Below the pieces are notes generated by a model. That model searched no databases and was not told the origin of the DNA. It saw only the letters and a program-made list of their open reading frames with translations. Made by a program: the position numbers and the translations under genes. Positions 1-64,000 of a stretch of 64,000 bases of DNA are shown here, piece after piece; position 1 is the first letter of the stretch, and the number at the start of each line of letters is the position of its first letter. The stretch comes from Arcicella aurantiaca. Its GTDB lineage: Bacteria; Bacteroidota; Bacteroidia; Cytophagales; Spirosomataceae. The DNA lies in the NCBI RefSeq assembly GCF_003148625.1, contig NZ_QGGO01000023.1, forward strand, positions 1-64,000, written 5' to 3'.

Positions 1-2079
1 AATGCGTGTTTAGCTACCACAACAGTAACTTTAACTGAACCAAATACTTTAACACTTTCGGCTACGCCTACAAATCTGACTTGTAAAACAAATGCTTCGG
101 GACAAATTGCTTTAACCGCATCAGGTGGAACAACTGCTTATTCATACTCGACTGATGGAACGAATTTCCAGAGTAGCAATACTTTCACAAGTCTTTCAGC
201 AGGGGCTTATACCTTGACAGTTAAAGATGCTAATGCGTGTTTAGCTACCACAACAGTAACTTTAACCGAACCAAATACTTTAACACTCTCAGCAACACCT
301 ACAAATCTGACTTGTAAAACAAATGCTTCGGGGCAAATTGCTTTAACCGCAACAGGAGGAACAACTGCTTATACATACTCGATTGATGGAACGAACTTCC
401 AAAGTAGTAATACATTCACAGGACTTTCAGCAGGGGCTTATACATTAACGGTGAAAGATGCTAATGCGTGTTTAGCAACTACGACCGTAACTTTAACTGA
501 ACCTGCTGTTTTAACAATCTCGGCAACGCCTACAAATCTGACTTGTAAAACAAATGCGTCGGGACAAATAGCTTTAACCGCAACAGGGGGAACATCAGCT
601 TATACCTATTCTAAAGATGGAACGAATTTCCAAAGTAGTAATACATTCACAGGACTTTCAGCAGGGGCTTATACATTAACTGTTAAAGATGCTAATGCGT
701 GTTTAGCAACAACTACCGTAACTTTAACGGAATCAAATACCCTGACTTTATCAGCTAATCAGGTTAATTTAACGTGTAAATCAAATGCGTCGGGACAAAT
801 AACTTTAACTGCTTCGGGAGGAACAACGGCTTATTCGTACTCTATTGATGGTACTAACTTCCAAGCTTCAAATACCTTCACAGGGCTTTCAGCAGGGGCT
901 TATACATTAACCGTAAAAGATGCTAATGCGTGTTTAGCAACTACGACCGTAACTTTAACTGAACCAAATACGCTTACTTTATCAGCGAGTCAGGTTAATT
1001 TAACTTGTAAAGCAAATAATTCGGGAAAAATAACATTAACCGCTTCGGGTGGAACTTCGGCTTATTCTTATTCTATTGACGGAACGAACTTCCAAAGTTC
1101 AAATAGCTTTACAGGTCTTTCAGCAGGGGCTTATACATTGACCGTTAAAGATGCTAATGCGTGTTTAGCAACTACGACCGTAACTTTAACTGAACCAAAT
1201 ACTTTAACACTCTCAGCAACACCTACAAATCTGACTTGTAAAACAAATGCGTCGGGACAAATAGCTTTAACCGCAACAGGAGGAACAACTGCTTATACCT
1301 ATTCAATTGATGGAACGAATTTCCAAACTTCAAATTCCTTCACAGGACTTTCAGCAGGTAATTATACATTGACCGTAAAAGATGCTAATGTTTGTTTAGC
1401 CACCACAACTGTAACTTTAACCGAACCAAATACCCTGACTTTATCAGCCAATCAGGTTAATTTAACGTGCAAGGGGAATAATTCGGGACAAATAGCTTTA
1501 ACCGCAACAGGAGGAACAACTGCCTATTCATACTCAATTGATGGAACGAATTTCCAAAGTAGCAATACATTCACAGGACTTTCGGCAGGGGCTTATACCT
1601 TGACAGTTAAAGATGCCAATGCTTGTTTAGCTACCACAACAGTAATTTTAACTGAACCTGCTGTTTTAGGTCTAAGCGAAACTCATACTAACTTAACTTG
1701 TAAAGCAAATAATTCGGGACAAATTGCTTTAACGGCAACAGGAGGAACAACTGCTTATACATACTCAATTGATGGAACGAATTTCCAGAGTAGTAATACA
1801 TTCACAGGACTTTCAGCAGGTAATTATACATTAACGGTGAAAGATGCTAATGTTTGTTTAGCTACTACAACAGTAACTTTAACTGAACCTGCTGTTTTAG
1901 GTCTAAGCGAAACTCATACTAACTTAACTTGTAAAGCAAATAATTCGGGACAAATTGCTTTAACCGCAACAGGAGGAACAACTGCTTATACATACTCAAT
2001 TGATGGAACGAATTTCCAAAGTGGGAATACTTTTACAGGACTTTCAGCAGGGGCTTATACCTTGACAGTGAAAGATGCC
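1..2079 (+). repeat. Nine tandem 231-bp coding repeats
   Basis: Units begin with AATGCNTGTTTAGC at about 1, 232, 463, 694, 925, 1156, 1387, 1618 and 1849, an exact 231-bp (77-codon) period. A partial tenth unit starts at 2080. Neighbouring units differ by few substitutions, many of them silent, so the array should recombine easily and may be collapsed or expanded in an assembly. Confidence 0.9.
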
Positions 2080-4530
2080 AATGCGTGTTTAGCAACTACG
2101 ACGGCTATTATTGCTGATGGGAAAAATGTTTTAGCTCCAAGTGTTTCGGGAGATATTTCTGTTTGTTTGGGCAGTTCGCTTTCATTATCAAATATTACTT
2201 TTGATAATACCAATAAATTACTTTGGTATGCCAATAATGTCCTTATTTCGGCACCATTGGCAAATGTTATTGGTAAAATGACTTATACTGTTAGTCAACT
2301 TTCGCCAGAAGGTTGTGAAAGTGCAAAGACTTCTGTAAATATTATCGTTAGTGATTGTACACCAGCCGTTTTTGACCTTGCTTTGCGTAAAACTATTGCT
2401 GACACAAACAGAACTTACAAGCCTAATGATATTATAACTTTCAATGTTACCATCTTCAATCAGGGTGATGTAAAAGCGTACAATATTGATGTCATTGATT
2501 ATATTCCACAAGGATTATCGTTCATTAGTAATAATAGTAAATGGACTCAAAGTGATGGAAATGCCATCAATAGAATTGACAGTTTATCAGCAAAAGATAG
2601 CCTAAATTTGAAAATTTCATTACGGGTAAATGCTGATGCTCAGAATGGAAATTTATTAAATAAAGCTGAAATATTTGGAGCTGATTTAGACAAATCGGGT
2701 AAAATTCACGTCACTTCGGATATTGATAGTCGCTTTGATAAAAATCCGAATAATGATATTGGAGGGAAAGAAAACTCGCCAACTGATAATGTTATCTGGG
2801 GTGATGGCGATGGAAGATATGACGTTGTTCGAGGCATTGACCCGAAACATGATGAAGACGATGAAGACCCTGCTCAAATTACTGTTTTTGATAGTGGTTG
2901 CTTTGACTTAGCATTGCGTAAACAGCTTATTTCAAGCCCAGTAACGGCGATGTATTTACCAAATGATTCATTGCGTTTTGAAATAACGGTCTTTAATCAA
3001 TGTAAAACTCAAAAGGCTTATAATATTGATGTAGTCGATTATCTTCCGAAAGAAACTACATTAGTAAAAACTACAACCATCAATCAGCGATGGATTTCTT
3101 CGATTGATACGTTATTTTCAATCAATAAAACGATTATTTCAATTGATACCAACGCCGTAACTCGGATTGATAGTTTAGCAGGTGGCGATAGTACCAAATT
3201 TGAAATTACGCTTAAAGTAAAACCAAATACTTTACCAGGTGCTTATGTCAATAAAGCTGAGATTTTCAAAACGTCGCTTGATAAAGCAGGAAAGTATATC
3301 GTAACAAACGATAGAGATAGTCGTTTCGATAAAAATCCAAATAATGATATTGGTGGAAAAGAAAACTCGCCAAGTGATGACGTAATTTTGGGCGATGGCG
3401 ATGGAAAATACGATGTTGTAGGTGGCATTGACCCTAAACATGATGAAGACGACGAAGACCCTGCCATGTTCGTAATTGGCAGTATTGATTGTTTGGTTGC
3501 CTCAGTAGATTCTGTGCAAGGAAATAAATGGTTTAATTTGTATGATAAATATGGCAGGCTTTATGCTTCTGTTAATCCGAATGGTCAAAATTTAGGAAAA
3601 GTAACCTTACAAATTAGACATTATGGCAATGGTGCTTCAAAAATTCCTGTTACCTCATTTGGGACTCAATTAATGAGCCGTTATTATGACATCAAAAGCT
3701 CATTGAAAGACTCTTTTGATGTTGCCGTTTCAGTAAGAACATATTACTTAAATACCGAACTGAACGATTATAAAAAAGCAACAAATTTACCATTACTCAC
3801 CATTAATGACTTTAATATTGTTCATTATGAAGGAGTTAGAGAAAACTGTGGATTTGAAGATAATGATAATTTTACAAGCGGACGAAGCGAAGTTCTTTAC
3901 AAAAATATCATTGGACAAACCTTCACGAATGAAAGTTTTTATTTACAATTTAATCTAACACATTTCTCTGAACTCGGAGCAACGGCAAATAAATATGCAA
4001 CAACCCTTGTGTATGATGTAAATAAAAGAGACGAAAAATCTGCCATTGTTAATTGGAAAACGGATGTTGAAATACGTAGCAATTATTATATCGTAGAAAG
4101 AAGTAACGACTGCGTACATTTTGAAGAAATAGGCAGAGTAACGGCAGTTGGTACAGGAAATGCTTATGAGTTTGTTGACCATTTCCCGATGGGTGGTATA
4201 AATTGTTACAGAATTATATACGTCGATAAAGATGGTACTCGTAAGGTTTTTGACCCGAAACAAGTTGAATTTGACAATCTGATTCAATGTTCAGTCTTTC
4301 CAAACCCACTTGTGAGTTTTCCAGATTTTGATTTATACTTTAAAAATATTGAAGCCAAAGAAATCAAAATTTACAATGTACTCGGACAAAATATCAGTTT
4401 TGATTATAGCATAAAAGAAACAGGATTGTATAAAATCAGTACCATGACACCTTTGCATCACACTGGAATTGTAGTTATTTATGATGATAAAGGAAATCGT
4501 TGTGTTGTAAAAGTGGCGTCAAAATATTAA
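1..4530 (+). CDS. Giant secreted adhesin, SprB-type repeats, DUF11 domains and T9SS C-terminal domain (5' partial)
   Basis: The frame is open from the first base, so the start and signal peptide lie outside the window; 1509 residues are visible. Residues 1 to about 700 are nine near-identical 77-residue SprB-like repeats, each with one conserved NLTCK cysteine and a GLSAGAYTLTVKDANAC turn. Two DUF11-type beta-sandwich domains follow (about 780-900 and 970-1100). Each ends in an acidic linker with DKNPNNDIGGKENSP and GDGDG, which look like calcium-binding loops. The last 80 residues (VFPNP, then KIYNVLGQ) are a type IX secretion sorting domain. The role inferred from the family is a surface adhesin for gliding or attachment; the ligand is unknown. 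Confidence 0.85.
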   Translation, partial: NACLATTTVTLTEPNTLTLSATPTNLTCKTNASGQIALTASGGTTAYSYSTDGTNFQSSNTFTSLSAGAYTLTVKDANACLATTTVTLTEPNTLTLSATPTNLTCKTNASGQIALTATGGTTAYTYSIDGTNFQSSNTFTGLSAGAYTLTVKDANACLATTTVTLTEPAVLTISATPTNLTCKTNASGQIALTATGGTSAYTYSKDGTNFQSSNTFTGLSAGAYTLTVKDANACLATTTVTLTESNTLTLSANQVNLTCKSNASGQITLTASGGTTAYSYSIDGTNFQASNTFTGLSAGAYTLTVKDANACLATTTVTLTEPNTLTLSASQVNLTCKANNSGKITLTASGGTSAYSYSIDGTNFQSSNSFTGLSAGAYTLTVKDANACLATTTVTLTEPNTLTLSATPTNLTCKTNASGQIALTATGGTTAYTYSIDGTNFQTSNSFTGLSAGNYTLTVKDANVCLATTTVTLTEPNTLTLSANQVNLTCKGNNSGQIALTATGGTTAYSYSIDGTNFQSSNTFTGLSAGAYTLTVKDANACLATTTVILTEPAVLGLSETHTNLTCKANNSGQIALTATGGTTAYTYSIDGTNFQSSNTFTGLSAGNYTLTVKDANVCLATTTVTLTEPAVLGLSETHTNLTCKANNSGQIALTATGGTTAYTYSIDGTNFQSGNTFTGLSAGAYTLTVKDANACLATTTAIIADGKNVLAPSVSGDISVCLGSSLSLSNITFDNTNKLLWYANNVLISAPLANVIGKMTYTVSQLSPEGCESAKTSVNIIVSDCTPAVFDLALRKTIADTNRTYKPNDIITFNVTIFNQGDVKAYNIDVIDYIPQGLSFISNNSKWTQSDGNAINRIDSLSAKDSLNLKISLRVNADAQNGNLLNKAEIFGADLDKSGKIHVTSDIDSRFDKNPNNDIGGKENSPTDNVIWGDGDGRYDVVRGIDPKHDEDDEDPAQITVFDSGCFDLALRKQLISSPVTAMYLPNDSLRFEITVFNQCKTQKAYNIDVVDYLPKETTLVKTTTINQRWISSIDTLFSINKTIISIDTNAVTRIDSLAGGDSTKFEITLKVKPNTLPGAYVNKAEIFKTSLDKAGKYIVTNDRDSRFDKNPNNDIGGKENSPSDDVILGDGDGKYDVVGGIDPKHDEDDEDPAMFVIGSIDCLVASVDSVQGNKWFNLYDKYGRLYASVNPNGQNLGKVTLQIRHYGNGASKIPVTSFGTQLMSRYYDIKSSLKDSFDVAVSVRTYYLNTELNDYKKATNLPLLTINDFNIVHYEGVRENCGFEDNDNFTSGRSEVLYKNIIGQTFTNESFYLQFNLTHFSELGATANKYATTLVYDVNKRDEKSAIVNWKTDVEIRSNYYIVERSNDCVHFEEIGRVTAVGTGNAYEFVDHFPMGGINCYRIIYVDKDGTRKVFDPKQVEFDNLIQCSVFPNPLVSFPDFDLYFKNIEAKEIKIYNVLGQNISFDYSIKETGLYKISTMTPLHHTGIVVIYDDKGNRCVVKVASKY

Positions 4531-4541
4531 AAACAAATTGG

Positions 4542-4586
4542 AATTACCCAAATCGTTGTTTCTTAGAAATGCTGATTTGGGTAATT
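4542..4586 (+). terminator. Hairpin between adhesin and outer-membrane protein gene
   Basis: Perfect 13-bp arms, AATTACCCAAATC and GATTTGGGTAATT, are separated by 19 bases just after the adhesin stop. There is no T-tract after it, so it may be an mRNA 3'-end or processing hairpin rather than a classical terminator. Confidence 0.4.
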
Positions 4587-4601
4587 GCCAAGCTATCATT
4601 T

Positions 4602-5564
4602 ATGAAAAAAAATATTCTCTTATTTTTATTTTTTATACAACTAAGTACATTCGCTCAACGTCAGAATTTAATACCTGCTTACAATCGTTTTGAAAAAAAC
4701 CTTTCCGTTGATTTAGGCTTCGGAACAGCTCACTATTTAGGAGATATTCATCCAGCAAATAATTTTTATTCTTATATTTCAACCGTTAGATGGAATATAA
4801 CTTCTGGCGTAACCTATCAATTTTCACCTCTTTTTTCTGCAAGACTTGGACTATCTTGGATTCGTATTTCTGCTGATGATTTTACTTTTGCAAGTAAAAA
4901 TATGGCAGCTAATCCAGCTTCAGACGCCTACGATTTACAGTTTTTACGAAATCTGCATTTTAGAAACGACCTAAAGGAAGCGTCTCTGGTTGGAACAATG
5001 AATTTGAAAAATGGATTTAGTAACCGTGTACGTAATCGTCCAGAAACGATGCCTTATTTATTAGCAGGAATTGCTCTTTTTAGTAGTTCTCCGCAAACAA
5101 GGGATAAATATAATGCAAGTACCAAACAACTTGGAGATTGGACTGATGTTAACATTGCCAACATAAAACAAAGCCTTAAATTGTGTATTCCCTTAGGTTT
5201 TGGCGTTAGAAAAAAGATTAGCAATAATTTCGACATTGCCGCAGAACTTGCTTACAGAATCACGGTTAGCGATGCTTTAGATGACATTGTGAACGTACCA
5301 TATCAACCAACATTAATTCCTTTTGAAAACCGCAGTACAGAAGTATTTAATGCTCGTACAGGAGAAAGCAGAGCTACAAATTTTAACATTATCAGTAATA
5401 GACAAGGTTTTTCAACTTATAATGGTACTGCCCAAAATTTGCCTCCAACCATTGGTTATCCGAATCCAACGCCTCAACGTGGAGAGGCAGGAAACGATGC
5501 TTATTGGACAACTAATTTTAAGATAAGATACTATTTTAACAAAAGGATTTTTTGTCCAAAATGA
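4602..5564 (+). CDS. Outer-membrane beta-barrel protein, DUF6089/PorG-like
   Basis: A 320-residue protein with a clear signal peptide (MKKNILLFLFFIQLSTFAQ). It then shows barrel-like alternation and the NLSVDLGFGTAHYLGDI opening typical of DUF6089 proteins, the family that contains the type IX secretion accessory protein PorG. The C-terminus ends in an aromatic strand (FKIRYYFNKRIF). I chose the ATG at 4602 because it begins the signal peptide; the frame stays open further upstream without a better start. It follows the T9SS-secreted adhesin by 71 bases in the same direction, which suits a role in secreting or anchoring it. The family call is by pattern only; another small outer-membrane barrel is possible. 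Confidence 0.7.
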   Translation: MKKNILLFLFFIQLSTFAQRQNLIPAYNRFEKNLSVDLGFGTAHYLGDIHPANNFYSYISTVRWNITSGVTYQFSPLFSARLGLSWIRISADDFTFASKNMAANPASDAYDLQFLRNLHFRNDLKEASLVGTMNLKNGFSNRVRNRPETMPYLLAGIALFSSSPQTRDKYNASTKQLGDWTDVNIANIKQSLKLCIPLGFGVRKKISNNFDIAAELAYRITVSDALDDIVNVPYQPTLIPFENRSTEVFNARTGESRATNFNIISNRQGFSTYNGTAQNLPPTIGYPNPTPQRGEAGNDAYWTTNFKIRYYFNKRIFCPK

Positions 5565-5689
5565 TGCTTGGATTATCTTGTCATAATTTCGCTAAATATT
5601 TCCATGTAAACTATTGCGTTGCCACCAAACTGTTACAGAACATCACACGTTACTTCATTGCTGCAATCTATCTCTGCCTTCTTTCCTAA

Positions 5690-5932
5690 TACTAAATTAA
5701 AAAAGTACGCATATCTGAGTCTCAACGGAAGTCGTCGTTTTGAACGCTACGGTTTATACACAAATTTATAGAATAGACTTCCTGCGAAAGTGTTTTATGA
5801 TTGAAAAATGGTATATTTTCGCTATTTGTAGCCGAAAAGATGTTGTTTTACGACTTAAAACACTTTCGCAGGAAGTCTAATAAAAAAGCCGTAGGCTTGA
5901 CCAATTTTGTAAGGGTGGGTTTTAACCCACCG
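5690..5932. repeat. Dispersed palindromic element family B, half copy carrying a nested family A element
   Basis: This stretch matches one arm of the elements at 29285-29535 and 47475-47845. It shares the blocks ACGGAAGTCGTC, ACGGTTTATACACAAAT, AGCCGTAGGCTTGACC and GGTGGGTTTTAACCCACCG. Between ATAGAAT and AATAAAAAAGCCG it is interrupted by the family A palindrome (5774-5879), which is absent from the other copies. No gene is seen in the rest of 5565-6064 apart from the hairpin at 6002. Confidence 0.8.
5774..5879. repeat. Family A palindromic element, copy 1 (106 bp)
   Basis: Perfect 24-bp terminal inverted repeats starting TAGACTTCCTGCGAAAG flank a 58-bp centre. Minimal 53-bp copies of the same element lie at 29587 and 52883, and a single arm at 48213. 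This copy sits inside a family B element, so it arrived later. Confidence 0.85.
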
Positions 5933-6001
5933 AAAAAGAAAATGGAAGTATATACTTAATGTCGCAAGTTAAATTTGAGTTGAAAAAAGTTAGGTTGAAA
6001 C

Positions 6002-6035
6002 AAAAATGCGATTCATGTTTTTGAGTCGCATTTTT
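6002..6035 (+). terminator. Rho-independent terminator-like hairpin
   Basis: AAAAATGCGA and TCGCATTTTT form the stem, followed by a T-run. It lies just upstream of the next gene and would stop readthrough from the repeat-bearing region. Confidence 0.6.
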
Positions 6036-6064
6036 TATAATTTAGATGGAACGTTGAGCAAAAT

Positions 6065-7462
6065 ATGAATCTAATTCTCAAAATATTATTTCTGTTACTG
6101 GTTTATTCCGTGAGTTTTTCACAGAATAGCAATAAGATACATTTCAAAAATATCTCCGTAAAAGAAGGCTTATCTTTTCCCGCAATCAATTGTATTTTGC
6201 AAGATAAAAATGGTTTTATGTGGGTCGGAACGGAAGTTGGACTCAATAAATATAACAGCCAAAGATTCAACACTTTCTACAATAATCCAGCCGATAGCAC
6301 AAGTATTTCTAATGATAATATTAGTTCTCTTTTTCAGGATTCCAGACAAAATATTTGGGTCGGTACACTAACAGGTTTGAACATTTACAACCATAAAAAT
6401 TCAAGTTTTAGAAAGTTTCAAGAAAAGGCACTCAACACTAAGAAAATTGTAGCCATTGCAGGAAATATTGGCTCAAAAGTATGGGCATTAACGCATGAAG
6501 AACTTGTTTGTATTAATCAAAAATTCAACATTGAACAACAACTAAAACTCAATTCTTTATCTACCGAAACAGGGCTAACAGCTTGGAGTGCAGCCAAATT
6601 TGACAAAAAGGGAAATCTATGGCTTAGTACAAATAAAGGAGTCCGTTTGTTTGACCCAAAAGCAAAAAAACTCACAAATCCGCTGAATGACCAAATTAAT
6701 ATTACCATCACAACGGTAGATTTTTATTCCAATATTTATTTTGATAGCATCGGAAATTTATGGGTTGGATTACGTGGCAACGGCGTAAAATATTACTCTT
6801 TTATCGAAAAGAAATGGACTTTTATTGATGGAATAAGCTCAAAATATATCAACGGAATTTATGAAGATGGCGACAAAAATATCTGGATTTGTACGGGTAG
6901 AAATGGGCTAAACATTTACAATCCTAAAACGCATAAAGTTGAAATTATCAAATATGCAGAAATGCCCGAAAGTAATCTTATGTCAAACTCAATTTCGTGT
7001 ATTTATGGAGACTCAAAAGGCGGTATTTGGTTAGGGACTTTCAATAGTGGGCTTTTGTATTATTATCAGCATCAATTGAAATTCAATCTCTATTATTCAA
7101 AAGGGCAAATTAGCGGAATTAGCAGTAATTATATCACTTCTTTTGCCAATGACAAACGAAATAATGTCTGGATTGGAGTAGGAGAGGAAGGACTTTTATA
7201 TTTTGATAGACAAAAAAGAAGTTTCAAAAAAGTAAATCCAAATGTCAAGAAATTTAAGACCGTTGCCGAACTCAAAGAAAACTTTTACATTTTGAGTTTA
7301 CATCTTTCTAAAGATGAAAAACACCTTTTTGTAGGGACACTCACAGGTTTATTTGATTACGATATTGTCTCAAATAAATGGTATTTCTACCAAAATAACC
7401 GCTTTGTTTCTGGGCATTTACAAGGTGGTTACATCAATTCGATGGTCAGTGATGGGCTATGA
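6065..7462 (+). pseudogene. Two-component-type propeller sensor, 5' fragment
   Basis: A signal peptide (MNLILKILFLLLVYSVSFSQ) is followed by about eight propeller repeats of the Reg_prop type (GFMWVGTEVGLNKYN, NIWVGTLTGLNIYN, NLWLSTNKGVRLFD, GIWLGTFNSGLLYYY, NVWIGVGEEGLLYFD). Family members run on to a second set of repeats, a Y_Y_Y domain, a membrane helix and a kinase or DNA-binding output. Here the frame ends at 465 residues, just after NSMVSDGL, where a further repeat would be expected. The next bases are sulfatase sequence in another frame. It would be a secreted ligand-binding stub without output. A deletion is the simplest explanation; a misassembly is the alternative. Confidence 0.8.
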
Positions 7463-8354
7463 AGACAAAAAAGGACATCCTTACAAAAAAATGTTTCCAC
7501 CTTTACCAATGATGGAAAACGATAAAATTGCTTCTACCAATGTTGACCAAGCCGTCATGACCAAAGACTACACAAACAAAGCAATTGATTTTATCGACAA
7601 AAATAAGAATAAGCCGTTTTTCTTATATTATGCACCAAATTTCCCTCACGTTCCTTTGTATGCAAGCAATGATTTTAAGGGAAAAAGCAAACGTGGACTT
7701 TATGGAGATGTTGTAGAAGAATTGGATTGGAGCGTTGGAAAAATTCTTGATTATCTGAAAGCCAATAATTTAGACAAAAATACTTTGGTGATTTTCACAA
7801 GTGACAATGGCCCTTGGTTAACAGAAGGAATTGAAGGCGGTTCGGCGGGTTTACTCCGTAATGGAAAAGGAACTTGTTGGGAAGGCGGTATGCGTGTACC
7901 TTTTATTGCACAATGGAATGGCGTAATAAAACCGAGCCAAGTTATTCCTTCAATGGCTTCTACGATGGATTTATACACCACAATTATAAATCTTGCAAAA
8001 GGAACTGTGCCAACAGATAGAATTATTGACGGAAAAGATATTATGCCATTACTCACAAACCAAACAGATAAAGTAGGCGATGAACTTTTCTATTATGACG
8101 CCAATCAATTATTTGCCGTAAGAAAAGGGGCTTGGAAATTACACTTAAAATCTGTTGAAACAGGTTCGGGAGATATAATTCAATATTCACAACCAATGCT
8201 TTTTAATTTAGAAACTGACCCAAGCGAGAAATTCAATGTTGGGAAAGATAATCCCGAAATTGTTAAACAATTACGAGACATAGCCACACAACATCAGAAA
8301 ACGGTTGAGAAAAAGCATTATATTTTTGACGATATAAAACTGGGTAATAATTAA
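7452..8354 (+). pseudogene. Sulfatase, C-terminal two-thirds only
   Basis: About 300 residues from MGYEDKKGHPYKKMFPPLP onward match the arylsulfatase family. They include PFFLYYAPNFPHVPLYAS, the metal-site TSDNG, a GLLRNGKGTCWEGGMRVP loop and a typical C-terminal subdomain (QLFAVRKGAWKLHL). The N-terminal part is missing: signal peptide, first metal aspartates and the C-x-P-S-R formylglycine motif. It cannot be an active sulfatase. The homologous part begins exactly where the propeller fragment stops. A terminator hairpin follows at 8362. Confidence 0.8.
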
Positions 8355-8361
8355 TAAAATT

Positions 8362-8383
8362 GAGCTGCCTTTCGGGGCAGCTT
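8362..8383 (+). terminator. Terminator hairpin after sulfatase fragment
   Basis: AGCTGCC and GGCAGCT arms with a short TTTCGG loop, followed by TTCTCTC. It has a GC-rich stem but a weak T-tract. Confidence 0.55.
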
Positions 8384-8404
8384 TCTCTCATTAAAAACGC
8401 TACT

Positions 8405-8893
8405 ATGAAAAAAAGACTTTTACTTTCCGCTGTTAGTTTGTGCCTTTTTGCCTTATGTTTTGTTAGTTTCAAGAAAATAGAACAAGAGCCTCAAAAATTA
8501 AACATTCTTTGGATTACCAACGAAGATATGTCGCCCCAGCATTTAGGTTGTTATGGCGGAAAAGTAGCTAAAACCCCTAATATCGACCTATTAGCCAAAC
8601 AAGGTGTTCGTTATACCAATGGTGAGCTTTCGGAAAAATATTTAAGAGCAAAATGATGGAATAATCAAGAACAAGCTCCCAAAACACAAAAGCCAATAGT
8701 GGAAATTAAAGGCAATAAAGTAAATATTACTTGTGCGACCAGTGGCGTTTCTATCGGTTATAAAAAACATTCATTTGATAAATCGTGGAATGTTTATGTT
8801 AATCCATTCGGAATTTCTCAAGGAGATTCTCTTATTGTACAGGCTTTTAGAATTGGATTTGAAAAAAGTGATATTGTCAAAATAAAAAATTAA
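8405..8893 (+). pseudogene. Second sulfatase, internal deletion plus in-frame stop
   Basis: The first 75 codons are a normal sulfatase start: signal peptide, NILWITNEDMSPQHLGCYGG with metal-binding residues, then TPNIDLLAKQGVRYTN. The frame then jumps to NGELSEKYLRAK, meets a TGA at 8654, and continues in the same frame to 8893. That tail (VNITCATSGVSIGYKKHSF, then GDSLIVQAFRIGFEKSDI) resembles the C-terminal beta-sandwich that ends some heparan-type sulfatases. The whole catalytic middle, including C-x-P-S-R, is gone. Because both ends share one frame, the deletion was in frame and the TGA is a separate lesion. No function is expected. Confidence 0.75.
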
Positions 8894-8898
8894 TCTCA

Positions 8899-10548
8899 AT
8901 GAATCGTAGTAAACTTATTTGGGGAATGATGACATTGGTTGGCATCATTTCTTTGGTGGCGTTTTCTTTTAAACCAAAGAAAAATAAAAGCCATGCGATG
9001 GGCCGCCCCAACATCGTTTTTATCATGTCTGACGACCATGCTTACCAAGCAATTTCGGCATACAGTAATAAACTCACCACAACGCCCAATATTGACCGCA
9101 TTGCCAATGATGGAATGTTATTTTCCAATGCTTGTGTAACCAATTCTATTTGTGCCCCATCGAGAGCGGTTATTCTCACAGGAAAACATAGCCACATTAA
9201 TGGTAAAGTGGATAATGTTTTTCCTTTTGATACCAACAATGTAACCTTCCCCCAAATTTTACAAGCCAATGGTTATCAGACGGCTATGTTCGGAAAATTA
9301 CATTTTGGAAACAACCCAAAAGGCTTTGATGAATTTAAAATTTTGCCCGACCAAGGAAGTTATTACAATCCTGATTTTATCACAAAAAAAGAAGGAAACA
9401 AAAAGATTACAGGTTATGTAACTGACATCATTACCGAAATGACGCTCAATTGGCTTGGTAAAGAAAGAGATACAGAAAAGCCGTTTTTCTTGGCGTATTT
9501 ACACAAAGCTCCCCATCGTGAGTGGCTTCCTGCTGAACGTCATTACAAAGAATTTGTGAAGAAAAATTTTCCAGAGCCATCGAATCTTTTTGACAATTAT
9601 GAAAATAGAGGAACGGCTGCAAAAACCGCCGAAATGAATATTTTAACCCACATGAATTGGGCGGGAGATTCTAAAATTACGCCTGAAAATATGGATAAAA
9701 TGGGCTTGAAAGAAGCTCATCCTTATGATAAAAGATTCTACAATATGACCGTTGGTAGAATGAATGCCGAACAAAGAAGTGAATGGGATAAAGTCTATAA
9801 TCCTATCAATGAGGACTTTATGAAACAATATCCAAAAATGTCAAAAGAAGAACTTATGCGTTGGCGTTATCAGCGTTATATGCAAGATTATTTGGGTTGC
9901 ATTGCTTCTGTTGACGAAGGAGTTGGGAAGGTTTTAGACTTTTTAAAAGCCAATAATTTAGAAGAAAATACGATTGTGGTTTATACCTCAGACCAAGGGT
10001 TTTATTTGGGTGAACATGGTTGGTTTGATAAGCGTTTTATTTATGACGAATCCTTCAAAACGCCGTTACTAATCAAGTGGCCTGCCGTGATTAAAGCAGG
10101 AACAAAGAATACTCAAATGGTTCAAAATCTGGATTTTGCCCAAACTTTTCTGGATGCAGCAGGTATTAAAGCACCAAGCGATATGCAGGGCGAAAGTCTT
10201 GTGCCGATTTTTAAAGGACAAGGTCAAAAATTTAGAGATGCCGCCTATTATCATTACTACGAATATCCAGGGCAACACACCGTAAAGCGTCATTATGGAA
10301 TTGTTACCGAAAAATATAAATTGGTGCATTTTTACTACGACGTTGATGAATGGGAATTATATGACCGTATGAACGATAAAAACGAAATGAAAAACGTTTA
10401 TAACGACCCAAAATACGCCAAAATCAAAGAAATGCTTCATAAAAAATTAGTGGCTTTACGCCTAAAATATAAAGATTCAGAAGCGATTGACAAAAAGTAT
10501 TTAACCAAGTATTTAGAACTTGAAAAGCAAGGAAAAATATGGAAATAA
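8899..10548 (+). CDS. Sulfatase, formylglycine-dependent (intact)
   Basis: A 549-residue type I sulfatase that hydrolyses a sulfate ester, probably on a polysaccharide or glycoside, in the periplasm or at the surface. An N-terminal membrane segment or uncleaved signal spans residues 6-24. Metal aspartates lie in MSDDH (D45, D46). The catalytic motif is C85-A-P-S-R in NSICAPSRAVILTGK, where Cys85 would be converted to formylglycine. GKLHFG, SDQGFYLGEHGWFDKR and the C-terminal KYKLVHFYYDVDEWELYD are conserved family blocks. It is the only complete sulfatase of the three here, and it overlaps the maturase gene by 10 bases, so the two are translationally coupled. The substrate cannot be read from sequence. 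Confidence 0.92.
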   Translation: MNRSKLIWGMMTLVGIISLVAFSFKPKKNKSHAMGRPNIVFIMSDDHAYQAISAYSNKLTTTPNIDRIANDGMLFSNACVTNSICAPSRAVILTGKHSHINGKVDNVFPFDTNNVTFPQILQANGYQTAMFGKLHFGNNPKGFDEFKILPDQGSYYNPDFITKKEGNKKITGYVTDIITEMTLNWLGKERDTEKPFFLAYLHKAPHREWLPAERHYKEFVKKNFPEPSNLFDNYENRGTAAKTAEMNILTHMNWAGDSKITPENMDKMGLKEAHPYDKRFYNMTVGRMNAEQRSEWDKVYNPINEDFMKQYPKMSKEELMRWRYQRYMQDYLGCIASVDEGVGKVLDFLKANNLEENTIVVYTSDQGFYLGEHGWFDKRFIYDESFKTPLLIKWPAVIKAGTKNTQMVQNLDFAQTFLDAAGIKAPSDMQGESLVPIFKGQGQKFRDAAYYHYYEYPGQHTVKRHYGIVTEKYKLVHFYYDVDEWELYDRMNDKNEMKNVYNDPKYAKIKEMLHKKLVALRLKYKDSEAIDKKYLTKYLELEKQGKIWK

Positions 10549-11642
10549 CAAAATTCTGTTCTGCTAAAACCTTAGATTTTGGCAGAACAACACTCCTTTA
10601 TTTTTTGGTAGGATTATTCTTTCACGAATGTACTTCTTCGTCGGCATCTTCCACAGAACAGTCTTCAAAAGCGAAAGAAAATATCAATGTTTGTAGCACT
10701 CCAAAGGCAAATATTGACTATAAATCTTTGCAAAACAATGCCAATCCAGCAGTTTTACAAATGCTGAATTTTCCTAAAACGGTTTCACATATTAGTTTGA
10801 CTGAACCTCAGTTTTTTCCTAAAAATAAAGGAGCAAAAAATATTCCTGCCGAAATGGTATTGATTCCAGCAGGGAATGTTCGGATTGGTGACAAAGATGG
10901 ATTTGCTCATGAATTACCCCAATTTTGGGCAAGCGTAGAATCTTTTTTAATGGATAAAAGTCCTGTAACGATTGGGCAATTCAGAGCATTTATCAAAGCA
11001 ACCAATTATCAAACCGAAGCCGATAAATTCGGAAATGCAGGGGTAATTAATGACGAAACAGGAAAAAGTTGGACCTTATTAGATGGAGCAAATTGGGAAT
11101 ATCCATTAGGAAAAAATCACCCAAAAGCAGAAGATAATCATCCCGTTACTCAAGTAAGTTGGAACGATGCAAATGCTTATGCAAAATGGGCGGGCAAAAG
11201 ACTTCCATGTGAAATAGAATGGGAACACGCCGCCAGAAATGCGAAAAATAATCGTACAAAATATCCTTGGGGAAACGAAATTCAAGCCAAAGGAAAGTGG
11301 AATGCTAATATTTGGCAAGGTAAATTTCCTCTCAATAACTTCGTTGAAGATAAATATGCTTATACCTCGCCTGTGGGAATTTTCGGAAAAACAGCCTTAG
11401 GTTTAACTGATATGAGTGGTAATGTTTGGCAATGGACTTCTAACAAGAAGTTTAATTATGAATCTTTATTCAAAAAGGATATTTCGGAAATAGCACTAAC
11501 GGAAGAATATGCAGAAAGAGGCGGTTCATTTCTTTGCGAACCAACTTGGTGTCATGGCTATCGAGTTTCTGGTCGGTCAAGTTCATCTTCCGAAACCAGT
11601 TTATTTCATTTAGGTTTTCGCTGTGTGAAGGATATAAATTGA
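10539..11642 (+). CDS. Formylglycine-generating enzyme family protein (sulfatase maturase)
   Basis: A 367-residue FGE-sulfatase-domain protein. Residues 1-30 hold an export signal or anchor. From about 104 (AEMVLIPAGNVRIGD) to the end it is the FGE fold. The C-terminal block RGGSFLCEPTWCHGYRVSGR keeps both cysteines (C333, C338) that bind copper in aerobic FGE, and LGFRCVKD closes the domain. Known FGEs oxidise the cysteine of C-x-P-S-R in sulfatases. The start overlaps the stop of the sulfatase, so it probably matures that enzyme. Many Bacteroidota FGE-domain proteins (for example GldK) lack the cysteine pair; its presence here supports real maturase activity. Because it is exported, maturation might happen outside the cytoplasm. 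Confidence 0.85.
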   Translation: MEITKFCSAKTLDFGRTTLLYFLVGLFFHECTSSSASSTEQSSKAKENINVCSTPKANIDYKSLQNNANPAVLQMLNFPKTVSHISLTEPQFFPKNKGAKNIPAEMVLIPAGNVRIGDKDGFAHELPQFWASVESFLMDKSPVTIGQFRAFIKATNYQTEADKFGNAGVINDETGKSWTLLDGANWEYPLGKNHPKAEDNHPVTQVSWNDANAYAKWAGKRLPCEIEWEHAARNAKNNRTKYPWGNEIQAKGKWNANIWQGKFPLNNFVEDKYAYTSPVGIFGKTALGLTDMSGNVWQWTSNKKFNYESLFKKDISEIALTEEYAERGGSFLCEPTWCHGYRVSGRSSSSSETSLFHLGFRCVKDIN

Positions 11643-11945
11643 TTTTTCACACAGTAGATTTATTTCTCTAACTTGCTATGAAAGTAAAAGAGCTAATGAT
11701 ATGGCAATCAGATAAAATTTTAAATGTAGTTTAAACTTTATAGTCCATTGATTGTCAATGTTATTATAAATCCTAACTGAACTGGTTTGTTAAGTGATTC
11801 CCCAATAGGTCTTTAATCTTAAATCGAGCTATTCATCAATCGTAACTAATCAATTCACCTAACAAATAAATTATACCAATTTTAAAGATTTAATGCGTAC
11901 TTTACGGAGCATCAGATATGCAATACCATTTTAAATTACCCACTT
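11643..11945. other. Intergenic stretch with a collapsed family B repeat
   Basis: No gene seen. Bases 11871-11937 carry the two outer ends of the family B element face to face (TTTTAAAGATTTAATGCGTAC and GCAATACCATTTTAAA) with the middle missing. It looks like a solo or deletion-derived copy. The rest is plain AT-rich sequence. Confidence 0.5.
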
Positions 11946-14406
11946 ATGTTCAAAAAGATACTTCTTACCGTAACTCTATTGTACATAGTTACATCGGCTT
12001 TTTCTCAAACCAATAGTTTCATAAAAGGTAAATTAGTTGACTCATTGACGACCGAACCACTTGCTTTTGCGACTTTAAGATTAGAGTCTAAAAAACAAGG
12101 AAATTTTATAAAAGGACAATTGGCAGATGACAAAGGGTCGTTTCAATTTGTGGGTTTAAAGGACGATAAGTATGTAATTAAAATTGAATATGTGGGCTAC
12201 AAAACTAAGTATATTGAAATTAGTTATGACGACATTAATTCACCACTTGACCTTAGAGCTATTCAAATTGTCCCACAAACACAATTATTAGAATCCATTA
12301 CAGTAACAGGTATTCGTCCCAATGTTGTTACCACCCTTGAAAAACAAATATTTAAAGCAGAACAATTTGAAGTAGCCAAAGGCGGAACAGCCACAGACGT
12401 CTTAAAAAATATTCCTTCAATCATGGTAAATGCAGATGGCGAAATTACGATGAGAGGTTCAAAAGGATTTTTAATTTTAATAAATGGAAAGCCCACACAG
12501 ATAGAGGCAAGTACAATATTGTCACAAATTTCTGCTAATTCAATAGAAAAAATAGAAATGATTACTGCTCCTTCAGCCAAATATGATGCTGATGGAAAAG
12601 CTGGAATTATTAATATTGTTACTAAAAAAGGAATGAATGAAGGTTGGTCGCTTACTTCCAATTTACAATATGGCTTACCACAAATTAAGGAATATGATAA
12701 CGCAACAACGCCCAAACGATACGGAGCCGACATTTCGGTAAACTATAAAAAAGGAGATTGGGATATTACGTCTTCCTTGAATTATCTTAAAATGATATTG
12801 CTGGGCAACGAATTGGCAATGCAAACACCACTATAAACAATATTTTCACGAGTTTCCCGAGTGAAGGAGAGCGAAGTTTAAAGCGAGAAAATTATGGATT
12901 CAGAACTTCTCTGATTTATAATGTATCAAAATCAGATGAGATTTCAGCAGGTGTATATTTAGGAGAACGCAACCAATATCGAACAGCAGATATTCTCTAC
13001 CATAACACCAAAACAGAATTACGGACGAATAAAATTATTGGAATGACATCTTATTTTAACGCAAATTTGGTTTTAAAATCAGGTTCATTCAAGGTGTATA
13101 ATCTTGACTATACCCATCGTTTTAAAAATTCGTCGAGCATTACTTTTTCTTTTCTTCACGAAAATGCTTTGATTGATGGCTACACTAAAAACCAAAATCT
13201 CAATGCTCTGAATTATCAAGATACACTTCAATACACTTTGAATACAGGAGCAAATCCATTAAATGCCAGTCGGATAAAGTTTGATTATGAGAAAAAAATG
13301 TGGATTGGTAAATTTTCTTTAGGCTACCAATATCGAACTCAGCAACAAAATGGCGTTTTTACTTATTATGAAAAACAAGGCAATTTTACAAACTTAGCTT
13401 TTAACCCCGCATTTTCAGCCGAAATAAGCGTTTTAAATAGAATTCACGGAATTTATACCCAATATGCAGGCTCTTTCAAAAACTTAGAATTTTCAACAGG
13501 TTTAAGATTTGAAAATGCTTTTCGAGAATTTAAAGTGGCAGGCAGTAATTCCTCATCAGTTTTAACGCTTTCTAATTTTTTCCCTTCCGCTAATATTCTT
13601 TATAATTTAAGCAATAATCTTCGAGCCAAAATTGCTTTTAGCAGAAGAGTTCAGCGTTCTACAAATAATGAATTAAATCCATATCCAGAAAGAGAACATA
13701 GTGAAACACTTGAACAAGGCGACCCCAATATTAAACCCGAGTTTATCAACGTGTATGAAACGGGTATTACGAAGGATTTTAAAAAAGCATCACTTTATTG
13801 GAACGTCTATGTTCAACAAATTACAGACATTGTAAATCGTGTAAATTCGGTTTATAACGAACCATTCTTAACCGAATTTATACCAATGCAGGAAATGCTC
13901 GTTTGGTTGGAACAGACATGGGCTTTACGATTTCTCCAAGTAAGAAACTCAAAATTTTTATTGGTGGTAATGTTTATAATCTAAAGATTGCAGGAACATT
14001 ATTTGATAAATCTGTTCTTGTGAATAGCAATAATTGGGTTTATTCTATCAATTCAAATATAAATTATCAAATCACGCCAACATTGAATTCGCAATTTAAT
14101 ATATCGTATTTGTCTGCCAAAAATACAGCACAGGGTATAGATTCAAGGTTTTATCAGCCAAATATTTCTGTGAAGAAAACGTTATTAGATAATAAAATTT
14201 CGCTAACAATGCAGTGGCAAAATGTAGCATTTGGAAATATGAAAGTCAATGAGCAATCAATTACCACTTATGGTTCAAGTTTTTATACATCAACAAATTA
14301 TGTTCAAGAGCGAAATATTTTTTTAATAAACATTTCATATTTCTTCAATAAGGTCGAAAAGAAAACGAAACTACCTTCCAGTGAATTTGGAGAAAAAGAG
14401 TTTTGA
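11946..14406 (+). pseudogene. TonB-dependent receptor, outer-membrane barrel type, two frameshifts
   Basis: The parts together form one receptor of about 820 residues: signal peptide, CarboxypepD_reg-like beta-sandwich (25-105), plug (VTGIRPNVVTTLEKQIF, then TMRGSKGFLILINGKPT) and a barrel with the PEREHSETLEQGDPNIKPE extracellular motif. The frame breaks after WDITSSLNYLK at about 12789 and again after NEPFL at about 13881. At each site one extra A restores the reading (NDIAGQRIGNANTT, then NRIYTNAGNARLVGTDMG). Two separate single-base losses in A runs suggest either a recent pseudogene or sequencing error. It resembles the intact receptor at 48319. No SusD partner is adjacent. Confidence 0.8.
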
Positions 14407-14639
14407 TTAATTAGCATTGCATTTTCAATGAAATCCCAATTTCTTTTAGAATCTGATTTACACTAACTCTTGCGTACATAATTCCCATAACTGTATATAT
14501 TTAGGCATTAAAAACAACTCTAATTATACTTAGAATAATATACAAGAAATATATACTAATTTATTAACACTAAATTTCAATATTTGATTTGGGAGAATTG
14601 TCTATTTAAACGGGCGTTTGATTGGACTGAACAATTTGA

Positions 14640-14769
14640 GGTATTCCATCGGAAAACCAACGGAATACCATAGGTTTTCTTCTGATTATCAAGGAATTCC
14701 TCTTTTCAACAGCTAAATGTTAAACCTTAATAGTCATCCAATTTTCTGTGACCCGAAATTTGGATGACT
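14640..14769. terminator. Inverted repeats between convergent genes
   Basis: GGTATTCC and GGAATACC (14640-14669) form a small hairpin. AGTCATCCAA and TTGGATGACT (14732-14769) form a larger one just before the 3' end of the minus-strand rhamnosidase gene. The second is a plausible bidirectional terminator without a strong T-tract. No gene was seen in 14407-14794. Confidence 0.4.
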
Positions 14770-14794
14770 TACACGAATAAATAATCTTCAACTA

Positions 14795-17218
14795 TTACTG
14801 CACAATTATATTTTCTCCTTCCTTCAATTCAATGGTTTTCCCTTTCCAAATTAAGCTACCTGTTATGGTTTTAGGTAGAAATACAACGATTTTCCATTTA
14901 CCTTTTTCTAATTTGTAACTTGTTGATATTGTTCCTTTTGGGTGAGGAATACTTCCTCCAACATCCGTTAGTTGCCCTAAATGAGGAGTTATTTTTACTT
15001 TTGAAAAACCGATACCATCGCTATCTATACCGAGTATTGTTCTATAAAATTCAATGTTCGGACTTGCTCCCCATGCGTGACAATCTGAGCGAGTAGTGGC
15101 GGCATCGGTATCTTCTGCCCAAGTCGTTAAGCCCATTGCAATATGATTTCGCCAGATAGTTAACCACGATAAATAGTCATCGCCATAGCCAGCTTTCGTT
15201 AAAGCTGTATGCACATAATATTTGAAATAAATGGAGGCTTCTTGTAAATTATGGTCGTTCATTAACTTTCCACCCAGTTCTTTTGCTTTTTGTTTAGTAA
15301 CAATTCCTGCCAAAATAGCCATGGCATTGGCGTGTTGTGAAAATACGTTTTTCTCGGGAGTATCTGCAAAAAGTCCCTTATCGGCATCCCAATAACGATT
15401 ACGAATCATCGTTTTTAATGCTTCCGATTTTGCAAGATAAGTATCACTTAATTCTTTTAATCCAAGAGACTTTTCAAGGTCTGAGGCATATTGATAAGCC
15501 AAGAGTAACTGAAGGTCGAGCAGAGCTGAGTTTCCATTTTTCCCGATTGGTGGCATTCCTCTATTCCATTTAGCAACCCAATCGACAAAAAACCAATTAG
15601 GCAGATTTTTGATAGAACCGTCTGTATCACGAAAACCCTCAAAATAATCTAAAATTTGGCGAGTACCACTCAATTTATTTTTCACAAAATCAGTGTCTTT
15701 TCCATACCTCATATAGTCATGTAACATCCCGATATACCAGAGCGAAAATGTTGGGATAATTTGTTGATTAACAGTTGGATAACGACTCGAAGTTAAACCT
15801 TCTGGTTTTCGTGAATTATTCATTAAATTCAAGGCATTCTTCACTAAACGGTAGTCTCCTGAATTATATAAAGTTACCATTGCTTGAATACGAGTATCGC
15901 CAATGTATTGTAATTGTTCATAATAAGGGCAATCCATGTAGGTTTCATTGGCACAAAGTCGGGCAGTACGCCAGCCAATATCCAAGATTTGTTGCATTTC
16001 TGAATTTTCAGAAATTAAGCTTGCTTTTCTTTCAAAAGGATAGCCTGTAAAGGTGCTATACAAATCATTTATTTGAAGTGGACTATCTTTGGTTTCTATT
16101 TCCAGAGAAACAAATCTAAAAGTACGATAGGATAAACTGCTAAATTCTTGTTCGTCAGAGCCGTCAGAAATGATAATATCTTTTCGTCCAATGATTGATT
16201 TTCCTTCAATTTCGTTTCGGTTTCCTTTCTCTTTTTGTCCGAATAATGCTTCTGCGTAAGTCAAGCGAATGGTCGCATTTTTTCCGCCACTAAACCAAAT
16301 CGTTGGGTAAGCATTGGTTAATACTGCTTGGTCTAAAAGTACGCTAACTTTGGTATTAGCAGGAATTTGTAAATTACCATTCTTCAAAAAATCATTCGTA
16401 ATGCTTATTCCTTCAACTTTAGCTATTTTATGAAATCGTTGTTTTGTTAACTCCATTTGCGGAAGAAAAGACGGCACTAATCGCCAAGCATTTCCACCAT
16501 CTAAACCAACAGTATTTTTAGGAATACCAGAGTTAATTTGCTGAGCATTCACCCATTCTTTGTCTTCAAAAGTAGGTTTTTCCCAGTGTTTGATGTGATT
16601 CGACATCGTTACTTTTTCACCTGCTCCCGCTACATAATATCCTTTGGCGGTTGTTTTTTCAAAAGGTAAATTGGGCGTGTAACTATTTACCAATACAGGT
16701 TCATAGCTTTTATCCTGCATACATTTCCATGATTTATCGGTATTGATAACTTGGCTACTATTATTTCCTCCTTGAATAATCAAGCCTGTTTGGTAGGTAA
16801 TTTGAAATTCTGGTCTAAATTCCGCCTCATTCCATACTTTTACGGCAATCGTATTCTTACCCGTTTTTAGATAAGTTGCGAGGTCGATACTATCAAAATT
16901 CCAATTAAATAAATCACTTTTGGCTGGACCAGTACCCACTAATTCCCCATTTACATAGAGTTTATATCTATTGTCTGCCGAAATATAAACAGGAAAAGAC
17001 GATACTTTTGAGTCCAAGTCAATCGTCTTTCTAAAGAGGTAAATACCATATTTTGAACCATCGGTATTAGGAACAGCAATCCATTTTGCTGACCACATTT
17101 TTTGAATATATGGTAACGAAATTTCTTGTGCAATCGACTGATTTACAAGAAATAATACCGCAAAGAACATAATTTTTTTCAGGTATTTATTTGACATGGG
17201 ACTGATATTTAATTTCAT
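14795..17218 (-). CDS. Alpha-L-rhamnosidase, glycoside hydrolase family 78
   Basis: An 807-residue exported enzyme expected to release terminal alpha-L-rhamnose from plant or bacterial glycans or glycosides. A signal peptide ends at about residue 30 (FFAVLFLVNQSIAQ). Beta-sandwich domains with WSAKWI and YKLYVNGELVGTGP follow. The (alpha/alpha)6 barrel spans about 400-740, with MDCPYYEQLQYIGDTR, the acidic TTWAEDTDAATTRSDCHAWG block and a C-terminal beta domain (HPKGTISTSYKLEKGKWKI). A second in-frame Met seven residues in gives an equally good signal peptide. It lies 240 bases downstream of susD on the same strand, but a palindrome and a terminator separate them, so it may have its own promoter. 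Confidence 0.9.
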   Translation of the reverse strand: MKLNISPMSNKYLKKIMFFAVLFLVNQSIAQEISLPYIQKMWSAKWIAVPNTDGSKYGIYLFRKTIDLDSKVSSFPVYISADNRYKLYVNGELVGTGPAKSDLFNWNFDSIDLATYLKTGKNTIAVKVWNEAEFRPEFQITYQTGLIIQGGNNSSQVINTDKSWKCMQDKSYEPVLVNSYTPNLPFEKTTAKGYYVAGAGEKVTMSNHIKHWEKPTFEDKEWVNAQQINSGIPKNTVGLDGGNAWRLVPSFLPQMELTKQRFHKIAKVEGISITNDFLKNGNLQIPANTKVSVLLDQAVLTNAYPTIWFSGGKNATIRLTYAEALFGQKEKGNRNEIEGKSIIGRKDIIISDGSDEQEFSSLSYRTFRFVSLEIETKDSPLQINDLYSTFTGYPFERKASLISENSEMQQILDIGWRTARLCANETYMDCPYYEQLQYIGDTRIQAMVTLYNSGDYRLVKNALNLMNNSRKPEGLTSSRYPTVNQQIIPTFSLWYIGMLHDYMRYGKDTDFVKNKLSGTRQILDYFEGFRDTDGSIKNLPNWFFVDWVAKWNRGMPPIGKNGNSALLDLQLLLAYQYASDLEKSLGLKELSDTYLAKSEALKTMIRNRYWDADKGLFADTPEKNVFSQHANAMAILAGIVTKQKAKELGGKLMNDHNLQEASIYFKYYVHTALTKAGYGDDYLSWLTIWRNHIAMGLTTWAEDTDAATTRSDCHAWGASPNIEFYRTILGIDSDGIGFSKVKITPHLGQLTDVGGSIPHPKGTISTSYKLEKGKWKIVVFLPKTITGSLIWKGKTIELKEGENIIVQ

Positions 17219-17274
17219 TATTATATGATTTTAATTATTCCAAATAAGTATTAGGAATAATTTATTTGACATTA

Positions 17275-17337
17275 TGTAGTAGCGTATAGCATACGCCAAT
17301 GTTTTGACAATTTTGGCGTATGCTATACGCCACTACA
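17275..17337. repeat. Near-perfect 25-bp inverted repeat
   Basis: TGTAGTAGCGTATAGCATAC and its complement, 25-bp arms with one mismatch around a 13-base loop. The arms are GC-richer than the surroundings, and each arm also contains an internal GTAT/ATAC symmetry. It is unlike repeat families A and B and occurs once in this window; it looks like a REP-type element or a transcript-end hairpin. Confidence 0.7.
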
Positions 17338-17390
17338 AATCAATGACATTAATATTATTAAATAATTTATTTTTGGTACTTATTACAAAT

Positions 17391-17418
17391 AAAAAGCGAA
17401 TCAAACGATTCGCTTTTT
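17391..17418 (-). terminator. Rho-independent terminator of the susCD transcript
   Basis: AAAAAGCGAATC, loop AAAC, GATTCGCTTTTT: perfect 12-bp arms with A and T tails, so it can work in both directions. It lies 40 bases after the susD stop. Confidence 0.8.
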
Positions 17419-17457
17419 ATGAATTTACCATTTTTCAATCTTAAAGTATTGTCCCAA

Positions 17458-18933
17458 TTAATAACCCGTATTTTGAGTTAAATTCTTATTAAGTTGGCGG
17501 TCTTGTTCTGGAATAGGAAAGATAAATTGATGTTTATCAGCAGCCATTGTATAACCCAACGATTTTCCAAAAGAGTCTTTTTGACTGTTCATAATATCAA
17601 CCACATTTACTACACCATTTTTATCCGCACGTTTTAAATCATTCCAACGAGTACATTCAAACACCAACTCCAATCTTCTTTCGTTCAATACTGCCAAAGC
17701 TAAGTCACTTTTTGATTTAGCCGTTGTATTGGGTAAACCTGCTCTTTTTTTGATTTGGTTTAATAAGTTTATCGCAGCATCAAGATTTCCTAATTGTACA
17801 TTGGCTTCAGCAGCTAACAACATAATGTCTGCCAATCTCATAATTACAATGTTATCATCACTGGCAAAACCATTTGGGTCTGGATATTTAAACATAAAAG
17901 GTATTGCTTTTGAAGCATCCCAAGCATTAGCAGGCATATTAAAACTTGCCGTAGTAACCGAAAAATTGATAGTTGCTTTATATCTCGCACCGTTATCTCC
18001 AGCAGTTGCAAAAGCATCAATCAAGGCTTTTGAGGCAATATTTCTTTTTGGAAATTTGAATTCAGAATCTACAAAAATATCAAAACCCCAAAAATTATAC
18101 GGCGTTCCACCCCCGGGAACTTGAATTTCAAAAATAGATTCTGTGGTATTTTTATTTTTATTACTCCATAGTTTTCCAAAATCAGCCACTAACGAATACG
18201 TATTGCTATTAATAACTTTATTAGCATAAACCAAGCAATTAGCATAATCACCCATTTGAGCATACGTTTTTGCTAAAAGTGCCTGTGCTGCTCCTTTGGT
18301 TGCTCTTCCGTATTGATTATTGTAAGGTTTTACGCCTAAGTTACTTTCTGCATACACTAAATCTTTAATAATTTGAGCATATACTTCTTGTTCTGTATTG
18401 CGTGCAGGATAATAATTTCCACCCTGAGAAACCGATAAAATAACAGGAACTCCACCAAATTGAGTCACTAATTCATAATAGTTTAAAGCTCTCAGAAAAG
18501 ATGCCTCTGCCAATATTTGTTCTTTACGAGTTGTTCCATTCCATTTTGAATCTACAATGGCAGGTACATCCGACAAAACTGCATTAGCTGCTGAGATATG
18601 AGAAAACAAATCGGTGTACGAGCCTTGAATAACGCCATTTGAAGCGTCGAATTTAAAGTTTTCAAGTAGCCATTCTTGAGGATTATCACCATTTACATAA
18701 TGATTGTCATTGATGCCTTCGGTAAGATAGTAACGGCTATACTGATAATAGCCATTGGTTGCCAATCTGCTATAAGCTCCAGTAAGTTCATTTTCAGCAT
18801 CTTGTGCGGTCGTTAATGTTCCAGAAACTAAACTTGATACGGGTTTTAAATCTAAAAAATCAGATTTACATGAAGCCAGTAATGCAAAAATCATTACAAA
18901 AGCTATTGATTTTATGTTAAATAATATTTTCAT
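17458..18933 (-). CDS. SusD/RagB-family glycan-binding lipoprotein
   Basis: A 491-residue surface lipoprotein. The lipobox is FALLASC with Cys22, followed by KSDFLDLKPVSS. It has the helical TPR-rich fold of SusD: AEASFLRALNYYELVTQFGGVP, ALLAKTYAQMGDYANCLVYA and the C-terminal LNERRLELVFECTRWNDLKR. SusD proteins cap a SusC transporter and bind the oligosaccharide. It sits 11 bases downstream of the SusC gene in one operon. The neighbouring GH78 and GH2 enzymes suggest a rhamnose- and galactose-containing glycan, such as a pectin side chain or a plant glycoside. Confidence 0.93.
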   Translation of the reverse strand: MKILFNIKSIAFVMIFALLASCKSDFLDLKPVSSLVSGTLTTAQDAENELTGAYSRLATNGYYQYSRYYLTEGINDNHYVNGDNPQEWLLENFKFDASNGVIQGSYTDLFSHISAANAVLSDVPAIVDSKWNGTTRKEQILAEASFLRALNYYELVTQFGGVPVILSVSQGGNYYPARNTEQEVYAQIIKDLVYAESNLGVKPYNNQYGRATKGAAQALLAKTYAQMGDYANCLVYANKVINSNTYSLVADFGKLWSNKNKNTTESIFEIQVPGGGTPYNFWGFDIFVDSEFKFPKRNIASKALIDAFATAGDNGARYKATINFSVTTASFNMPANAWDASKAIPFMFKYPDPNGFASDDNIVIMRLADIMLLAAEANVQLGNLDAAINLLNQIKKRAGLPNTTAKSKSDLALAVLNERRLELVFECTRWNDLKRADKNGVVNVVDIMNSQKDSFGKSLGYTMAADKHQFIFPIPEQDRQLNKNLTQNTGY

Positions 18934-18944
18934 ATTAATGCTTA

Positions 18945-21900
18945 TTAAAGTTGAATGTTAAGACCTAAAGTAAATGTTTTAGCAGCAGGATATGTTCCTC
19001 TGTCGATACCCAGCGATAAAAGGGAAACGGCACTACCAGTATTAGAGGCTTGGTTGTTTGTTCCTTGTCCATACGCATTTACTTCAGGATAGTAGCCCGA
19101 ATAATTGGTAAGTGTTAATAAATTCTGAGCTGTAAAATATACCTTCACGCCACTTAGCCCTAATTTGCTAACTAACTGATTATCTAAATCATAGCCTAAG
19201 GTTAAATTACGTAAACGAACAAATGAACCATCTTCTACAAAATGAGAAGAAATAAGGTTTTGTTGTTTAGCAGCTTCGGCAGCATTTGCTCCTCTGTTTC
19301 CCAAAGCTCTTGGAATATCAGTAATATCACCTACTTTTTGCCATCTGCGTAAAACAGCCGTGCTTTGGTTGGTAAAGCCTGACATGGCTTCTGTTTCCAT
19401 ACGCAATGAGTTATAAATATCATTTCCTTGCGTACCATCAATCAATAATGAAAGGCTCAGATTTTTATATTTGAAATTATTAGAAAAACCAAACGTATAT
19501 TTTGGTAAAGCACTACCGATTTGCTCTAATTTATCTCCATAAATTAAATTACCTGTTTGAGGATTTACACCATTTGTTTTATAGCCCCAAAAAGTACCTA
19601 AAGGATAGTTGTTTTTGATAATTTGTGTGTAAAGTGGTACACGGCTACCAGCCACCTGTACTGCACCTGTTTGGAAAGAAATATTCTCATCAATCCCTTC
19701 TACGTTATTTTTATTGAATGAAATATTGAAATTTGAATTCCATTCAAAATCAGTTTTGTTGATAATATTCGCATCTAATGACATTTCAATACCTTTATTG
19801 ATATTAAAACCCGGTAAATTCAAGGCCGTTAATGCTCCACCAGTAGTCAAAGGTAATTGCTGTGTAAAGATTAAGTCTTCTACTTTTTTGTGATAATAAT
19901 CAACCGTTAAAGTCAGATTATTTTTAAGGAAACTTACATCAAATCCTAAATTTGTTTGAATAGCAGATTCCCATTTCAAATCACTATTTCCTAATTGATT
20001 AGAAGGACTTACACCCGAAGATGCAGCCCCACCATTGTAAGCATAAGGAGCTCCAGCATTTAATAAACTATATGACGGATATAACAAGGTATAAGGTGGT
20101 AAATTTCCTGTTTTACCCCAACCTGCACGAATTTTCACGTTTTGAGCCCACGTAATATTTTCCATGAATTTCTCATTGGATACTTTCCAACCTAAAGAGA
20201 AAGCAGGAAAGCTACCCCAACGCTGATTTTGCCCAACTCTCGAAGAACCATCTTGTCTGAAAGTTACCGTTGCTAAATAGCGATTATCAAACGCATAATT
20301 TAAACGTCCAAAATACGAATTAGTAGTCCACTCGTAGTTTCCTGTACTTACTGTATAGTTAGCACTTGCCGCATTTAAAGTCTTCACCACATTAGAGCCA
20401 AATCCCTGAGCTGATTGATAAGAGTTGAAGATTGTTTCTTTTAGAGCAGCCGTACCAAGAATTACATCAAAAGAATGTGAGCCAACTACTTTTTTCCAAT
20501 TTAGAGTATTATCTAAGCCCCATCTGAACACTTCATTATACAAACTGTTAGCAGCTCCACGAGTTGGAATACCTGTTAAACTTGCAAAAGGGTCTTGAAA
20601 ATAATCTCTCTTTGTATTATTCATTACGGTATTAAATTGACTTTTAAACTTAATATTGAAAGGAAGAGCAATTTCTACGAAAGCATTTCCTAATAAGTTA
20701 TTTGATACCGTTAAATTTTGGCTATTGTAAAGGTTTGAAATAGGGTTTTCGCCCGAATACAAATTACTTGTACCATAAAGTCCTGGGTATGGAGAACCCG
20801 CTCCGTAAAAAATAGGAACATATTGAGGTGTTACTAATGCACTGGTAATTACTCCGCCAAAATTGGCAGATAAGTTATCAGTAATACTTGTCTGATTTGT
20901 TCTATTATAATTTAAACCACCACCAATTTTTAAATAATCAGTAGCATTTTGTTCGATACTTAATTTTGCAGAATAGCGGTCAAAATCTGAGTTTTTTACA
21001 ATACCTGCTTGCGTTAAGTAGCCTGCACCAAAATAGTATTTACCTTTTTCTGAACCGCCAGATGTACCAACGTTAATTCCCGTTTGAGGGGCATCTCTAT
21101 AAATTAAATCTTGCCAGTTGTTATTGGTATTCTGAACATCATAGTACGGAGCGATAGCCAATGGAGCACCGCCAATTTCAGCTTGTAAAGCTAAAAATTC
21201 AGTATTATTAAGTACAGGGAGTTTTTTTACTACTTGTTGTATTGCGGTATAAAAACTGATTTCGGTTAAAGGTTTTCCTTTTGAGCCTTGTTTTGTTGTT
21301 ACAATTACGACCCCATTGGTAGAACCTGCTGCTCCATAAATACCTGCCGCAGAAGCATCTTTTAACACGTTGATTGACTCAATGGTATTAGGGTTAATTG
21401 CTTTTAAATTGGGAGTAATTACACCATCAACTACGTACAAGGGTTCACCACCATTTGGCGAGCCGATACCACGAACTCTAACGGATAATTCTGCCCCCGG
21501 AGAACCTGAGCCACTCAATACTTGAATTCCCGGAGATTTCCCTGTAATGGCATCAGCCGCATTCACAATTGGTCGGCTGGCAATATCTCCTACTTTTACC
21601 GCAGCAATGGCAGAAGTAATGTCTTGCTTTTTCTGACTACCATAGCCAATTACGACAATTTCTTTTAAATCTTGGGTTGATAATTCAAGCGTGGCATTTA
21701 TTTCAGCTTTACCGTTAATTGGGATAGATAAGGTTGTATAACCTACAAAACTAATTACCAAAGTTCCGTTAGTTGGGGCTGAAATTTCATACTTCCCATC
21801 TACACCCGATGTTGTTCCTTTGCTCGTTCCGCTAATAGCAACCGTTGCACCTTGTTTTGGTAATCCTTTTTCATCAAATATTTTTCCCTTAATGGTTAGA

Positions 21901-21971
21901 TTTTGTGCTTGCCCACAAAGAGGAAGAAATATTGAAAGTAAACATAAAATAAGTAAATTTTTGACTTTCAT
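18945..21971 (-). CDS. SusC/RagA-family TonB-dependent outer-membrane transporter
   Basis: A 1008-residue SusC homologue: signal peptide, CarboxypepD_reg-like domain (about 25-100, GKYEISAPTNGTLVISFVGY), TonB box region with EIVVIGYG, plug (120-235, VRVRGIGSPNGGEPLYVVDG, then LKDASAAGIYGAAGSTNGVV) and a C-terminal 22-strand barrel. It takes up oligosaccharides with the adjacent SusD. A 277-base gap with a direct repeat separates it from the divergent regulator gene at 22249, which probably controls it. Confidence 0.95.
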   Translation of the reverse strand: MKVKNLLILCLLSIFLPLCGQAQNLTIKGKIFDEKGLPKQGATVAISGTSKGTTSGVDGKYEISAPTNGTLVISFVGYTTLSIPINGKAEINATLELSTQDLKEIVVIGYGSQKKQDITSAIAAVKVGDIASRPIVNAADAITGKSPGIQVLSGSGSPGAELSVRVRGIGSPNGGEPLYVVDGVITPNLKAINPNTIESINVLKDASAAGIYGAAGSTNGVVIVTTKQGSKGKPLTEISFYTAIQQVVKKLPVLNNTEFLALQAEIGGAPLAIAPYYDVQNTNNNWQDLIYRDAPQTGINVGTSGGSEKGKYYFGAGYLTQAGIVKNSDFDRYSAKLSIEQNATDYLKIGGGLNYNRTNQTSITDNLSANFGGVITSALVTPQYVPIFYGAGSPYPGLYGTSNLYSGENPISNLYNSQNLTVSNNLLGNAFVEIALPFNIKFKSQFNTVMNNTKRDYFQDPFASLTGIPTRGAANSLYNEVFRWGLDNTLNWKKVVGSHSFDVILGTAALKETIFNSYQSAQGFGSNVVKTLNAASANYTVSTGNYEWTTNSYFGRLNYAFDNRYLATVTFRQDGSSRVGQNQRWGSFPAFSLGWKVSNEKFMENITWAQNVKIRAGWGKTGNLPPYTLLYPSYSLLNAGAPYAYNGGAASSGVSPSNQLGNSDLKWESAIQTNLGFDVSFLKNNLTLTVDYYHKKVEDLIFTQQLPLTTGGALTALNLPGFNINKGIEMSLDANIINKTDFEWNSNFNISFNKNNVEGIDENISFQTGAVQVAGSRVPLYTQIIKNNYPLGTFWGYKTNGVNPQTGNLIYGDKLEQIGSALPKYTFGFSNNFKYKNLSLSLLIDGTQGNDIYNSLRMETEAMSGFTNQSTAVLRRWQKVGDITDIPRALGNRGANAAEAAKQQNLISSHFVEDGSFVRLRNLTLGYDLDNQLVSKLGLSGVKVYFTAQNLLTLTNYSGYYPEVNAYGQGTNNQASNTGSAVSLLSLGIDRGTYPAAKTFTLGLNIQL

Positions 21972-22054
21972 TTTTCTTAGATTTTTTTAAATAAATTAAA
22001 TATGAAAGTCCAATATTATAGTAAACATTTCACTTGTAGGTATTTTTACTACTC

Positions 22055-22102
22055 TACAAAAACACATCATTGTATAAAATTTTATATTACAAAAACACAT
22101 CA
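22055..22102. promoter_or_regulatory. 15-bp direct repeat in the susC/regulator divergent region
   Basis: TACAAAAACACATCA occurs exactly twice, at 22055-22069 and 22088-22102, 33 bases apart, about three helical turns. It lies between the divergent susC and regulator genes, so it is a candidate binding site for the HTH regulator encoded at 22249. A weaker AAAAACACA match lies upstream of the GH2 gene on its coding strand (about 27727-27735). Confidence 0.5.
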
Positions 22103-22248
22103 ACACAAATACAACTAATTGATTATCAACAATTAACATTCAAAACATTATTAATTTCAATTCAATAAAAGATGTTAAATAGCCAATCTCGACTTAACTT
22201 CACAATAGGAAAGGAGATAAGTTCCTTTTTTAGATAAAATTTTAAGCG

Positions 22249-25152
22249 ATGATTACTAATTTTTCTTCTTATTCCTCCAAAATGAAATTTACACAAGTAA
22301 GTTTAGTATTATTTGTGGTCTTATTTTTGGTGATTTTATCAGGTTATAGTCAGCAAATCGGTCTGCCTGAAATTAGAAATTACAATCGACTCAACTATAA
22401 AGCAGACCCACAAAATTGGGACATCAATCAGGATAAAAATGGAAATATCTATTTCGCCAATAATAAAGGTTTAGTACAATTTGATGGCTCAACTTGGAGA
22501 CGATATAATTTACCTAATGGAAGCCTAATTAGAGCATTTAAAATTGATACTTCTGGAAAGATTTTCGTGGGTGGCATTAACGAATTTGGTTATTTCAAAC
22601 CAAACCCAAAAGGAATAATGACCTATTTTTCTCTCGCAAAATACCTCCCTCCTACTATGCTCAAACAGATTGACATTGTATGGAAAGTCCATATCTTTCA
22701 AGGAGAAGTTTTTTTTCAATCTTTTGCAAAAGTATATATTCTTAAAAACAACAAATTAAGAATTGTCAGTCCGCCGAGTCGCTTCCAATTTTCATATCAA
22801 GTAAATAATCGTTTGTATTTTCAAGACCATAAAATGGGACTTTTGGAGTATAGAAATGGTAAAATGGCTGTTCTACCAGAAACTAAGATTTTTAATAATG
22901 GCGAAATCTGGGGAATTATCGCATTTCCACATACAAATAAGCTATTAATCTCTACCCTAAATGACGGACTTTTTGTTTATGATTTCAAAAAAGTAAGTGC
23001 TTGGAATACCGAAGCAAACGGTTTTATCAAAAAATATGGTTCTTTGGGAGGTGTTTTTTTGAAAAATAAATTCATTATCAATACACCCACCAATGGAATT
23101 ATTAAATGTGATACCGCAGGGAAAATTATTCAACATATTAACCTAAAAAATGGACTCCAAAACAATGTTGTACTTTTCTCTTTTATTGATAGTAAACAAA
23201 ATCTTTGGTTAGGCTTGGGAAATGGAATCGCTTTTTTGAATGAAAATTCTGCCTTTACCCGTTTAGGTGGCTATTATAACCTCAGTAGCGTTTATTCTTC
23301 TACCATTTACAAAGGCAATCTTTACGCAGCAACAGACGAAGGACTGTTTTATCACTCTTTAAAAGGAAATATAAAAGATAGTCCTTTTCAATTTGTAGAA
23401 GGTACATCAGGACAAAACTGGAATGTACAAGTGATTGACAATCAACTGTTCTGTGGAAGTAGTAATGGTGCATTATTAATTGATGATGGCAAAATCGTTC
23501 AAACCATTGATTCAAAAGGATATTTAGGGTTCAAAAAACTTCCAAATCGCCCAAATACCCTTATTGGCTCAGTTTATAGTGGTTTTAATATTCTTGAAAA
23601 AGTAGGTGGAAATTGGACAGTTAAACATAAAATTGATGGCATTTATGTCTATCCGTTCTCGTTTGAAGTGGATAATAAATATCTGTGGTACAAGAAAGAT
23701 GGCTCTTTATTTCAGATGGAATTTAGCGATGATTTAAAGACTTTTAAAAGTGTAAAAAACTATTCTAATTTATCCTCAAAAGATAAAGGCATAGGAAGTG
23801 TTCAACTGTTGGATAATAGCGTTTCTTTTCAAACCAATAATCACTTTTATCGTTATTCACAAAGCACAAATACCTTTATTGAAGACAAAAAATACACAGC
23901 TATTTTTGCGACAATTCCGAGTGTACATATCATCAGAGAAGATGTTGATGGCAATATTTGGTATGTTTTCAAGGAGTCGTTGGGACTATTAAAAAAATCT
24001 CGCAATAGTTACTATAAAAACTTCATTGCTCCGTTTTCTAATTTAACTAACAACTTGATTATCAACCACTTTTCTATAAATATATTCAGTAAAGACAATG
24101 TGATTGTTGGATTAACAGATGGATTAGCGTATTTTGATATGAAACAAATGAATAACTATGACAGTAAACCTATTGCTATGATAAGAAGTTTTGCATACCC
24201 CGAATCTTCTTCAATTTTGGGTAATGGACAAAAAGAATTAGCCGTTTACAATATTCCATATAAATCAAATAACGTGGTTTTTACTTTTTCATCACCCACC
24301 TACGATAACCTCGAAAACGTTGAATACTCGTATAAATTAGAAGGCTTTGATAATCAATGGAGTAAGTGGTCAAATACTTATACAAAAGAATATACAAATC
24401 TCCGAGAAGGAACTTATAAAATGGTAGTGAAAGTTCGTAACAGTTACGGAATTCAGTCAAAAGAAACATCTGTTTCCTTTAGAGTTTCACCTCCTTGGTA
24501 CAGACACACAGTAGCTTATTTTGCTTATATCCTCCTTTCGTTGATAACTCTTTATATTATACGTATAAGAATTGAAACAAAAATTCGTAGAAATAAGTAT
24601 TTTGAATTAGTAGAGCAAAGAAAAATATACTTAGAGAAAGAAGCCAAAATTAGACAAGAACAGTTTGAGTTAGAACAAGAAATTGTAAGACTAAACAATG
24701 AAAAATTAAAGGCAAAAATTCTATTCAAAGACAAGGAATTGGTCAATAATTCATTGCAGGTTGTCAAGAAAAATAAAATCCTCAATGACATCATCACAAA
24801 AATGAAAAATATTGAAACAGAATCTTTGGAAGAATCAGTTAAAGTTCAATTTATTAAGCTAAATAAATCTATTGTAAAAGAAGTAAATTCGGATAAAAGT
24901 TGGAAAAATTTAGAGAACCATATCAAAAATGTTCATTACGATTTTTTGAAACGGTTGAAAGAAAAATATCCAACGATTTCTCCCAGAGAACTGGATTTGT
25001 CAACCTATTTATTAATCAATATGTCCACTAAAGAAATTGCCGAGTTAATGAATATCACACCCGAAGGCGTTGAACTGGCTCGTTACCGTTTACGGAAAAA
25101 ATTAGGACTCAATAGAAAAGATAATTTGATTAGCTTTTTGATGGATATATAG
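22249..25152 (+). CDS. Propeller-type transmembrane regulator with LuxR-like HTH
   Basis: A 967-residue one-component sensor regulator. Signal segment about 12-35; periplasmic beta-propeller repeats (NGNIYFANNKGLVQFDG, NLWLGLGNGIAFLN); a Y_Y_Y domain about 660-735 (YSYKLEGFDNQWSKWSN); one membrane helix about 743-765; a long cytoplasmic coiled coil; and a C-terminal LuxR/GerE-type HTH (PTISPRELDLSTYLLINMS, then TPEGVELARYRLRKKLGL). No kinase or receiver domain is present. It should bind a glycan breakdown product outside and DNA inside. It is divergent from susCD. An in-frame ATG at 22282 (MKFTQ) gives a shorter, cleaner signal peptide and may be the true start. Confidence 0.88.
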   Translation: MITNFSSYSSKMKFTQVSLVLFVVLFLVILSGYSQQIGLPEIRNYNRLNYKADPQNWDINQDKNGNIYFANNKGLVQFDGSTWRRYNLPNGSLIRAFKIDTSGKIFVGGINEFGYFKPNPKGIMTYFSLAKYLPPTMLKQIDIVWKVHIFQGEVFFQSFAKVYILKNNKLRIVSPPSRFQFSYQVNNRLYFQDHKMGLLEYRNGKMAVLPETKIFNNGEIWGIIAFPHTNKLLISTLNDGLFVYDFKKVSAWNTEANGFIKKYGSLGGVFLKNKFIINTPTNGIIKCDTAGKIIQHINLKNGLQNNVVLFSFIDSKQNLWLGLGNGIAFLNENSAFTRLGGYYNLSSVYSSTIYKGNLYAATDEGLFYHSLKGNIKDSPFQFVEGTSGQNWNVQVIDNQLFCGSSNGALLIDDGKIVQTIDSKGYLGFKKLPNRPNTLIGSVYSGFNILEKVGGNWTVKHKIDGIYVYPFSFEVDNKYLWYKKDGSLFQMEFSDDLKTFKSVKNYSNLSSKDKGIGSVQLLDNSVSFQTNNHFYRYSQSTNTFIEDKKYTAIFATIPSVHIIREDVDGNIWYVFKESLGLLKKSRNSYYKNFIAPFSNLTNNLIINHFSINIFSKDNVIVGLTDGLAYFDMKQMNNYDSKPIAMIRSFAYPESSSILGNGQKELAVYNIPYKSNNVVFTFSSPTYDNLENVEYSYKLEGFDNQWSKWSNTYTKEYTNLREGTYKMVVKVRNSYGIQSKETSVSFRVSPPWYRHTVAYFAYILLSLITLYIIRIRIETKIRRNKYFELVEQRKIYLEKEAKIRQEQFELEQEIVRLNNEKLKAKILFKDKELVNNSLQVVKKNKILNDIITKMKNIETESLEESVKVQFIKLNKSIVKEVNSDKSWKNLENHIKNVHYDFLKRLKEKYPTISPRELDLSTYLLINMSTKEIAELMNITPEGVELARYRLRKKLGLNRKDNLISFLMDI

Positions 25153-25213
25153 GCAAACACAGCAAAATACACGAAAAATTGCTTCATGTTTTGAAAATTT
25201 CCTCAATTCAGCC

Positions 25214-25249
25214 AAACACATTTACCCTAAGTTTAGGGTAAATGTGTTT
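25214..25249. terminator. Strong bidirectional terminator between convergent genes
   Basis: AAACACATTTACCCTAA and its perfect 17-bp complement with almost no loop. The stop codon of the minus-strand GH2 gene (25233-25235) lies inside the right arm, so hairpin and coding end overlap. Confidence 0.85.
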
Positions 25250-27689
25250 TGATTTTTAGTCTTGTACTTTTTAACCCATCTGCTACTGCTTTAATGGTCA
25301 TTTCACCTGCTTGTTCATTGGGCTGAACAATTACCAATCCTTTACCTTGAAAGACTTTTTTCTCAGGTTGCTGAAAACTACTCATATCTCTTGGGTTTCC
25401 ATTGCCTACCCCAATGATTTTGCCATTTCCTTCAATCTTGAATTTTACTAAAACATCATCTACATTTGGCACAACATTTCCTGCTTCATCTACCATTTCA
25501 ACGCTGATAAAGGCTAAGTCATTTTTATTGGCTTTAATGGTGGCTCTGTCAGCTTTTAAGCGAATAGCAACGGGTTTTCCTGTTGTTGTGAGTGTTTCAG
25601 AAGCCACTTCTTTATCTCCTTCAAAACATCGTGCTACTAATTTTCCTGCGGTATAAGGCACTGAAAAAGTGGCTGTTATTGAGCCTTTTTCAAGCGTTTT
25701 TTCAGCCATGATTTTTCCATTTAATTCCAATTTTACGCTTGAACTTCTCGTAAAAACCCTGACTTGCAAAGAATCGTTTTCGTGTCCTGTCCATGTCCAA
25801 GATTTCATTTCATCTGGAAAACCATAAAAACCCGTTTGTTCTTTGTATCCTGCTGGAATTGGGCGGTGTACCATCATTTCAATTTTACTTCTTCGCCAAA
25901 CAATATCTAAATAATAGGAAGCCGATTTTTTGTTGCCAATCAAATCTAATTCACCTGTATAAGAGTTAAAAATGGGAAATTGTGGCGACATAAAATCTTC
26001 TACAAACCCTTTCCATTTTTCATTTGCCCCCTTCGTGCGTGCCAAGCCAATACCTGCTTCGCCCAAATAATCTATACCTGCCCAACTAAAAGTGCCAATT
26101 ATGTAAGGGTTATTTTCTACAAAATTCCAGTTTTCAAGGGCTTTGGGTGGAAAATACTCCGTAGCCATCATAATTCTTTTGGGAAATTTCTTGTGGTCGC
26201 TTTCATAATATTGCGTAGCATAATTGTACCCACCAACATCGAGTGGAGCAAATGAAGGTGCTGTGGTGTCCCATTTTTTTCTTTTTAACATTGGCACATG
26301 AAACGGAATGGCTGCCGTAATTGGTCTGGTTGCATCTAAATTACGGGCGAAATCTGCTAATTTTCGTGATGTTTCATAACCCAAACTATCTACTACTTCG
26401 GGTAATTCGTTGCCAATACTCCACATAATAACCGAAGGGTGATTAAAGTCTTTTTGAATCAATGTAGTCAAATCTTTTTGCCACCAATCTTTGAAATAAT
26501 CAGCATAATCATCGGGCGTTTTATTGATATTCCACATATCAAAGGCTTCATTTATTACCACCATTCCAAGTCTATCGCAAGCATCTAAAATCTCCGCAGA
26601 ATAGGGATTATGAGCAAAACGAACGGCATTATAACCATTCTTTTTCAGCAATTCTATCTTGCGTTCTTCTGCTCTATCAATCGCCATTGCTCCCAATGCT
26701 CCGTTATCGTGATGAATGCAAGCACCTTTGAGTTTTACATTTTTTCCATTCAAGGTAAAACCAGTTTCAGCCTCAAAATGAATACTTCTTACGCCAAAAT
26801 TTTGCGTGTATTCATCAATCGTTTTACCATTTTGTTTGAGGCTTATTTTGGCTTTGTATAAATGAGGATTTTCAATATTCCACAATTGAGGATTTTTCAA
26901 AGGAATGATTTGCTCAACTATGTTTCCATTAGAAATTTGCTTGATATTTGTTACAACCAACTTATTATCAGCAGAATACAATGTGGTAACAATTGAAAGA
27001 TTAGGAGAAATATTTTTGATTTTTGTAGCAATAGAAATTTCTGCCGATTGTTCTGAAACCTTATTTGAAACAATTTGAACACCCCAATTTTCAATATGAC
27101 TTAGATTCAACACCGAAAGCCAAACATGACGATAAATCCCCGAACCTGAGTACCAACGAGAATTATCTCCTTCGTTTTTAACTTCGACCGCAATCACATT
27201 TTCTTTTCCTGCTGGGTTCAAAAAATCCGTCAGGTCATAGACAAAAGCCGTATAACCATTGGGTTGATTTCCGAGATGATGTCCGTTTATCCAAACATCT
27301 GAATTCATATAAACGCCATCAAATTGAATTAATACTTTTTTGCCAACGGTACTTTTATCCAAAACAAAATGTTTTCTGTACCAAGCCGTTCCACCAACGG
27401 TGAAAGCAGTAGCATTTTTACCAATGGCGTTTTTATAAAAAGGTCCCCGACTGGATAGTCCAATTGTTGTATCAGTCGGATTTTGGGCTAAATCTTCAAT
27501 ACTCCAATCATGCGGAATGTTTAATTTTCGCCAAGTTGCATCATTGAAACTATTTTCTTTAGCATCTATTTTATTACCTTTTTGAAATTTCCAATCGTAG
27601 TCAAAAGATTGATTTCTACCTGCTTTTATTTGTGAAAAAGCGGTTTTGAATGTGAATAAAAAGATGATTACGACTAAGTTTTTTTTCAT
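25233..27689 (-). CDS. Glycoside hydrolase family 2, beta-galactosidase-like
   Basis: An 818-residue exported GH2 enzyme. The signal peptide ends at about residue 20. A jelly-roll sugar-binding domain (DATWRKLNIPHDWSIED, then WYRKHFVLD), an Ig-like domain and a TIM barrel follow. The acid/base is E428 in VIMWSIGNELPE and the likely nucleophile is E511 in MMATEYFPP. C-terminal DUF4982-type and Ig-like domains (WTWTGHENDSLQVRVFTRSS; VEMVDEAGNVVPN) complete it. It likely removes beta-linked galactose or a related sugar from oligosaccharides imported by SusCD. It converges with the regulator gene. The exact specificity is not predictable, since GH2 also includes glucuronidases and mannosidases. 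Confidence 0.9.
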   Translation of the reverse strand: MKKNLVVIIFLFTFKTAFSQIKAGRNQSFDYDWKFQKGNKIDAKENSFNDATWRKLNIPHDWSIEDLAQNPTDTTIGLSSRGPFYKNAIGKNATAFTVGGTAWYRKHFVLDKSTVGKKVLIQFDGVYMNSDVWINGHHLGNQPNGYTAFVYDLTDFLNPAGKENVIAVEVKNEGDNSRWYSGSGIYRHVWLSVLNLSHIENWGVQIVSNKVSEQSAEISIATKIKNISPNLSIVTTLYSADNKLVVTNIKQISNGNIVEQIIPLKNPQLWNIENPHLYKAKISLKQNGKTIDEYTQNFGVRSIHFEAETGFTLNGKNVKLKGACIHHDNGALGAMAIDRAEERKIELLKKNGYNAVRFAHNPYSAEILDACDRLGMVVINEAFDMWNINKTPDDYADYFKDWWQKDLTTLIQKDFNHPSVIMWSIGNELPEVVDSLGYETSRKLADFARNLDATRPITAAIPFHVPMLKRKKWDTTAPSFAPLDVGGYNYATQYYESDHKKFPKRIMMATEYFPPKALENWNFVENNPYIIGTFSWAGIDYLGEAGIGLARTKGANEKWKGFVEDFMSPQFPIFNSYTGELDLIGNKKSASYYLDIVWRRSKIEMMVHRPIPAGYKEQTGFYGFPDEMKSWTWTGHENDSLQVRVFTRSSSVKLELNGKIMAEKTLEKGSITATFSVPYTAGKLVARCFEGDKEVASETLTTTGKPVAIRLKADRATIKANKNDLAFISVEMVDEAGNVVPNVDDVLVKFKIEGNGKIIGVGNGNPRDMSSFQQPEKKVFQGKGLVIVQPNEQAGEMTIKAVADGLKSTRLKIKTHLP

Positions 27690-27873
27690 TTCTTTACTGT
27701 TTGCAATCCACGTAACATCAATATTGTGTTTTTAGGGGTAAAATATACATTTCAAGTATTTATCAAGAATCCACCACAACTCTCCGACTAACAAGAAGTT
27801 TAACCCAACTTCACCAACCATAGCCGACCCAACAACTAAATCATAATCTATATTTACCCCTTTAATTTTTAAG

Positions 27874-28251
27874 CTATTTTATTCTCTTTGCTTTCGCATC
27901 AAACATTCCCATTAATTGCCCTTTTAGGTTGTCATTGTCTTCTTTTTTCAAGGGTAATGTTACATCATAACCTGAAGTTGAAAATGCTATTTCAATTTCG
28001 CCCTCTTTTTCTTCAATAGAAGTAATGGGAATTGCAGGTTTTGTTGAGTCTGTTGCATCTTTAAGTTCACCCATCAATTTTCCCTCTTTACGTATAAGTT
28101 CGGTTATCATTTTACTGTCGCCATTGGGTGTACCAAAAATGGTAATTTCCCATTTTCCTACAAAGAAGTCTGTTTTGGCTGATGTTTGAGAAAAACCATT
28201 GATTGCTACTCCGAAGAATAATGCAATTAGAAGAATACATGCTTTTTTCAT
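27874..28251 (-). CDS. Small secreted lipocalin-like protein, unknown function
   Basis: 125 residues from the ATG that starts MKKACILLIALFFGVAINGFSQ, a clear signal peptide; an upstream in-frame ATG adds eight residues. The mature part alternates like a small beta-barrel (FFVGKWEITIFGTP, GKLMGELKDA, GEIEIAFSTSGYDVTLPLK, NLKGQLMGMFD), similar to the lipocalin-like proteins that often lie near sugar isomerases in Bacteroidota. Its promoter region carries the same operator as the isomerase gene at 30239, so the two are probably co-regulated. I do not recognise a specific function. Confidence 0.7.
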   Translation of the reverse strand: MKKACILLIALFFGVAINGFSQTSAKTDFFVGKWEITIFGTPNGDSKMITELIRKEGKLMGELKDATDSTKPAIPITSIEEKEGEIEIAFSTSGYDVTLPLKKEDNDNLKGQLMGMFDAKAKRIK

Positions 28252-28329
28252 TTTTTGAAAGTGGTTTTTTACCACGGTTAAGATTTAATTTTTAACAATT
28301 AAGAAATAAAGATTTTGAAAATCTTGGGG

Positions 28330-28376
28330 TAAAGGTATAGCTATTTTTTTATTGTCTAAAATAATAGACAATAAAA
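28330..28376 (-). promoter_or_regulatory. Palindromic operator with adjacent minus-strand promoter
   Basis: A perfect 12-bp inverted repeat (TTTTATTGTCTA, six bases, TAGACAATAAAA) lies at 28347-28376. Nine bases downstream on the minus strand is TACCTTTA (28330-28337), one base off the Bacteroidota -7 box TAnnTTTG. The operator would cover the -33 region of the gene ending at 27874. The same arrangement is at 31162-31207. Confidence 0.7.
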
Positions 28377-28439
28377 TTTGCAAATATTTTATATTAGAAT
28401 AGTTATATAGTATGAATGGTTTTTATACCAGATGAAAGC

Positions 28440-28447
28440 TACCTTTG
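28440..28447 (+). promoter_or_regulatory. -7 promoter box of the NUDIX regulator gene
   Basis: TACCTTTG fits the Bacteroidota -7 consensus TAnnTTTG, 25 bases before the ATG. No good -33 TTTG is visible. The operator lies 63 bases upstream. Confidence 0.5.
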
Positions 28448-28472
28448 CACAAACATTTAAGCAGTCCCACAA

Positions 28473-29204
28473 ATGAATCATTTTAATAGTCAAACCTATA
28501 TTCCTCAACTGGCGATTGATTGCGTAATATTTGGATATAAAGAAAAAGAGTTGAAAGTATTGGTTTCAAAAATTCATTTCAAGGGTGATATTTACTCTTT
28601 GCCAAGTGGTTTTATTTTTCAGCACGAAGGAGTTGATGAAGCCGCTCACCGCATACTCAAAGAGCGAACAGGAATTGCTAATATCTTTCTGGAACATTAC
28701 CAAAATTTTGGTCAGGCAAATAGGACTAATAAGGCGATTTTTCAAAAAATTATAGAAAAGAATAGAGAATTTTTTGAAAGTGAAAAGATAATTTTCACAC
28801 AAGCAGATTTGGAGTGGCTTACAAGCCGATTTGTTTCTTTAGGCTATTATGCTTTGGTTGACATCAATAAAGTGACACTAACCAAAACAGAGATGGATGA
28901 GTCAATGGAATGGTATAATATTCACGAACTGCCTAATTTGATGATGGACCATGAAGAAATGGTAAAAAAAGCTTTAAAATATCTTCGTTTGCATCTTGAT
29001 ACAAACATCATTGTTTTTAACCTACTTCCTGAAACATTTATCATGAAAGAAGTACAAGATTTGTATGAAACAATTTATGAAGAAACTTATTCTCGAAATA
29101 ATTTTCAAAAGAAAATCCTTGATTTGAAAGTTTTGGAGCGTCTTGAGAAAAAATTTACTGGTGCTCAAAATAAAGCCCCTTATTTATATCGATTTAAAAG
29201 ATAA
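28473..29204 (+). CDS. NUDIX-family transcriptional regulator (NrtR/AraR type)
   Basis: 243 residues. A NUDIX domain (about 10-145) is followed by a winged-helix C-terminal domain (about 165-235, ETFIMKEVQDLYETIYEE, then FQKKILDLKVLERL), the layout of NrtR and of the Bacteroidota sugar regulator AraR. The NUDIX box is degraded (GFIFQHEGVDEAAHRILKERTGI): the metal-binding glutamates of REUXEE are mostly replaced, so it should sense a ligand rather than hydrolyse one. It lies beside a perfect palindrome that recurs upstream of the isomerase gene at 30239, so it is the natural candidate to bind it. The ligand is probably a sugar intermediate of the neighbouring pathway. Confidence 0.85.
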   Translation: MNHFNSQTYIPQLAIDCVIFGYKEKELKVLVSKIHFKGDIYSLPSGFIFQHEGVDEAAHRILKERTGIANIFLEHYQNFGQANRTNKAIFQKIIEKNREFFESEKIIFTQADLEWLTSRFVSLGYYALVDINKVTLTKTEMDESMEWYNIHELPNLMMDHEEMVKKALKYLRLHLDTNIIVFNLLPETFIMKEVQDLYETIYEETYSRNNFQKKILDLKVLERLEKKFTGAQNKAPYLYRFKR

Positions 29205-29284
29205 ACACCAATTTAGCATCTCAACAAAAAAACACAAATCATTAATAATCAATTATTTATACAACATCAAATATAAAATAATAC

Positions 29285-29535
29285 TAATTTTAAAAAGATA
29301 TTGCGTGTATGAGTTTCTACGGAAGTCGTCCTTTTGAAGGCTATGGTTTATACACAAATTGATAGAATAAAAAAAGCCGTAGGCTTGACCGATTTTGTAG
29401 CGGTGGGTTAAAACCCACCGCTACAAAATCGGTCAAGCCTACGGCTCTAAATACATATTCAAATACTTGTGTATAAACCGTAGCTTTCAAAACGAAGACT
29501 TCCGTAAAATACGCACCGAATATTTAAAACTGGTA
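29285..29535. repeat. Dispersed palindromic element family B, full copy
   Basis: The centre (29375-29446) is a perfect palindrome with 35-bp arms and a 2-base loop. The arms hold AGCCGTAGGCTTGACC and GATTTTGTAGCGGTGGG. Outside it, imperfect arms repeat ACGGTTTATACAC and ACGGAAGTC blocks. Overall it is a MITE-like nested hairpin with no open reading frame. It fills most of the gap 29205-29649; the remainder holds the family A element at 29587. Confidence 0.85.
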
Positions 29536-29586
29536 TAAATTTCAAAATTCGTTGATTATGAAGTGCATTACTTACCTTTTTTAAAT

Positions 29587-29639
29587 TAGACTTCCTGCGA
29601 AAGTGTTTTACGACTTAAAACACTTTCGCAGGAAGTCTA
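29587..29639. repeat. Family A palindromic element, copy 2 (minimal, 53 bp)
   Basis: Perfect 24-bp inverted arms beginning TAGACTTCCTGCGAAAG with a 5-base loop CGACT. It lies 10 bases before the next ATG, so the hairpin occupies the ribosome-binding region of that gene. Confidence 0.9.
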
Positions 29640-29649
29640 TTAGTATTAT

Positions 29650-29994
29650 ATGGCTTATAACGAAGATTTAGCAAATAGAATACGAGAACGACTCGCTGAC
29701 CTTCCTATACAAAACATCATTGAAAAAGAAATGATGGGAGGACTTACTTTTATGGTGAATGATAAAATGTGTGTTGGGATAATAAAGGATGAATTAATGT
29801 GTAGAATTGACCCTACTTTGCAAGATAATGAAGTGGAAAAGATTGGTTGTAGAACGATGGATTTTACAAAGCGACCGATGAAAGGCTATATTTTAATTGA
29901 TGAAAGTGGCATGAGTTCTCAAAACGATTTCAACTATTGGATAAATCTTGCCATTGAGTTTAATCAATTCGCAAAAGCTTCGAAGAAAAAGTAA
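29650..29994 (+). CDS. TfoX/Sxy N-terminal-domain protein
   Basis: 114 residues matching the stand-alone TfoX N-terminal domain: EKEMMGGLTFMVNDKMCVGI, then LMCRIDPTLQ, then MDFTKRPMKGYILIDESG. Proteins of this size are common in Bacteroidota and have no proven link to competence. A family A hairpin sits directly in front of the start codon and could limit translation. A terminator follows at 30063. It does not seem tied to the neighbouring sugar genes. Confidence 0.85.
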   Translation: MAYNEDLANRIRERLADLPIQNIIEKEMMGGLTFMVNDKMCVGIIKDELMCRIDPTLQDNEVEKIGCRTMDFTKRPMKGYILIDESGMSSQNDFNYWINLAIEFNQFAKASKKK

Positions 29995-30062
29995 AATTCA
30001 AAAACCCCTCAGTTAGATTAAACAGAAGGCTTATTAAACAGTGTAATAAGTACATCGTTCCG

Positions 30063-30099
30063 AAAAAAAGAATCTACGGATAATGTAGATTCTTTTTTT
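30063..30099 (+). terminator. Rho-independent terminator
   Basis: AAAAAAAGAATCTAC and GTAGATTCTTTTTTT form a 15-bp stem with a seven-base loop and a U-tail, about 70 bases after the TfoX-like gene. Confidence 0.85.
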
Positions 30100-30238
30100 T
30101 GTTTTTATTTACTCTTGATTTTTATCAAGAGTAAGAATTAGGCGGTTCGCTGCTGATATTTTGCCTGACTATCTTGCAACATACTGATTAACAAGAAGTT
30201 CCAACACTAATACCCAACAACTAAATCCTAACCCCTAA

Positions 30239-31108
30239 TTAATGAAAACCATATTTAGTTAAACCTTGCTTACTAATTTTAAGGGCATCCATTGGTTGAA
30301 GTCCATCAAAAGTTTGGTCTTGTTCTACGATATAATATTTCATTCCAGAAAGTTTTTTATTCGCCAAAATTCTTTTGAAATCAATTGTTCCTTGTCCAAC
30401 TGGAGCAAAACGTTGTTGAGAATCCATATCTTTTACGTGCCAAATCTTGAAACGTCCTGGGTATCTTTTGAAATAAGCAACTGGGTCAGCTCCTGCTTTT
30501 GTTACCCAATACAAATCCATCTGAAAATTCACATATTTTGGGTCAAGATGCTCAAGCAAATAGTCGATTGGCACTACGCCATCTTGGTTTGCTTGAAATT
30601 CAAAATCATGGTTATGGTACAAAAACTCTAAACCAGCAGCGTGTGCCTTTACAGCCACAGTATTCAGAATTTCAGCCAATTTCTCCATTGTACCTTCCAT
30701 GCCCAACTTTCTTGTTTTTGGGTCGAATTTAAACATTCCCATTGGTGGAACTGGAGCAATAAAATACTTAAAACCAGCCGCTTTTACATCAGCTATTAAT
30801 TTATCCGCATTGTCGGTAGTCATAGACCCCATGTGAACCGAAATTGGTTGAAGTCCTAAACTTTTTAAATATGAATTAAATTCTTCAGGAGCCATTCCAT
30901 AAAACTTGCCATCTTTATAATCAACAGCCTCTATGTATTTGTAGCCCAAGTCTGCAACTTCTTTAAGGGTAGCTTTAGCATCTTTACCCATTTCAGCACG
31001 AACGGTGTAAAGGGTCATTCCTCCCCATTTTTTTTGTGCAAAAACAGACAAGCTCAATGACATCAAAATAGATAGACTTAGAAGTCTAAAAAAACGTGTA
31101 TTTCTCAT
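30239..31108 (-). CDS. Secreted sugar isomerase/epimerase-like TIM barrel
   Basis: 289 residues with a signal peptide (LLSLSILMSLSLSVFAQ), so it works in the periplasm. It is an AP-endonuclease-2-type TIM barrel. Metal-site residues are visible in EFLYHNHDFEF, NFQMDLYW, IWHVKDMD and YYIVEQDQT. Family relatives isomerise, epimerise or hydrate keto-sugars, and some cleave 3-keto-glycosides. Its promoter carries the NUDIX-type operator nine bases above a perfect -7 box. It is separated from the AraC gene by 287 bases, so it is its own transcription unit under a different regulator from the upstream operon. The substrate is unknown. Confidence 0.85.
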   Translation of the reverse strand: MRNTRFFRLLSLSILMSLSLSVFAQKKWGGMTLYTVRAEMGKDAKATLKEVADLGYKYIEAVDYKDGKFYGMAPEEFNSYLKSLGLQPISVHMGSMTTDNADKLIADVKAAGFKYFIAPVPPMGMFKFDPKTRKLGMEGTMEKLAEILNTVAVKAHAAGLEFLYHNHDFEFQANQDGVVPIDYLLEHLDPKYVNFQMDLYWVTKAGADPVAYFKRYPGRFKIWHVKDMDSQQRFAPVGQGTIDFKRILANKKLSGMKYYIVEQDQTFDGLQPMDALKISKQGLTKYGFH

Positions 31109-31161
31109 TTGATAAGGGTTTTAAATGGTACTCAAATATGATTATGTTCTTACTTCAAGGA

Positions 31162-31207
31162 CAAATGTAGGAATATAATTTTATTGTCTTAAAAAAAGAT
31201 AATAAAA
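31162..31207 (-). promoter_or_regulatory. Promoter and operator of the secreted isomerase gene
   Basis: On the minus strand TACATTTG (31162-31169) matches TAnnTTTG exactly. Nine bases further out is an imperfect palindrome, TTTTATTGTCTT, six bases, then AAGATAATAAAA (31179-31207 and the base beside it). It matches the operator at 28347 in 21 of 24 arm positions and has the same 6-base spacer and promoter distance. Confidence 0.7.
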
Positions 31208-31395
31208 TTATTAGCATTATTTCTGAAAATAATATCATTTCAAGCATCTTGCTTCTATTCCGATGGATTTTATAAATTTGAAAACTTAGGAGATACAGAA
31301 ATATTTGAGGAAAACACCGAAGCAATAGAGAAAAAATTTGCCTCATTAGAGCTAATTAAGTTGATAGAGGTAGCAGAAATTGTATGATGATACTT

Positions 31396-32328
31396 TTAAG
31401 CATTAAATCCTATCATCCGATATTCGCTTGGCGACACACCCGTTTGAGCTTTGAAAAAACGCCCAAAACTACTGATTTCATTTCGCCCGATTTTACAGGC
31501 AATTTCTGAAATGTTTAAATTTGATTGTTTTAACAGAAATTTAGCTTCCAAAAGTAACATTTCATTCAGTACATCATGTGCCGATTTTCCAAGGGTGTTT
31601 TTTACACATTTATTCAAATGATTGGGGGAAATGGCTAATAATTCAGCATAATCAGAGACTTTTTGTTTGTCGTAAATATATTCAGCTAAATACTTTTTGT
31701 ACTGCTCAGTTATCAGAAATGCCGAATTGGAAGTGTTAGGGTTATCATTATTGGCAAAAGGCAGAATTTCAGTAAAAAGTGTCATCAAATACATCCTCAG
31801 GACGTTCATTCGGCATTTTTCACCTGTTTTGTATTCTAAAATAAGCCTATCGAGCAAGTGTAAAATATTACTTTTTGCCTCTTCATCAACCGTAATCGTT
31901 GGATTAGCGTTAAACTCTAAAAAAGTAAATTCGTTGATTAAGTCTTTAGTTTTATAGTCCACATTCAACAATTGCATATCAAAGTGGCAATAGTACCCTT
32001 CACTACCAGCACAAATTTCTTGATGTGTTGTAATTTGATAAGCAGGCAAAAAAAAGAAGGTGTTTTCTCCGAAATCGTAACTATTCAAACCTTTGCTTTT
32101 TATGCTCCGTCCTTTTGTCAAGAAAAAGAAACTGTACACCGATAACCTACGGGGTACAATATCGGCTTGGGTTGGAAAGGATACAATTTTCATATAATCT
32201 TCAACACGATTGATATGAAAATTAGAATGTATTTTGGTGGTAAAAGCCGTAAAATTATTAGACTCTTTGAAAAAATTAGTCTCAAGTTGAATTGCGTCTA
32301 AAATCGGGATATTACCACCTTCTAACAT
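31396..32328 (-). CDS. AraC-family transcriptional regulator
   Basis: 310 residues. The N-terminal half (about 40-185) is a cupin-like ligand-binding domain (GENTFFFLPAYQITTHQEI). The C-terminal 100 residues are two HTH units of AraC type (DYAELLAISPNHLNKCVKNTLG, then ISEIACKIGRNEISSFGRFFKAQTGVSPSEYRMIG). It starts nine bases after the stop of the GMC oxidoreductase gene and so probably ends that operon. It is the likely local activator of the catabolic genes, responding to a substrate or intermediate. Confidence 0.9.
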   Translation of the reverse strand: MLEGGNIPILDAIQLETNFFKESNNFTAFTTKIHSNFHINRVEDYMKIVSFPTQADIVPRRLSVYSFFFLTKGRSIKSKGLNSYDFGENTFFFLPAYQITTHQEICAGSEGYYCHFDMQLLNVDYKTKDLINEFTFLEFNANPTITVDEEAKSNILHLLDRLILEYKTGEKCRMNVLRMYLMTLFTEILPFANNDNPNTSNSAFLITEQYKKYLAEYIYDKQKVSDYAELLAISPNHLNKCVKNTLGKSAHDVLNEMLLLEAKFLLKQSNLNISEIACKIGRNEISSFGRFFKAQTGVSPSEYRMIGFNA

Positions 32329-32337
32329 TTGCTTATT

Positions 32338-33930
32338 TTATATTAATTGCGAAATTTTTTCTGATGAACGCACTGCCAAAGCTACGCTCACAAGAGTTGG
32401 ATTTGAGCTTGTTGCAATTGGAATTACGCCATTGCCACCTACAAATAGATTTTCAAAATTCCAGACTTGTGAGTAGGTATCACATACTGACTCCCCGTCA
32501 TTTTCTGTTCCCATTCGGGTTGTGCCTTCGTAGTGTAATGATGTACCTGGGGGCATTAGGGTTTGTCCGCCGTCTTTTATTTCTTTTCCAAACGAATTTA
32601 CTACTTTTTTCTGAAAAGCTTTTGCCGCCTCAATATTGGCTAAGTCTGTGTCTGAAAATTGAAATTTGAAGTTCATTTTCGGCATTCCGTAAAAATCTTT
32701 TTCTGTTTCTGAAAAAACAATTTGGTCTTCAAAATTAGATTCTTTCAAACATCCCCAACCCAAACCAACAATGTGTTTAGATTCATCGCTAACTGTGGTT
32801 TTCATGGGTGATAAATCCATGTGCATAATTTGACCATGAAAAGGATGATTTGGAGCATCAAAAGGCACCCAAAATACACCAACGGTTGGGTCGGGCGATT
32901 GACGACCCACAACTGACGATTGACGATTTGGGGCGAATTTACGCACTAAATCTTTGTCCAATTCTACAAAAGTGAACACAAAAGGGTGTTCGTTGAGGTA
33001 ATGCCCCAGTGCCTTCGGTCTGATGCCCGAAGCCCACAGTAATTGTGGAGTACGAAGTGGGTCAGCGGCTACAATAACGATTTCAGCCTCAATGGTTTCC
33101 TTTTTTCCTGATTGGATATGCTCAATTTCTGCTCCTGTGATTGAGAATTGATTATTGGTTATCGGATAATTGGGGTTTTCTGTTTTTTCCCCGTTTTCCA
33201 GTTTACCAATCACCAATCGCCTACAAATGGTTTCAGAACGAAGCTCAAAGTTTGGATTTTCAAGCGTATTACCTAAAATCACATCAGAAGCCGTCCAATA
33301 ACGATTTCCCGATTCATCAGTTTTACAAGCTAACGGCATGGGTTGTGCTTGACGATTTTCAGCGTGATTTGTCCCCAATGTTTGATTGAGAATATTCAAT
33401 ATAGCCTCACTTTCTGGCGAATTCGGAAAAGCTGATTGCGTTACATTCAAAATCTCTCTTGCTTTGGCAAGAGCTTCGTCCATTTCATTTTGTGGAATAA
33501 TGGTAATTTGTTCGCCTATTCCGGGAGTTGGGCAAGCACAAGTCCAATGAATTCCCATACCTCCGAGATTGGTTGACATCGAAATTGAAGGCATTTCGTT
33601 AGTTTTAATGTCTTCAATTTGGTCTAAAACTAAATGCGTGCCTGCTCTTGCCAAAATATCAGCACTAAGTTCGCCACGTTGCACCGCTATTGCCCGTTCC
33701 GCCACTGAAATCATCGGGTAAGGCGTTTTTTTAGGCCCTTGCGAAAGAATCTGAGCATTTTCCATCGCTTTTGGGTCAGCAATATTTTTAACGTGTTGCC
33801 CAATTTTATCTGAAACCTTGGGCCCAGCATCAATCATCACGATTTTTGCATGAGGTTTTTGCTTGGATAATGTACGAGCAAATGTTGCCCCAACTGGTCC
33901 AGAACCTATAATTAGAATATCAGTTTTCAT
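32338..33930 (-). CDS. GMC oxidoreductase, pyranose-2-oxidase family (candidate glycoside 3-oxidase)
   Basis: 530 residues. The FAD-binding ADP fold is at the N-terminus (DILIIGSGPVGATFART). NLGGMGIHWTCACPTP (H128) aligns with the flavin-attachment region GGMSTHWTCATP of pyranose 2-oxidase. The active-site pair is H466 in SLHYEGTTRMG and N510 in SSNPTLVSVALA, as in that family. Bacterial relatives oxidise the C3 hydroxyl of C-glycosides or free glucose. With the C-glycoside deglycosidase-like genes upstream, the inferred job is to make the 3-keto glycoside. No signal peptide is seen. Two low-complexity insertions (ENPNYPITNNQFSITG at about 251-266 and NRQSSVVGRQSPDP at about 335-348) are encoded by short DNA repeats. 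Confidence 0.85.
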   Translation of the reverse strand: MKTDILIIGSGPVGATFARTLSKQKPHAKIVMIDAGPKVSDKIGQHVKNIADPKAMENAQILSQGPKKTPYPMISVAERAIAVQRGELSADILARAGTHLVLDQIEDIKTNEMPSISMSTNLGGMGIHWTCACPTPGIGEQITIIPQNEMDEALAKAREILNVTQSAFPNSPESEAILNILNQTLGTNHAENRQAQPMPLACKTDESGNRYWTASDVILGNTLENPNFELRSETICRRLVIGKLENGEKTENPNYPITNNQFSITGAEIEHIQSGKKETIEAEIVIVAADPLRTPQLLWASGIRPKALGHYLNEHPFVFTFVELDKDLVRKFAPNRQSSVVGRQSPDPTVGVFWVPFDAPNHPFHGQIMHMDLSPMKTTVSDESKHIVGLGWGCLKESNFEDQIVFSETEKDFYGMPKMNFKFQFSDTDLANIEAAKAFQKKVVNSFGKEIKDGGQTLMPPGTSLHYEGTTRMGTENDGESVCDTYSQVWNFENLFVGGNGVIPIATSSNPTLVSVALAVRSSEKISQLI

Positions 33931-33973
33931 TTTAAATCAATTTTTTAAAACTAAATGTTATTTGTTTATCCTT

Positions 33974-34477
33974 CTAAAACATCGGGTGCGGATTAACGGC
34001 TTTTTCGGGAATGGGTTGTAGCACATCCCAATGCTCTACAATTTTTCCGTCACTTAATCTATAAATATCAGCCACCGCACCGCCAAGTTGATTTTTATTC
34101 ATGCGACCGTGCAAATGAATAACCGCCATATCGCCATCTACTATGATTCGTTTTATATCAAAAATGGCATCAGGACTCGAAAATTTTGGTTTTAGAGCAG
34201 AAATAGCCGCTTCCCTCCCATCTAAAATATTCGGATTATGCTGAATATAATTTTCTGCAACATATTCCTTAAAAGCTTTTTCAACATCTTTTTGACGATA
34301 AAAAATATCTGCAAAATCCTCCATTATTTTTCGATTATGCTCAGTCATTTTTTTGTTTTTGTTTGGCTTTTCTGATAAATATTTAGCTTTTTTCGTTGCT
34401 TTATCCGATTCTACAACTTGAAAAGCGGAACTTATGAGCAAGAGAAAAATAGACCCTATTTTTAGGTAATTATTCAT
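33974..34477 (-). CDS. SnoaL-like (NTF2 fold) secreted protein
   Basis: 167 residues with a hydrophobic export segment (IGSIFLLLISSAFQVV). From about 48 (NRKIMEDFADIFYRQKDVEKAF) to the end it is a SnoaL-like cone fold: YVAENYIQHNP, GREAAISALKP, MAVIHLHGRM, ADIYRLSDGKIVEHWDVLQPIP. SnoaL-like enzymes perform aldol, cyclase, dehydration or isomerase chemistry on keto compounds. A role on a keto-sugar or aglycone fits the operon but is not proven. It starts three bases after the preceding stop and lies 43 bases before the GMC gene. Confidence 0.8.
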   Translation of the reverse strand: MNNYLKIGSIFLLLISSAFQVVESDKATKKAKYLSEKPNKNKKMTEHNRKIMEDFADIFYRQKDVEKAFKEYVAENYIQHNPNILDGREAAISALKPKFSSPDAIFDIKRIIVDGDMAVIHLHGRMNKNQLGGAVADIYRLSDGKIVEHWDVLQPIPEKAVNPHPMF

Positions 34478-34480
34478 CGT

Positions 34481-35347
34481 TTACAAATTTTTATCAATGC
34501 CAAGATAAGCGTTTAACAGAGCCTTTTCTCCTTCAATTCCATTGATAGAATTGTAATGTTCCATTCCGAAAATGAAGTTTTTTCCCGTTGCCTTCATTTT
34601 CTGATAAATATGTTTGAAAACAATATGATGATTGATTTCGCCCGTATTAGGTTCAAAACGTTGAGGGACATCGCCAATTTGGAAATAACCGATTTCGTCC
34701 CAAACTAAATCTATATTCCGTTGTAAATGCCCTTCATTTTGTTGTAAATGAAATAAATCAAACAGAATTTTACATGATGGGCTATCTACGGCTTTTGCCA
34801 ATAAATAGCATTGTGCCGACGTTTTAAGATATACTTGTGGCGGAAAACTCAGCGGTTCGAGTACCATCACCATACCATGTGGCTCAAAAATTTCGGCAGC
34901 TCTTTTAAGACATTCCAGCACATTTGCCGTTTGAATTTCATAAGGTAAAGTTATGTCAGCCGCATCGGGTACTACAGTTACAAATTTGCCATTGAGCCTT
35001 TTTCCTACTTCAACGGCTTGTCGGCATTTATCTAAAAATAGATTCCTCCATTCTACATTTCCTGAGGTAAAAGAAGCATTTGGAGGCCAATTTACAGGTC
35101 CCATCACAAACGTTCCCATTTCCATATTTAGGTCAGAAAGGGTTTTGCCGATTTTATCCAAATATTCTGGCGTTTGTCCGAGCATTCCAATTCCCATCAA
35201 ATTGGGCATGGGTACACCAGAAAAAGCGTTGTCTTCAAACGACTTAAATCCTAAATCGGCAGAATATTTAATTTGGTCAACAATATCACTTCCTGCCGAA
35301 GCAAATGAGCCAAAATGTGGGGCGTAATTGAGTTTAAAATTATTCAT
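34481..35347 (-). CDS. Hydroxypyruvate isomerase-like TIM barrel, copy 2
   Basis: 288 residues, no signal peptide. It matches the Hyi-like branch of the xylose-isomerase-like TIM barrels. The metal or catalytic glutamates are in MVLEPLSFPP and FGMEHYNS, the aspartate in ILFDLFHLQQNEG, and the loop GYFQIGDVPQRFEPNTGEIN is typical of hydroxypyruvate isomerases. It follows a clear paralogue (35351-36220) by three bases, so the pair arose by tandem duplication. They may be subunits of one complex or act in succession on a keto-sugar. The actual substrate is uncertain. Confidence 0.85.
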   Translation of the reverse strand: MNNFKLNYAPHFGSFASAGSDIVDQIKYSADLGFKSFEDNAFSGVPMPNLMGIGMLGQTPEYLDKIGKTLSDLNMEMGTFVMGPVNWPPNASFTSGNVEWRNLFLDKCRQAVEVGKRLNGKFVTVVPDAADITLPYEIQTANVLECLKRAAEIFEPHGMVMVLEPLSFPPQVYLKTSAQCYLLAKAVDSPSCKILFDLFHLQQNEGHLQRNIDLVWDEIGYFQIGDVPQRFEPNTGEINHHIVFKHIYQKMKATGKNFIFGMEHYNSINGIEGEKALLNAYLGIDKNL

Positions 35348-35350
35348 TTT

Positions 35351-36220
35351 TTAAAAATTATCAGCTTGTTTGTATGCTTCTAATAAAGCTTTTTCACCTT
35401 CTATTCCATCAATTGAGTTGAAATGTTCCATTCCCAAAATAAAGTTTTTGTTGGTTGCTTTTGATTTTTGATGAATATGTTTGAAGATATTTTTGTAATT
35501 AATTTCACCTGTTCCAGGTTCACATCTTCCCGGTTCATCACCAATTTGAAAGTAACCTATTTCGTCCCAAACCATATCAATATGATAAATTAATCTCCCT
35601 TCATTTTTTTGAAGATGATACATATCAAATAATATTTTACAAGAATTCCTGTTTACAGCTTTACAAATCATATAGGCTTGGGCAGACGTTCTCAAAAATA
35701 ATTCGTGGTGGTCGGCAAGGGTTTCAATTGCCATGGTTACGCCAATCGGTTCAAAAATATCACAAGCTTTGCGAAGGGCATCAATCGCATTTGCCGTTTG
35801 CATTTCGATGGGTAACGAACGGTCGAAACAGTCCAAAGTAATGGTAACAAACTTGGCATTCAGCCTTTTGGCAACCTCTACCGCACTTCTGCATTTGTTT
35901 AAAAATTCTTCTTGGTATTCAGGTTTACCCGATGTTACTAATTCAATGGGTGGCCATTTGGTTGGGGTAATTACGAAAGTTCCCATTTCCATGCCTCTTT
36001 TTGCTAAGGTTTCGCCAATTTTATTCAACATTTCGGGCGTTTGGCTACACATTCCGATACCCATGCGAGTGGAATTAAAACTTACCAAAGGAGATACAAA
36101 ACCACTGTCTTCGAGTGCTTTAAAACCCAAATCAGCCATATAATTAATTTGGTCGATGGGGTCTTTTCCTGCCGAATGCGTAAATGAACCTATATGTGGG
36201 GCGTATTTGAGATTGAACAT
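35351..36220 (-). CDS. Hydroxypyruvate isomerase-like TIM barrel, copy 1
   Basis: 289 residues, clearly paralogous to the next gene: YAPHIGSFTHSAGKDPIDQINYMADLGFKALED opens both proteins in recognisable form. Metal ligands are E in MAIETLADHHELF, D in ILFDMYHLQKNEGR, and E in LGMEHFNS; the loop GYFQIGDEPGRCEPGTGEIN is conserved. It lies in a tight minus-strand operon with the SnoaL-like and GMC genes. Upstream, a short-repeat tract and an opposite-strand gene separate it from the rest of the locus. Confidence 0.85.
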   Translation of the reverse strand: MFNLKYAPHIGSFTHSAGKDPIDQINYMADLGFKALEDSGFVSPLVSFNSTRMGIGMCSQTPEMLNKIGETLAKRGMEMGTFVITPTKWPPIELVTSGKPEYQEEFLNKCRSAVEVAKRLNAKFVTITLDCFDRSLPIEMQTANAIDALRKACDIFEPIGVTMAIETLADHHELFLRTSAQAYMICKAVNRNSCKILFDMYHLQKNEGRLIYHIDMVWDEIGYFQIGDEPGRCEPGTGEINYKNIFKHIHQKSKATNKNFILGMEHFNSIDGIEGEKALLEAYKQADNF

Positions 36221-36226
36221 TTTGGT

Positions 36227-36345
36227 TTTTTGAGAATTTGAGTATTTGATTTTTTGAGAATTTGGGTATTTGACTGTTTAATTTTGAGAATTTGACTGTT
36301 TGATTTTTTGAGTATTTGGATATTTGAGATAATTTGAATTATTTT
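36227..36345. repeat. Degenerate 8-bp repeat tract upstream of the isomerase pair
   Basis: Loose repeats such as TTTTTTGA, GAATTTGA and GTATTTGA run between the isomerase gene and the four-helix-bundle gene. They are more degraded than the arrays further right but share the TTTGA core. Confidence 0.55.
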
Positions 36346-36389
36346 ATTTGGAATATTTAATTAACTATGAGAATCTACTACTTTTAACT

Positions 36390-36752
36390 ATGAGAATCTA
36401 CTACTTTGAAAAACTTGATGTATGGCAAAAAGGACGTGCATTAACAAAACTTATCTACCAAATCTCACACAAATTCCCTGCTGATGAAAAGTTTGGCATA
36501 ACTTCACAAATTAGACGTGCCGTGATTTCCATTAACTGTAATGTTGCGGAAGGTGTCTCCCGACAAACAGGAAAGGAACAAGCCCGCTTCACTGAAATAG
36601 CTTATGGCAGTTTGATGGAAGTGCTTAATTTACTCATCTTAGCCAACGACCTAATTTTTATTTCTGACGAAGATTTAGCTTATCTTAGACTCAATATTGA
36701 AGAAATAAGCAATAAACTCAATTCACTTCGTGAAACGCAATTAAAGCGATAA
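36390..36752 (+). CDS. Four-helix-bundle protein (23S rRNA intervening-sequence type)
   Basis: 120 residues beginning MRIYYFEKLDVWQKG and including ITSQIRRAVISINCNVAEG, the signature of the S23/IVP four-helix-bundle family (TIGR02436). Function is unknown; members occur inside 23S rRNA insertions and in mobile or variable regions. It is the only plus-strand gene inside the minus-strand catabolic locus and is flanked by octamer arrays, so it probably entered as a cassette. A 23-bp exact tandem duplication covers the start: an out-of-frame ATG at 36367 encodes only MRIYYF and stops just before the real ATG. Confidence 0.85.
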   Translation: MRIYYFEKLDVWQKGRALTKLIYQISHKFPADEKFGITSQIRRAVISINCNVAEGVSRQTGKEQARFTEIAYGSLMEVLNLLILANDLIFISDEDLAYLRLNIEEISNKLNSLRETQLKR

Positions 36753-36755
36753 GGG

Positions 36756-37341
36756 TGTTTATTGAGGATTTGATTTTTTTGAGGATGTGAGGAGATGAGG
36801 ATTTGAGGAGATGATTTTTTGAGGATGTGAGGAGATGAGGATTTGAGAATGTGAGGAGATGAGGAGATGAGGATTTGAAGATGTGAGGATTTGAAGATGT
36901 GAGGATTTGAGGAGATGAAGATGTGAGGATTTGAAGATGTGAGGATTTGAGGAGATGAAGATGTGAGGATTTGAAGATGTGAGGATTTGAAGATGTGAGG
37001 AGATGAATAAACTTAATATTTGAATATTTCACTAAATGTTCAAACCTACCAAATCCTCAAAAAGTCATCTACCAAAATCCTCAAAAAGTCAAATCCTCAT
37101 CTCTTCACATCCTCAAAAAATCAAATCCTCATCTCCTCACATCCTCAAAAAATCATCTCCTCACATCCTCAAAAAATCATCTCCTCACATCCTCAAAAAA
37201 TCATCTCCTCACATCTTCAAAAAATCAAATCCTCACATCCTCAAAAGAAATCATCTCCTCACATCCTCAAAAAAAATCAAATCCTCACATCCTCAAAAGA
37301 AATCAAATCCTCACATCCTCAAAAAATCAAATCCTCAATAA
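36756..37341. repeat. Facing octamer arrays, pair 1
   Basis: 36756-37013 reads GA-rich on the plus strand (GAGGATGT, GAGGAGAT, GAGGATTT, GAAGATGT in 8-bp register). 37047-37341 reads CT-rich (ATCCTCAA, AAATCCTC, ATCTCCTCAC), that is, the same octamer on the other strand. The right array runs through the last codons and TGA of the neighbouring gene. There is no convincing gene; long frames here translate only to low-complexity peptides such as SSHPQKI. Confidence 0.85.
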
Positions 37342-38305
37342 TTCTCTTCCATAATTTATGCTGTTTTTCCACTTGGTCGAAAGCATCAAACTCATCCGTA
37401 AATGCCGAACCTTCATATTCTGACGAAATATATCCTTTGTATCCGCCTTCGGTAAAAACTTTGAAAATAGCAGGATAATCAATTGAAGGTTCGTCTCCGT
37501 TTTCGTCAAAACCATAAAATTTGCCGTGAACGTGAACTACATAAGGCATGATTTCTTTCCAATTTTCCACAGGTTGGCGACCGTTCATGCTAAATGCCAT
37601 ATTCAAACGCCCAATTTGTGGTGGAGTAGCTCCCAAAGGCATTAATGTTTGAGCTAATTCTCCAAATTTGGCAGGTGTCGGAATATCTTTGTGCCAAATT
37701 TCTTTGGTTACGGCAATCATTTCATCCGTTACGCCCGAAGCTTTAAAACTGGTCAATAGTGCCTCTGGAATAGCACGCATACAAGTACCCATATCAGGTA
37801 CAAAACCCAAAACGTTTGTTTGCATTTGTCCGAACATTTCCACCATATTAATGACCGAAGGGTGGTCTGTACTGTATGGTGTATGCAATTCGATACCCAT
37901 GACGACATTGGCTTTTTCGGCAAAAGGAACAAGTTTTTGATAGACTTCGGCAGGGGCAGTTGTCTGACAACGAAGAATTGGAAAACCTAACTTTTGAGCT
38001 GCTAAAATTTGCGGCTTGATGTATTCTACGGTTTCATCAATACTCATTTTTGCGTGGCGTTTGATACCCACATCAATATTGGCATCTAATGCAACGGGTT
38101 CAAATTCGTATTTTTGAAGTAGGTTTTTTACCTCTTTTTCTGTTTCGTTTGAAATATGCGGAAAGCCTCTAAGGCTTTGAAAACCAATAATTTCCAAACC
38201 TGTACCTAAACCTCTTTTTCGAGTTTCGGCAATTACGTCTTCTAATGTATATTTTCCTGAGTTCCATTCATAAGCGTAAGAAAACAGGGAAGTTGCAAGT
38301 TTCAT
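37319..38305 (-). CDS. C-glycoside deglycosidase alpha-subunit-like TIM barrel, pair 2
   Basis: 328 residues, no signal peptide. The metal site reads E in GIELHTPY, D in LGFVPDMGTC, H in VVHVHGKFYGF and E in GYISSEYEG. The HVHGKF and SSEYEG combination resembles alpha subunits of C-glycoside deglycosidases (DgpB/CarB type), which cleave the C-C bond of 3-keto-C-glycosides together with a small beta subunit. A beta-like gene (38729) lies upstream across an octamer array. The last codons (EDLIF and TGA) are formed by the octamer repeat itself. A plain sugar isomerase remains possible. Confidence 0.8.
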   Translation of the reverse strand: MKLATSLFSYAYEWNSGKYTLEDVIAETRKRGLGTGLEIIGFQSLRGFPHISNETEKEVKNLLQKYEFEPVALDANIDVGIKRHAKMSIDETVEYIKPQILAAQKLGFPILRCQTTAPAEVYQKLVPFAEKANVVMGIELHTPYSTDHPSVINMVEMFGQMQTNVLGFVPDMGTCMRAIPEALLTSFKASGVTDEMIAVTKEIWHKDIPTPAKFGELAQTLMPLGATPPQIGRLNMAFSMNGRQPVENWKEIMPYVVHVHGKFYGFDENGDEPSIDYPAIFKVFTEGGYKGYISSEYEGSAFTDEFDAFDQVEKQHKLWKRIIEDLIF

Positions 38306-38306
38306 A

Positions 38307-38728
38307 TTTTAATATTTTTTGAGGATTTGAAGATTTGAGGATTTGAGGATTTGAGGATTTGAGGATTTGAAGATTTGGGTATTTGAAGATTTGAGGATTT
38401 GAGGATTTGAGGATTTGAAGATTTGAAGATTTGAAGATTTGAGGATTTGAGGATTTGAAGATTTGAAGATTTGAAGATTTGAAGATTTGAAGATTTGAAG
38501 ATTTGAGTAGATGAAAATTTGAATAATCCTCATTTCTTCACATCCTCATATCCTCGCATCTTCATATCCTCGCATCATCATATCTTCACATCATCATATC
38601 TTCACATCATCATATCTTCACATCATCATATCTTCACATCTTCATATCCTCGCATCATCATATCTTCACATCATCATATCTTCACATCCTCACATCCTCA
38701 TATCTTCACATCCTCATTTCTTCATTAT
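38307..38728. repeat. Facing octamer arrays, pair 2
   Basis: 38310-38522 is a nearly pure run of GAGGATTT and GAAGATTT. 38527-38726 is CT-rich with CATCATATCTTCA-type units (CCTCATAT, CTTCACAT, CCTCGCAT). The polarity switches at about 38524. The arrays fill the whole gap between the alpha- and beta-like genes. No gene seen. Confidence 0.9.
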
Positions 38729-39124
38729 TTATTTACAAATCAAATTTTTATGTACCACACTACTCGCCAATAAAGGCATTGCTTGTGGACCAACCAAAAT
38801 GTAGGGAATATGTAAATCGTACTTAAATTCTATATCATACGCTTTGCCTTTTTCCAATGGTTGTGGTATTTCTAATATTCCTCTGTCGAGAATAAATAGC
38901 CATTCTTTGTCCAATTCTGGTAATTCATCGTAGCTATATTCATTGCCATTTGCTTTGATTTTGAATTGGCTTTTTTCAATTTCTTGCCCGTTTAGTTTTA
39001 AGCTAAAATCCATGCAAGAAAGCGGTAATGCACGATACCAATGCGATTGAAATTTGAGTTGAAAGCCATTTTCGGTAGCTTCCAGTGCATCTTCTTTTAA
39101 AATATATTTGTCTAATGGACCCAT
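38729..39124 (-). CDS. C-glycoside deglycosidase beta-subunit-like protein (DUF6379), pair 2
   Basis: 131 residues without signal peptide. Beta-sandwich pattern with SHWYRALPLSCMDFSLKLNGQ, FKIKANGNEYSYDELPEL, EWLFILDRGILEIPQ and a terminal LHIPYILVGPQ. This matches the small DUF6379 beta subunits (DgpC/CarC type) that complete the active site of C-glycoside deglycosidases. It resembles the other beta-like protein at 41930 in layout (RALPLS versus RGVSLS; a YDE.PE motif near the middle) but is clearly diverged. It shares an operon direction with the alpha-like gene at 37319, although an array of about 420 bases lies between them. Confidence 0.8.
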   Translation of the reverse strand: MGPLDKYILKEDALEATENGFQLKFQSHWYRALPLSCMDFSLKLNGQEIEKSQFKIKANGNEYSYDELPELDKEWLFILDRGILEIPQPLEKGKAYDIEFKYDLHIPYILVGPQAMPLLASSVVHKNLICK

Positions 39125-39236
39125 TTTTTGAGTATTTGAGTATTTGAGGATTTGAGGATTCGAGGATATGAGATATGAGGATTCGAGAATGTGAAGATAA
39201 AATCACATCTTCATATTCTCGCATCCTAATATTCTT
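39125..39236. repeat. Facing octamer arrays, pair 3 (short)
   Basis: 39126-39197 has GAGTATTT, GAGGATTT, GAGGATAT and GAGAATGT units. 39204-39236 has ATCTTCAT, ATTCTCGC and ATCCTAAT units on the other polarity. It is the smallest of the facing arrays and ends at the stop codon of the gene at 39235. Confidence 0.8.
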
Positions 39237-40158
39237 AACTATAAATTGTACTTAATTCACTATCAATATAATACCTTGTCAGAGCCATTGAAGCAAGTAG
39301 GTCTGGCGTGCCGTCGGTTTCTACTGTTACCCAACCTTTAAACTGATGTTTTTTCATTAACTCATATAAGCCTTTGAAGTCTAAAACACCTTCACCGGGT
39401 TCCCAAAACCAACGTGTGCCATCGTCCACAATTTCAATATCCTTACTGTATCTGATTTCATCGGGTAAGTTTGGCGTTGCGGTATCTTTCAGGTGGAAAG
39501 TACAGATTCGGTCGTGATAATCGTCATAAAACTTAACCATATCTTCGCCCAATAATGCCACTTGGGCAGTATCAAGGCAATAATGTACATATCTCGGGTC
39601 TGTCAATTCAAGATATTCTCTGTGATTTTCTTTGTTGATAGCTAAGAAAAACTCATTGTGAATACCAATTTGTACGCCTTTATCAGTAGCATATTTTCCT
39701 ACTTCTGTTATGATTTCGGCAGCGGCTTTTATTTGGTCACGACTCAAAGGACCAAGTCCATGATAGTTATTGATAGGAGCTGCATTGAGTTGTGTTCCGC
39801 CAAATTCTACCAATAAATCTATGGCTTGTTTGCCGTCTTCAAAGGTTTGCTTGTGATGAGTACGGTCGTGAGCTTTATCTATCAAATGAAAAACTCCGCT
39901 TACTTCTACACCACGCTCATTGGCAAAGTCTTTGAAGGCTTTTGCCGAACCAAAAAGGGGTAACATTTCTGGAAAATCCCAAGGAGCAAGTTCAATACCA
40001 TTGAAACCTAATGCTTTTTGATAGCGTAAAATTCTGTCCCAATCCGTATAATATGCCGAATTGGTTTTGTCTTCATAATAGAACTCTCTGAAATTATCAA
40101 TCCTTTGGTAAGGAATGTTTTTCCAGTGATTCATGTGTGAATATTTGATATTGTTCAT
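39235..40158 (-). CDS. Sugar isomerase/epimerase-like TIM barrel with complete metal site
   Basis: 307 residues from MNNIKYSHMNHWKNIPYQ; the ATG at 40134 (MNHW) is also possible. Metal ligands are E in GIHNEFFLA, D in HYCLDTAQV, H in TFHLKDTATP and E in GWVTVETDGT, so the site is complete. No signal peptide. The frame continues 111 codons further upstream through the octamer array (ILKSSNPQ-type peptide); I treat that as non-coding readthrough because it is pure repeat and family members start near MNHW. It probably acts on a keto-sugar released by the deglycosidases. Confidence 0.85.
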   Translation of the reverse strand: MNNIKYSHMNHWKNIPYQRIDNFREFYYEDKTNSAYYTDWDRILRYQKALGFNGIELAPWDFPEMLPLFGSAKAFKDFANERGVEVSGVFHLIDKAHDRTHHKQTFEDGKQAIDLLVEFGGTQLNAAPINNYHGLGPLSRDQIKAAAEIITEVGKYATDKGVQIGIHNEFFLAINKENHREYLELTDPRYVHYCLDTAQVALLGEDMVKFYDDYHDRICTFHLKDTATPNLPDEIRYSKDIEIVDDGTRWFWEPGEGVLDFKGLYELMKKHQFKGWVTVETDGTPDLLASMALTRYYIDSELSTIYS

Positions 40159-40162
40159 TCTG

Positions 40163-40745
40163 TTGAGGGTTTGAAGTTTTGAGGATTTGAGGATTTGAGA
40201 ATTTGAGAATTTGAGGATTGGAGAATTTGAGGATTGGAGAATTTGAGGATTTGAGTAGTTGAGGATTGGAGGATTTGAGGATTGGAAGATTTGAGGATTG
40301 GAAGATTTGAGGATTTGAGAATTTGAGGATTTGAGGATTTGAGGATTGGAGGATTGGAAGATTTGAGGATTGGAAGATTTGAGGATTGGAGAATTTGAGG
40401 ATTTGAGGATTGGAGGATTGGAAGATTTGAGGATTGGAAGATTTGAGGATTGGAGAATTTGAGAATTTGAGGGTTTTACTAATATCCTCAAATCTTCATC
40501 TACTCAAATCTTCATCTACTCAAATCTTCATCTAACCAAATCTTCATCTACTCAAATCTTCATCTACTCAAATCTTCATCTAACCAAATCTTCATCTACT
40601 CAAATCTTCATCTACTCAAATCTTCATCTAACCAAATCTTCATCTACTCAAATCTTCATCTACTCAAATCTTCATCTAACCAAATCTTCAACTAACCAAA
40701 TCTTCATCTAACCAAATCTTCATCTACTCAAATCTTCACTTCCTC
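40163..40745. repeat. Facing octamer arrays, pair 4 (longest)
   Basis: 40163-40478 is GAGGATTT, GAGGATTG, GAAGATTT and GAGAATTT in 8-bp register. 40484-40745 is a cleaner array with a 16-bp unit, CTACTCAAATCTTCAT, alternating with CTAACCAAATCTTCAT. The two halves have opposite strand polarity. They fill the whole gap between two TIM-barrel genes. Confidence 0.9.
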
Positions 40746-40746
40746 A

Positions 40747-41700
40747 TTACTGTTCTTTTATCACCTTATTTAAAAAATGTCTGCTTCTCAACAAAGCCCT
40801 CATCGGTTCACGGGTTTGGCGACAACTTACTATTGCCCAACCATTGTAATTAACTGATTGTAGTGTTTGGTGGAATTCTTCCAAATTGGTATTTCCAAAA
40901 CCTAAATCTTTGAAAACTTGCGTGGCACAATGTTGAGGATATTCGGGCAGAGGCGTTTTCCAAGTTTCGTTATCATCTGAAAATGAGGTATCTGTCAAAT
41001 ATACACTCCCAATTTTATTGGCATTTTTTCTTAGTATTTCAGCAGTATTTTGCTTGGCAATATCAATATTGGCGGCATCAAAATTCAATAAAATAGAATC
41101 ATCAATTTGTGATAAAAACCCTTGATAATCTTGATTTCTGAGTACAGACCAATATTCATTTCTTAGCGAAATTTTAATGCCTTTTTCTTGAGCAACTTTG
41201 GCAAAACCATTCAATAGTTCGATAGTTCCTCTGGTAAATTCAGTTTCCCAATTTGGATTCTTTTGATGATAATGTTGAACTAAACCATAAGGTGGCGTAG
41301 GGGTAATGGTAATATAGTCACAACCCAAATCAGCCGCATATCGGATAGATTCACCGCCAAAATACCCCGAAGCTCCAAAATAAAAATCAAGGTTTTCGTT
41401 TCGCATAAAAATGCTTGGATTGAAATGAATTCCCGCCACTTTTTCAATCCCGTTTGCTTGTAAATGCTTCACGAAATTGGCAACAGTTTCAAATTTAAAA
41501 TCCACACAATATTTGGTAAAAGGCACTCCAGAACCACCTCTGAATATCCAGAATGGGTCGAAAGGTATCTCAACCGCTTTAAAACCTGCCGCTGAAATCA
41601 TTGGATAAAGTTCGTCCCAATAATATTTGCTTTCGTAGCGGTTACGGTTGGGTTCTTGGTGATGAATATTCACCATGTCAAGACTTATTCCTATTTTCAT
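40747..41700 (-). CDS. Xylose-isomerase-like TIM barrel with altered metal site
   Basis: 317 residues, no signal peptide. It opens MKIGISLDMVNIHHQEPNRN and follows the TIM-barrel isomerase pattern. E (ISLRNEYW) and D (LLNFDAANID) are kept. The usual histidine strand reads VYLTDTSF and the final glutamate strand reads AIVSCRQTREP, so two of the four usual ligands appear lost. It may bind substrate differently, serve as a non-catalytic partner, or use other residues. It lies in the operon between beta-like gene 41930 and the longest octamer array. Confidence 0.75.
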   Translation of the reverse strand: MKIGISLDMVNIHHQEPNRNRYESKYYWDELYPMISAAGFKAVEIPFDPFWIFRGGSGVPFTKYCVDFKFETVANFVKHLQANGIEKVAGIHFNPSIFMRNENLDFYFGASGYFGGESIRYAADLGCDYITITPTPPYGLVQHYHQKNPNWETEFTRGTIELLNGFAKVAQEKGIKISLRNEYWSVLRNQDYQGFLSQIDDSILLNFDAANIDIAKQNTAEILRKNANKIGSVYLTDTSFSDDNETWKTPLPEYPQHCATQVFKDLGFGNTNLEEFHQTLQSVNYNGWAIVSCRQTREPMRALLRSRHFLNKVIKEQ

Positions 41701-41746
41701 TGTTATTAGAGAGCTGATTTATTTTAGGAAGTATAAATGGTTTGTC

Positions 41747-41908
41747 ACAAGACAAACGATAGACCACAGATAAAACAGATTATACTGATTTTCGCTGATT
41801 TTTCTTTATTTTATCTGACTGACCCAGACTGTGTGTCCCAGACTGTGTGTCCCAATGTAAATCTGTAAAATCTGTTCAATCTGTGGTCTAATTTTGTCTG
41901 CGACAAAG
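41747..41908. repeat. Imperfect palindromic repeat (ACCACAGAT type)
   Basis: TAGACCACAGATAAAACAGA at 41760 faces TCTGTTCAATCTGTGGTCTA at 41871, with AGACAAA and TTTGTCT outside them. The centre has a tandem CCCAGACTGTGTGT unit (two copies). ACCACAGAT-type repeats of this form are common in intergenic regions of many bacteria. It fills the gap between the TIM-barrel and beta-like genes. Confidence 0.7.
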
Positions 41909-41929
41909 AGTTGATAGTTCCGTTTATTT

Positions 41930-42304
41930 TTAAAGCGATATAGTTTTGGGTACGGCAAAGCGTGTAGCGGGAAAAGGTAAATAGCCAATTCTAAGTACCA
42001 TTTTCAAATCTACGGTATGCTCACCTGAGGCAAAACCGCCTTCTTTTTTTACGGAAAGTATAGCATCGTCAACCATTTCCCAACGTTCTTCGAGTTCGTT
42101 TTCTCGCTGTTCTGTGTTATAGGTTTTGCCGTTTACGATAATCATTACATCGTTGTGTGGCAAAGTTTCGCCATCAACTTTTACTTCAATTTCTTCTATC
42201 ATAGAAAGCGAAACACCTCTGTAATAGGGAAGTCTGGCTGCAATTTCAAAGCCTTCTTCAGTTTTTTTAGCCTTTTCAGGCACAATCATATATTTTTCGT
42301 ACAT
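41930..42304 (-). CDS. C-glycoside deglycosidase beta-subunit-like protein (DUF6379), pair 1
   Basis: 124 residues, no signal peptide. LPYYRGVSLSMIEEIEVKVDG, then VNGKTYNTEQRENELEERW, then GEHTVDLKMVLRIGYLP: the first block is the hallmark of DUF6379 beta subunits of C-glycoside deglycosidase (DgpC/CarC type). In characterised enzymes this beta-sandwich subunit pairs with the TIM-barrel alpha subunit and shapes the substrate pocket. Its alpha-like partner lies 115 bases upstream in the same operon, the canonical arrangement. Confidence 0.88.
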   Translation of the reverse strand: MYEKYMIVPEKAKKTEEGFEIAARLPYYRGVSLSMIEEIEVKVDGETLPHNDVMIIVNGKTYNTEQRENELEERWEMVDDAILSVKKEGGFASGEHTVDLKMVLRIGYLPFPATRFAVPKTISL

Positions 42305-42419
42305 CGTTTTAATTTGGTTATTGGTTATTAGAAAAATGGTTATTGATTATTAATAGATTTGGTTTAGTATTAGACCTTTTTTAGGAGTCAACCAGTCTCT
42401 AATAACCAGCAACCAATCA

Positions 42420-43397
42420 CTAAATAAGTCTTTTAAGCATTTCCTGATGTCTTCTCACTTGCTCTACACTATCAACTTCGTAAATATCTTGAATATGACG
42501 ATTCCCTTCGTATTCTGAGGCGATGTAACCATTGAAGCCACCTTTTTTCAACACATCAACCACCTCTTTGTACGGAATACTGTACTCGGTATAGTCTTCC
42601 AACATTTCAAGGAATTTACCGTGAATGTGAATGATTCTATCAATATGAGGCACTAAACTGATAGGATTCACGTAGGTATTGTGGCGTGAAAGTTCGGCAA
42701 CTGCCATATCTATACGTTTGTTACTCATGCGGGAAACTTCGTAAATGGTGTATTCTGCCATCACTCCTTTTTCGTGTTGCTCGCACACAAATTTGGCAAT
42801 TTCGGGGTCAGCACCTTGCCGAATCAATCGGTCAACTTGTACACGTGGCAAACGCTGAGTGAAACCTCCCATATCTGGAATAAAACCAAAATGCTTTGTA
42901 CCCGTTTTTTCCATTACCTCCCAATGTTTTGCCATCCAAGCAGAGTTAATATTCCAAGGAGCGTGTACTTCAATGCCCAATTTAACATCGTGGTCTTCGG
43001 CAAAAGGAATTACCTTTTCCATGATTTGGGGCGTGGTGTTTACGATAACTCGAATTATCTTAAAACCCAATTTATGAGCAAAACGAATATCTTGTTTGAA
43101 AGACTCAACCGCTTCATCATCAGACCAATAATGTCCTTTTTTCTTGGTATAATCTAAGAACATATCATGAGCCACTGGCGTAACCTTGTATTTATCCATC
43201 CAACCAAACCATTGGTCAACGAAAGCATCAGAAGGTAATTTAGGACAGTTTGCAACACTCTGCTCGCCTATTAATTCAATTCCTGTTGCTCCTGTGGCAG
43301 CAGCAGCAGCAATACAATCTTCAAGAGTCATTTTTCTTTGAAAATATTCATCTTGATAGCTGTAAAGACTTACAGCACGTTTTATTAAATTGCTCAT
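42420..43397 (-). CDS. C-glycoside deglycosidase alpha-subunit-like TIM barrel, pair 1
   Basis: 325 residues, no signal peptide. The metal site reads E in LGIEVHAPWNIN, D in FGFIPDMGGFTQR, H in IIHIHGKFLEML and E in YIASEYEGNRH. GIEVHAP, PDMGGF and EYEGNRHIQD match DgpB/CarB-type alpha subunits closely. With the beta-like protein next door it should cleave a 3-keto-C-glycoside to the aglycone and an unsaturated keto-sugar. It lies 42 bases after the MFS transporter gene. The gap to the beta gene holds short GGTTATTG-type repeats of opposite polarity at its two ends. Confidence 0.87.
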   Translation of the reverse strand: MSNLIKRAVSLYSYQDEYFQRKMTLEDCIAAAAATGATGIELIGEQSVANCPKLPSDAFVDQWFGWMDKYKVTPVAHDMFLDYTKKKGHYWSDDEAVESFKQDIRFAHKLGFKIIRVIVNTTPQIMEKVIPFAEDHDVKLGIEVHAPWNINSAWMAKHWEVMEKTGTKHFGFIPDMGGFTQRLPRVQVDRLIRQGADPEIAKFVCEQHEKGVMAEYTIYEVSRMSNKRIDMAVAELSRHNTYVNPISLVPHIDRIIHIHGKFLEMLEDYTEYSIPYKEVVDVLKKGGFNGYIASEYEGNRHIQDIYEVDSVEQVRRHQEMLKRLI

Positions 43398-43439
43398 TTA
43401 TTTTTATTAAATGTTGTTTTGAAGTTGAAAGAATGTTTT

Positions 43440-44609
43440 TTATTCTTTGTCAAAAATATAGTTTACAACCACCATCACCAGACAGATTACGCCAAATACT
43501 ACGAAGGCATTGAGAATATCGCCCGTTACATTTCTAACAAAACCCACTACAAAAGGCGACACCGAAAGACCAAGAAAAAAACCGCTACTCCAGATACCCA
43601 TACCACGTCCTCTATATTCGGTAGGAACTGACCTCAACCCGAAAGCTATGAGTACAGGAATTGCCATTCCGCAACCTATTTGCTGAATAATAGCACTTGT
43701 CATTACTGAACTTAAATTGGTGGAAATTCCTACGCCAATAAGTCCAATACCAATCATTGAAAACATTAAACCAAACTGAATTCGGTTGCTTTTTGTACCT
43801 AATAATTTGAATAACACAGCTCCTAATGGAAGCATCAAACTGGCAACTGCCGTGATTTTACCTACTTCTTTTGGGTCGGAAATACCAATTTTATCTAAGG
43901 CAAGCGAAAAATGAAGCGTGTAAACGTAATAAAGCACAGAAGCTATAAAAGTGGTAAAGAATACTTTTACCAATGCTTTTTGGGAAAATTGGAAGTTTCC
44001 ACTTTGTACGTTGGCAACCGATGGAGCTTTTTGCGTTGGTTCAAAAATAAAGAAATATGCACCGATAGGAATAACAAGCGTGACAGCATAAAGCAAAAAT
44101 GGATATTGCCAACCTATTGAAGCGAGTTGTCCGCTACCTGTTATTACGAAAAAACCAAACACAGGCCCGATAATACTCTGAATCATCAACCAAGTATTTC
44201 TTTTGCTTTGCTCGAAATAATCACCCAAAAGAATATTTGAAATGGTAAGAATGAAGGCTTCGCCGATGCCTAAAATAAGTCGCCCAACGATTAAAGCACT
44301 AAAACTTTCTACAAAAAATGGGATAACACCGCCAATTCCGTAAAGAATTGAGAAAATGATTAACAATTTTCTACGACCAATTTTATCCGCTAAAAAACCC
44401 GCATACGGGCCAAATAATGCTACGCACAAACCCGGTGCCGAAATCACAAAAGGGGCTAATGTTTCGATGTAAGGCACATCTTTAAAATGATTTCTCAAAG
44501 TGGGTACAACAGGCATTAGCGTAATAACCGCCATCATGGGCAATATACTGACCAAAACAATGATAATTCCTTGTGGTATCCCGGCTGTTCGTGTTTGTGT
44601 ATTTGTCAT
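43440..44609 (-). CDS. MFS transporter
   Basis: 389 residues with about 12 hydrophobic segments. GFLADKIGRRKLLIIFSILYG is the MFS loop 2-3 signature, and GLRSVPTEYRGRGMGIWSSG the equivalent in the second half. It starts 51 bases after the TonB receptor stop and precedes the alpha-like deglycosidase gene. The probable role is inner-membrane uptake of the glycoside or sugar that the receptor brings across the outer membrane. Specificity cannot be read from sequence. Confidence 0.9.
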   Translation of the reverse strand: MTNTQTRTAGIPQGIIIVLVSILPMMAVITLMPVVPTLRNHFKDVPYIETLAPFVISAPGLCVALFGPYAGFLADKIGRRKLLIIFSILYGIGGVIPFFVESFSALIVGRLILGIGEAFILTISNILLGDYFEQSKRNTWLMIQSIIGPVFGFFVITGSGQLASIGWQYPFLLYAVTLVIPIGAYFFIFEPTQKAPSVANVQSGNFQFSQKALVKVFFTTFIASVLYYVYTLHFSLALDKIGISDPKEVGKITAVASLMLPLGAVLFKLLGTKSNRIQFGLMFSMIGIGLIGVGISTNLSSVMTSAIIQQIGCGMAIPVLIAFGLRSVPTEYRGRGMGIWSSGFFLGLSVSPFVVGFVRNVTGDILNAFVVFGVICLVMVVVNYIFDKE

Positions 44610-44660
44610 ATTATTGGAAAAATGTTAAAACCGTAGGGGAATTGTTAGTTCCCCACACAA

Positions 44661-47111
44661 TTATTTGAGAAAATGGTAATTCAATTGAGCACCCATCAAT
44701 CGTGGTGTACCAAAAATCCAGTTATAGATATTAATAGTACCTCCATTAAATGATGAATAAGTAATAATGCGATTATCTTCAAGATTTTGAGCAAACAAGC
44801 CTACATCAAATTTTCCTCCTTTGGCGGTATAAGTAATGTTAAGGTCTGTTTTGGTATAAGACGGTTGTTTATCCATCTCATAATTAAAGGCTGTGGTATA
44901 ATAATTAGATTTGAATAAGGTCTGAATACCTGCATTCAACACGCCACTACCTATTTTAAAATCATGGTTATAGCCTGCCGTAATAGTTACTTTTGGAGCC
45001 ATTGGAGCTACCTTTCCTGTTAAATCTACGTTTCTGACATCTCCATTTACCACATTGGCAACTGTTTTTAATTCTGAATAAGTGGCATCTAATAAATTTA
45101 CTGAAAACTTGAATCTATCTGCTTTTGAAGCCACATATTCTCCGTCAATTTCTAAACCATTAACGCTACTAACTCCCGCATTTTGAATTGCCCCACCAAT
45201 AGCCGTTGAGATAAAAATACTTACTTGTTGATTTTTGTAGTCATAATGGAAAGCCGAAGCATTCAAGCGAAGTTTGTTATTGGCAAATTTGTTTTTAGTA
45301 CCAATTTCATAAGCCGTAAGGTCTTCTGGATTGTACTGCCCTAAATTGTCAAATCCACCTGCTTTGTAACCTGTGCTAACTTTGGCAAATAACATTTTAT
45401 TAGCATCCATTTTATATTCAAGTCCCAAAAGCCAAGTAGTTCTATTCCAGCTTCCTTCAGTCGGGATTCCTTCAAAAGGCTTCATGCCAGCTTGGGTAGC
45501 GGAAGTAGGTGCATTTGGATAAAAGAATCTGATAATTGACGGAGGACCAAACGGTGCCGAAGCAAGATTACCCCCACCCAATTTTTTTGTATCAGTTGTA
45601 TTTCTTAAACCAAGTGTTAAACCCAATTTTTCACTAACGTTATAAGTAGCCTGTGCAAAAACTGCCGATGTTTTAGAGCTAACATCTCTGATAAAAAAGT
45701 TCAGAAAAGGAATTTGCCCGCCAAAAGCTCCTGCCGCAGATGGTAAAAACAAACCACGTTTGGTCAATTGGTCTTCGTTGCCATAAAAACCACCTAATTG
45801 CCAGATTAATTTAGAAGACTCACCATTCAAACGAAGTTCATGACTTTGCGTATTTACACCAATATCATTATAAAAACTGAATGTTTCTGGCACAAAACCG
45901 TTTAGGGGTTGATAACCCGTCATGGATACTTTGCGAGTTCCGCCTGAGTAAGTTAGCGTTGCTTTCCCAAAATCATAAGCCATTTTACCTCTTAGTGCCG
46001 ACTGGTCTATTTTCATAAAACCTGTTGTAGCGACTGGATAATCATTAGGCAAACTGATAGTCCAATTGGTAGGTTCTTTGCCCTTTAAATCTGTAACAGT
46101 ACCCATATTTACGCCATATTGAGACGGTGCCTGTTGGTCTGTTTTATTTATTTCTCCAGCGATATAAACTGATAATGCTTTGGCAGGATTGAGCGACAAA
46201 CCCAAACGTGCTGCATACATATTTCCGTTATCTATTTTTCCAACTAATGCACCACCATCACGATAACCATCATGTTTTGATAAAATACCTGCGGCACGAA
46301 TTGCGGCAATTTTACCCAATGGTAAATTGACCATTCCATTTAATTTCAATGAGTTGTAGTTTCCATAACTCATTCCTAAATCAGCTTCGAGCGTTTGTGT
46401 TGGTTTTTTCGCAACAATATTTACTGCACCAGCCGTGGCATTTCTACCATACAATGTTCCTTGAGGGCCTTTCAAAACTTCCACACGGTCAAGGTCAAAC
46501 ATCGAAGCATTCAATGCTATGGGTCTGTTTAAATATTCTCCATCAATTCCCACTGTTACGGCTTGGTCAGAAAGTTCAGCCGCACCTTGATTACTACCTA
46601 CACCCCGTACATTTATTTGATTAAAAACGGTATTAGTGATAATATTAAGACTCGGAGCAATATTTTGTAATTGAAGTAAATCCGTAATACCTTGTTTCTG
46701 AATGTCTTTGCCACGTACCAAATCCATCGTAATAGGTACTCGTTGTGCAGAAACCGAACGATTTTCAGCCGTTACAACTACTTCTTCTAAACTTGCTAAG
46801 GCTTCATTCAACGAAATGTTAATCGTTTTTTGGTCGCCAATTATACTTTCTTGTAATTCATATCCTACAAATGAAAAAATCAAGATTTGATTTTTTCGAA
46901 CATCAATTGTAAAAACTCCTTCTCTATTCGTGGTTGTCCCTTTGTTTGTGCCTTTAATAATGACACTAACTCCTGATAATTTTTCGCCACTATTGGCTGA
47001 AACTGTACCCGTAATGTTTTGGGCATAAAGTAATTTGCTGGTAAGCAATAAAAACAATAAATTCAGCATGATACTATGCCGATTTCTGTAAATTGAAAGA
47101 GTTTTTTTCAT
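44661..47111 (-). CDS. TonB-dependent receptor (no SusD partner)
   Basis: 816 residues. Signal segment (MLNLLFLLLTSKLLYAQ), a CarboxypepD_reg-like domain about 30-110 (GEKLSGVSVIIKGTNKGTTT), a TonB-box region EEVVVTAENRS, a plug with VRGVGSNQGAAELSD and LKGPQGTLYGRNATAGAVNI, and a barrel ending in LNYHFLK. It resembles FecA/sphingomonad-type receptors for small ligands such as plant phenolics rather than SusC; no SusD follows. It heads the catabolic operon, so its likely ligand is the glycoside itself. A -7 box and an inverted repeat lie upstream. Confidence 0.92.
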   Translation of the reverse strand: MKKTLSIYRNRHSIMLNLLFLLLTSKLLYAQNITGTVSANSGEKLSGVSVIIKGTNKGTTTNREGVFTIDVRKNQILIFSFVGYELQESIIGDQKTINISLNEALASLEEVVVTAENRSVSAQRVPITMDLVRGKDIQKQGITDLLQLQNIAPSLNIITNTVFNQINVRGVGSNQGAAELSDQAVTVGIDGEYLNRPIALNASMFDLDRVEVLKGPQGTLYGRNATAGAVNIVAKKPTQTLEADLGMSYGNYNSLKLNGMVNLPLGKIAAIRAAGILSKHDGYRDGGALVGKIDNGNMYAARLGLSLNPAKALSVYIAGEINKTDQQAPSQYGVNMGTVTDLKGKEPTNWTISLPNDYPVATTGFMKIDQSALRGKMAYDFGKATLTYSGGTRKVSMTGYQPLNGFVPETFSFYNDIGVNTQSHELRLNGESSKLIWQLGGFYGNEDQLTKRGLFLPSAAGAFGGQIPFLNFFIRDVSSKTSAVFAQATYNVSEKLGLTLGLRNTTDTKKLGGGNLASAPFGPPSIIRFFYPNAPTSATQAGMKPFEGIPTEGSWNRTTWLLGLEYKMDANKMLFAKVSTGYKAGGFDNLGQYNPEDLTAYEIGTKNKFANNKLRLNASAFHYDYKNQQVSIFISTAIGGAIQNAGVSSVNGLEIDGEYVASKADRFKFSVNLLDATYSELKTVANVVNGDVRNVDLTGKVAPMAPKVTITAGYNHDFKIGSGVLNAGIQTLFKSNYYTTAFNYEMDKQPSYTKTDLNITYTAKGGKFDVGLFAQNLEDNRIITYSSFNGGTINIYNWIFGTPRLMGAQLNYHFLK

Positions 47112-47226
47112 ACTTTTGTGGGGGTTTATTTTTCTAAGATTTTAAATTCCACTTTACAATTTGAAGCCATTTCTGTTCGTAGCAGAGGTGGCTTTTTTTA
47201 TTGAATTATAGAAATATTTTCTTAGA

Positions 47227-47270
47227 CAAAAGTAATATTAGAATAGTATAATTATTTATCTATATTATTC
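47227..47270 (-). promoter_or_regulatory. Promoter region of the catabolic operon
   Basis: On the minus strand TACTTTTG (47227-47234) fits TAnnTTTG. Six bases further out is an inverted repeat, GAATAGTATA, ten bases, TATATTATTC (one mismatch). It differs from the TTTTATTGTCTA operator, so it could be the AraC target. The 5' UTR would be about 110 bases. Confidence 0.5.
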
Positions 47271-47474
47271 CAATACACTACAATATCAATCAATTTCACA
47301 AAACAAGCCCTCATAATAGACAATATGTTCGGCATAAATGGATTTTTTTTGATTACTCGCATCGACGCACTTCCTAAAATATCACGGAATTATAAGATTA
47401 GTGATTTATATTAAGAGACGTTATCTTTTAAATTGCCTTTGCTTTTCAGAAAAATTTACCCTCAGTTATTACCA

Positions 47475-47845
47475 ATCTTATACCCATTTTAAAGAGTTGA
47501 TGCGTACTTTATGGAAGTCGTCTTTCAAAAGGCTACGGTTTATACACAAGTATTTGAATATCTATTTAGAGCCATAGGCTCGGTTAAATTTTGTAGCGGT
47601 GGGTTTTAAATTACCGAAAATGATGCGAAAAGCCATTTTAGAGCCAGATGCTCGACCCATTTTAAATGCCTCGTTCCTACGGAACTCAAAAAATGGGCAT
47701 TTTCATTTTCGGTGGGTTAAAACCCACCGCTACAAAATCGGTCAAGCCTACGGCTTTTTTATTCTATAAATTTGTGTATAAACCGTAGCTTTCAAAACGA
47801 CGACTTCCGTTGAGGCTCAGCTACGCAATACCTTTTTTAAATTGT
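47475..47845. repeat. Dispersed palindromic element family B, long copy
   Basis: The outer arms (TTTTAAAGAGTTGATGCGTAC and GCTACGCAATACC) and the inner ACGGTTTATACACAA and GTGTATAAACCGTAGC blocks face each other around AGCCGTAGGC and GGTGGG units. The centre carries an extra facing pair (GAGCCAGATGCTCGACCC; AATGGGCATTTTCATTTTCGG). It has no coding capacity. Confidence 0.85.
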
Positions 47846-48318
47846 ATTATTATTGAATTGTTAGAAAATAAGTACCAACCCTTATCAAATAGAATGCGGC
47901 AAAAATTACTTATGAAAAGTTTAGTTTCAAGTAATAATGAGTATGAGAGTTTAATCAAGCCTTTCAAAATAAGAAGAATATAAAAATAGGCTATCGAAGC
48001 AGATGATTGAGCAAAAGCGAATGGCAACGCTCATCAATAATATGTATAAACGGGATTGGTCTGAACGAAAATAAACCAATCATTTTTGTGAACATAGAAG
48101 TCACAAAATGATTGGTTTATTACGTTATGAATTATGGGAAATTTACTCAGAAAGCCCCTTCAATAGAAATTAGGCGATAAGTAATGAGACAAATTAAAGT
48201 GTCATTTTAATATTAGACTTCTTGCGAAAGTGTTTTATCAACTCTATGGACTATGCAATTTGAACTATATTTTAAACTGTACGCTACTTACTTTTACCAT
48301 TAGCATAATTTTAGTTGT
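47846..48318. other. Intergenic remainder: possible gene tail, hairpin and half element
   Basis: On the plus strand 47973-48074 reads EEYKNRLSKQMIEQKRM, then ATLINNMYKRDWSERK and a stop, a peptide that looks like the end of a real protein but has no start; I do not recognise it. It is followed by a hairpin (48070-48120) and a single family A arm at 48213-48237 with one mismatch. Nothing else is seen. Confidence 0.4.
48070..48120 (-). terminator. Terminator-like hairpin downstream of the receptor operon
   Basis: ATAAACCAATCATTTTTGTG and CACAAAATGATTGGTTTAT form a long stem with one bulged T and a nine-to-eleven-base loop. It lies about 200 bases past the stop of the minus-strand receptor gene. 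Confidence 0.55.
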
Positions 48319-50709
48319 TTAAAATTCTTTAGAAAACTTATTCTCCATCAATTTGTCTTTCAACAAAGATTTGAAGGAATACGCATAAGTAATCATAATT
48401 GCTCTGGTATCGGCTTTTTGATTTCTAACACTATTAAAATCTGTGCTATAAACATTTGTACCACTTTGAAGCGTATTAAAAACATCAACAAGCACTAAAC
48501 CCAATCTTGCATTTCCTTTTCCAAGTTTTTGCTGAAAACCCAAATCAACATTATAAAGTGGAATTAAACGCCCCTGAGGCGTTGTTTGAGCAGAATTATA
48601 ATTGCCGATAATCTGTAATTTTCCCCTTTTAGAAACATTAAAATTATTAATAAGTTTTCCGAACCAGTTAAAAGAACTTTGCACAACATCTGTTGCAATA
48701 TTACTACCGTTTAGTTCTTGTTGAAACAAGGTTAAACTGGCATTTAAGTCGTAAAACTGCCCAATTTTTGTGGTAAAAATGTTTTCTAAACCATAACTAT
48801 TGGCAGTACCAATATTCACAGGCAAACGCAAAACCACTCCATTTCCCATTGATTGTAAATAAGCTCTAATGGTGTTTTCAGAATGACGATAAAACAAGTT
48901 TGTAGAAAGCGTTGTATTATCCCATTCTTTATTATAGCCCATTTCAAGAGCTTGAATAATTTCAGGCTTTAAAAAAGGGTTTCCACTGTGCGGATTTAGC
49001 ACGTCAGTAATATCAACAAATGGGTTCAATTCATCTAATTCTGGACGGTTGATTCTTTTGGCATAACTCAATTTCCAAAATTCAGACGCATTTATGGCAT
49101 AACTAATATTAGCCGTTGGGAAAAACTTTAAATATTGATTAGAAAACTGAGTGCTTTTATTCGTTGTCTCTCCATTATTGTTTACATTTTCCATTCTTAA
49201 ACCCAACTCATATTTCAATTTTCCAGCCTCAGAATTACCTATATACGAATGAAAAAGTGCATAAAAAGCATGAATTTGCTCGTTGAACTTAAAGATATTA
49301 GTAGTCGCTGTATTAATTACATAAACATTATCTTTCTTGTCGGCAGCCTCATAATCAGTGGTAATGTTACGAAAAGTAGCTTTATAACCTGTTTCTAAAA
49401 TACCGTTGGTGGTAAGTGGCACGCCATAATCAATGATGATATTTGAAATATTAGAATCTTCATTATTATGCGTTCTTTGTAAAAAAGGGCTTCCTGCCAA
49501 AGCTAAACTTTCCGCTAAATTTTGGGTGACAATATCTGTATTTTCGTTACTTTTTTCAAGGGAAGTTGTAATATTTGCCGAGAAAGTTTTTTGTGGATTA
49601 TCGAATTTTCGGGTATAATTTAAAGCAAATTCACCCACTTTAGCTTTTTGATATTCCCATGAATGACGGTCATTTCCAGAGACAAAACCATTATTCGACT
49701 TCTGAATAATACTTACTAAATCTTCATCATTATCTTGTGCTTTAAAATTCCCAATCGCTTCAAAAGCAAAACTATTTTTTTCATTTGGCGAAAAATCAAG
49801 GTTCAATTTTAGATTTTGTAATCGCTCCATTCTTTCATCCTTTCTATTTTGATTAATCAGGTAAGTATCAGGCAAATTAAAGTTAGTACGTTGTGAAGTA
49901 ATGTTTTTTATTCTTCCCGCAAAACGATTATCATATCCCAAACCTATATTCCATTTCTCCGTTTTATGATTTAAAATCAGAGAACTACTCGCTCTACCCC
50001 TCGCACCAAAGCCTGCTCCTACCACAATAGCTCCGTTTGTGCCACTTTGATTATTTTTTTTGAGTTTAATATTGATAATTCCACTCTGTGCGTTGGCATC
50101 ATATTTGGCAGATGCGTTGTTGATAACTTCAATACTTTCGATGCTACTGGCGGGTATTTGGTCGGCATTTGCCAGTTTAGAATTTCGCCCGTTAATCAAA
50201 ATCAAGGGTGTTTTTCCTCGCAAGGTGATAGCTCCATCGGCATCGACGGCAATGGTTGGTGTACTTTTTAATAGGTCGGTTGCTGTCCCTCCTATTTGTG
50301 CGATATTGGCAGCAGCATTTACCACAAAACCTTCATTAGTTTTTTCAATAAGCTTTTTTTGAGTAGTAACCACAACTTCATTCAACAATTTTGTATCTGT
50401 AAAAAGCTGAATATCAGTTAAATTAACCACAGAACTATTGATTTTCTTACTTTGTGACAAATAACCAATCAGCGATATTTTCATTAAAAAATCACCCTGT
50501 TCTGGCAATTGAAAATGGTATTTTCCAAGCGAATCGGTTACAGCAAAATACAGAACTTTGGTTGTATCAATCATTTTAGACAAGGTAACATTCGCAAATT
50601 CGACAGGTTGTTGTTTATCAAGGATTCTTCCAGAAAGGCTTATATTTTTTTGGGCAAAAGAGGTTATGCTCGTTACGAACAGAATAATGATTATCAGAAA
50701 TTTCTTCAT
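48319..50709 (-). CDS. TonB-dependent receptor, outer-membrane barrel family 3
   Basis: 796 residues. Signal peptide (MKKFLIIIILFVTSITSFAQ), CarboxypepD_reg-like domain (about 22-100), plug with NEVVVTTQKKLIEKTNEGFVV and TLRGKTPLILINGRNSKL, then a barrel with NRPELDELNPFVDITDVLNPHSGNP. Same family as the broken receptor at 11946, and this copy is intact. It follows the histidine kinase by 62 bases on the same strand, so it probably forms an operon with the two-component pair. Ligand unknown; the family often handles metals or peptides. Confidence 0.9.
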   Translation of the reverse strand: MKKFLIIIILFVTSITSFAQKNISLSGRILDKQQPVEFANVTLSKMIDTTKVLYFAVTDSLGKYHFQLPEQGDFLMKISLIGYLSQSKKINSSVVNLTDIQLFTDTKLLNEVVVTTQKKLIEKTNEGFVVNAAANIAQIGGTATDLLKSTPTIAVDADGAITLRGKTPLILINGRNSKLANADQIPASSIESIEVINNASAKYDANAQSGIINIKLKKNNQSGTNGAIVVGAGFGARGRASSSLILNHKTEKWNIGLGYDNRFAGRIKNITSQRTNFNLPDTYLINQNRKDERMERLQNLKLNLDFSPNEKNSFAFEAIGNFKAQDNDEDLVSIIQKSNNGFVSGNDRHSWEYQKAKVGEFALNYTRKFDNPQKTFSANITTSLEKSNENTDIVTQNLAESLALAGSPFLQRTHNNEDSNISNIIIDYGVPLTTNGILETGYKATFRNITTDYEAADKKDNVYVINTATTNIFKFNEQIHAFYALFHSYIGNSEAGKLKYELGLRMENVNNNGETTNKSTQFSNQYLKFFPTANISYAINASEFWKLSYAKRINRPELDELNPFVDITDVLNPHSGNPFLKPEIIQALEMGYNKEWDNTTLSTNLFYRHSENTIRAYLQSMGNGVVLRLPVNIGTANSYGLENIFTTKIGQFYDLNASLTLFQQELNGSNIATDVVQSSFNWFGKLINNFNVSKRGKLQIIGNYNSAQTTPQGRLIPLYNVDLGFQQKLGKGNARLGLVLVDVFNTLQSGTNVYSTDFNSVRNQKADTRAIMITYAYSFKSLLKDKLMENKFSKEF

Positions 50710-50771
50710 TTTTAGAATTTTAAATTATTATGGCACAAATCACTTACTGAATTTTGAAGAAATTTTGAATT

Positions 50772-52061
50772 TTAGAAAATTATCCTAAAAATATGAAAAT
50801 CATTTTCGTAAGAATAGCTGATTTGCCAAGTATGCAGGTCGGTTATTTTCTTCACAATGGCTAAACCTAAGCCATTTCCTTGCGTAGAAACATTGGTTTT
50901 GGCAAAACGATGAAAAAGTTGAGTTTGTGGAATAGCCTCATTTTTGCCTGTATTTTTTACTTCCAAACTCGTTTGATTTAAACATATTTCAATACTACCA
51001 CCAACGTCATTATGCCTGATTGCATTGAATAGTAGATTATTTATCAATATTTCGGCAAGGGAAAAATTAGCAAAATGAACAGATTTTTCGGCAGATTTTA
51101 TGTTTAATTTTATTTGTTTAGTATCACATTGTTCTTGCCAAAAATCTAAGTTTGAGATTAATAGGCTATTCAAATTAACTTCATTTTTATCGAATATTTG
51201 TTGGTCGAGCCGACTGAGCAATAATAGATTTTTATTCAACCGACTAAGCCGAGAAGTAGCTTCATTTAGCTGCTCCAAAAGTTGCATTTGTTGGTTTGTA
51301 AGTTCTGGAACTTGTAAAAATGTATCAATCTTCGACTTTAATATGGCTACGGGGGTTTGGAGTTCGTGGGCAGCATTTTCGGCAAATTCACGTTGAATTT
51401 TATACGATTTACTGACACGATTTACCAAATCAGTTAAAACCGACATCAAACGATTGAATTCATTAATATTTGACGTAAAAAATTGGGGAGATGTTTCCGA
51501 TTTCTCAATTTCAAAGGTTTCTAAAACTGCTAAATTTTGGTAAAATGATTGCCAAATCCTTTTATTGAGCCAACGAGTTATCAAGATTGTCCCCAATAAA
51601 ATGAAAATCAATAACACGATGATAAATTGAATAATTTTCACAAACCAATCTCTTTCTTCGATGAGGTTTTGTTTAATTTGAACGGTAAAGGGCTTGTTTT
51701 CTATTAAAACCGAAGAATATAAAACTCGATAAGGCTCATGTTCATCTACAAGGGTATCGTAAAAAAATTGCTGTTGAATATAATCTTTGGTGATAATTTG
51801 AGCAGTATCAGTTATTTTGAAATCACGATTAAAACGATTCCATTGATAAATATCTGTTGTCTTTAATTTTGGTAAAATGTATTTCTGAAATTCGTTTTTC
51901 TCTAATTTCAGCCCTTCATCAACATCATCGAGATACAGTTTTTGAAACCAAACGAAAATAATAGGGATAAAAAGTAACAACAATAAAAATGCAAAAATCA
52001 AATAGCCTTTGAGCGTTTGATTTAACAATTTTGATTCTTTTTTGGTAGTTAGCTTTGCCAT
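50772..52061 (-). CDS. Sensor histidine kinase
   Basis: 429 residues. Two membrane helices (about 17-39 and 142-163) flank a short sensor loop with DFKITDTAQIITKDYIQQQ. A linker leads to HisKA with the phospho-acceptor H232 in AENAAHELQTPVAILKSK. The ATPase domain has the N box (NNLLFNAIRHNDVGG) and G box (TQGNGLGLAIVKKITDLH). Its ATG overlaps the response-regulator gene by 13 bases, so the two are coupled. The membrane layout is that of classic QseC/PhoR-type kinases. Confidence 0.93.
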   Translation of the reverse strand: MAKLTTKKESKLLNQTLKGYLIFAFLLLLLFIPIIFVWFQKLYLDDVDEGLKLEKNEFQKYILPKLKTTDIYQWNRFNRDFKITDTAQIITKDYIQQQFFYDTLVDEHEPYRVLYSSVLIENKPFTVQIKQNLIEERDWFVKIIQFIIVLLIFILLGTILITRWLNKRIWQSFYQNLAVLETFEIEKSETSPQFFTSNINEFNRLMSVLTDLVNRVSKSYKIQREFAENAAHELQTPVAILKSKIDTFLQVPELTNQQMQLLEQLNEATSRLSRLNKNLLLLSRLDQQIFDKNEVNLNSLLISNLDFWQEQCDTKQIKLNIKSAEKSVHFANFSLAEILINNLLFNAIRHNDVGGSIEICLNQTSLEVKNTGKNEAIPQTQLFHRFAKTNVSTQGNGLGLAIVKKITDLHTWQISYSYENDFHIFRIIF

Positions 52062-52723
52062 TTATATCCTAATCCGTAAACTGTTTTTATATAGTCGTTT
52101 GCCCCTGCGGCTGATATTTTTTTCTTCAGATTTTTAATATGTGCATAGATAAAATCGTGGTTTTCAAGCATATCAGCCATATCTCCAGAAAGGTATTCTG
52201 CTAAAACAGCTTTTGAAAGCACACGGTTTTTATTGCCAATCAGATAAACCATTAGGTCAAATTCTTTTTTGGTTACATCAATTAATTGTCCATTGACATG
52301 AATGGTTTTTGCCAAAATCTCAACCCGAATTTCGTTAAAAATAAGGGTATTATTTCCTTCAAACTTTTTCCGACGAATAACGGCTTGTATTCTCGCCATC
52401 AATTCTGCTAAATGAAACGGTTTCATTAAAAAATCATCTGCTCCTAAATTTAGCCCTTCAATTCTGATTTCTAAAGTATCTTTTGCAGAAATAATGATAA
52501 TGCCATCCAGTTTTTGAGCCTCTTTCAATTGTTCGAGAAGAGCCATTCCATTTCCGTCGGGTAAACTGAGGTCAAGCAAAATACAGTCATAATCATAACT
52601 CTGAATTTTATCGCTGGCATCTTTAAAAGTTGCCACCCATTCACAGATAGTTTCCTGATTACTCAAGTAATTGATAATATCCAATGCCAAAGTTTTTTCG
52701 TCTTCTATTAGTAATATTTTCAT
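52049..52723 (-). CDS. OmpR-family response regulator
   Basis: 224 residues. The receiver domain (1-118) has the acidic pocket (IEDE), the phospho-acceptor D51 in CILLDLSLPDGNG and lysine in FLMKPF. The C-terminal winged helix has KEFDLMVYLIGNKNRVLSKAVLAEYL and IKTVYGLGYKWQS. It is first in the operon with the kinase and TonB receptor. The promoter should lie in 52724-52880, next to the family A palindrome at 52883. Confidence 0.95.
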   Translation of the reverse strand: MKILLIEDEKTLALDIINYLSNQETICEWVATFKDASDKIQSYDYDCILLDLSLPDGNGMALLEQLKEAQKLDGIIIISAKDTLEIRIEGLNLGADDFLMKPFHLAELMARIQAVIRRKKFEGNNTLIFNEIRVEILAKTIHVNGQLIDVTKKEFDLMVYLIGNKNRVLSKAVLAEYLSGDMADMLENHDFIYAHIKNLKKKISAAGANDYIKTVYGLGYKWQS

Positions 52724-52882
52724 TTGAAAGAAACCGTTTTTATAAATGAATACGTAAAAAAGAGGGTTTTAGTCTCTAAAAGAGGGTAATTTGGCTATTT
52801 ATTTACTTTGCTAAAGTAGAACTAAGAACTTCTTTAAAAGTCTTTGTTCAATAAGAGGTCAATACTATTACAATGTACTTAA

Positions 52883-52935
52883 TAGACTTCCTGCGAAAGT
52901 GTTTTAAGTCATAAAACACTTTCGCAGGAAGTCTA
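52883..52935. repeat. Family A palindromic element, copy 3 (minimal, 53 bp)
   Basis: Same 24-bp perfect arms (TAGACTTCCTGCGAAAG start) with loop AGTCA. It is flanked by TTAA on both sides, which could be a target-site duplication. It separates the two-component operon from the plasmid origin. Confidence 0.9.
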
Positions 52936-53000
52936 TTAAAGCTCTATTGCCCGACGAAGTTACTATTCCTTTTCTATTTGCAATACTCACCGATAGCTTT

Positions 53001-53784
53001 AAACGGAGGTTTTTGTAATTTTTCAAATGAGCAAAACCTCCCTAAAAAATACATTAAGCGGAGATTTTTGCAAAAGAAAATAATACTTAATTAACTAATA
53101 ATCAAACACTTGCGTTTTATTTATTTTATCACAATTAATTAAAACAAGGCAAAATCTATTTAAAGTATGCAAATACATTTCTTCAAGCGGAGTTTTTTGT
53201 CACAAAACATATCTTTAACAACCTAAAAATCAACCACTTACATCAATTGTGGAAAAACACAAAATTCTTCTATTTATAATTAAGTTTTTCCCATAGGCTC
53301 TAAATTATAATAAGCGGAGATTTTTGCAAAAACAATCATTCGTAATCTACTGTAAATGAACTACTTACAAATACATGTCGATAATATTCAATACTTTTTT
53401 TTCAATAAACAACAAATTATTCTATCTCATAAATGTCATAAGCGGAGTTTTTTGTAAAAAATATTATTTCTATTTATTTAAAAATCAATCACTTAGCGAT
53501 AAAACGGAGATTTTTGTAAGCATTTGAATAGTCAATTATCTTTCTTATTAAGTTCTACTGTGGATATTTTACCAAACAAAAGCTAAAACCTATTATTTTT
53601 AGTAATTGGCTCTTGATTTTTATTTAATTTATCAAAATAATTTGTTTGATTTAGGGCGTTCTAACTTGTTGATTTTCAATATATTACTGGCATTAAGCGG
53701 AGTTTTTTGTAAGCGAAGCGGAGTTTTTTGTAAAAATTTCAAAAATAAGCGGAGTTTTTTGTAGCGTTAAGCGGAGTTTTTTGT
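53001..53784 (+). other. Plasmid replication origin: ten iterons and a second spaced motif
   Basis: A 16-bp iteron, AARCGGAGWTTTTTGY (some copies with an extra T in the T-run in place of the W), is found on the plus strand at 53001, 53056, 53185, 53312, 53440, 53502, 53695, 53716, 53747 and 53769. The last four are clustered 21-31 bases apart just before the initiator gene. The copies at 53056, 53185, 53312 and 53440 are 127-129 bases apart. Each of these is followed 43-44 bases later by a second motif, AATCAAMCACTTR-like (53100, 53228, 53355, 53483). AT-rich sequence lies at 53570-53690. This is the layout of an iteron-controlled theta origin. Confidence 0.9.
53559..53567 (+). promoter_or_regulatory. 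DnaA-box-like site in the origin
   Basis: TGTGGATAT matches eight of nine bases of the reverse DnaA box TGTGGATAA. It lies between the spread and the clustered iterons, next to an AT-rich stretch that could be the unwinding region. Confidence 0.4.
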
Positions 53785-53825
53785 AAAATTGCTTATATTT
53801 GTTTAACCTAAAAGTTAATACCTAA

Positions 53826-54842
53826 ATGGAAGAATTAATACATATTGAAAGTACCGAAGAAACTTATCAAGAGCACCCATTCATACCTAATCGAAAATTA
53901 AATTATTTGCCAAATCAAATAATTATCAGTAGTACAAAGTTCACGAGAGTGGAACAGAAACTATTTGAAATGTTTGTGAATCAAATAAATTACGCCATGA
54001 TTAAGGCAAATCATTCTCTAATTGTGAGAATACCGATTGTCGAGGTTAAAAAGTTTGTTAGAGCAAGTCAAATTTTGGAAGTCACGCACTCTATGGCAAG
54101 TAAAGTGATGACATTATTCGACATGAATAATCCACAACATCGATTCGCCCACATTCCCATTTTTACATTAGTCGCTTATAATCAAGATAATTCTGGCTTC
54201 TTGGAGTTTAGAACAAACTCCCTTTTTACGCCATATCTTGCCAGTTTAGGGTCGGAATACACAAAGTATGACTATAAGACAATTATGGGTTTTAAATCAA
54301 TCTATTCGTCTTTATTGTACAAATTAGTAAGAATGCAATTAGGGCAACGCAAAACAAATTTCACTTATTCCGTTATTGGTCTGAAAGCCTTCTTACAAGT
54401 AGATAAAAAGTATGATGATTTAAAGGACTTAAAAAGAAATGTATTAGCTCCTGCCATTAAAGAATTAGCAGAAATGCCAATTCCTATCGAAATAGAAATT
54501 ACCAATACAGGCGGAAAAATTAGAAATGTTACCCATTTTGATTTTAAAATAACAACGACTTTAGATATTAGTCGAAAAGAGAAAGAAGATTTCAAGTTCG
54601 CAGTGGCACAAAATCCAGAAGCTGTTTTTGCTCAAATTGAGCATATTATTCGTTCTGAATATACTTTCTCAAAGGCACAACAACAACAAATCATTGATAC
54701 ACAGGAGTTATTAAATATTTTTATCAATTTACATCTTGAAATTATTTCAGGAATACACCCACAAATCAGAAATAAAACGAAATGGATGTTGGCTTGCTTA
54801 GGTTTAATTAATACAAAAATAAATGCTGTAAGCAAGGATTAA
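53826..54842 (+). CDS. Plasmid replication initiator, Rep_3 (RepB) family
   Basis: 338 residues. Two tandem winged-helix domains typical of Rep_3: FTRVEQKLFEMFVNQINYAM opens WH1, and YDYKTIMGFKSIYSSLLYKLVRM with FTYSVIGLKAFLQV marks WH2, where iteron-binding helices lie. A C-terminal extension (about 255-338) is helical. It lies 41 bases after the last iteron, the usual arrangement in which Rep binds the iterons, opens the origin and represses itself. It converges with parB across a terminator. Confidence 0.9.
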   Translation: MEELIHIESTEETYQEHPFIPNRKLNYLPNQIIISSTKFTRVEQKLFEMFVNQINYAMIKANHSLIVRIPIVEVKKFVRASQILEVTHSMASKVMTLFDMNNPQHRFAHIPIFTLVAYNQDNSGFLEFRTNSLFTPYLASLGSEYTKYDYKTIMGFKSIYSSLLYKLVRMQLGQRKTNFTYSVIGLKAFLQVDKKYDDLKDLKRNVLAPAIKELAEMPIPIEIEITNTGGKIRNVTHFDFKITTTLDISRKEKEDFKFAVAQNPEAVFAQIEHIIRSEYTFSKAQQQQIIDTQELLNIFINLHLEIISGIHPQIRNKTKWMLACLGLINTKINAVSKD

Positions 54843-54924
54843 ACAGCTTCGGGAAAAAGGATTTATGGAATTATGAATGACGAGTTTTTATTAAAATCTA
54901 TTTCAAGATAACTTTACACAAAAA

Positions 54925-54961
54925 AGAGGGGCATCAATGTACAATACATTAATACCCCTCT
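54925..54961. terminator. Bidirectional terminator between rep and parB
   Basis: AGAGGGGCATCAATGTA and TACATTAATACCCCTCT form a 17-bp stem with two mismatches and a 3-base loop. It has an A-run before it and T-rich sequence after it. Confidence 0.75.
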
Positions 54962-54971
54962 CCTATTCTTG

Positions 54972-56015
54972 TTAATTCTTCATTAACTTTTTCTTATACT
55001 TTAAGATTTCCTCAATCAATTTATCACAGTCTTCAGCCCGATTTATCGTCTTGACCATTTGAATAAGTTTGTCTTGATTTTTATTGGTTTGAACTTCCAA
55101 TTTTGCTACTTCAACGCTAACATTCGGAGAGGTCAATAAATCATCAATTTGGGTCAGAAGAGTATCCGATTCTTTTAATTTCCCGATTTCAATAATTGTA
55201 CTTTTATTGACAGGCGATTTCCCTTGTAATATATCATTTTTAATTTCAGCAGGAAGTCGGTCTAATCCTTTTGCAAAATCTGCATCACGGCGAATCGTCT
55301 TTTCATTTACATTAAATTGTTCCGCTAATTGTTCTGAAAGACTCGCTTTTTTCACCGTCTGGACATTTTGTCCACTCGGTTGATTTTGCTCATTAAACGG
55401 AGATGTTTCTTCTGTATTTTTCACCGTCTGGACATTTTGTCCACTCGGTTGGTTTTGGTCATCGTTTTGAGGTGTTTCTTCCGTATTATCCACCGTCTGG
55501 ACATTTTGTCCACTCGGTGGATTTGATGTAAATTTTCCTCCATCTCCTCTTTGTATTTGGCTATTTTTCAGAGAGTTATATTTTAATCCACGAAAATAAG
55601 AAATTTGTTCTACCGATAAGTTTCTTCGTCCTAATTGATGGTCAATCATGTAGTCAAAAACCTTATCGAAATTGGCAAATTCTACCACTACAATTTTAAA
55701 ATCGATATTAAATTTCTGACAAATTTCATAACGGTTATGTCCATCAATTAAAACAAAACAAGGCTCGTCAGATAAACCTGCATTAGGCTGAGCAATATTA
55801 AGTGTAGTTTCCCAAACGGTTAAAGCATCTTTACAGCCAAACTCCAAAATATTTTGTTCGAGCTGCTTTTTTTCGTCGGGTAAAAGAGGCGGAATAAATC
55901 TTTTTATCTCTTCTAAAATGATTATATCTTTTTTTATTTTTTCAGTCTGAGAATACATCGCTGCTGGCGTAGATGCTTTTGTATTAACCATTGCAGACAT
56001 AAAGTTTTTTGCCAT
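54972..56015 (-). CDS. parB: ParB-family plasmid partition protein
   Basis: 347 residues. The ParB/sulfiredoxin-like N-terminal domain (about 35-135) has ALTVWETTLNIAQ, LIDGHNRYEICQKFN and the DHQLGRRNLSVEQISYFRGL block. A linker (about 165-235) holds three 23-residue repeats with PSGQNVQTV. A KorB-like HTH follows (LSEQLAEQFNVNEKTIRRDADF). The C-terminus is a helical dimerisation region (TNKNQDKLIQMVKTIN). It follows parA by 12 bases. The repeat DNA contains three identical palindromes that may be the centromere. Confidence 0.88.
   Translation of the reverse strand: MAKNFMSAMVNTKASTPAAMYSQTEKIKKDIIILEEIKRFIPPLLPDEKKQLEQNILEFGCKDALTVWETTLNIAQPNAGLSDEPCFVLIDGHNRYEICQKFNIDFKIVVVEFANFDKVFDYMIDHQLGRRNLSVEQISYFRGLKYNSLKNSQIQRGDGGKFTSNPPSGQNVQTVDNTEETPQNDDQNQPSGQNVQTVKNTEETSPFNEQNQPSGQNVQTVKKASLSEQLAEQFNVNEKTIRRDADFAKGLDRLPAEIKNDILQGKSPVNKSTIIEIGKLKESDTLLTQIDDLLTSPNVSVEVAKLEVQTNKNQDKLIQMVKTINRAEDCDKLIEEILKYKKKLMKN
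55353..55518. repeat. Three identical palindrome-bearing repeats inside parB
   Basis: A 28-bp sequence recurs exactly at 55353, 55422 and 55491, with a 69-bp period. Its core is the perfect palindrome TGGACATTTTGTCCA (6-bp arms, 3-base centre). The intervening bases vary more than the core. It codes for the PSGQNVQTV repeats. Confidence 0.85.
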
Positions 56016-56027
56016 TGAAATAAGTAT

Positions 56028-56972
56028 TTAGATAATGAAAAATTCCTTTGCTAACTCCGCATATTGTTGTGCAACGGGAGATTTTGGAGAATATGAAAAT
56101 ATATCTTGTTGTGCCACTTGCGACTGTTGGATAATGGTTGCTCGTTCAATAAAAATATTAAAAATTGGAATGTGTTTATACTCTGTTTTCACATAATCCA
56201 TCATTTGTTTATGCACCAAAGTATTTTCGGTGACCATTGTAAACAAAATTCCTTTGACAATAAGCGTAGGGTTTGATTCCTCACGAACTTCATAAATACG
56301 ATTAAACAAACTATCAACACCATACAAAGCTGAGGCTTCAGGTTGTAGCGGAATTATACACAAATCAGACGCAACCAAGGCATTTGTTGTAAAAATATTC
56401 AAAGCAGGAGGGCAGTCAATCAAGATAAAATCAAAATCTTCACTTACTTTTTGAAGTCTATTTTTTAAACGTTTTTCGTTGCCAATTGAGTTTATCAGTT
56501 CCAATTCTCGATAAGCCATTTTGATATTAGAAGGCGATAAAGACAAATTCTCAGCTAAAGGAATAATTGGCAAGTCCTCTTTGCTCAATAAAGCGTCTAT
56601 AACTTGACTTTCTGTTTCGTGAACCCCGCAACATTGAGACGTATTTCCTTGCGAATCAAAATCAACTAACAAAACTTTAAAACCTGAAATAGCCAGAGCC
56701 TTCCCCAAATTTATAGTCGTTGTAGTTTTACCGACACCTCCTTTGTGATTGACTATTGAAATGATTTTCGCCTTTGAAAACAATTCATCAGCGTAGCCAT
56801 ATTCTCTTAAAACAGGCTCTAAAAATTGACAATGTTTTTCATTTAAACGAAGCGTGCCACTCACAACTTTATGCAACGTTCGAGAAGGTAAACCTGCTTC
56901 TTTTTCCACTTGCGTTAAGTTTAAAGCGGGTTTGTGTTTTAAAAATTTTAAGACTTTTTCTGGAGTAATCAT
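56028..56972 (-). CDS. parA: ParA-family partition ATPase with N-terminal HTH
   Basis: 314 residues. Residues 1-75 form an HTH domain (LTQVEKEAGLPSRTLHKVVSG), as in type Ia ParA proteins that repress their own operon. The deviant Walker A motif is HKGGVGKTTTTINLG, switch I is DFDSQGNTSQ, and the Walker B-like strand is FDFILIDCPPALN. It moves plasmid copies with ParB. The start at 56972 fits the HTH domain; an inverted repeat upstream is a possible operator. Confidence 0.93.
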   Translation of the reverse strand: MITPEKVLKFLKHKPALNLTQVEKEAGLPSRTLHKVVSGTLRLNEKHCQFLEPVLREYGYADELFSKAKIISIVNHKGGVGKTTTTINLGKALAISGFKVLLVDFDSQGNTSQCCGVHETESQVIDALLSKEDLPIIPLAENLSLSPSNIKMAYRELELINSIGNEKRLKNRLQKVSEDFDFILIDCPPALNIFTTNALVASDLCIIPLQPEASALYGVDSLFNRIYEVREESNPTLIVKGILFTMVTENTLVHKQMMDYVKTEYKHIPIFNIFIERATIIQQSQVAQQDIFSYSPKSPVAQQYAELAKEFFII

Positions 56973-56988
56973 ATCAATATCTTTTTTT

Positions 56989-57047
56989 ACAAATATGCAA
57001 TATTTTATCTAAAAATTAAAATAAAGTACATTTTTTGCATAATTTGT
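56989..57047 (-). promoter_or_regulatory. Inverted repeat upstream of parA
   Basis: ACAAATATGCAA (56989-57000) faces TTGCATAATTTGT (57035-57047), complementary apart from one extra base. It lies 16-75 bases upstream of the parA start and is a candidate operator for ParA autoregulation. I see nothing else notable between it and the promoter at 57334. Confidence 0.45.
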
Positions 57048-57333
57048 TCTAAAAGATTGAAATCGAATTATAAATATTTCTATCTTCTATTTTCTCTTCT
57101 AAAACTCCCAAATTCATACACAAGGTTTAATTATCAGGTGAATTAGTCTGTACATCTATTCTCGCTTAGAACAAATCTTAGATAGGTTACAAGCACCCAA
57201 TTCGTCAAGTACAGGTTGTGTAAATCCTTAATTATCAAGCGATTTAATCATAAAACTCTTTGGACTCACTGCTTATTGATTACCATGTTGTTTGAACTCT
57301 CTCCAACTCATTCAAGATAAAATACAAAAATAA

Positions 57334-57365
57334 AAGGGTATAATCTAACCTTTCTGACATCCTTA
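57334..57365 (+). promoter_or_regulatory. Putative ECF-sigma promoter of the lyase-like gene
   Basis: AAGGGTATA, 15 bases, CATCCTTA. The same two boxes with the same 15-base spacing lie upstream of the FecR gene (62715). Spacing and position (about 90 bases before the ATG) suit -35 and -10 elements of an alternative sigma factor. Confidence 0.6.
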
Positions 57366-57458
57366 AACTCGAAATGCCTTAAAATTCGACTGAAGAATAT
57401 TTTTCGCTACGAATACATTAATCGCATTCAGCATCTCCATACTCTTAAAAAATAAACC

Positions 57459-60400
57459 ATGAAAAAAATATTCCTTTTCTTACGTGTGTTATTGCTATCG
57501 GCTTTTTTTCTTACAGGTTGGCAGTCAAACGGACAAAGTACCTTTATTCACCCCGGTATTTCTCATAAGAAATCTGACCTCGACCGAATGAAATCTATGG
57601 TCGCTGCTGGTATTGAACCTTGGAAATCCTCTTATCTGTCTTTGGCATCAAGTCAATATGCAAGTTATAATTATTCTGTTCGTGGAAATTCCTCAACAAC
57701 TCAATTGATAAATGTATCAACAATGAGTGGTTTTAATTATGAAAGTATAAAATTTGATGGATTAGCGGCACATCTCAATGCGATTATGTGGTACATTACA
57801 GGAGACGAACGACACGCCCAAAAAGCCGTTGAAATATTTAATGCTTGGTCAAATATCACCGCAATTAAAACATCGGGAACAAGAAGTTTAGATGCAGGAC
57901 GGGTCATTTGGAAAATGCTTGAAGGAGCAGAAATTATCAAAAGTACATACAGTGGTTGGTCACTTGCAGACCAAAATCGTTTCAAAGCAATGCTCGTGTA
58001 TCCGGGATATTCTACAACGACCGTTCCTACAACGGCTATCAATAATGAAGAAGTTTCTTTCTATTGGTTTATGTATAACGGTGACTCTGGACGACACGGA
58101 AATCAAGGTATTTTTGGCATGAGAGGCATTGCAGCAATGGGTATTTTCTTGGACAATAGAGTAATGTACGACCGTGCCATAAGATATTTAAAAGGTTTAC
58201 CCCACAGAGCAGATGATTTGGCGTATCCGAGTGGCCCGCCAATTAATGGAGCAACGCCTACAAGTGCCTCTAATGAATACTTAAATGTGTACTCATTAAG
58301 CGGTTTTGAAAATACCGTAGAAGATTATGGCTATAATGAATTGATTGCTAATTATGTCTATGAAAACGGACAATGTCAGGAAAGTGCTCGTGACCAAAGT
58401 CATTCATTAAATGGTATCGGTAACATTTTGACCATTGCAGAAATGGCTTGGAATCAGGGCGATGACCTTTATGGATTTTTAGACAACAGGCTTTTACTCG
58501 GCATGGAATACAGTTACCGATATAATGTTTCGCTTAATTATTCATATCCCGACCAATTAACACCTTGGGAGCCAACAGTTGCTTCTGGCGAATTTTTCGA
58601 TAGAAGAGAACGCACAGGAAGATGGCAGTCCTTGAAGATGAATCCTACTAACGAAGGTATGACTGCAACAAGCCGTGCAGTAGGTTTTAAATTTGATAAA
58701 GCTCCCATCGGTGAAATGACTTTGGGACATTATAGAGACAGACTTGGGTTGACTTCCGACAAATACAAATGGACGCAAAGAGCCTTTGATATTTCAACAC
58801 AGGAATTAGGTTACGAAGGACAGGGTTTTGATGTGGATTACCCGGGTTGGGGAGGATTAACGTTTCACCGCCCAAATTTATGCTCAGGTGACCCATGCTC
58901 AATAGTAGATGGAAAACGAGTATTTGCCATCAATCAAATTCCCGGTACTATTGAAGCTGAAAATTTTGATTTTATTCCCATTGATGGGCAAGATAAAACA
59001 TATTTTGAAAATACTTCTACCAATATAGGCGGACAATATAGAACTACGGAGGCTGTTGATATTGAGGATTGTACTGAAGGCGGGAATAATCTTACGTCAT
59101 TAGAAAATGGAGAATGGGTAAATTATACGGTCAATGTTCCGACTTCGGGACGTTATAAACTTGATATTCGATATGCTTCAATGGCAACAGGAGGCAAAAT
59201 AAAAATCGAATATAAAGGAATTGACAAAACAGGTGAATTTGATATTCCCTTTGGTGGCGTCAATTCAACAGGCTCTCAAGATTGGAAAACATTGACGGTT
59301 GCACCAAACTTCACGCTTCATGCGGGAGTTCAAAGCATGAGATTAAAAATATCGGGAAACAGTAATGCTTTTCAGTTAAACAATTTTTCCATTTCATATT
59401 TAGGAGCTTTACCAACTCAGACAATTACGTTTCCTTCAATTACGACAAAAACAATTGGAACAGCCGATTTTGACCCAAATGCCACATCAAGTGCGGGTTT
59501 AGCAATAACTTATACGAGTTCAAATCCTGCTGTGGCGACTATCGTCAATGGGCTAATTCATATTGTTGGTAGTGGTTCAACTACCATCACGGCATCGCAA
59601 GGGGGCGATGAAAATTATGCTCCAGCAACCAGTATCAATCGTACATTTTTAGTAACGGGTATCGGGGCAGGCGATTATATATCCACTGGAAATATGAATT
59701 GGAACGGAGGAACATGGAGTATTTCAGACGGGAATGGAGGCGTTAGTGGCACCACTACCACCGCACCAACTTCTGCGGTAAATGTTCATATTTTGAGTGG
59801 GCATACGGTAACACTTGCCACCACCGCAGGAAATTGCAAAAGTTTAACGGTACAGTCTGGAGCTACTTTAACAGAAACAATTGCTTTAACAGTAGTAGGA
59901 AATTTGGTAATGGACGGAACAATGACCAATACCGCTGCCATAACAGCCAATTCAGACGTTTTTGTGGGCGGAATCTGGACGGCTTCTGGAAATTTAACCA
60001 TTGCCAAAAGCTTTACTTTACAATCTTCGGGTGTATATAAATCATCTACCGCTCCAAGTGGTTCTGTATTTAGCCTAACCATCAACGGAAATGATGCCAT
60101 TGTCAGAATTGATGGTACTCTTGGCGGAACAACTTCTGGCAATAGCACAGTAGGAGAGGGGCTAAGATTATATTTTGGAGGAACAGGCGTTGTAACGCTC
60201 ACAGGTACAGGCGTTGTCAATATTGCTCGATTTCAACCCGTTTCTGGAAATAATAATGTCCAAAATTTTGTAATTGATATTGATATGAATTTGGGCAATA
60301 ATAGTGTTCAATCAAGTGGAGTAAATACCTTCTCGCTGAATGCTGGAAGTGGTACAAAAACTCTAACCATAAATACAGGTAAAACGGTCAAGATTACGAA

Positions 60401-62108
60401 TTCGAGCGGTTCTTTTCATTCTCCAACCAATGCAACTGAGGACAATACAACGGCTGCATTAAAATTAGGAGGAACAAATAACTACGGAAATATGACGTAC
60501 AACATTAACGGTACACTTGATGTTAGTTTAGCTCATTTTGTGCTTTATAATCATACAAATACGTCAAATCCTTCGGCAAGTCAAATCCTTACGGTAAATG
60601 TAGGTACTCAGGGAATACTAAAATTAGGTTCTGATATAAGAATGGCAAAAAGCGTAGCAACCCAAAAAATATATGTAAATGTAGCAGATGGTGGCGTGAT
60701 TGATGCCACAACCGCACCCCTAAATTTAACCGTTGCTCCTGTCAGTGCCAACGGACATACAACCAACAATTCGGGTTTATCGTGGTTTACATTAGCACCT
60801 TCCGCAATTTATAAACAAAATGTTTCTTCGGGTGTAAATACTCCGTTGTGGGTTGGTACGACCAATACAAATTATAATCCTTTGAGAATTAATCCCACAA
60901 CCTCAACCACCGTTGAAGTAAAAGTTCAAAATGGTTTTTCTCCATCTGGTTTATTAACTGCCACAACCGAAAAAGCAATTAATAGAACTTGGAATATTAC
61001 GCCAACAATTGCCTCATCATCAACCTTGAGCTTTGGTTACAATGCAACTGATAAGAATACAGGGAACAATCCCGCTTCAAGCATGAAGTTGTTACACTAC
61101 AATCAAACCAATGCAACTTGGGAAAATTTAGCATCTTCAACGCCTGTTGCTGGTATTGGCACAGATTACTCCGTTTCATATAACAACATAAGCAGTTTTT
61201 CTCCATTTGTTTTAGGAAATGTTTTCACCATTCCTGTCAGCATCACCAATCTGAATACATTTTATTGCCAAACAGCTTCAGAAGTATTGTTAACATCTTC
61301 TCCAACAGGCGGCACATTCACAATTGATGGAAATGCCGCTACGGCTTTAAAACCAAATGAATTAAGTATTGGCACACACACCATTGTTTATACGCATTCT
61401 GACGGGGAAAGTACAGATACCAAAACGGTACAAATTGGTGTTTCAGCTCCAACAATTAGTGTATCAAACTCGCTCATTTGTAAGGGTGAAAACGCAACCC
61501 TTTCGATAAATAATTGTACAGGAACAGTTACATGGTCAACAGGAGCAACGGGCAATTCATTAGTGGTAAATCCGCAGTTAACAAGTAATTATAAAGCCAT
61601 TTGTTCAGAAAATGGATGTAATAGTGATTCAAGTTTGGTAACAACAGTTACGGTAAATTCACCAAACATTCCGACAGTCGCCAACGATATTTCTATTATT
61701 TCTCAAACACCAACAACGCTTACCGCAACAGGTTGTGAGGGTACTTTAATATGGTTTAATGCAGGAAATAATCAAGAAGTTTCCATGCCAATTGCACCCG
61801 AAAGCACACAAGTCTATTACGCAAAATGCTCTCAAACGGTGAATGGACTTACTTGTTTAAGCAGTCAATCTACCAATATTACCGTCAATGTTGGAAGCAT
61901 CATTATTAGTATTGCTTCTGGAGATTGGGAAAATGCAAGCACTTGGAATCTCAACCGAGTTCCTTCATCAACCGATTTTGTGGTGATAGATTCGAGCCAT
62001 ACGGTAACAATTTCTACTGCCAATGCCACTGCCAATAAGTTAGCATATAGACAAAATGCTCAAATTAATTTTGCGAATACCACCGCCAAATTAGTCATGG
62101 GAAATTAG
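57459..62108 (+). CDS. Multidomain secreted alginate-lyase-like protein with CBM6
   Basis: 1549 residues. Signal peptide to about residue 26. An alginate-lyase-superfamily (alpha/alpha)n catalytic domain spans about 30-400, with NAIMWYITGDERHAQKAVEI, NGDSGRHGNQG and QESARDQSHSLNGIGN, including the N and H residues typical of the family. A CBM6-like module (about 490-650, GTIEAENFDF, then NLTSLENGEWVNYTVNVPTS) is followed by a bacterial Ig-like domain (PSITTKTIGTADFDPNATSS), a long beta-helix-like region (about 740-1270), Ig-like domains (1270-1480) and a last WNLNRVPSSTDFVVIDSSHTV module. No classical T9SS sorting tail is seen. It likely degrades an acidic polysaccharide outside the cell; the polymer is unknown. 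Confidence 0.8.
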   Translation: MKKIFLFLRVLLLSAFFLTGWQSNGQSTFIHPGISHKKSDLDRMKSMVAAGIEPWKSSYLSLASSQYASYNYSVRGNSSTTQLINVSTMSGFNYESIKFDGLAAHLNAIMWYITGDERHAQKAVEIFNAWSNITAIKTSGTRSLDAGRVIWKMLEGAEIIKSTYSGWSLADQNRFKAMLVYPGYSTTTVPTTAINNEEVSFYWFMYNGDSGRHGNQGIFGMRGIAAMGIFLDNRVMYDRAIRYLKGLPHRADDLAYPSGPPINGATPTSASNEYLNVYSLSGFENTVEDYGYNELIANYVYENGQCQESARDQSHSLNGIGNILTIAEMAWNQGDDLYGFLDNRLLLGMEYSYRYNVSLNYSYPDQLTPWEPTVASGEFFDRRERTGRWQSLKMNPTNEGMTATSRAVGFKFDKAPIGEMTLGHYRDRLGLTSDKYKWTQRAFDISTQELGYEGQGFDVDYPGWGGLTFHRPNLCSGDPCSIVDGKRVFAINQIPGTIEAENFDFIPIDGQDKTYFENTSTNIGGQYRTTEAVDIEDCTEGGNNLTSLENGEWVNYTVNVPTSGRYKLDIRYASMATGGKIKIEYKGIDKTGEFDIPFGGVNSTGSQDWKTLTVAPNFTLHAGVQSMRLKISGNSNAFQLNNFSISYLGALPTQTITFPSITTKTIGTADFDPNATSSAGLAITYTSSNPAVATIVNGLIHIVGSGSTTITASQGGDENYAPATSINRTFLVTGIGAGDYISTGNMNWNGGTWSISDGNGGVSGTTTTAPTSAVNVHILSGHTVTLATTAGNCKSLTVQSGATLTETIALTVVGNLVMDGTMTNTAAITANSDVFVGGIWTASGNLTIAKSFTLQSSGVYKSSTAPSGSVFSLTINGNDAIVRIDGTLGGTTSGNSTVGEGLRLYFGGTGVVTLTGTGVVNIARFQPVSGNNNVQNFVIDIDMNLGNNSVQSSGVNTFSLNAGSGTKTLTINTGKTVKITNSSGSFHSPTNATEDNTTAALKLGGTNNYGNMTYNINGTLDVSLAHFVLYNHTNTSNPSASQILTVNVGTQGILKLGSDIRMAKSVATQKIYVNVADGGVIDATTAPLNLTVAPVSANGHTTNNSGLSWFTLAPSAIYKQNVSSGVNTPLWVGTTNTNYNPLRINPTTSTTVEVKVQNGFSPSGLLTATTEKAINRTWNITPTIASSSTLSFGYNATDKNTGNNPASSMKLLHYNQTNATWENLASSTPVAGIGTDYSVSYNNISSFSPFVLGNVFTIPVSITNLNTFYCQTASEVLLTSSPTGGTFTIDGNAATALKPNELSIGTHTIVYTHSDGESTDTKTVQIGVSAPTISVSNSLICKGENATLSINNCTGTVTWSTGATGNSLVVNPQLTSNYKAICSENGCNSDSSLVTTVTVNSPNIPTVANDISIISQTPTTLTATGCEGTLIWFNAGNNQEVSMPIAPESTQVYYAKCSQTVNGLTCLSSQSTNITVNVGSIIISIASGDWENASTWNLNRVPSSTDFVVIDSSHTVTISTANATANKLAYRQNAQINFANTTAKLVMGN

Positions 62109-62234
62109 GGAACATGGCAATTCAAAGAATTTTATAGGTAGAATTTTCATGAAATAAATTTGAGCTTAACCAGATTTATTTCACGAAAATTTCTTCCAGT
62201 ATTTCTTTTCTCAAATACTATTCTTTCTCAAATC

Positions 62235-62570
62235 ATGAAAATATATTCACCTAAAGGCAATCAATCGCTGCTTGTGATTAATCAAAAGAAATCTTCTAAA
62301 GTATTGATAAACAATGTTGTGTTATTAAAAGGCGACATTAATTATACAACGTTCTATCTCAAAAATGGAAATAAAAAAGTTGTAGCAAGAACTTTAAAAT
62401 TTTTTGAAGCCTATCTTCAAACACATGGTTTTTTAAGAATTCATCGCTCGTATATCATCAATCCTAATTTTATAAAAGAGTGTAGCGAATCGCATGATTT
62501 TTTGACGATGATTAACGGTCTGAAAGCCAATATTTCAAGAAGAAGAAAACACACCTTGAAATTTTCATGA
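62235..62570 (+). CDS. LytTR-domain DNA-binding protein
   Basis: 111 residues from the ATG at 62235 (MKIYSPKGNQ). Almost the whole protein is a LytTR domain: LLKGDINYTTFYLKNGNKKVVARTLKFFEAYL, then FLRIHRSYIINPNFIKE and a basic tail (SRRRKHTLKFS). There is no receiver domain, so it is a stand-alone regulator. The frame extends 25 codons upstream from a TTG, but those residues are not family-like. It sits between the lyase-like gene and the FecR gene and may regulate either. Confidence 0.85.
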   Translation: MKIYSPKGNQSLLVINQKKSSKVLINNVVLLKGDINYTTFYLKNGNKKVVARTLKFFEAYLQTHGFLRIHRSYIINPNFIKECSESHDFLTMINGLKANISRRRKHTLKFS

Positions 62571-62714
62571 TATGTTTGGATTCAAAAACGCTCGAACTTC
62601 CAATTTTAGAACGCCTTTAGAAGGGTAAAATATTCTCTTCCTGAGCATTACAACAAACCTTTTTCTCCATATTTTTTTATTACTTTTAATTTTTCAAAAA
62701 AAAATATAAATAAC

Positions 62715-62746
62715 AAGGGTATATATTATCATCAAGTGCATCCTTA
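62715..62746 (+). promoter_or_regulatory. Putative ECF-sigma promoter of the fecR gene
   Basis: AAGGGTATA, 15 bases, CATCCTTA: both boxes identical to 57334-57365. It lies about 140 bases before the FecR ATG. Apart from this, the stretch 62571-62885 shows only AT-rich sequence. Confidence 0.6.
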
Positions 62747-62885
62747 TGTAAATATTGATTTGATTCAATTTCAACTTTGATTTTTACAAAATTGCGAAAC
62801 AACAATAAAAGTGTTGTGAACATAAGGAAAGCCGTGTAATATACCTCTAAGGGCAATATCCCTTTAAAGATTAGAAGTTTAAATT

Positions 62886-63983
62886 ATGAAAGATTACAGC
62901 ACATTTAAAGCAGAAGACTTTGCCGAAGATTTATCTTTTAGAAGATATGTTTTAGCAACTGACGAAGAGGATATTTCATTTTGGAATGAATGGATTTTGA
63001 TGAATCCTTCAAAGAAGGATGAAATTTTGAAAGGAAAAGAGATTCTGTTGTCAATCATAAATGCGTTTAATCAGATTGGTGATGAAGAAATTGAGCAAGA
63101 AATCGCCAATCTCAATGTTAAAATTGATGAAAAGGAAAACGCAAAAAGTATAAAGAAACTGCCTTTCCAGAAAATTTGGTGGCAAGTTGCTGCTGTTTTG
63201 GCTTTTGCTTTTGGGTTATGGTTTTACAATTATAATTCACAGTCAAAAACAACAAATTACGACGGATTAACCAGTTTAATTGAAAAGGACGAACGCATTG
63301 AAAAGGTTAATTCGGGAGATAAATTAATGGTTGTGACGCTTTCAGACGGAAGCTCAATTGTTTTAGAAAAGGGAAGTCGTATTAGTTATCCAAAACATTT
63401 TAGTAAAGGCAAAAGAGAAGTTATTCTGTCGGGTGAAGCCTTTTTTGAAATTGCCAAAGACCCAAGTATGCCTTTTTATGTTTATACTAACAATTTGGTT
63501 ACGAAGGTTTTAGGAACAAGTTTTTCAATACAAGAAGATAAGCAGACAAACAACATAAAAGTAATTGTAAAAACAGGACGAGTTTCTGTTTTTGCCAGAA
63601 CAGAAGAGAATTTAGAAAAGCAACAAGCAAATTCAAATTTGGCAGGATTGGTTTTAACGCCCAATCAGCAAGTGGTGTTTAATTCAGAAGACCTCAATTT
63701 AGTAAGGACACTCGTAGAAACGCCCAATGTAGTTGAACTACCCATTAAACAAGAACAGTTTGAATTTGAGAAAACGCCTATTCATGAGGTTTTCGCCACT
63801 TTGGAAAGATTTTACGGATTGAAAATCGTTTATGATGCCGAAGTGATGAAAAAGTGCTACTTAACAGCCTCATTGAATGATGAACCTTTATTTGAAAAAC
63901 TAAATCTAATTTGTAAAACAATTGATGCTCGTTATGAGCAAATAGACGCTCAAATCATTATTTACAGCAAAGGATGCCTATAA
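62886..63983 (+). CDS. FecR-family anti-sigma factor
   Basis: 365 residues. A cytoplasmic N-terminal anti-sigma domain (1-95), one membrane helix (about 98-117, IWWQVAAVLAFAFGLWFY), the periplasmic FecR domain (about 140-240, VTLSDGSSIVLEKGSRISYP, then GEAFFEIAKDPSMPFYVYT and TKVLGTSFSI) and a C-terminal DUF4974 domain (TPIHEVFATLERFYGLKIVYD). FecR proteins hold an ECF sigma factor until a SusC-type receptor signals. No sigma gene lies directly upstream, unlike the usual order; a SusC gene may follow beyond the window. It shares a promoter motif with the lyase-like gene. Confidence 0.92.
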   Translation: MKDYSTFKAEDFAEDLSFRRYVLATDEEDISFWNEWILMNPSKKDEILKGKEILLSIINAFNQIGDEEIEQEIANLNVKIDEKENAKSIKKLPFQKIWWQVAAVLAFAFGLWFYNYNSQSKTTNYDGLTSLIEKDERIEKVNSGDKLMVVTLSDGSSIVLEKGSRISYPKHFSKGKREVILSGEAFFEIAKDPSMPFYVYTNNLVTKVLGTSFSIQEDKQTNNIKVIVKTGRVSVFARTEENLEKQQANSNLAGLVLTPNQQVVFNSEDLNLVRTLVETPNVVELPIKQEQFEFEKTPIHEVFATLERFYGLKIVYDAEVMKKCYLTASLNDEPLFEKLNLICKTIDARYEQIDAQIIIYSKGCL

Positions 63984-64000
63984 TTTTTTCATTTTGCATA

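Follow-up and report, generated by a model that had tools for sequence, protein, structure and literature searches.

A probably mobile and plasmid-borne gene cluster of Arcicella aurantiaca with two C-glycoside deglycosidase-type pairs and a likely role in aryl C-glycoside catabolism

According to PMC8563793, C-glycosides withstand chemical and enzymatic treatment quite well. The window, i.e., the whole 64,000-nucleotide stretch of Arcicella aurantiaca DNA analyzed here, is part of a 92,493-base contig in a genome of 5.93 Mb and carries a predicted locus of the oxidize-then-eliminate kind at 30239-47111. The question is which glycosides the locus serves, and why it should contain two deglycosidase-type pairs. 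The answer favored below, and held to be quite likely, is that it represents a mobile, probably plasmid-borne catabolic cluster of the C-glycoside-oxidase and C-glycoside-deglycosidase (CGD) kind for aryl C-glycosides of the flavonoid or xanthone type.

Gene content and the two deglycosidase-type pairs

The open reading frame list and a Pfam scan of the window placed the genes named by the first-pass annotation at the coordinates of Table 1, with the reading frames of the cluster open. Both alpha/beta pairs, the GMC enzyme, five further PF01261 TIM barrels and the SnoaL-like, MFS, TonB and AraC proteins were all present.

Table 1. Features of the cluster and of the adjoining plasmid functions in the window
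Feature	Coordinates	Strand	Evidence
3-keto-beta-glucopyranoside-1,2-lyase-like TIM barrel	30239..31108	-	8tcd_B E 1.4e-41
AraC-family regulator	31396..32328	-	Pfam HTH_18; 9 bp gap to GMC gene
GMC glycoside-3-oxidase (predicted)	32338..33930	-	8qve E 1.4e-134; PsG3Ox 7qf8 E 2.8e-105
SnoaL-like protein	33974..34477	-	Pfam SnoaL_2 E 7.3e-13
TIM_B, paralogue of TIM_A	34481..35347	-	PF01261 E 1.8e-23; 59.6% identity to TIM_A
TIM_A, hydroxypyruvate-isomerase/ketose-3-epimerase-like TIM barrel	35351..36220	-	PF01261 E 6.1e-27
CGD alpha subunit 2 (alpha2), AgCGD2-type	37319..38305	-	best solved relative 7dnm_A E 2.0e-66
CGD beta subunit 2 (beta2, DUF6379)	38729..39124	-	PF19906 E 2.2e-11
iolE1, inosose-dehydratase-like TIM barrel	39235..40158	-	TIGR04379 76.7 bits, below cut-off 290
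iolE2, IolE-related TIM barrel	40747..41700	-	PF01261 E 6.4e-16
CGD beta subunit 1 (beta1, DUF6379)	41930..42304	-	PF19906 E 9.9e-34
CGD alpha subunit 1 (alpha1), DaCGD-type	42420..43397	-	best solved relative 8qvc_A E 5.4e-111
MFS transporter	43440..44609	-	Pfam MFS_1 E 3.3e-37
TonB-dependent outer-membrane receptor	44661..47111	-	Pfam Plug, TonB_dep_Rec_b-barrel, CarbopepD_reg_2
Rep3 plasmid replication initiator	53826..54842	+	Pfam Rep3_N/Rep3_C
ParA-type partition ATPase	56028..56972	-	Pfam AAA_31 E 6.8e-54

The small proteins, proposed earlier to be DUF6379 members, scored 116 bits (beta1) and 44 bits (beta2) against the CGDB family PF19906 (C-glycoside deglycosidase beta subunit) and so exceeded its curated cut-off of 27.6. 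They were the only PF19906 matches in the whole genome (E ≤ 0.001), and none of the 14 control genomes gave a match. The nearest solved relatives of beta1 were 8qvc_B/8umc_B and that of beta2 was AgCarC2 (7dnm_B, E 5.1e-8). Exchange of Tyr39 for Phe in the beta subunit of PuCGE is reported to lower C-glycoside cleavage about 10^4-fold and that of an O-glycoside only 2.4-fold (PMC10628242). Y28 of beta1 aligned opposite Tyr39 of DgpB (position counted on the alignment), and the Tyr of beta2 was kept within a WYR motif, read by motif against the WYR of AgCarC2.

As had been supposed, the alpha proteins grouped with CGD alpha subunits and not with simple epimerases, and CGD alpha chains were their best solved relatives. 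Seven residues were checked (E147, H149, D179, H269, K271, E305, and E307 in AgCGD2 numbering), the roles of which, including the Mn site and the catalytic His and Glu, are taken from PMC8563793; the alignment showed 7/7 in alpha1 and likewise in alpha2. Alpha2 has Met at the position of AgCGD2 Met249, and alpha1 has His in that column, not the Ala or Gly reported for C6-type enzymes, which counts against the main reading. The tree placed alpha1 together with 8qvc and Deinococcus aetherius in one branch of 14 rows (support 100/98). Judged by sequence, pair 1 groups with CGD of the Deinococcus type and pair 2 falls on the side of AgCGD2, which deglycosylates a C8-glycoside (PMC8563793). Going by the nearest characterized relatives and the one specificity residue, alpha1/beta1 would act on C6-glycosides and alpha2/beta2 on C8-glycosides.

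The GMC protein matched Pfam GMC_oxred_C/N, and its best solved relative, 8qve, is titled 'Pyranose oxidase'. Its score against TIGR02462 (pyranose_ox) was 216 bits, below the cut-off of 545, and H466/N510 aligned with H440/N484 of PsG3Ox (7QF8), reported to be the catalytic residues (PMC10646112). The enzyme is predicted to oxidize the sugar at C3, the position being taken from characterized relatives. The Confluentibacter (L015) and Ferruginibacter (L017) stretches had only distant GMC matches and no orthologous oxidase; these two loci, of ten examined, set a limit on the main reading.

Counterparts of the TonB receptor stood at the same cluster end in L013 (79% identity), L014 (67%), L015 (54%), and G148 (54%). 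As described before, the receptor has no SusD next to it, the nearest scanned genes being the MFS gene and an outer-membrane barrel at 48319-50709. The MFS transporter, a putative inner-membrane uptake carrier, showed 90% identity in Runella vs. 43-47% in four other sister loci. The L015 and L027 clusters also encode homologues of the SnoaL-like protein, which is perhaps exported, judging its N-terminus by eye.

The roles of the five further TIM barrels are predicted ones. The frame listed for iolE1 (39235-40491) runs on into an array of 8-bp repeats, and the gene is likely 39235-40158, encoding 307 aa from an ATG start at 40158. The Glu-Asp-His-Glu set of iolE1, a candidate hydratase of 2-hydroxy-3-keto-glucal, was kept in 5/5 homologues aligned. 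Neither iolE1 nor iolE2 (36.6 bits) reached the cut-off of TIGR04379, the myo-inosose-2 dehydratase IolE equivalog. The iolE2 gene adjoined iolE1 in all five stretches opened; its last Glu was missing in 5/5 homologues aligned and its His in the 3 Bacteroidota ones, so that the metal site is apparently incomplete. The iolE2 model (mean pLDDT 63.5) had a fold of the IolE/epimerase/3-keto-lyase type, AtHYD (8ro4_A) ranking 33 in the fold search among many IolE-like folds, and no PDB sequence matched iolE2 at E ≤ 0.01. TIM_A scored 103.6 bits against TIGR03234 (cut-off 353), and its model (mean pLDDT 84.4) matched hydroxypyruvate isomerases and ketose-3-epimerases. The relative of the 30239-31108 product, 8tcd, is titled 3-Keto-beta-glucopyranoside-1,2-Lyase AL1, and the product is probably exported, with an N-terminus that looks signal-peptide-like by eye. 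Since this gene was not the best match of any ORF in the Bacteroidota sister stretches, its membership is doubtful, and it may not be part of the system.

Probable plasmid setting, sister loci and aglycone genes

Rep3, ParA and the matching contig ends fit the proposed link to a plasmid, although an exact overlap of the ends between 15 and 400 bases was not found. Plasmids of Spirosoma and Runella carry relatives of Rep3, with 24-28% identity for the five best matches. At either end of the contig lie matching 231-base repeats on one strand (94.5% over 218 bases in the best piece), so a circular plasmid of about 92.5 kb is probable. The contig further encodes rhamnosidase, GH2, GH88, GH97, and GH127 proteins. 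Within the operon, the spacers are broken up by large arrays of repeats and an IVP gene. The identities between the clusters conflict with those of RpoB; therefore, the cluster is probably mobile and passed horizontally between species.

Both pairs occurred in one gene order in 8/10 alpha1-bearing Bacteroidota loci examined, and the order was preserved across loci of at least three families. CGDB itself was rare (4/395 Bacteroidota genomes), and iolE-type proteins were missing from some sister loci. One genome of the window's own family (G017) had a CGDB gene with a distant alpha only, and the hydrolase of the module described next was absent from it.

Many of the clusters were accompanied by genes of a module similar to that of flavonoid A-ring cleavage, the five members being a monooxygenase (FMO), an extradiol dioxygenase (VOC), a C-C hydrolase, an FAH hydrolase, and a cyclase. 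Two to five of its genes adjoined CGD in 6/9 Bacteroidota sister stretches, and all five did so in three Bacillaceae records (L020, L021, and L026) and in D. aetherius; aromatic-ring genes adjoin CGD in stretches of three phyla. The A. aurantiaca genome has all five: contig C32 carries VOC, hydrolase, FMO, and FAH consecutively, and C29 carries the cyclase (81%). The module genes were absent from the L017, L019, and L027 stretches; for L019 and L027 they were found on another contig, and the L017 genome gave no match to the module hydrolase, which was present in the genomes of 8/9 Bacteroidota sisters. As this hydrolase is commoner than CGD (21/119 vs. 6/119 genomes), the module would serve something besides C-glycosides too. 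Relatives also carry this hydrolase in the absence of CGD, which, like the L017 result, speaks against the main reading. Among the proteins described for a Variovorax isoflavone cluster are an FdeE-like FMO, a glyoxalase-fold protein like FdeC, and an alpha/beta hydrolase akin to a C-C hydrolase (PMC11069340). The presence of the A-ring-type module beside CGD in relatives, and on other contigs in the own genome, favors aryl C-glycosides as substrates. Together with the beta Tyr kept in both pairs, it raises the earlier 'possibly for C-glycosides' to 'probably'. O-glycosides might be used naturally as well, given that PuCGE also acts on 3-keto-O-glucosides (PMC10628242) and PurA on O-glycosides (PMC12724307).

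Proposed pathway and alternative explanations

In the proposed pathway, the glycoside would be taken up by the TonB receptor and the MFS carrier and oxidized at C3 of the sugar by the GMC enzyme, whose family and catalytic residues are observed. Both pairs would then cleave the C-C bond between sugar and aryl group by beta-elimination, yielding the aglycone and 2-hydroxy-3-keto-glucal, with alpha1/beta1 presumably acting at C6-type and alpha2/beta2 at C8-type positions. The glucal could be hydrated by iolE1, perhaps with the metal-poor iolE2, and the resulting keto-sugar isomerized or epimerized by TIM_A/TIM_B. The A-ring of the aglycone would be degraded via the genes observed on C32 and C29, a route modeled on fde/ifc, and expression is expected to be under AraC control. 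The complete import and breakdown route claimed in the first-pass annotation fits only in part: the cluster showed no gene for a 3-keto-sugar (3-keto-glucose) reductase, and the aglycone genes lie outside the window.

A more speculative extension, which we regard as possible but less likely than not, is a division of labor in the stepwise removal of both sugars from 6,8-di-C-glycosyl flavones of the vicenin-2/schaftoside type, in which the sugar at C6 falls to alpha1/beta1, that at C8 to alpha2/beta2, and one oxidase is shared. With the A-ring module this would form a mobile 'C-glycosyl flavonoid' package exchanged among Bacteroidota, with parts common to Bacillaceae and Deinococcus.

It is unlikely that the locus serves mainly plant O-glycosides, with 3-keto-O-glucosides made by the GMC enzyme being eliminated by the CGD-like pairs and the exported lyase, and C-glycoside cleavage as a side activity. 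PuCGE does cleave 3-keto-O- as well as C-glucosides (PMC10628242), PurA is reported to oxidize O-glycosides (PMC12724307), the lyase homologue is encoded at a distance of 1.2 kb from the GMC gene, and the glycosidase genes listed above share the contig. However, both pairs retain beta subunits and the C-glycoside-linked Tyr, whereas the O-specific AtOGE is described without a beta subunit (PMC10628242); moreover, the lyase homologue was not seen in sister stretches, and CGD is adjoined by aromatic-ring genes in stretches of three phyla. A similarly low probability is given to alpha2/beta2 being a later-step enzyme derived from a duplicated CGD, e.g., a glucal hydratase, rather than a second deglycosidase. 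The two alphas share only 32% identity, the pairs co-occur in most loci, and beta2 is the weaker PF19906 match, but alpha2 retains every catalytic and metal residue checked along with the AgCGD2-type Met249, and AgCGD2 is itself a deglycosidase. The IolE-type proteins of the window could also perform the hydration, though not in those sister loci that lack them. Ordinary redundancy and decay, i.e., a transferred cluster of duplicated, partly broken copies hardly used by its host, appears very improbable: the interrupted spacers, the rarity of CGDB and the seeming loss of the iolE2 metal ligands fit it, while the open frames, the intact catalytic residues of both alphas and the gene order conserved between families speak against it.

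Under the preferred reading of an aryl C-glycoside cluster, a transferable unit with both cleaving types and adjoining ring-cleavage genes in three phyla provides a testable full-pathway hypothesis beyond isolated enzymes. It also offers enzyme pairs and candidate hydratases and isomerases for the little-known sugar half of the pathway; in the CGD papers, as far as cited here, the work ends at aglycone release.

Comparison with known systems

The structures 8qve and 8qvc/8qvd/8umc are, we assume, solved chains of the Deinococcus cluster DaCGO1 and DaCGD. The window resembles this cluster in its closest solved matches: 8qve for the GMC enzyme, 8qvc_A for alpha1, and 8qvc_B/8umc_B for beta1. The alpha chain in 8qvc is almost the same as the one in D. 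aetherius, where aglycone-type genes then follow; however, the D. aetherius stretch contains a single alpha/beta pair plus an ABC importer, in contrast to the two pairs, TonB/MFS transport and further TIM barrels of the window.

The DgpABC/DfgABCDE systems of gut Firmicutes share the oxidize-then-eliminate logic and an alpha with a DUF6379 beta subunit, but in their descriptions the oxidation falls to DgpA, a Gfo/Idh/MocA-type enzyme, and not to a GMC oxidase (PMC8563793; PMC11170127). The PurABC puerarin system likewise uses an FAD oxidase followed by CGD; it has one pair, and the Bacteroidota gene order and aglycone module do not figure in the cited parts of that report (PMC12724307). By family only, the C32 genes resemble fde of Herbaspirillum and ifc of Variovorax (FMO, glyoxalase-fold dioxygenase and alpha/beta C-C hydrolase), for which the cited accounts, in the parts used, do not mention CGD (PMC11069340; PMC11303751). 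Novosphingobium and Croceicoccus clusters are plasmid-borne with a TonB receptor, have alpha1- and alpha2-type copies on a single plasmid (pNL2, PP1Y Mpl) and, in Croceicoccus, the iolE1-iolE2 pair, but differ in gene order, a GPH symporter, and DUF1080/ThuA proteins.

As a mark of novelty, the suggested excess of paralogues over known clusters was not borne out, since one Arthrobacter plasmid stretch has several CGD-type genes and several dgpBC clusters are reported in Catenibacillus (PMC11170127). Among the Actinobacteria systems, AgCGD1/AgCGD2 of Arthrobacter globiformis and CarABC of Microbacterium, AgCGD2 is closest to alpha2/beta2, and C6- and C8-type CGD are already known within one species, A. 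globiformis (PMC8563793). Bacteroidota homologues of puerarin-system genes have also been reported (PMC12724307). The alpha1-beta1-beta2-alpha2 unit with a TonB receptor is seen in Bacteroidota loci; the pathway chemistry is already known, and this conserved unit is a new variant of it.

Predicted deglycosidase pairs and oxidase

The cluster of Arcicella aurantiaca is, by the sequence tests applied, a C-glycoside oxidase/deglycosidase cluster whose activity, subunit binding and regiochemistry are predicted. On the minus strand from 47111 to 31396 it comprises, in this order, genes for a TonB receptor, an MFS transporter, alpha1, beta1, iolE2, iolE1, beta2, alpha2, TIM_A, TIM_B, a SnoaL-like protein, a GMC oxidase and an AraC regulator; alpha1/beta1 (pair 1) and alpha2/beta2 (pair 2) resemble C-glycoside deglycosidases (CGDs), and iolE1, iolE2, TIM_A and TIM_B are PF01261 TIM barrels. 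Intergenic gaps measured 3-51 bp within the stretches TonB receptor-alpha1 and TIM_A-AraC, and 110-1098 bp between alpha1 and TIM_A. The bearing contig, C23, is probably a plasmid, and the window covers its bases 1-64000; it has 92,493 bases (genome, 5.93 Mb in 70 contigs), and both its ends lie inside matching 231-base repeats on one strand. It carries Rep3 and ParA genes (see table) and also genes for an alpha-L-rhamnosidase, GH2, two TonB/SusD sets, GH88, GH97, a heparinase-II/III-like protein and GH127. The ORF beside ParA, which contains a 69-bp tandem repeat (2.6 copies), had no match in a Pfam scan and possibly encodes a ParB-like protein.

Coordinates of features in the window and in other records
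Feature	Record	Position	Strand	Remark
Lyase-like gene	window	30239-31108	-	next after AraC
GMC, putative glycoside 3-oxidase	window	32338-33930	-	
ORF of iolE1	window	39235-40491	-	too long; most likely gene start 40158
Spacers filled with arrays	window	36221-37338, 38318-38716, 39127-39198, 40163-40738		
23S-rRNA-intervening-sequence gene (PF05635)	window	36348-36752	+	inside operon, between repeat arrays
Rep3 initiator	window	53826-54842		relatives include Spirosoma and Runella plasmids
ORF beside ParA	window	54972-56015		
69-bp tandem repeat	window	55348-55525		
ParA	window	56028-56972		near Rep3
Third CGDB gene	L030 (genome G070)	8412-8795		
Fused-like CGD ORFs	L044	825-3624		431 and 492 aa
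Module row	C32	406-6770		
Short-chain dehydrogenase (SDR) of that row	C32	406-1173		
Opposed array pair	L053 (C32)	9978-10337		
Cyclase	C29	53910-54665		81%

The first-pass annotation had proposed a plasmid-borne cluster that oxidises and then eliminates, possibly for plant C-glycosides, and this reading was supported and sharpened. The two small proteins, which it had expected to belong to DUF6379 (PF19906, here CGDB), both matched that profile above its cut-off; they were the only two matches in the whole genome, and none of 14 control genomes had one. Among solved structures, the top relative of alpha1 was 8qvc_A (E 5.4e-111) and those of beta1 were 8umc_B (E 4.7e-20) and 8qvc_B (E 4.9e-20), while alpha2 and beta2 were closest to the AgCGD2 chains 7dnm_A (E 2.0e-66) and 7dnm_B (E 5.1e-8), respectively. 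The metal ligands E147, D179, H269, K271 and E305 of AgCGD2, together with H149 and E307, whose roles are described in the available part of PMC8563793, were the same residues in alpha1 and alpha2. In PuCGE, the change of beta Tyr39 to Phe lowered 3-keto-O-glucoside cleavage 2.4-fold and 3-keto-C-glucoside cleavage ~10^4-fold (PMC10628242, in part); the counterpart of this Tyr was Y28 in beta1 by alignment and the Tyr of WYR in beta2 by motif. That the alpha proteins might be simple epimerases was rejected on their CGD best solved relatives, kept residues and tree placement, and they group with CGD alpha chains, as had been anticipated. Both pairs are, judged from these sequence comparisons, CGD-type pairs.

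The top relative of the GMC protein was 8qve (E 1.4e-134), followed by PsG3Ox (7qf8, E 2.8e-105). Residues H440 and N484, whose change to Ala leaves PsG3Ox inactive (available part of PMC10646112), correspond to H466 and N510 as counted on the alignment. Against the TIGR02462 pyranose oxidase model the protein scored 216 bits, under the 545-bit cut-off.

The alpha tree was built from 38 sequences, after removal of 2 incomplete rows from the 40 collected and trimming of two fused Arthrobacter rows to their last 345 residues; G148, one of the Bacteroidota genomes compared below, was not in the tree. Nine Bacteroidota alpha1 rows formed a single branch (93/90, not starred) within a 14-row branch (100/98) that also held 8qvc, D. 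aetherius and three Sphingomonad copies, and seven Bacteroidota alpha2 rows formed another (99/99). A 100/99 branch, with a long-branch warning on its AgCGD2 side, split the tree into 25 rows that comprise the alpha1 type, PuCGD and others, and 13 that comprise alpha2, AgCGD2, the Arthrobacter copies and the second copies of Sphingomonads. The available part of PMC8563793 reports that AgCGD2 took one substrate only, a C8-glycoside, that AgCGD1, MtCGD and MiCGD took mainly C6-glycosides, and that Met249 distinguishes AgCGD2 from these three, which have Ala or Gly there; it also connects the C6/C8 preference with a loop of the beta subunit. In our alignment this column held Met in 7/7 Bacteroidota alpha2 rows, His in 9/9 alpha1 rows and Ile in the second Sphingomonad copies. 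DaCGD reportedly prefers C6-glucosyl flavones and mangiferin. Judged from the nearest characterised relatives and the Met249 column, pair 1 may act on C6- and pair 2 on C8-glycosides.

Other arrangements of CGD-type genes were also observed. A third, divergent CGDB protein is encoded in L030 between two AraC genes, no alpha gene directly adjoining it in the map. On an Arthrobacter plasmid (L044), two ORFs match beta and alpha and look like fused CGDs, several more CGD-type genes lying in the same stretch; the solved chain 8qrz (435 aa) likewise matches a beta and an alpha query.

Accessory enzymes and spacer repeats

The iolE1 and iolE2 proteins are IolE-related, far under the IolE cut-off, and their genes were adjacent in all five stretches opened (window, L013, L015, L042 and L043); two of the six plasmid records matched by iolE2 were opened, and in L042 the two genes lay ~9 kb from a CGD pair. 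A Glu-Asp-His-Glu set, corresponding to the metal ligands of IolE, is kept in iolE1; in iolE2 the last Glu is missing in 5/5 homologues and the His in 3/3 Bacteroidota ones. Because PF01261-type proteins eliminate and hydrate in the levoglucosan and A. tumefaciens pathways (PMC10066097 and PMC10628242, both in part), iolE1 may by analogy hydrate the elimination product, with iolE2 perhaps a non-catalytic partner. The iolE2 model (mean pLDDT 63.5, 3 sequences) was of middling confidence, so its fold matches give the superfamily only. The TIM_A model (mean pLDDT 84.4) matched hydroxypyruvate-isomerase-like and ketose 3-epimerase folds, no substrate being named; TIM_A and TIM_B are 60% identical and look like keto-sugar isomerases/epimerases. 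Relatives of TIM_A on Sphingomonas and Catenovulum plasmids adjoin DUF1080 and GMC/gluconate-dehydrogenase-subunit genes. Among ten Bacteroidota loci, iolE1/iolE2 were found in 3, a TIM_A-type gene in 4 and SnoaL in 3, and hence these genes are regarded as accessory. The lyase-like protein matched solved 3-keto-beta-glucopyranoside-1,2-lyases, and none was seen in the Bacteroidota sister stretches.

Arrays of the TTTGAGGA type, with a period of 8 bp, fill four spacers of the cluster. Three of the arrays are convergent pairs, a C-free arm on the plus strand being followed by a nearly G-free arm, and as operon-strand RNA they would form giant hairpins (z -10.0, -14.1 and -22.9; 100 shuffles each). 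The pattern had 92 forward and 60 reverse matches in the genome, and the reversed-pattern control had 0; among the matches listed, contigs C1, C3, C4, C7 and C13 also have a plus array followed by a minus array. L013 has short related arrays only, of 4-5 copies; one follows beta1 and the other precedes beta2, so that they flank iolE2-iolE1. The arrays may represent a genus-specific repeat family. Of 12 PF05635 genes in the genome, six had an array of period <=24 within ~1.5 kb, versus 4/31 control stretches from the same genome. On C32, the contig with most of the aglycone module described below, lies a pair of 7/14-bp arrays with apparently opposed units (TAGAGAA, then CTCTATCATCTATT).

Conservation and probable transfer

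An alpha1 scan of genome contigs gave 16 loci, and ten Bacteroidota loci were compared (window, L012, L013, L014, L015, L016, L017, L019, L027 and G148); L022 was excluded as too short (3.2 kb), G017 for its distant alpha and G440 for its weak CGDB match. Both pairs were present in eight of the ten. The order alpha1-beta1-beta2-alpha2 was found in L012 (Lacihabitans soyangensis KCTC23259), L014, L015 (Confluentibacter flavum), L016 (Paraflavisolibacter caeni), L027 and G148; the window and L013 have iolE2-iolE1 inserted between beta1 and beta2, and L019 (Runella aurantiaca YX9) and L017 (Ferruginibacter) have alpha1-beta1 only. An orthologous GMC oxidase occurred in 8/10, L015 and L017 having distant GMC matches only. 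CGDB is uncommon, being found in 6/119 near genomes and in 4/395 genomes spread across the phylum (one of the four weak), A. aurantiaca being counted in both.

The identities within the cluster were out of step with descent as seen in RpoB, a comparison in which G148 was not included. RpoB is 98% identical to that of G005 (568-residue part) but alpha1 only 69%; the values for G006 are RpoB 96%, alpha1 82% and MFS 45%; those for Runella are RpoB 81%, alpha1 90%, MFS 90% and GMC 85%; and those for Confluentibacter are RpoB 70%, alpha1 81% and iolE1 80%. On this discordance, horizontal transfer of the cluster would be the simplest reading. Relatives were also present in 23/72,556 plasmid records, from Novosphingobium, Sphingobium, Croceicoccus, Deinococcus, Arthrobacter, Enterococcus, Niallia and Pantoea.

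Proposed aglycone module and known systems

In relatives, the CGD genes adjoin genes for a double-glyoxalase-fold protein (VOC), an FrsA-like alpha/beta hydrolase, an FAD_binding_3 monooxygenase (FMO), an FAH hydrolase and a "cyclase". Nine Bacteroidota sister stretches were compared (L012, L013+L030/L039, L014+L029, L015, L016, L017, L019+L032/L033, L027+L034/L035 and G148+L079/L080), and two to five module genes lay beside the CGD in six: all five in L013, L014 and L015, four in L016, VOC and hydrolase in L012, where the stretch ends, and cyclase and VOC in G148, with the hydrolase ~15 kb off on the opposite side. The L017, L019 and L027 stretches had none, although the genomes of L019 (G038, same family as A. 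aurantiaca) and L027 (G005) carry module genes on another contig; the L017 genome had no match to the module hydrolase, which was thus found in 8/9 sister genomes. Outside the phylum, at E <= 1e-15, all five were present in L020, L021 and L026 (Neobacillus, Bacillus) and in L040 (D. aetherius), none in L018, L023, L024, L025, L041, L044 and L046, and L042 had weak matches only.

In A. aurantiaca itself, C32 carries in a row genes for an SDR, VOC (73% to that of L014), hydrolase (78%), FMO (62% to that of L015) and FAH; close by lie amidohydrolase, acyl-CoA synthetase and crotonase genes. The cyclase gene is on C29. A short-chain dehydrogenase resembling that of C32 (67-85%) occurs near the TonB end in L012, L013, L014 and L016. 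The VOC protein scored 209 bits against the catechol 2,3-dioxygenase model (cut-off 320), and is therefore a relative but, by that model, no catechol dioxygenase itself. The module hydrolase was found in 21/119 near genomes (E <= 1e-60) and is commoner than CGDB; hence there is no strict link between module and CGD. It was present in 5/6 near genomes with CGDB versus 16/113 without (Fisher p 0.0006, A. aurantiaca counted and kinship ignored).

The C32 module is like the Variovorax ifc cluster, which cleaves the A-ring and for which an FMO resembling FdeE, a glyoxalase-fold protein resembling FdeC and an alpha/beta hydrolase with a C-C bond hydrolase as relative are described (available part of PMC11069340). 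By this likeness the aglycone may be read as a flavonoid-like aromatic. For bacterial di-C-glycoside deglycosylation, the nearest match in the open-licence literature was, by title, a barley metabolomics study. The number of paralogues, which the first-pass annotation took to exceed that of known clusters, does not set this one apart, in view of the several CGD-type genes on the Arthrobacter plasmid and of PMC11170127 (in part). Nor is it the first in Bacteroidota: the available part of PMC12724307 already lists Bacteroidota homologues of PurABC. Since these are reported, and CGDs in several copies or on plasmids also exist, the kind of cluster is already known, and the main addition here is the aglycone module, beside CGD in relatives and on other contigs of the A. 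aurantiaca genome.
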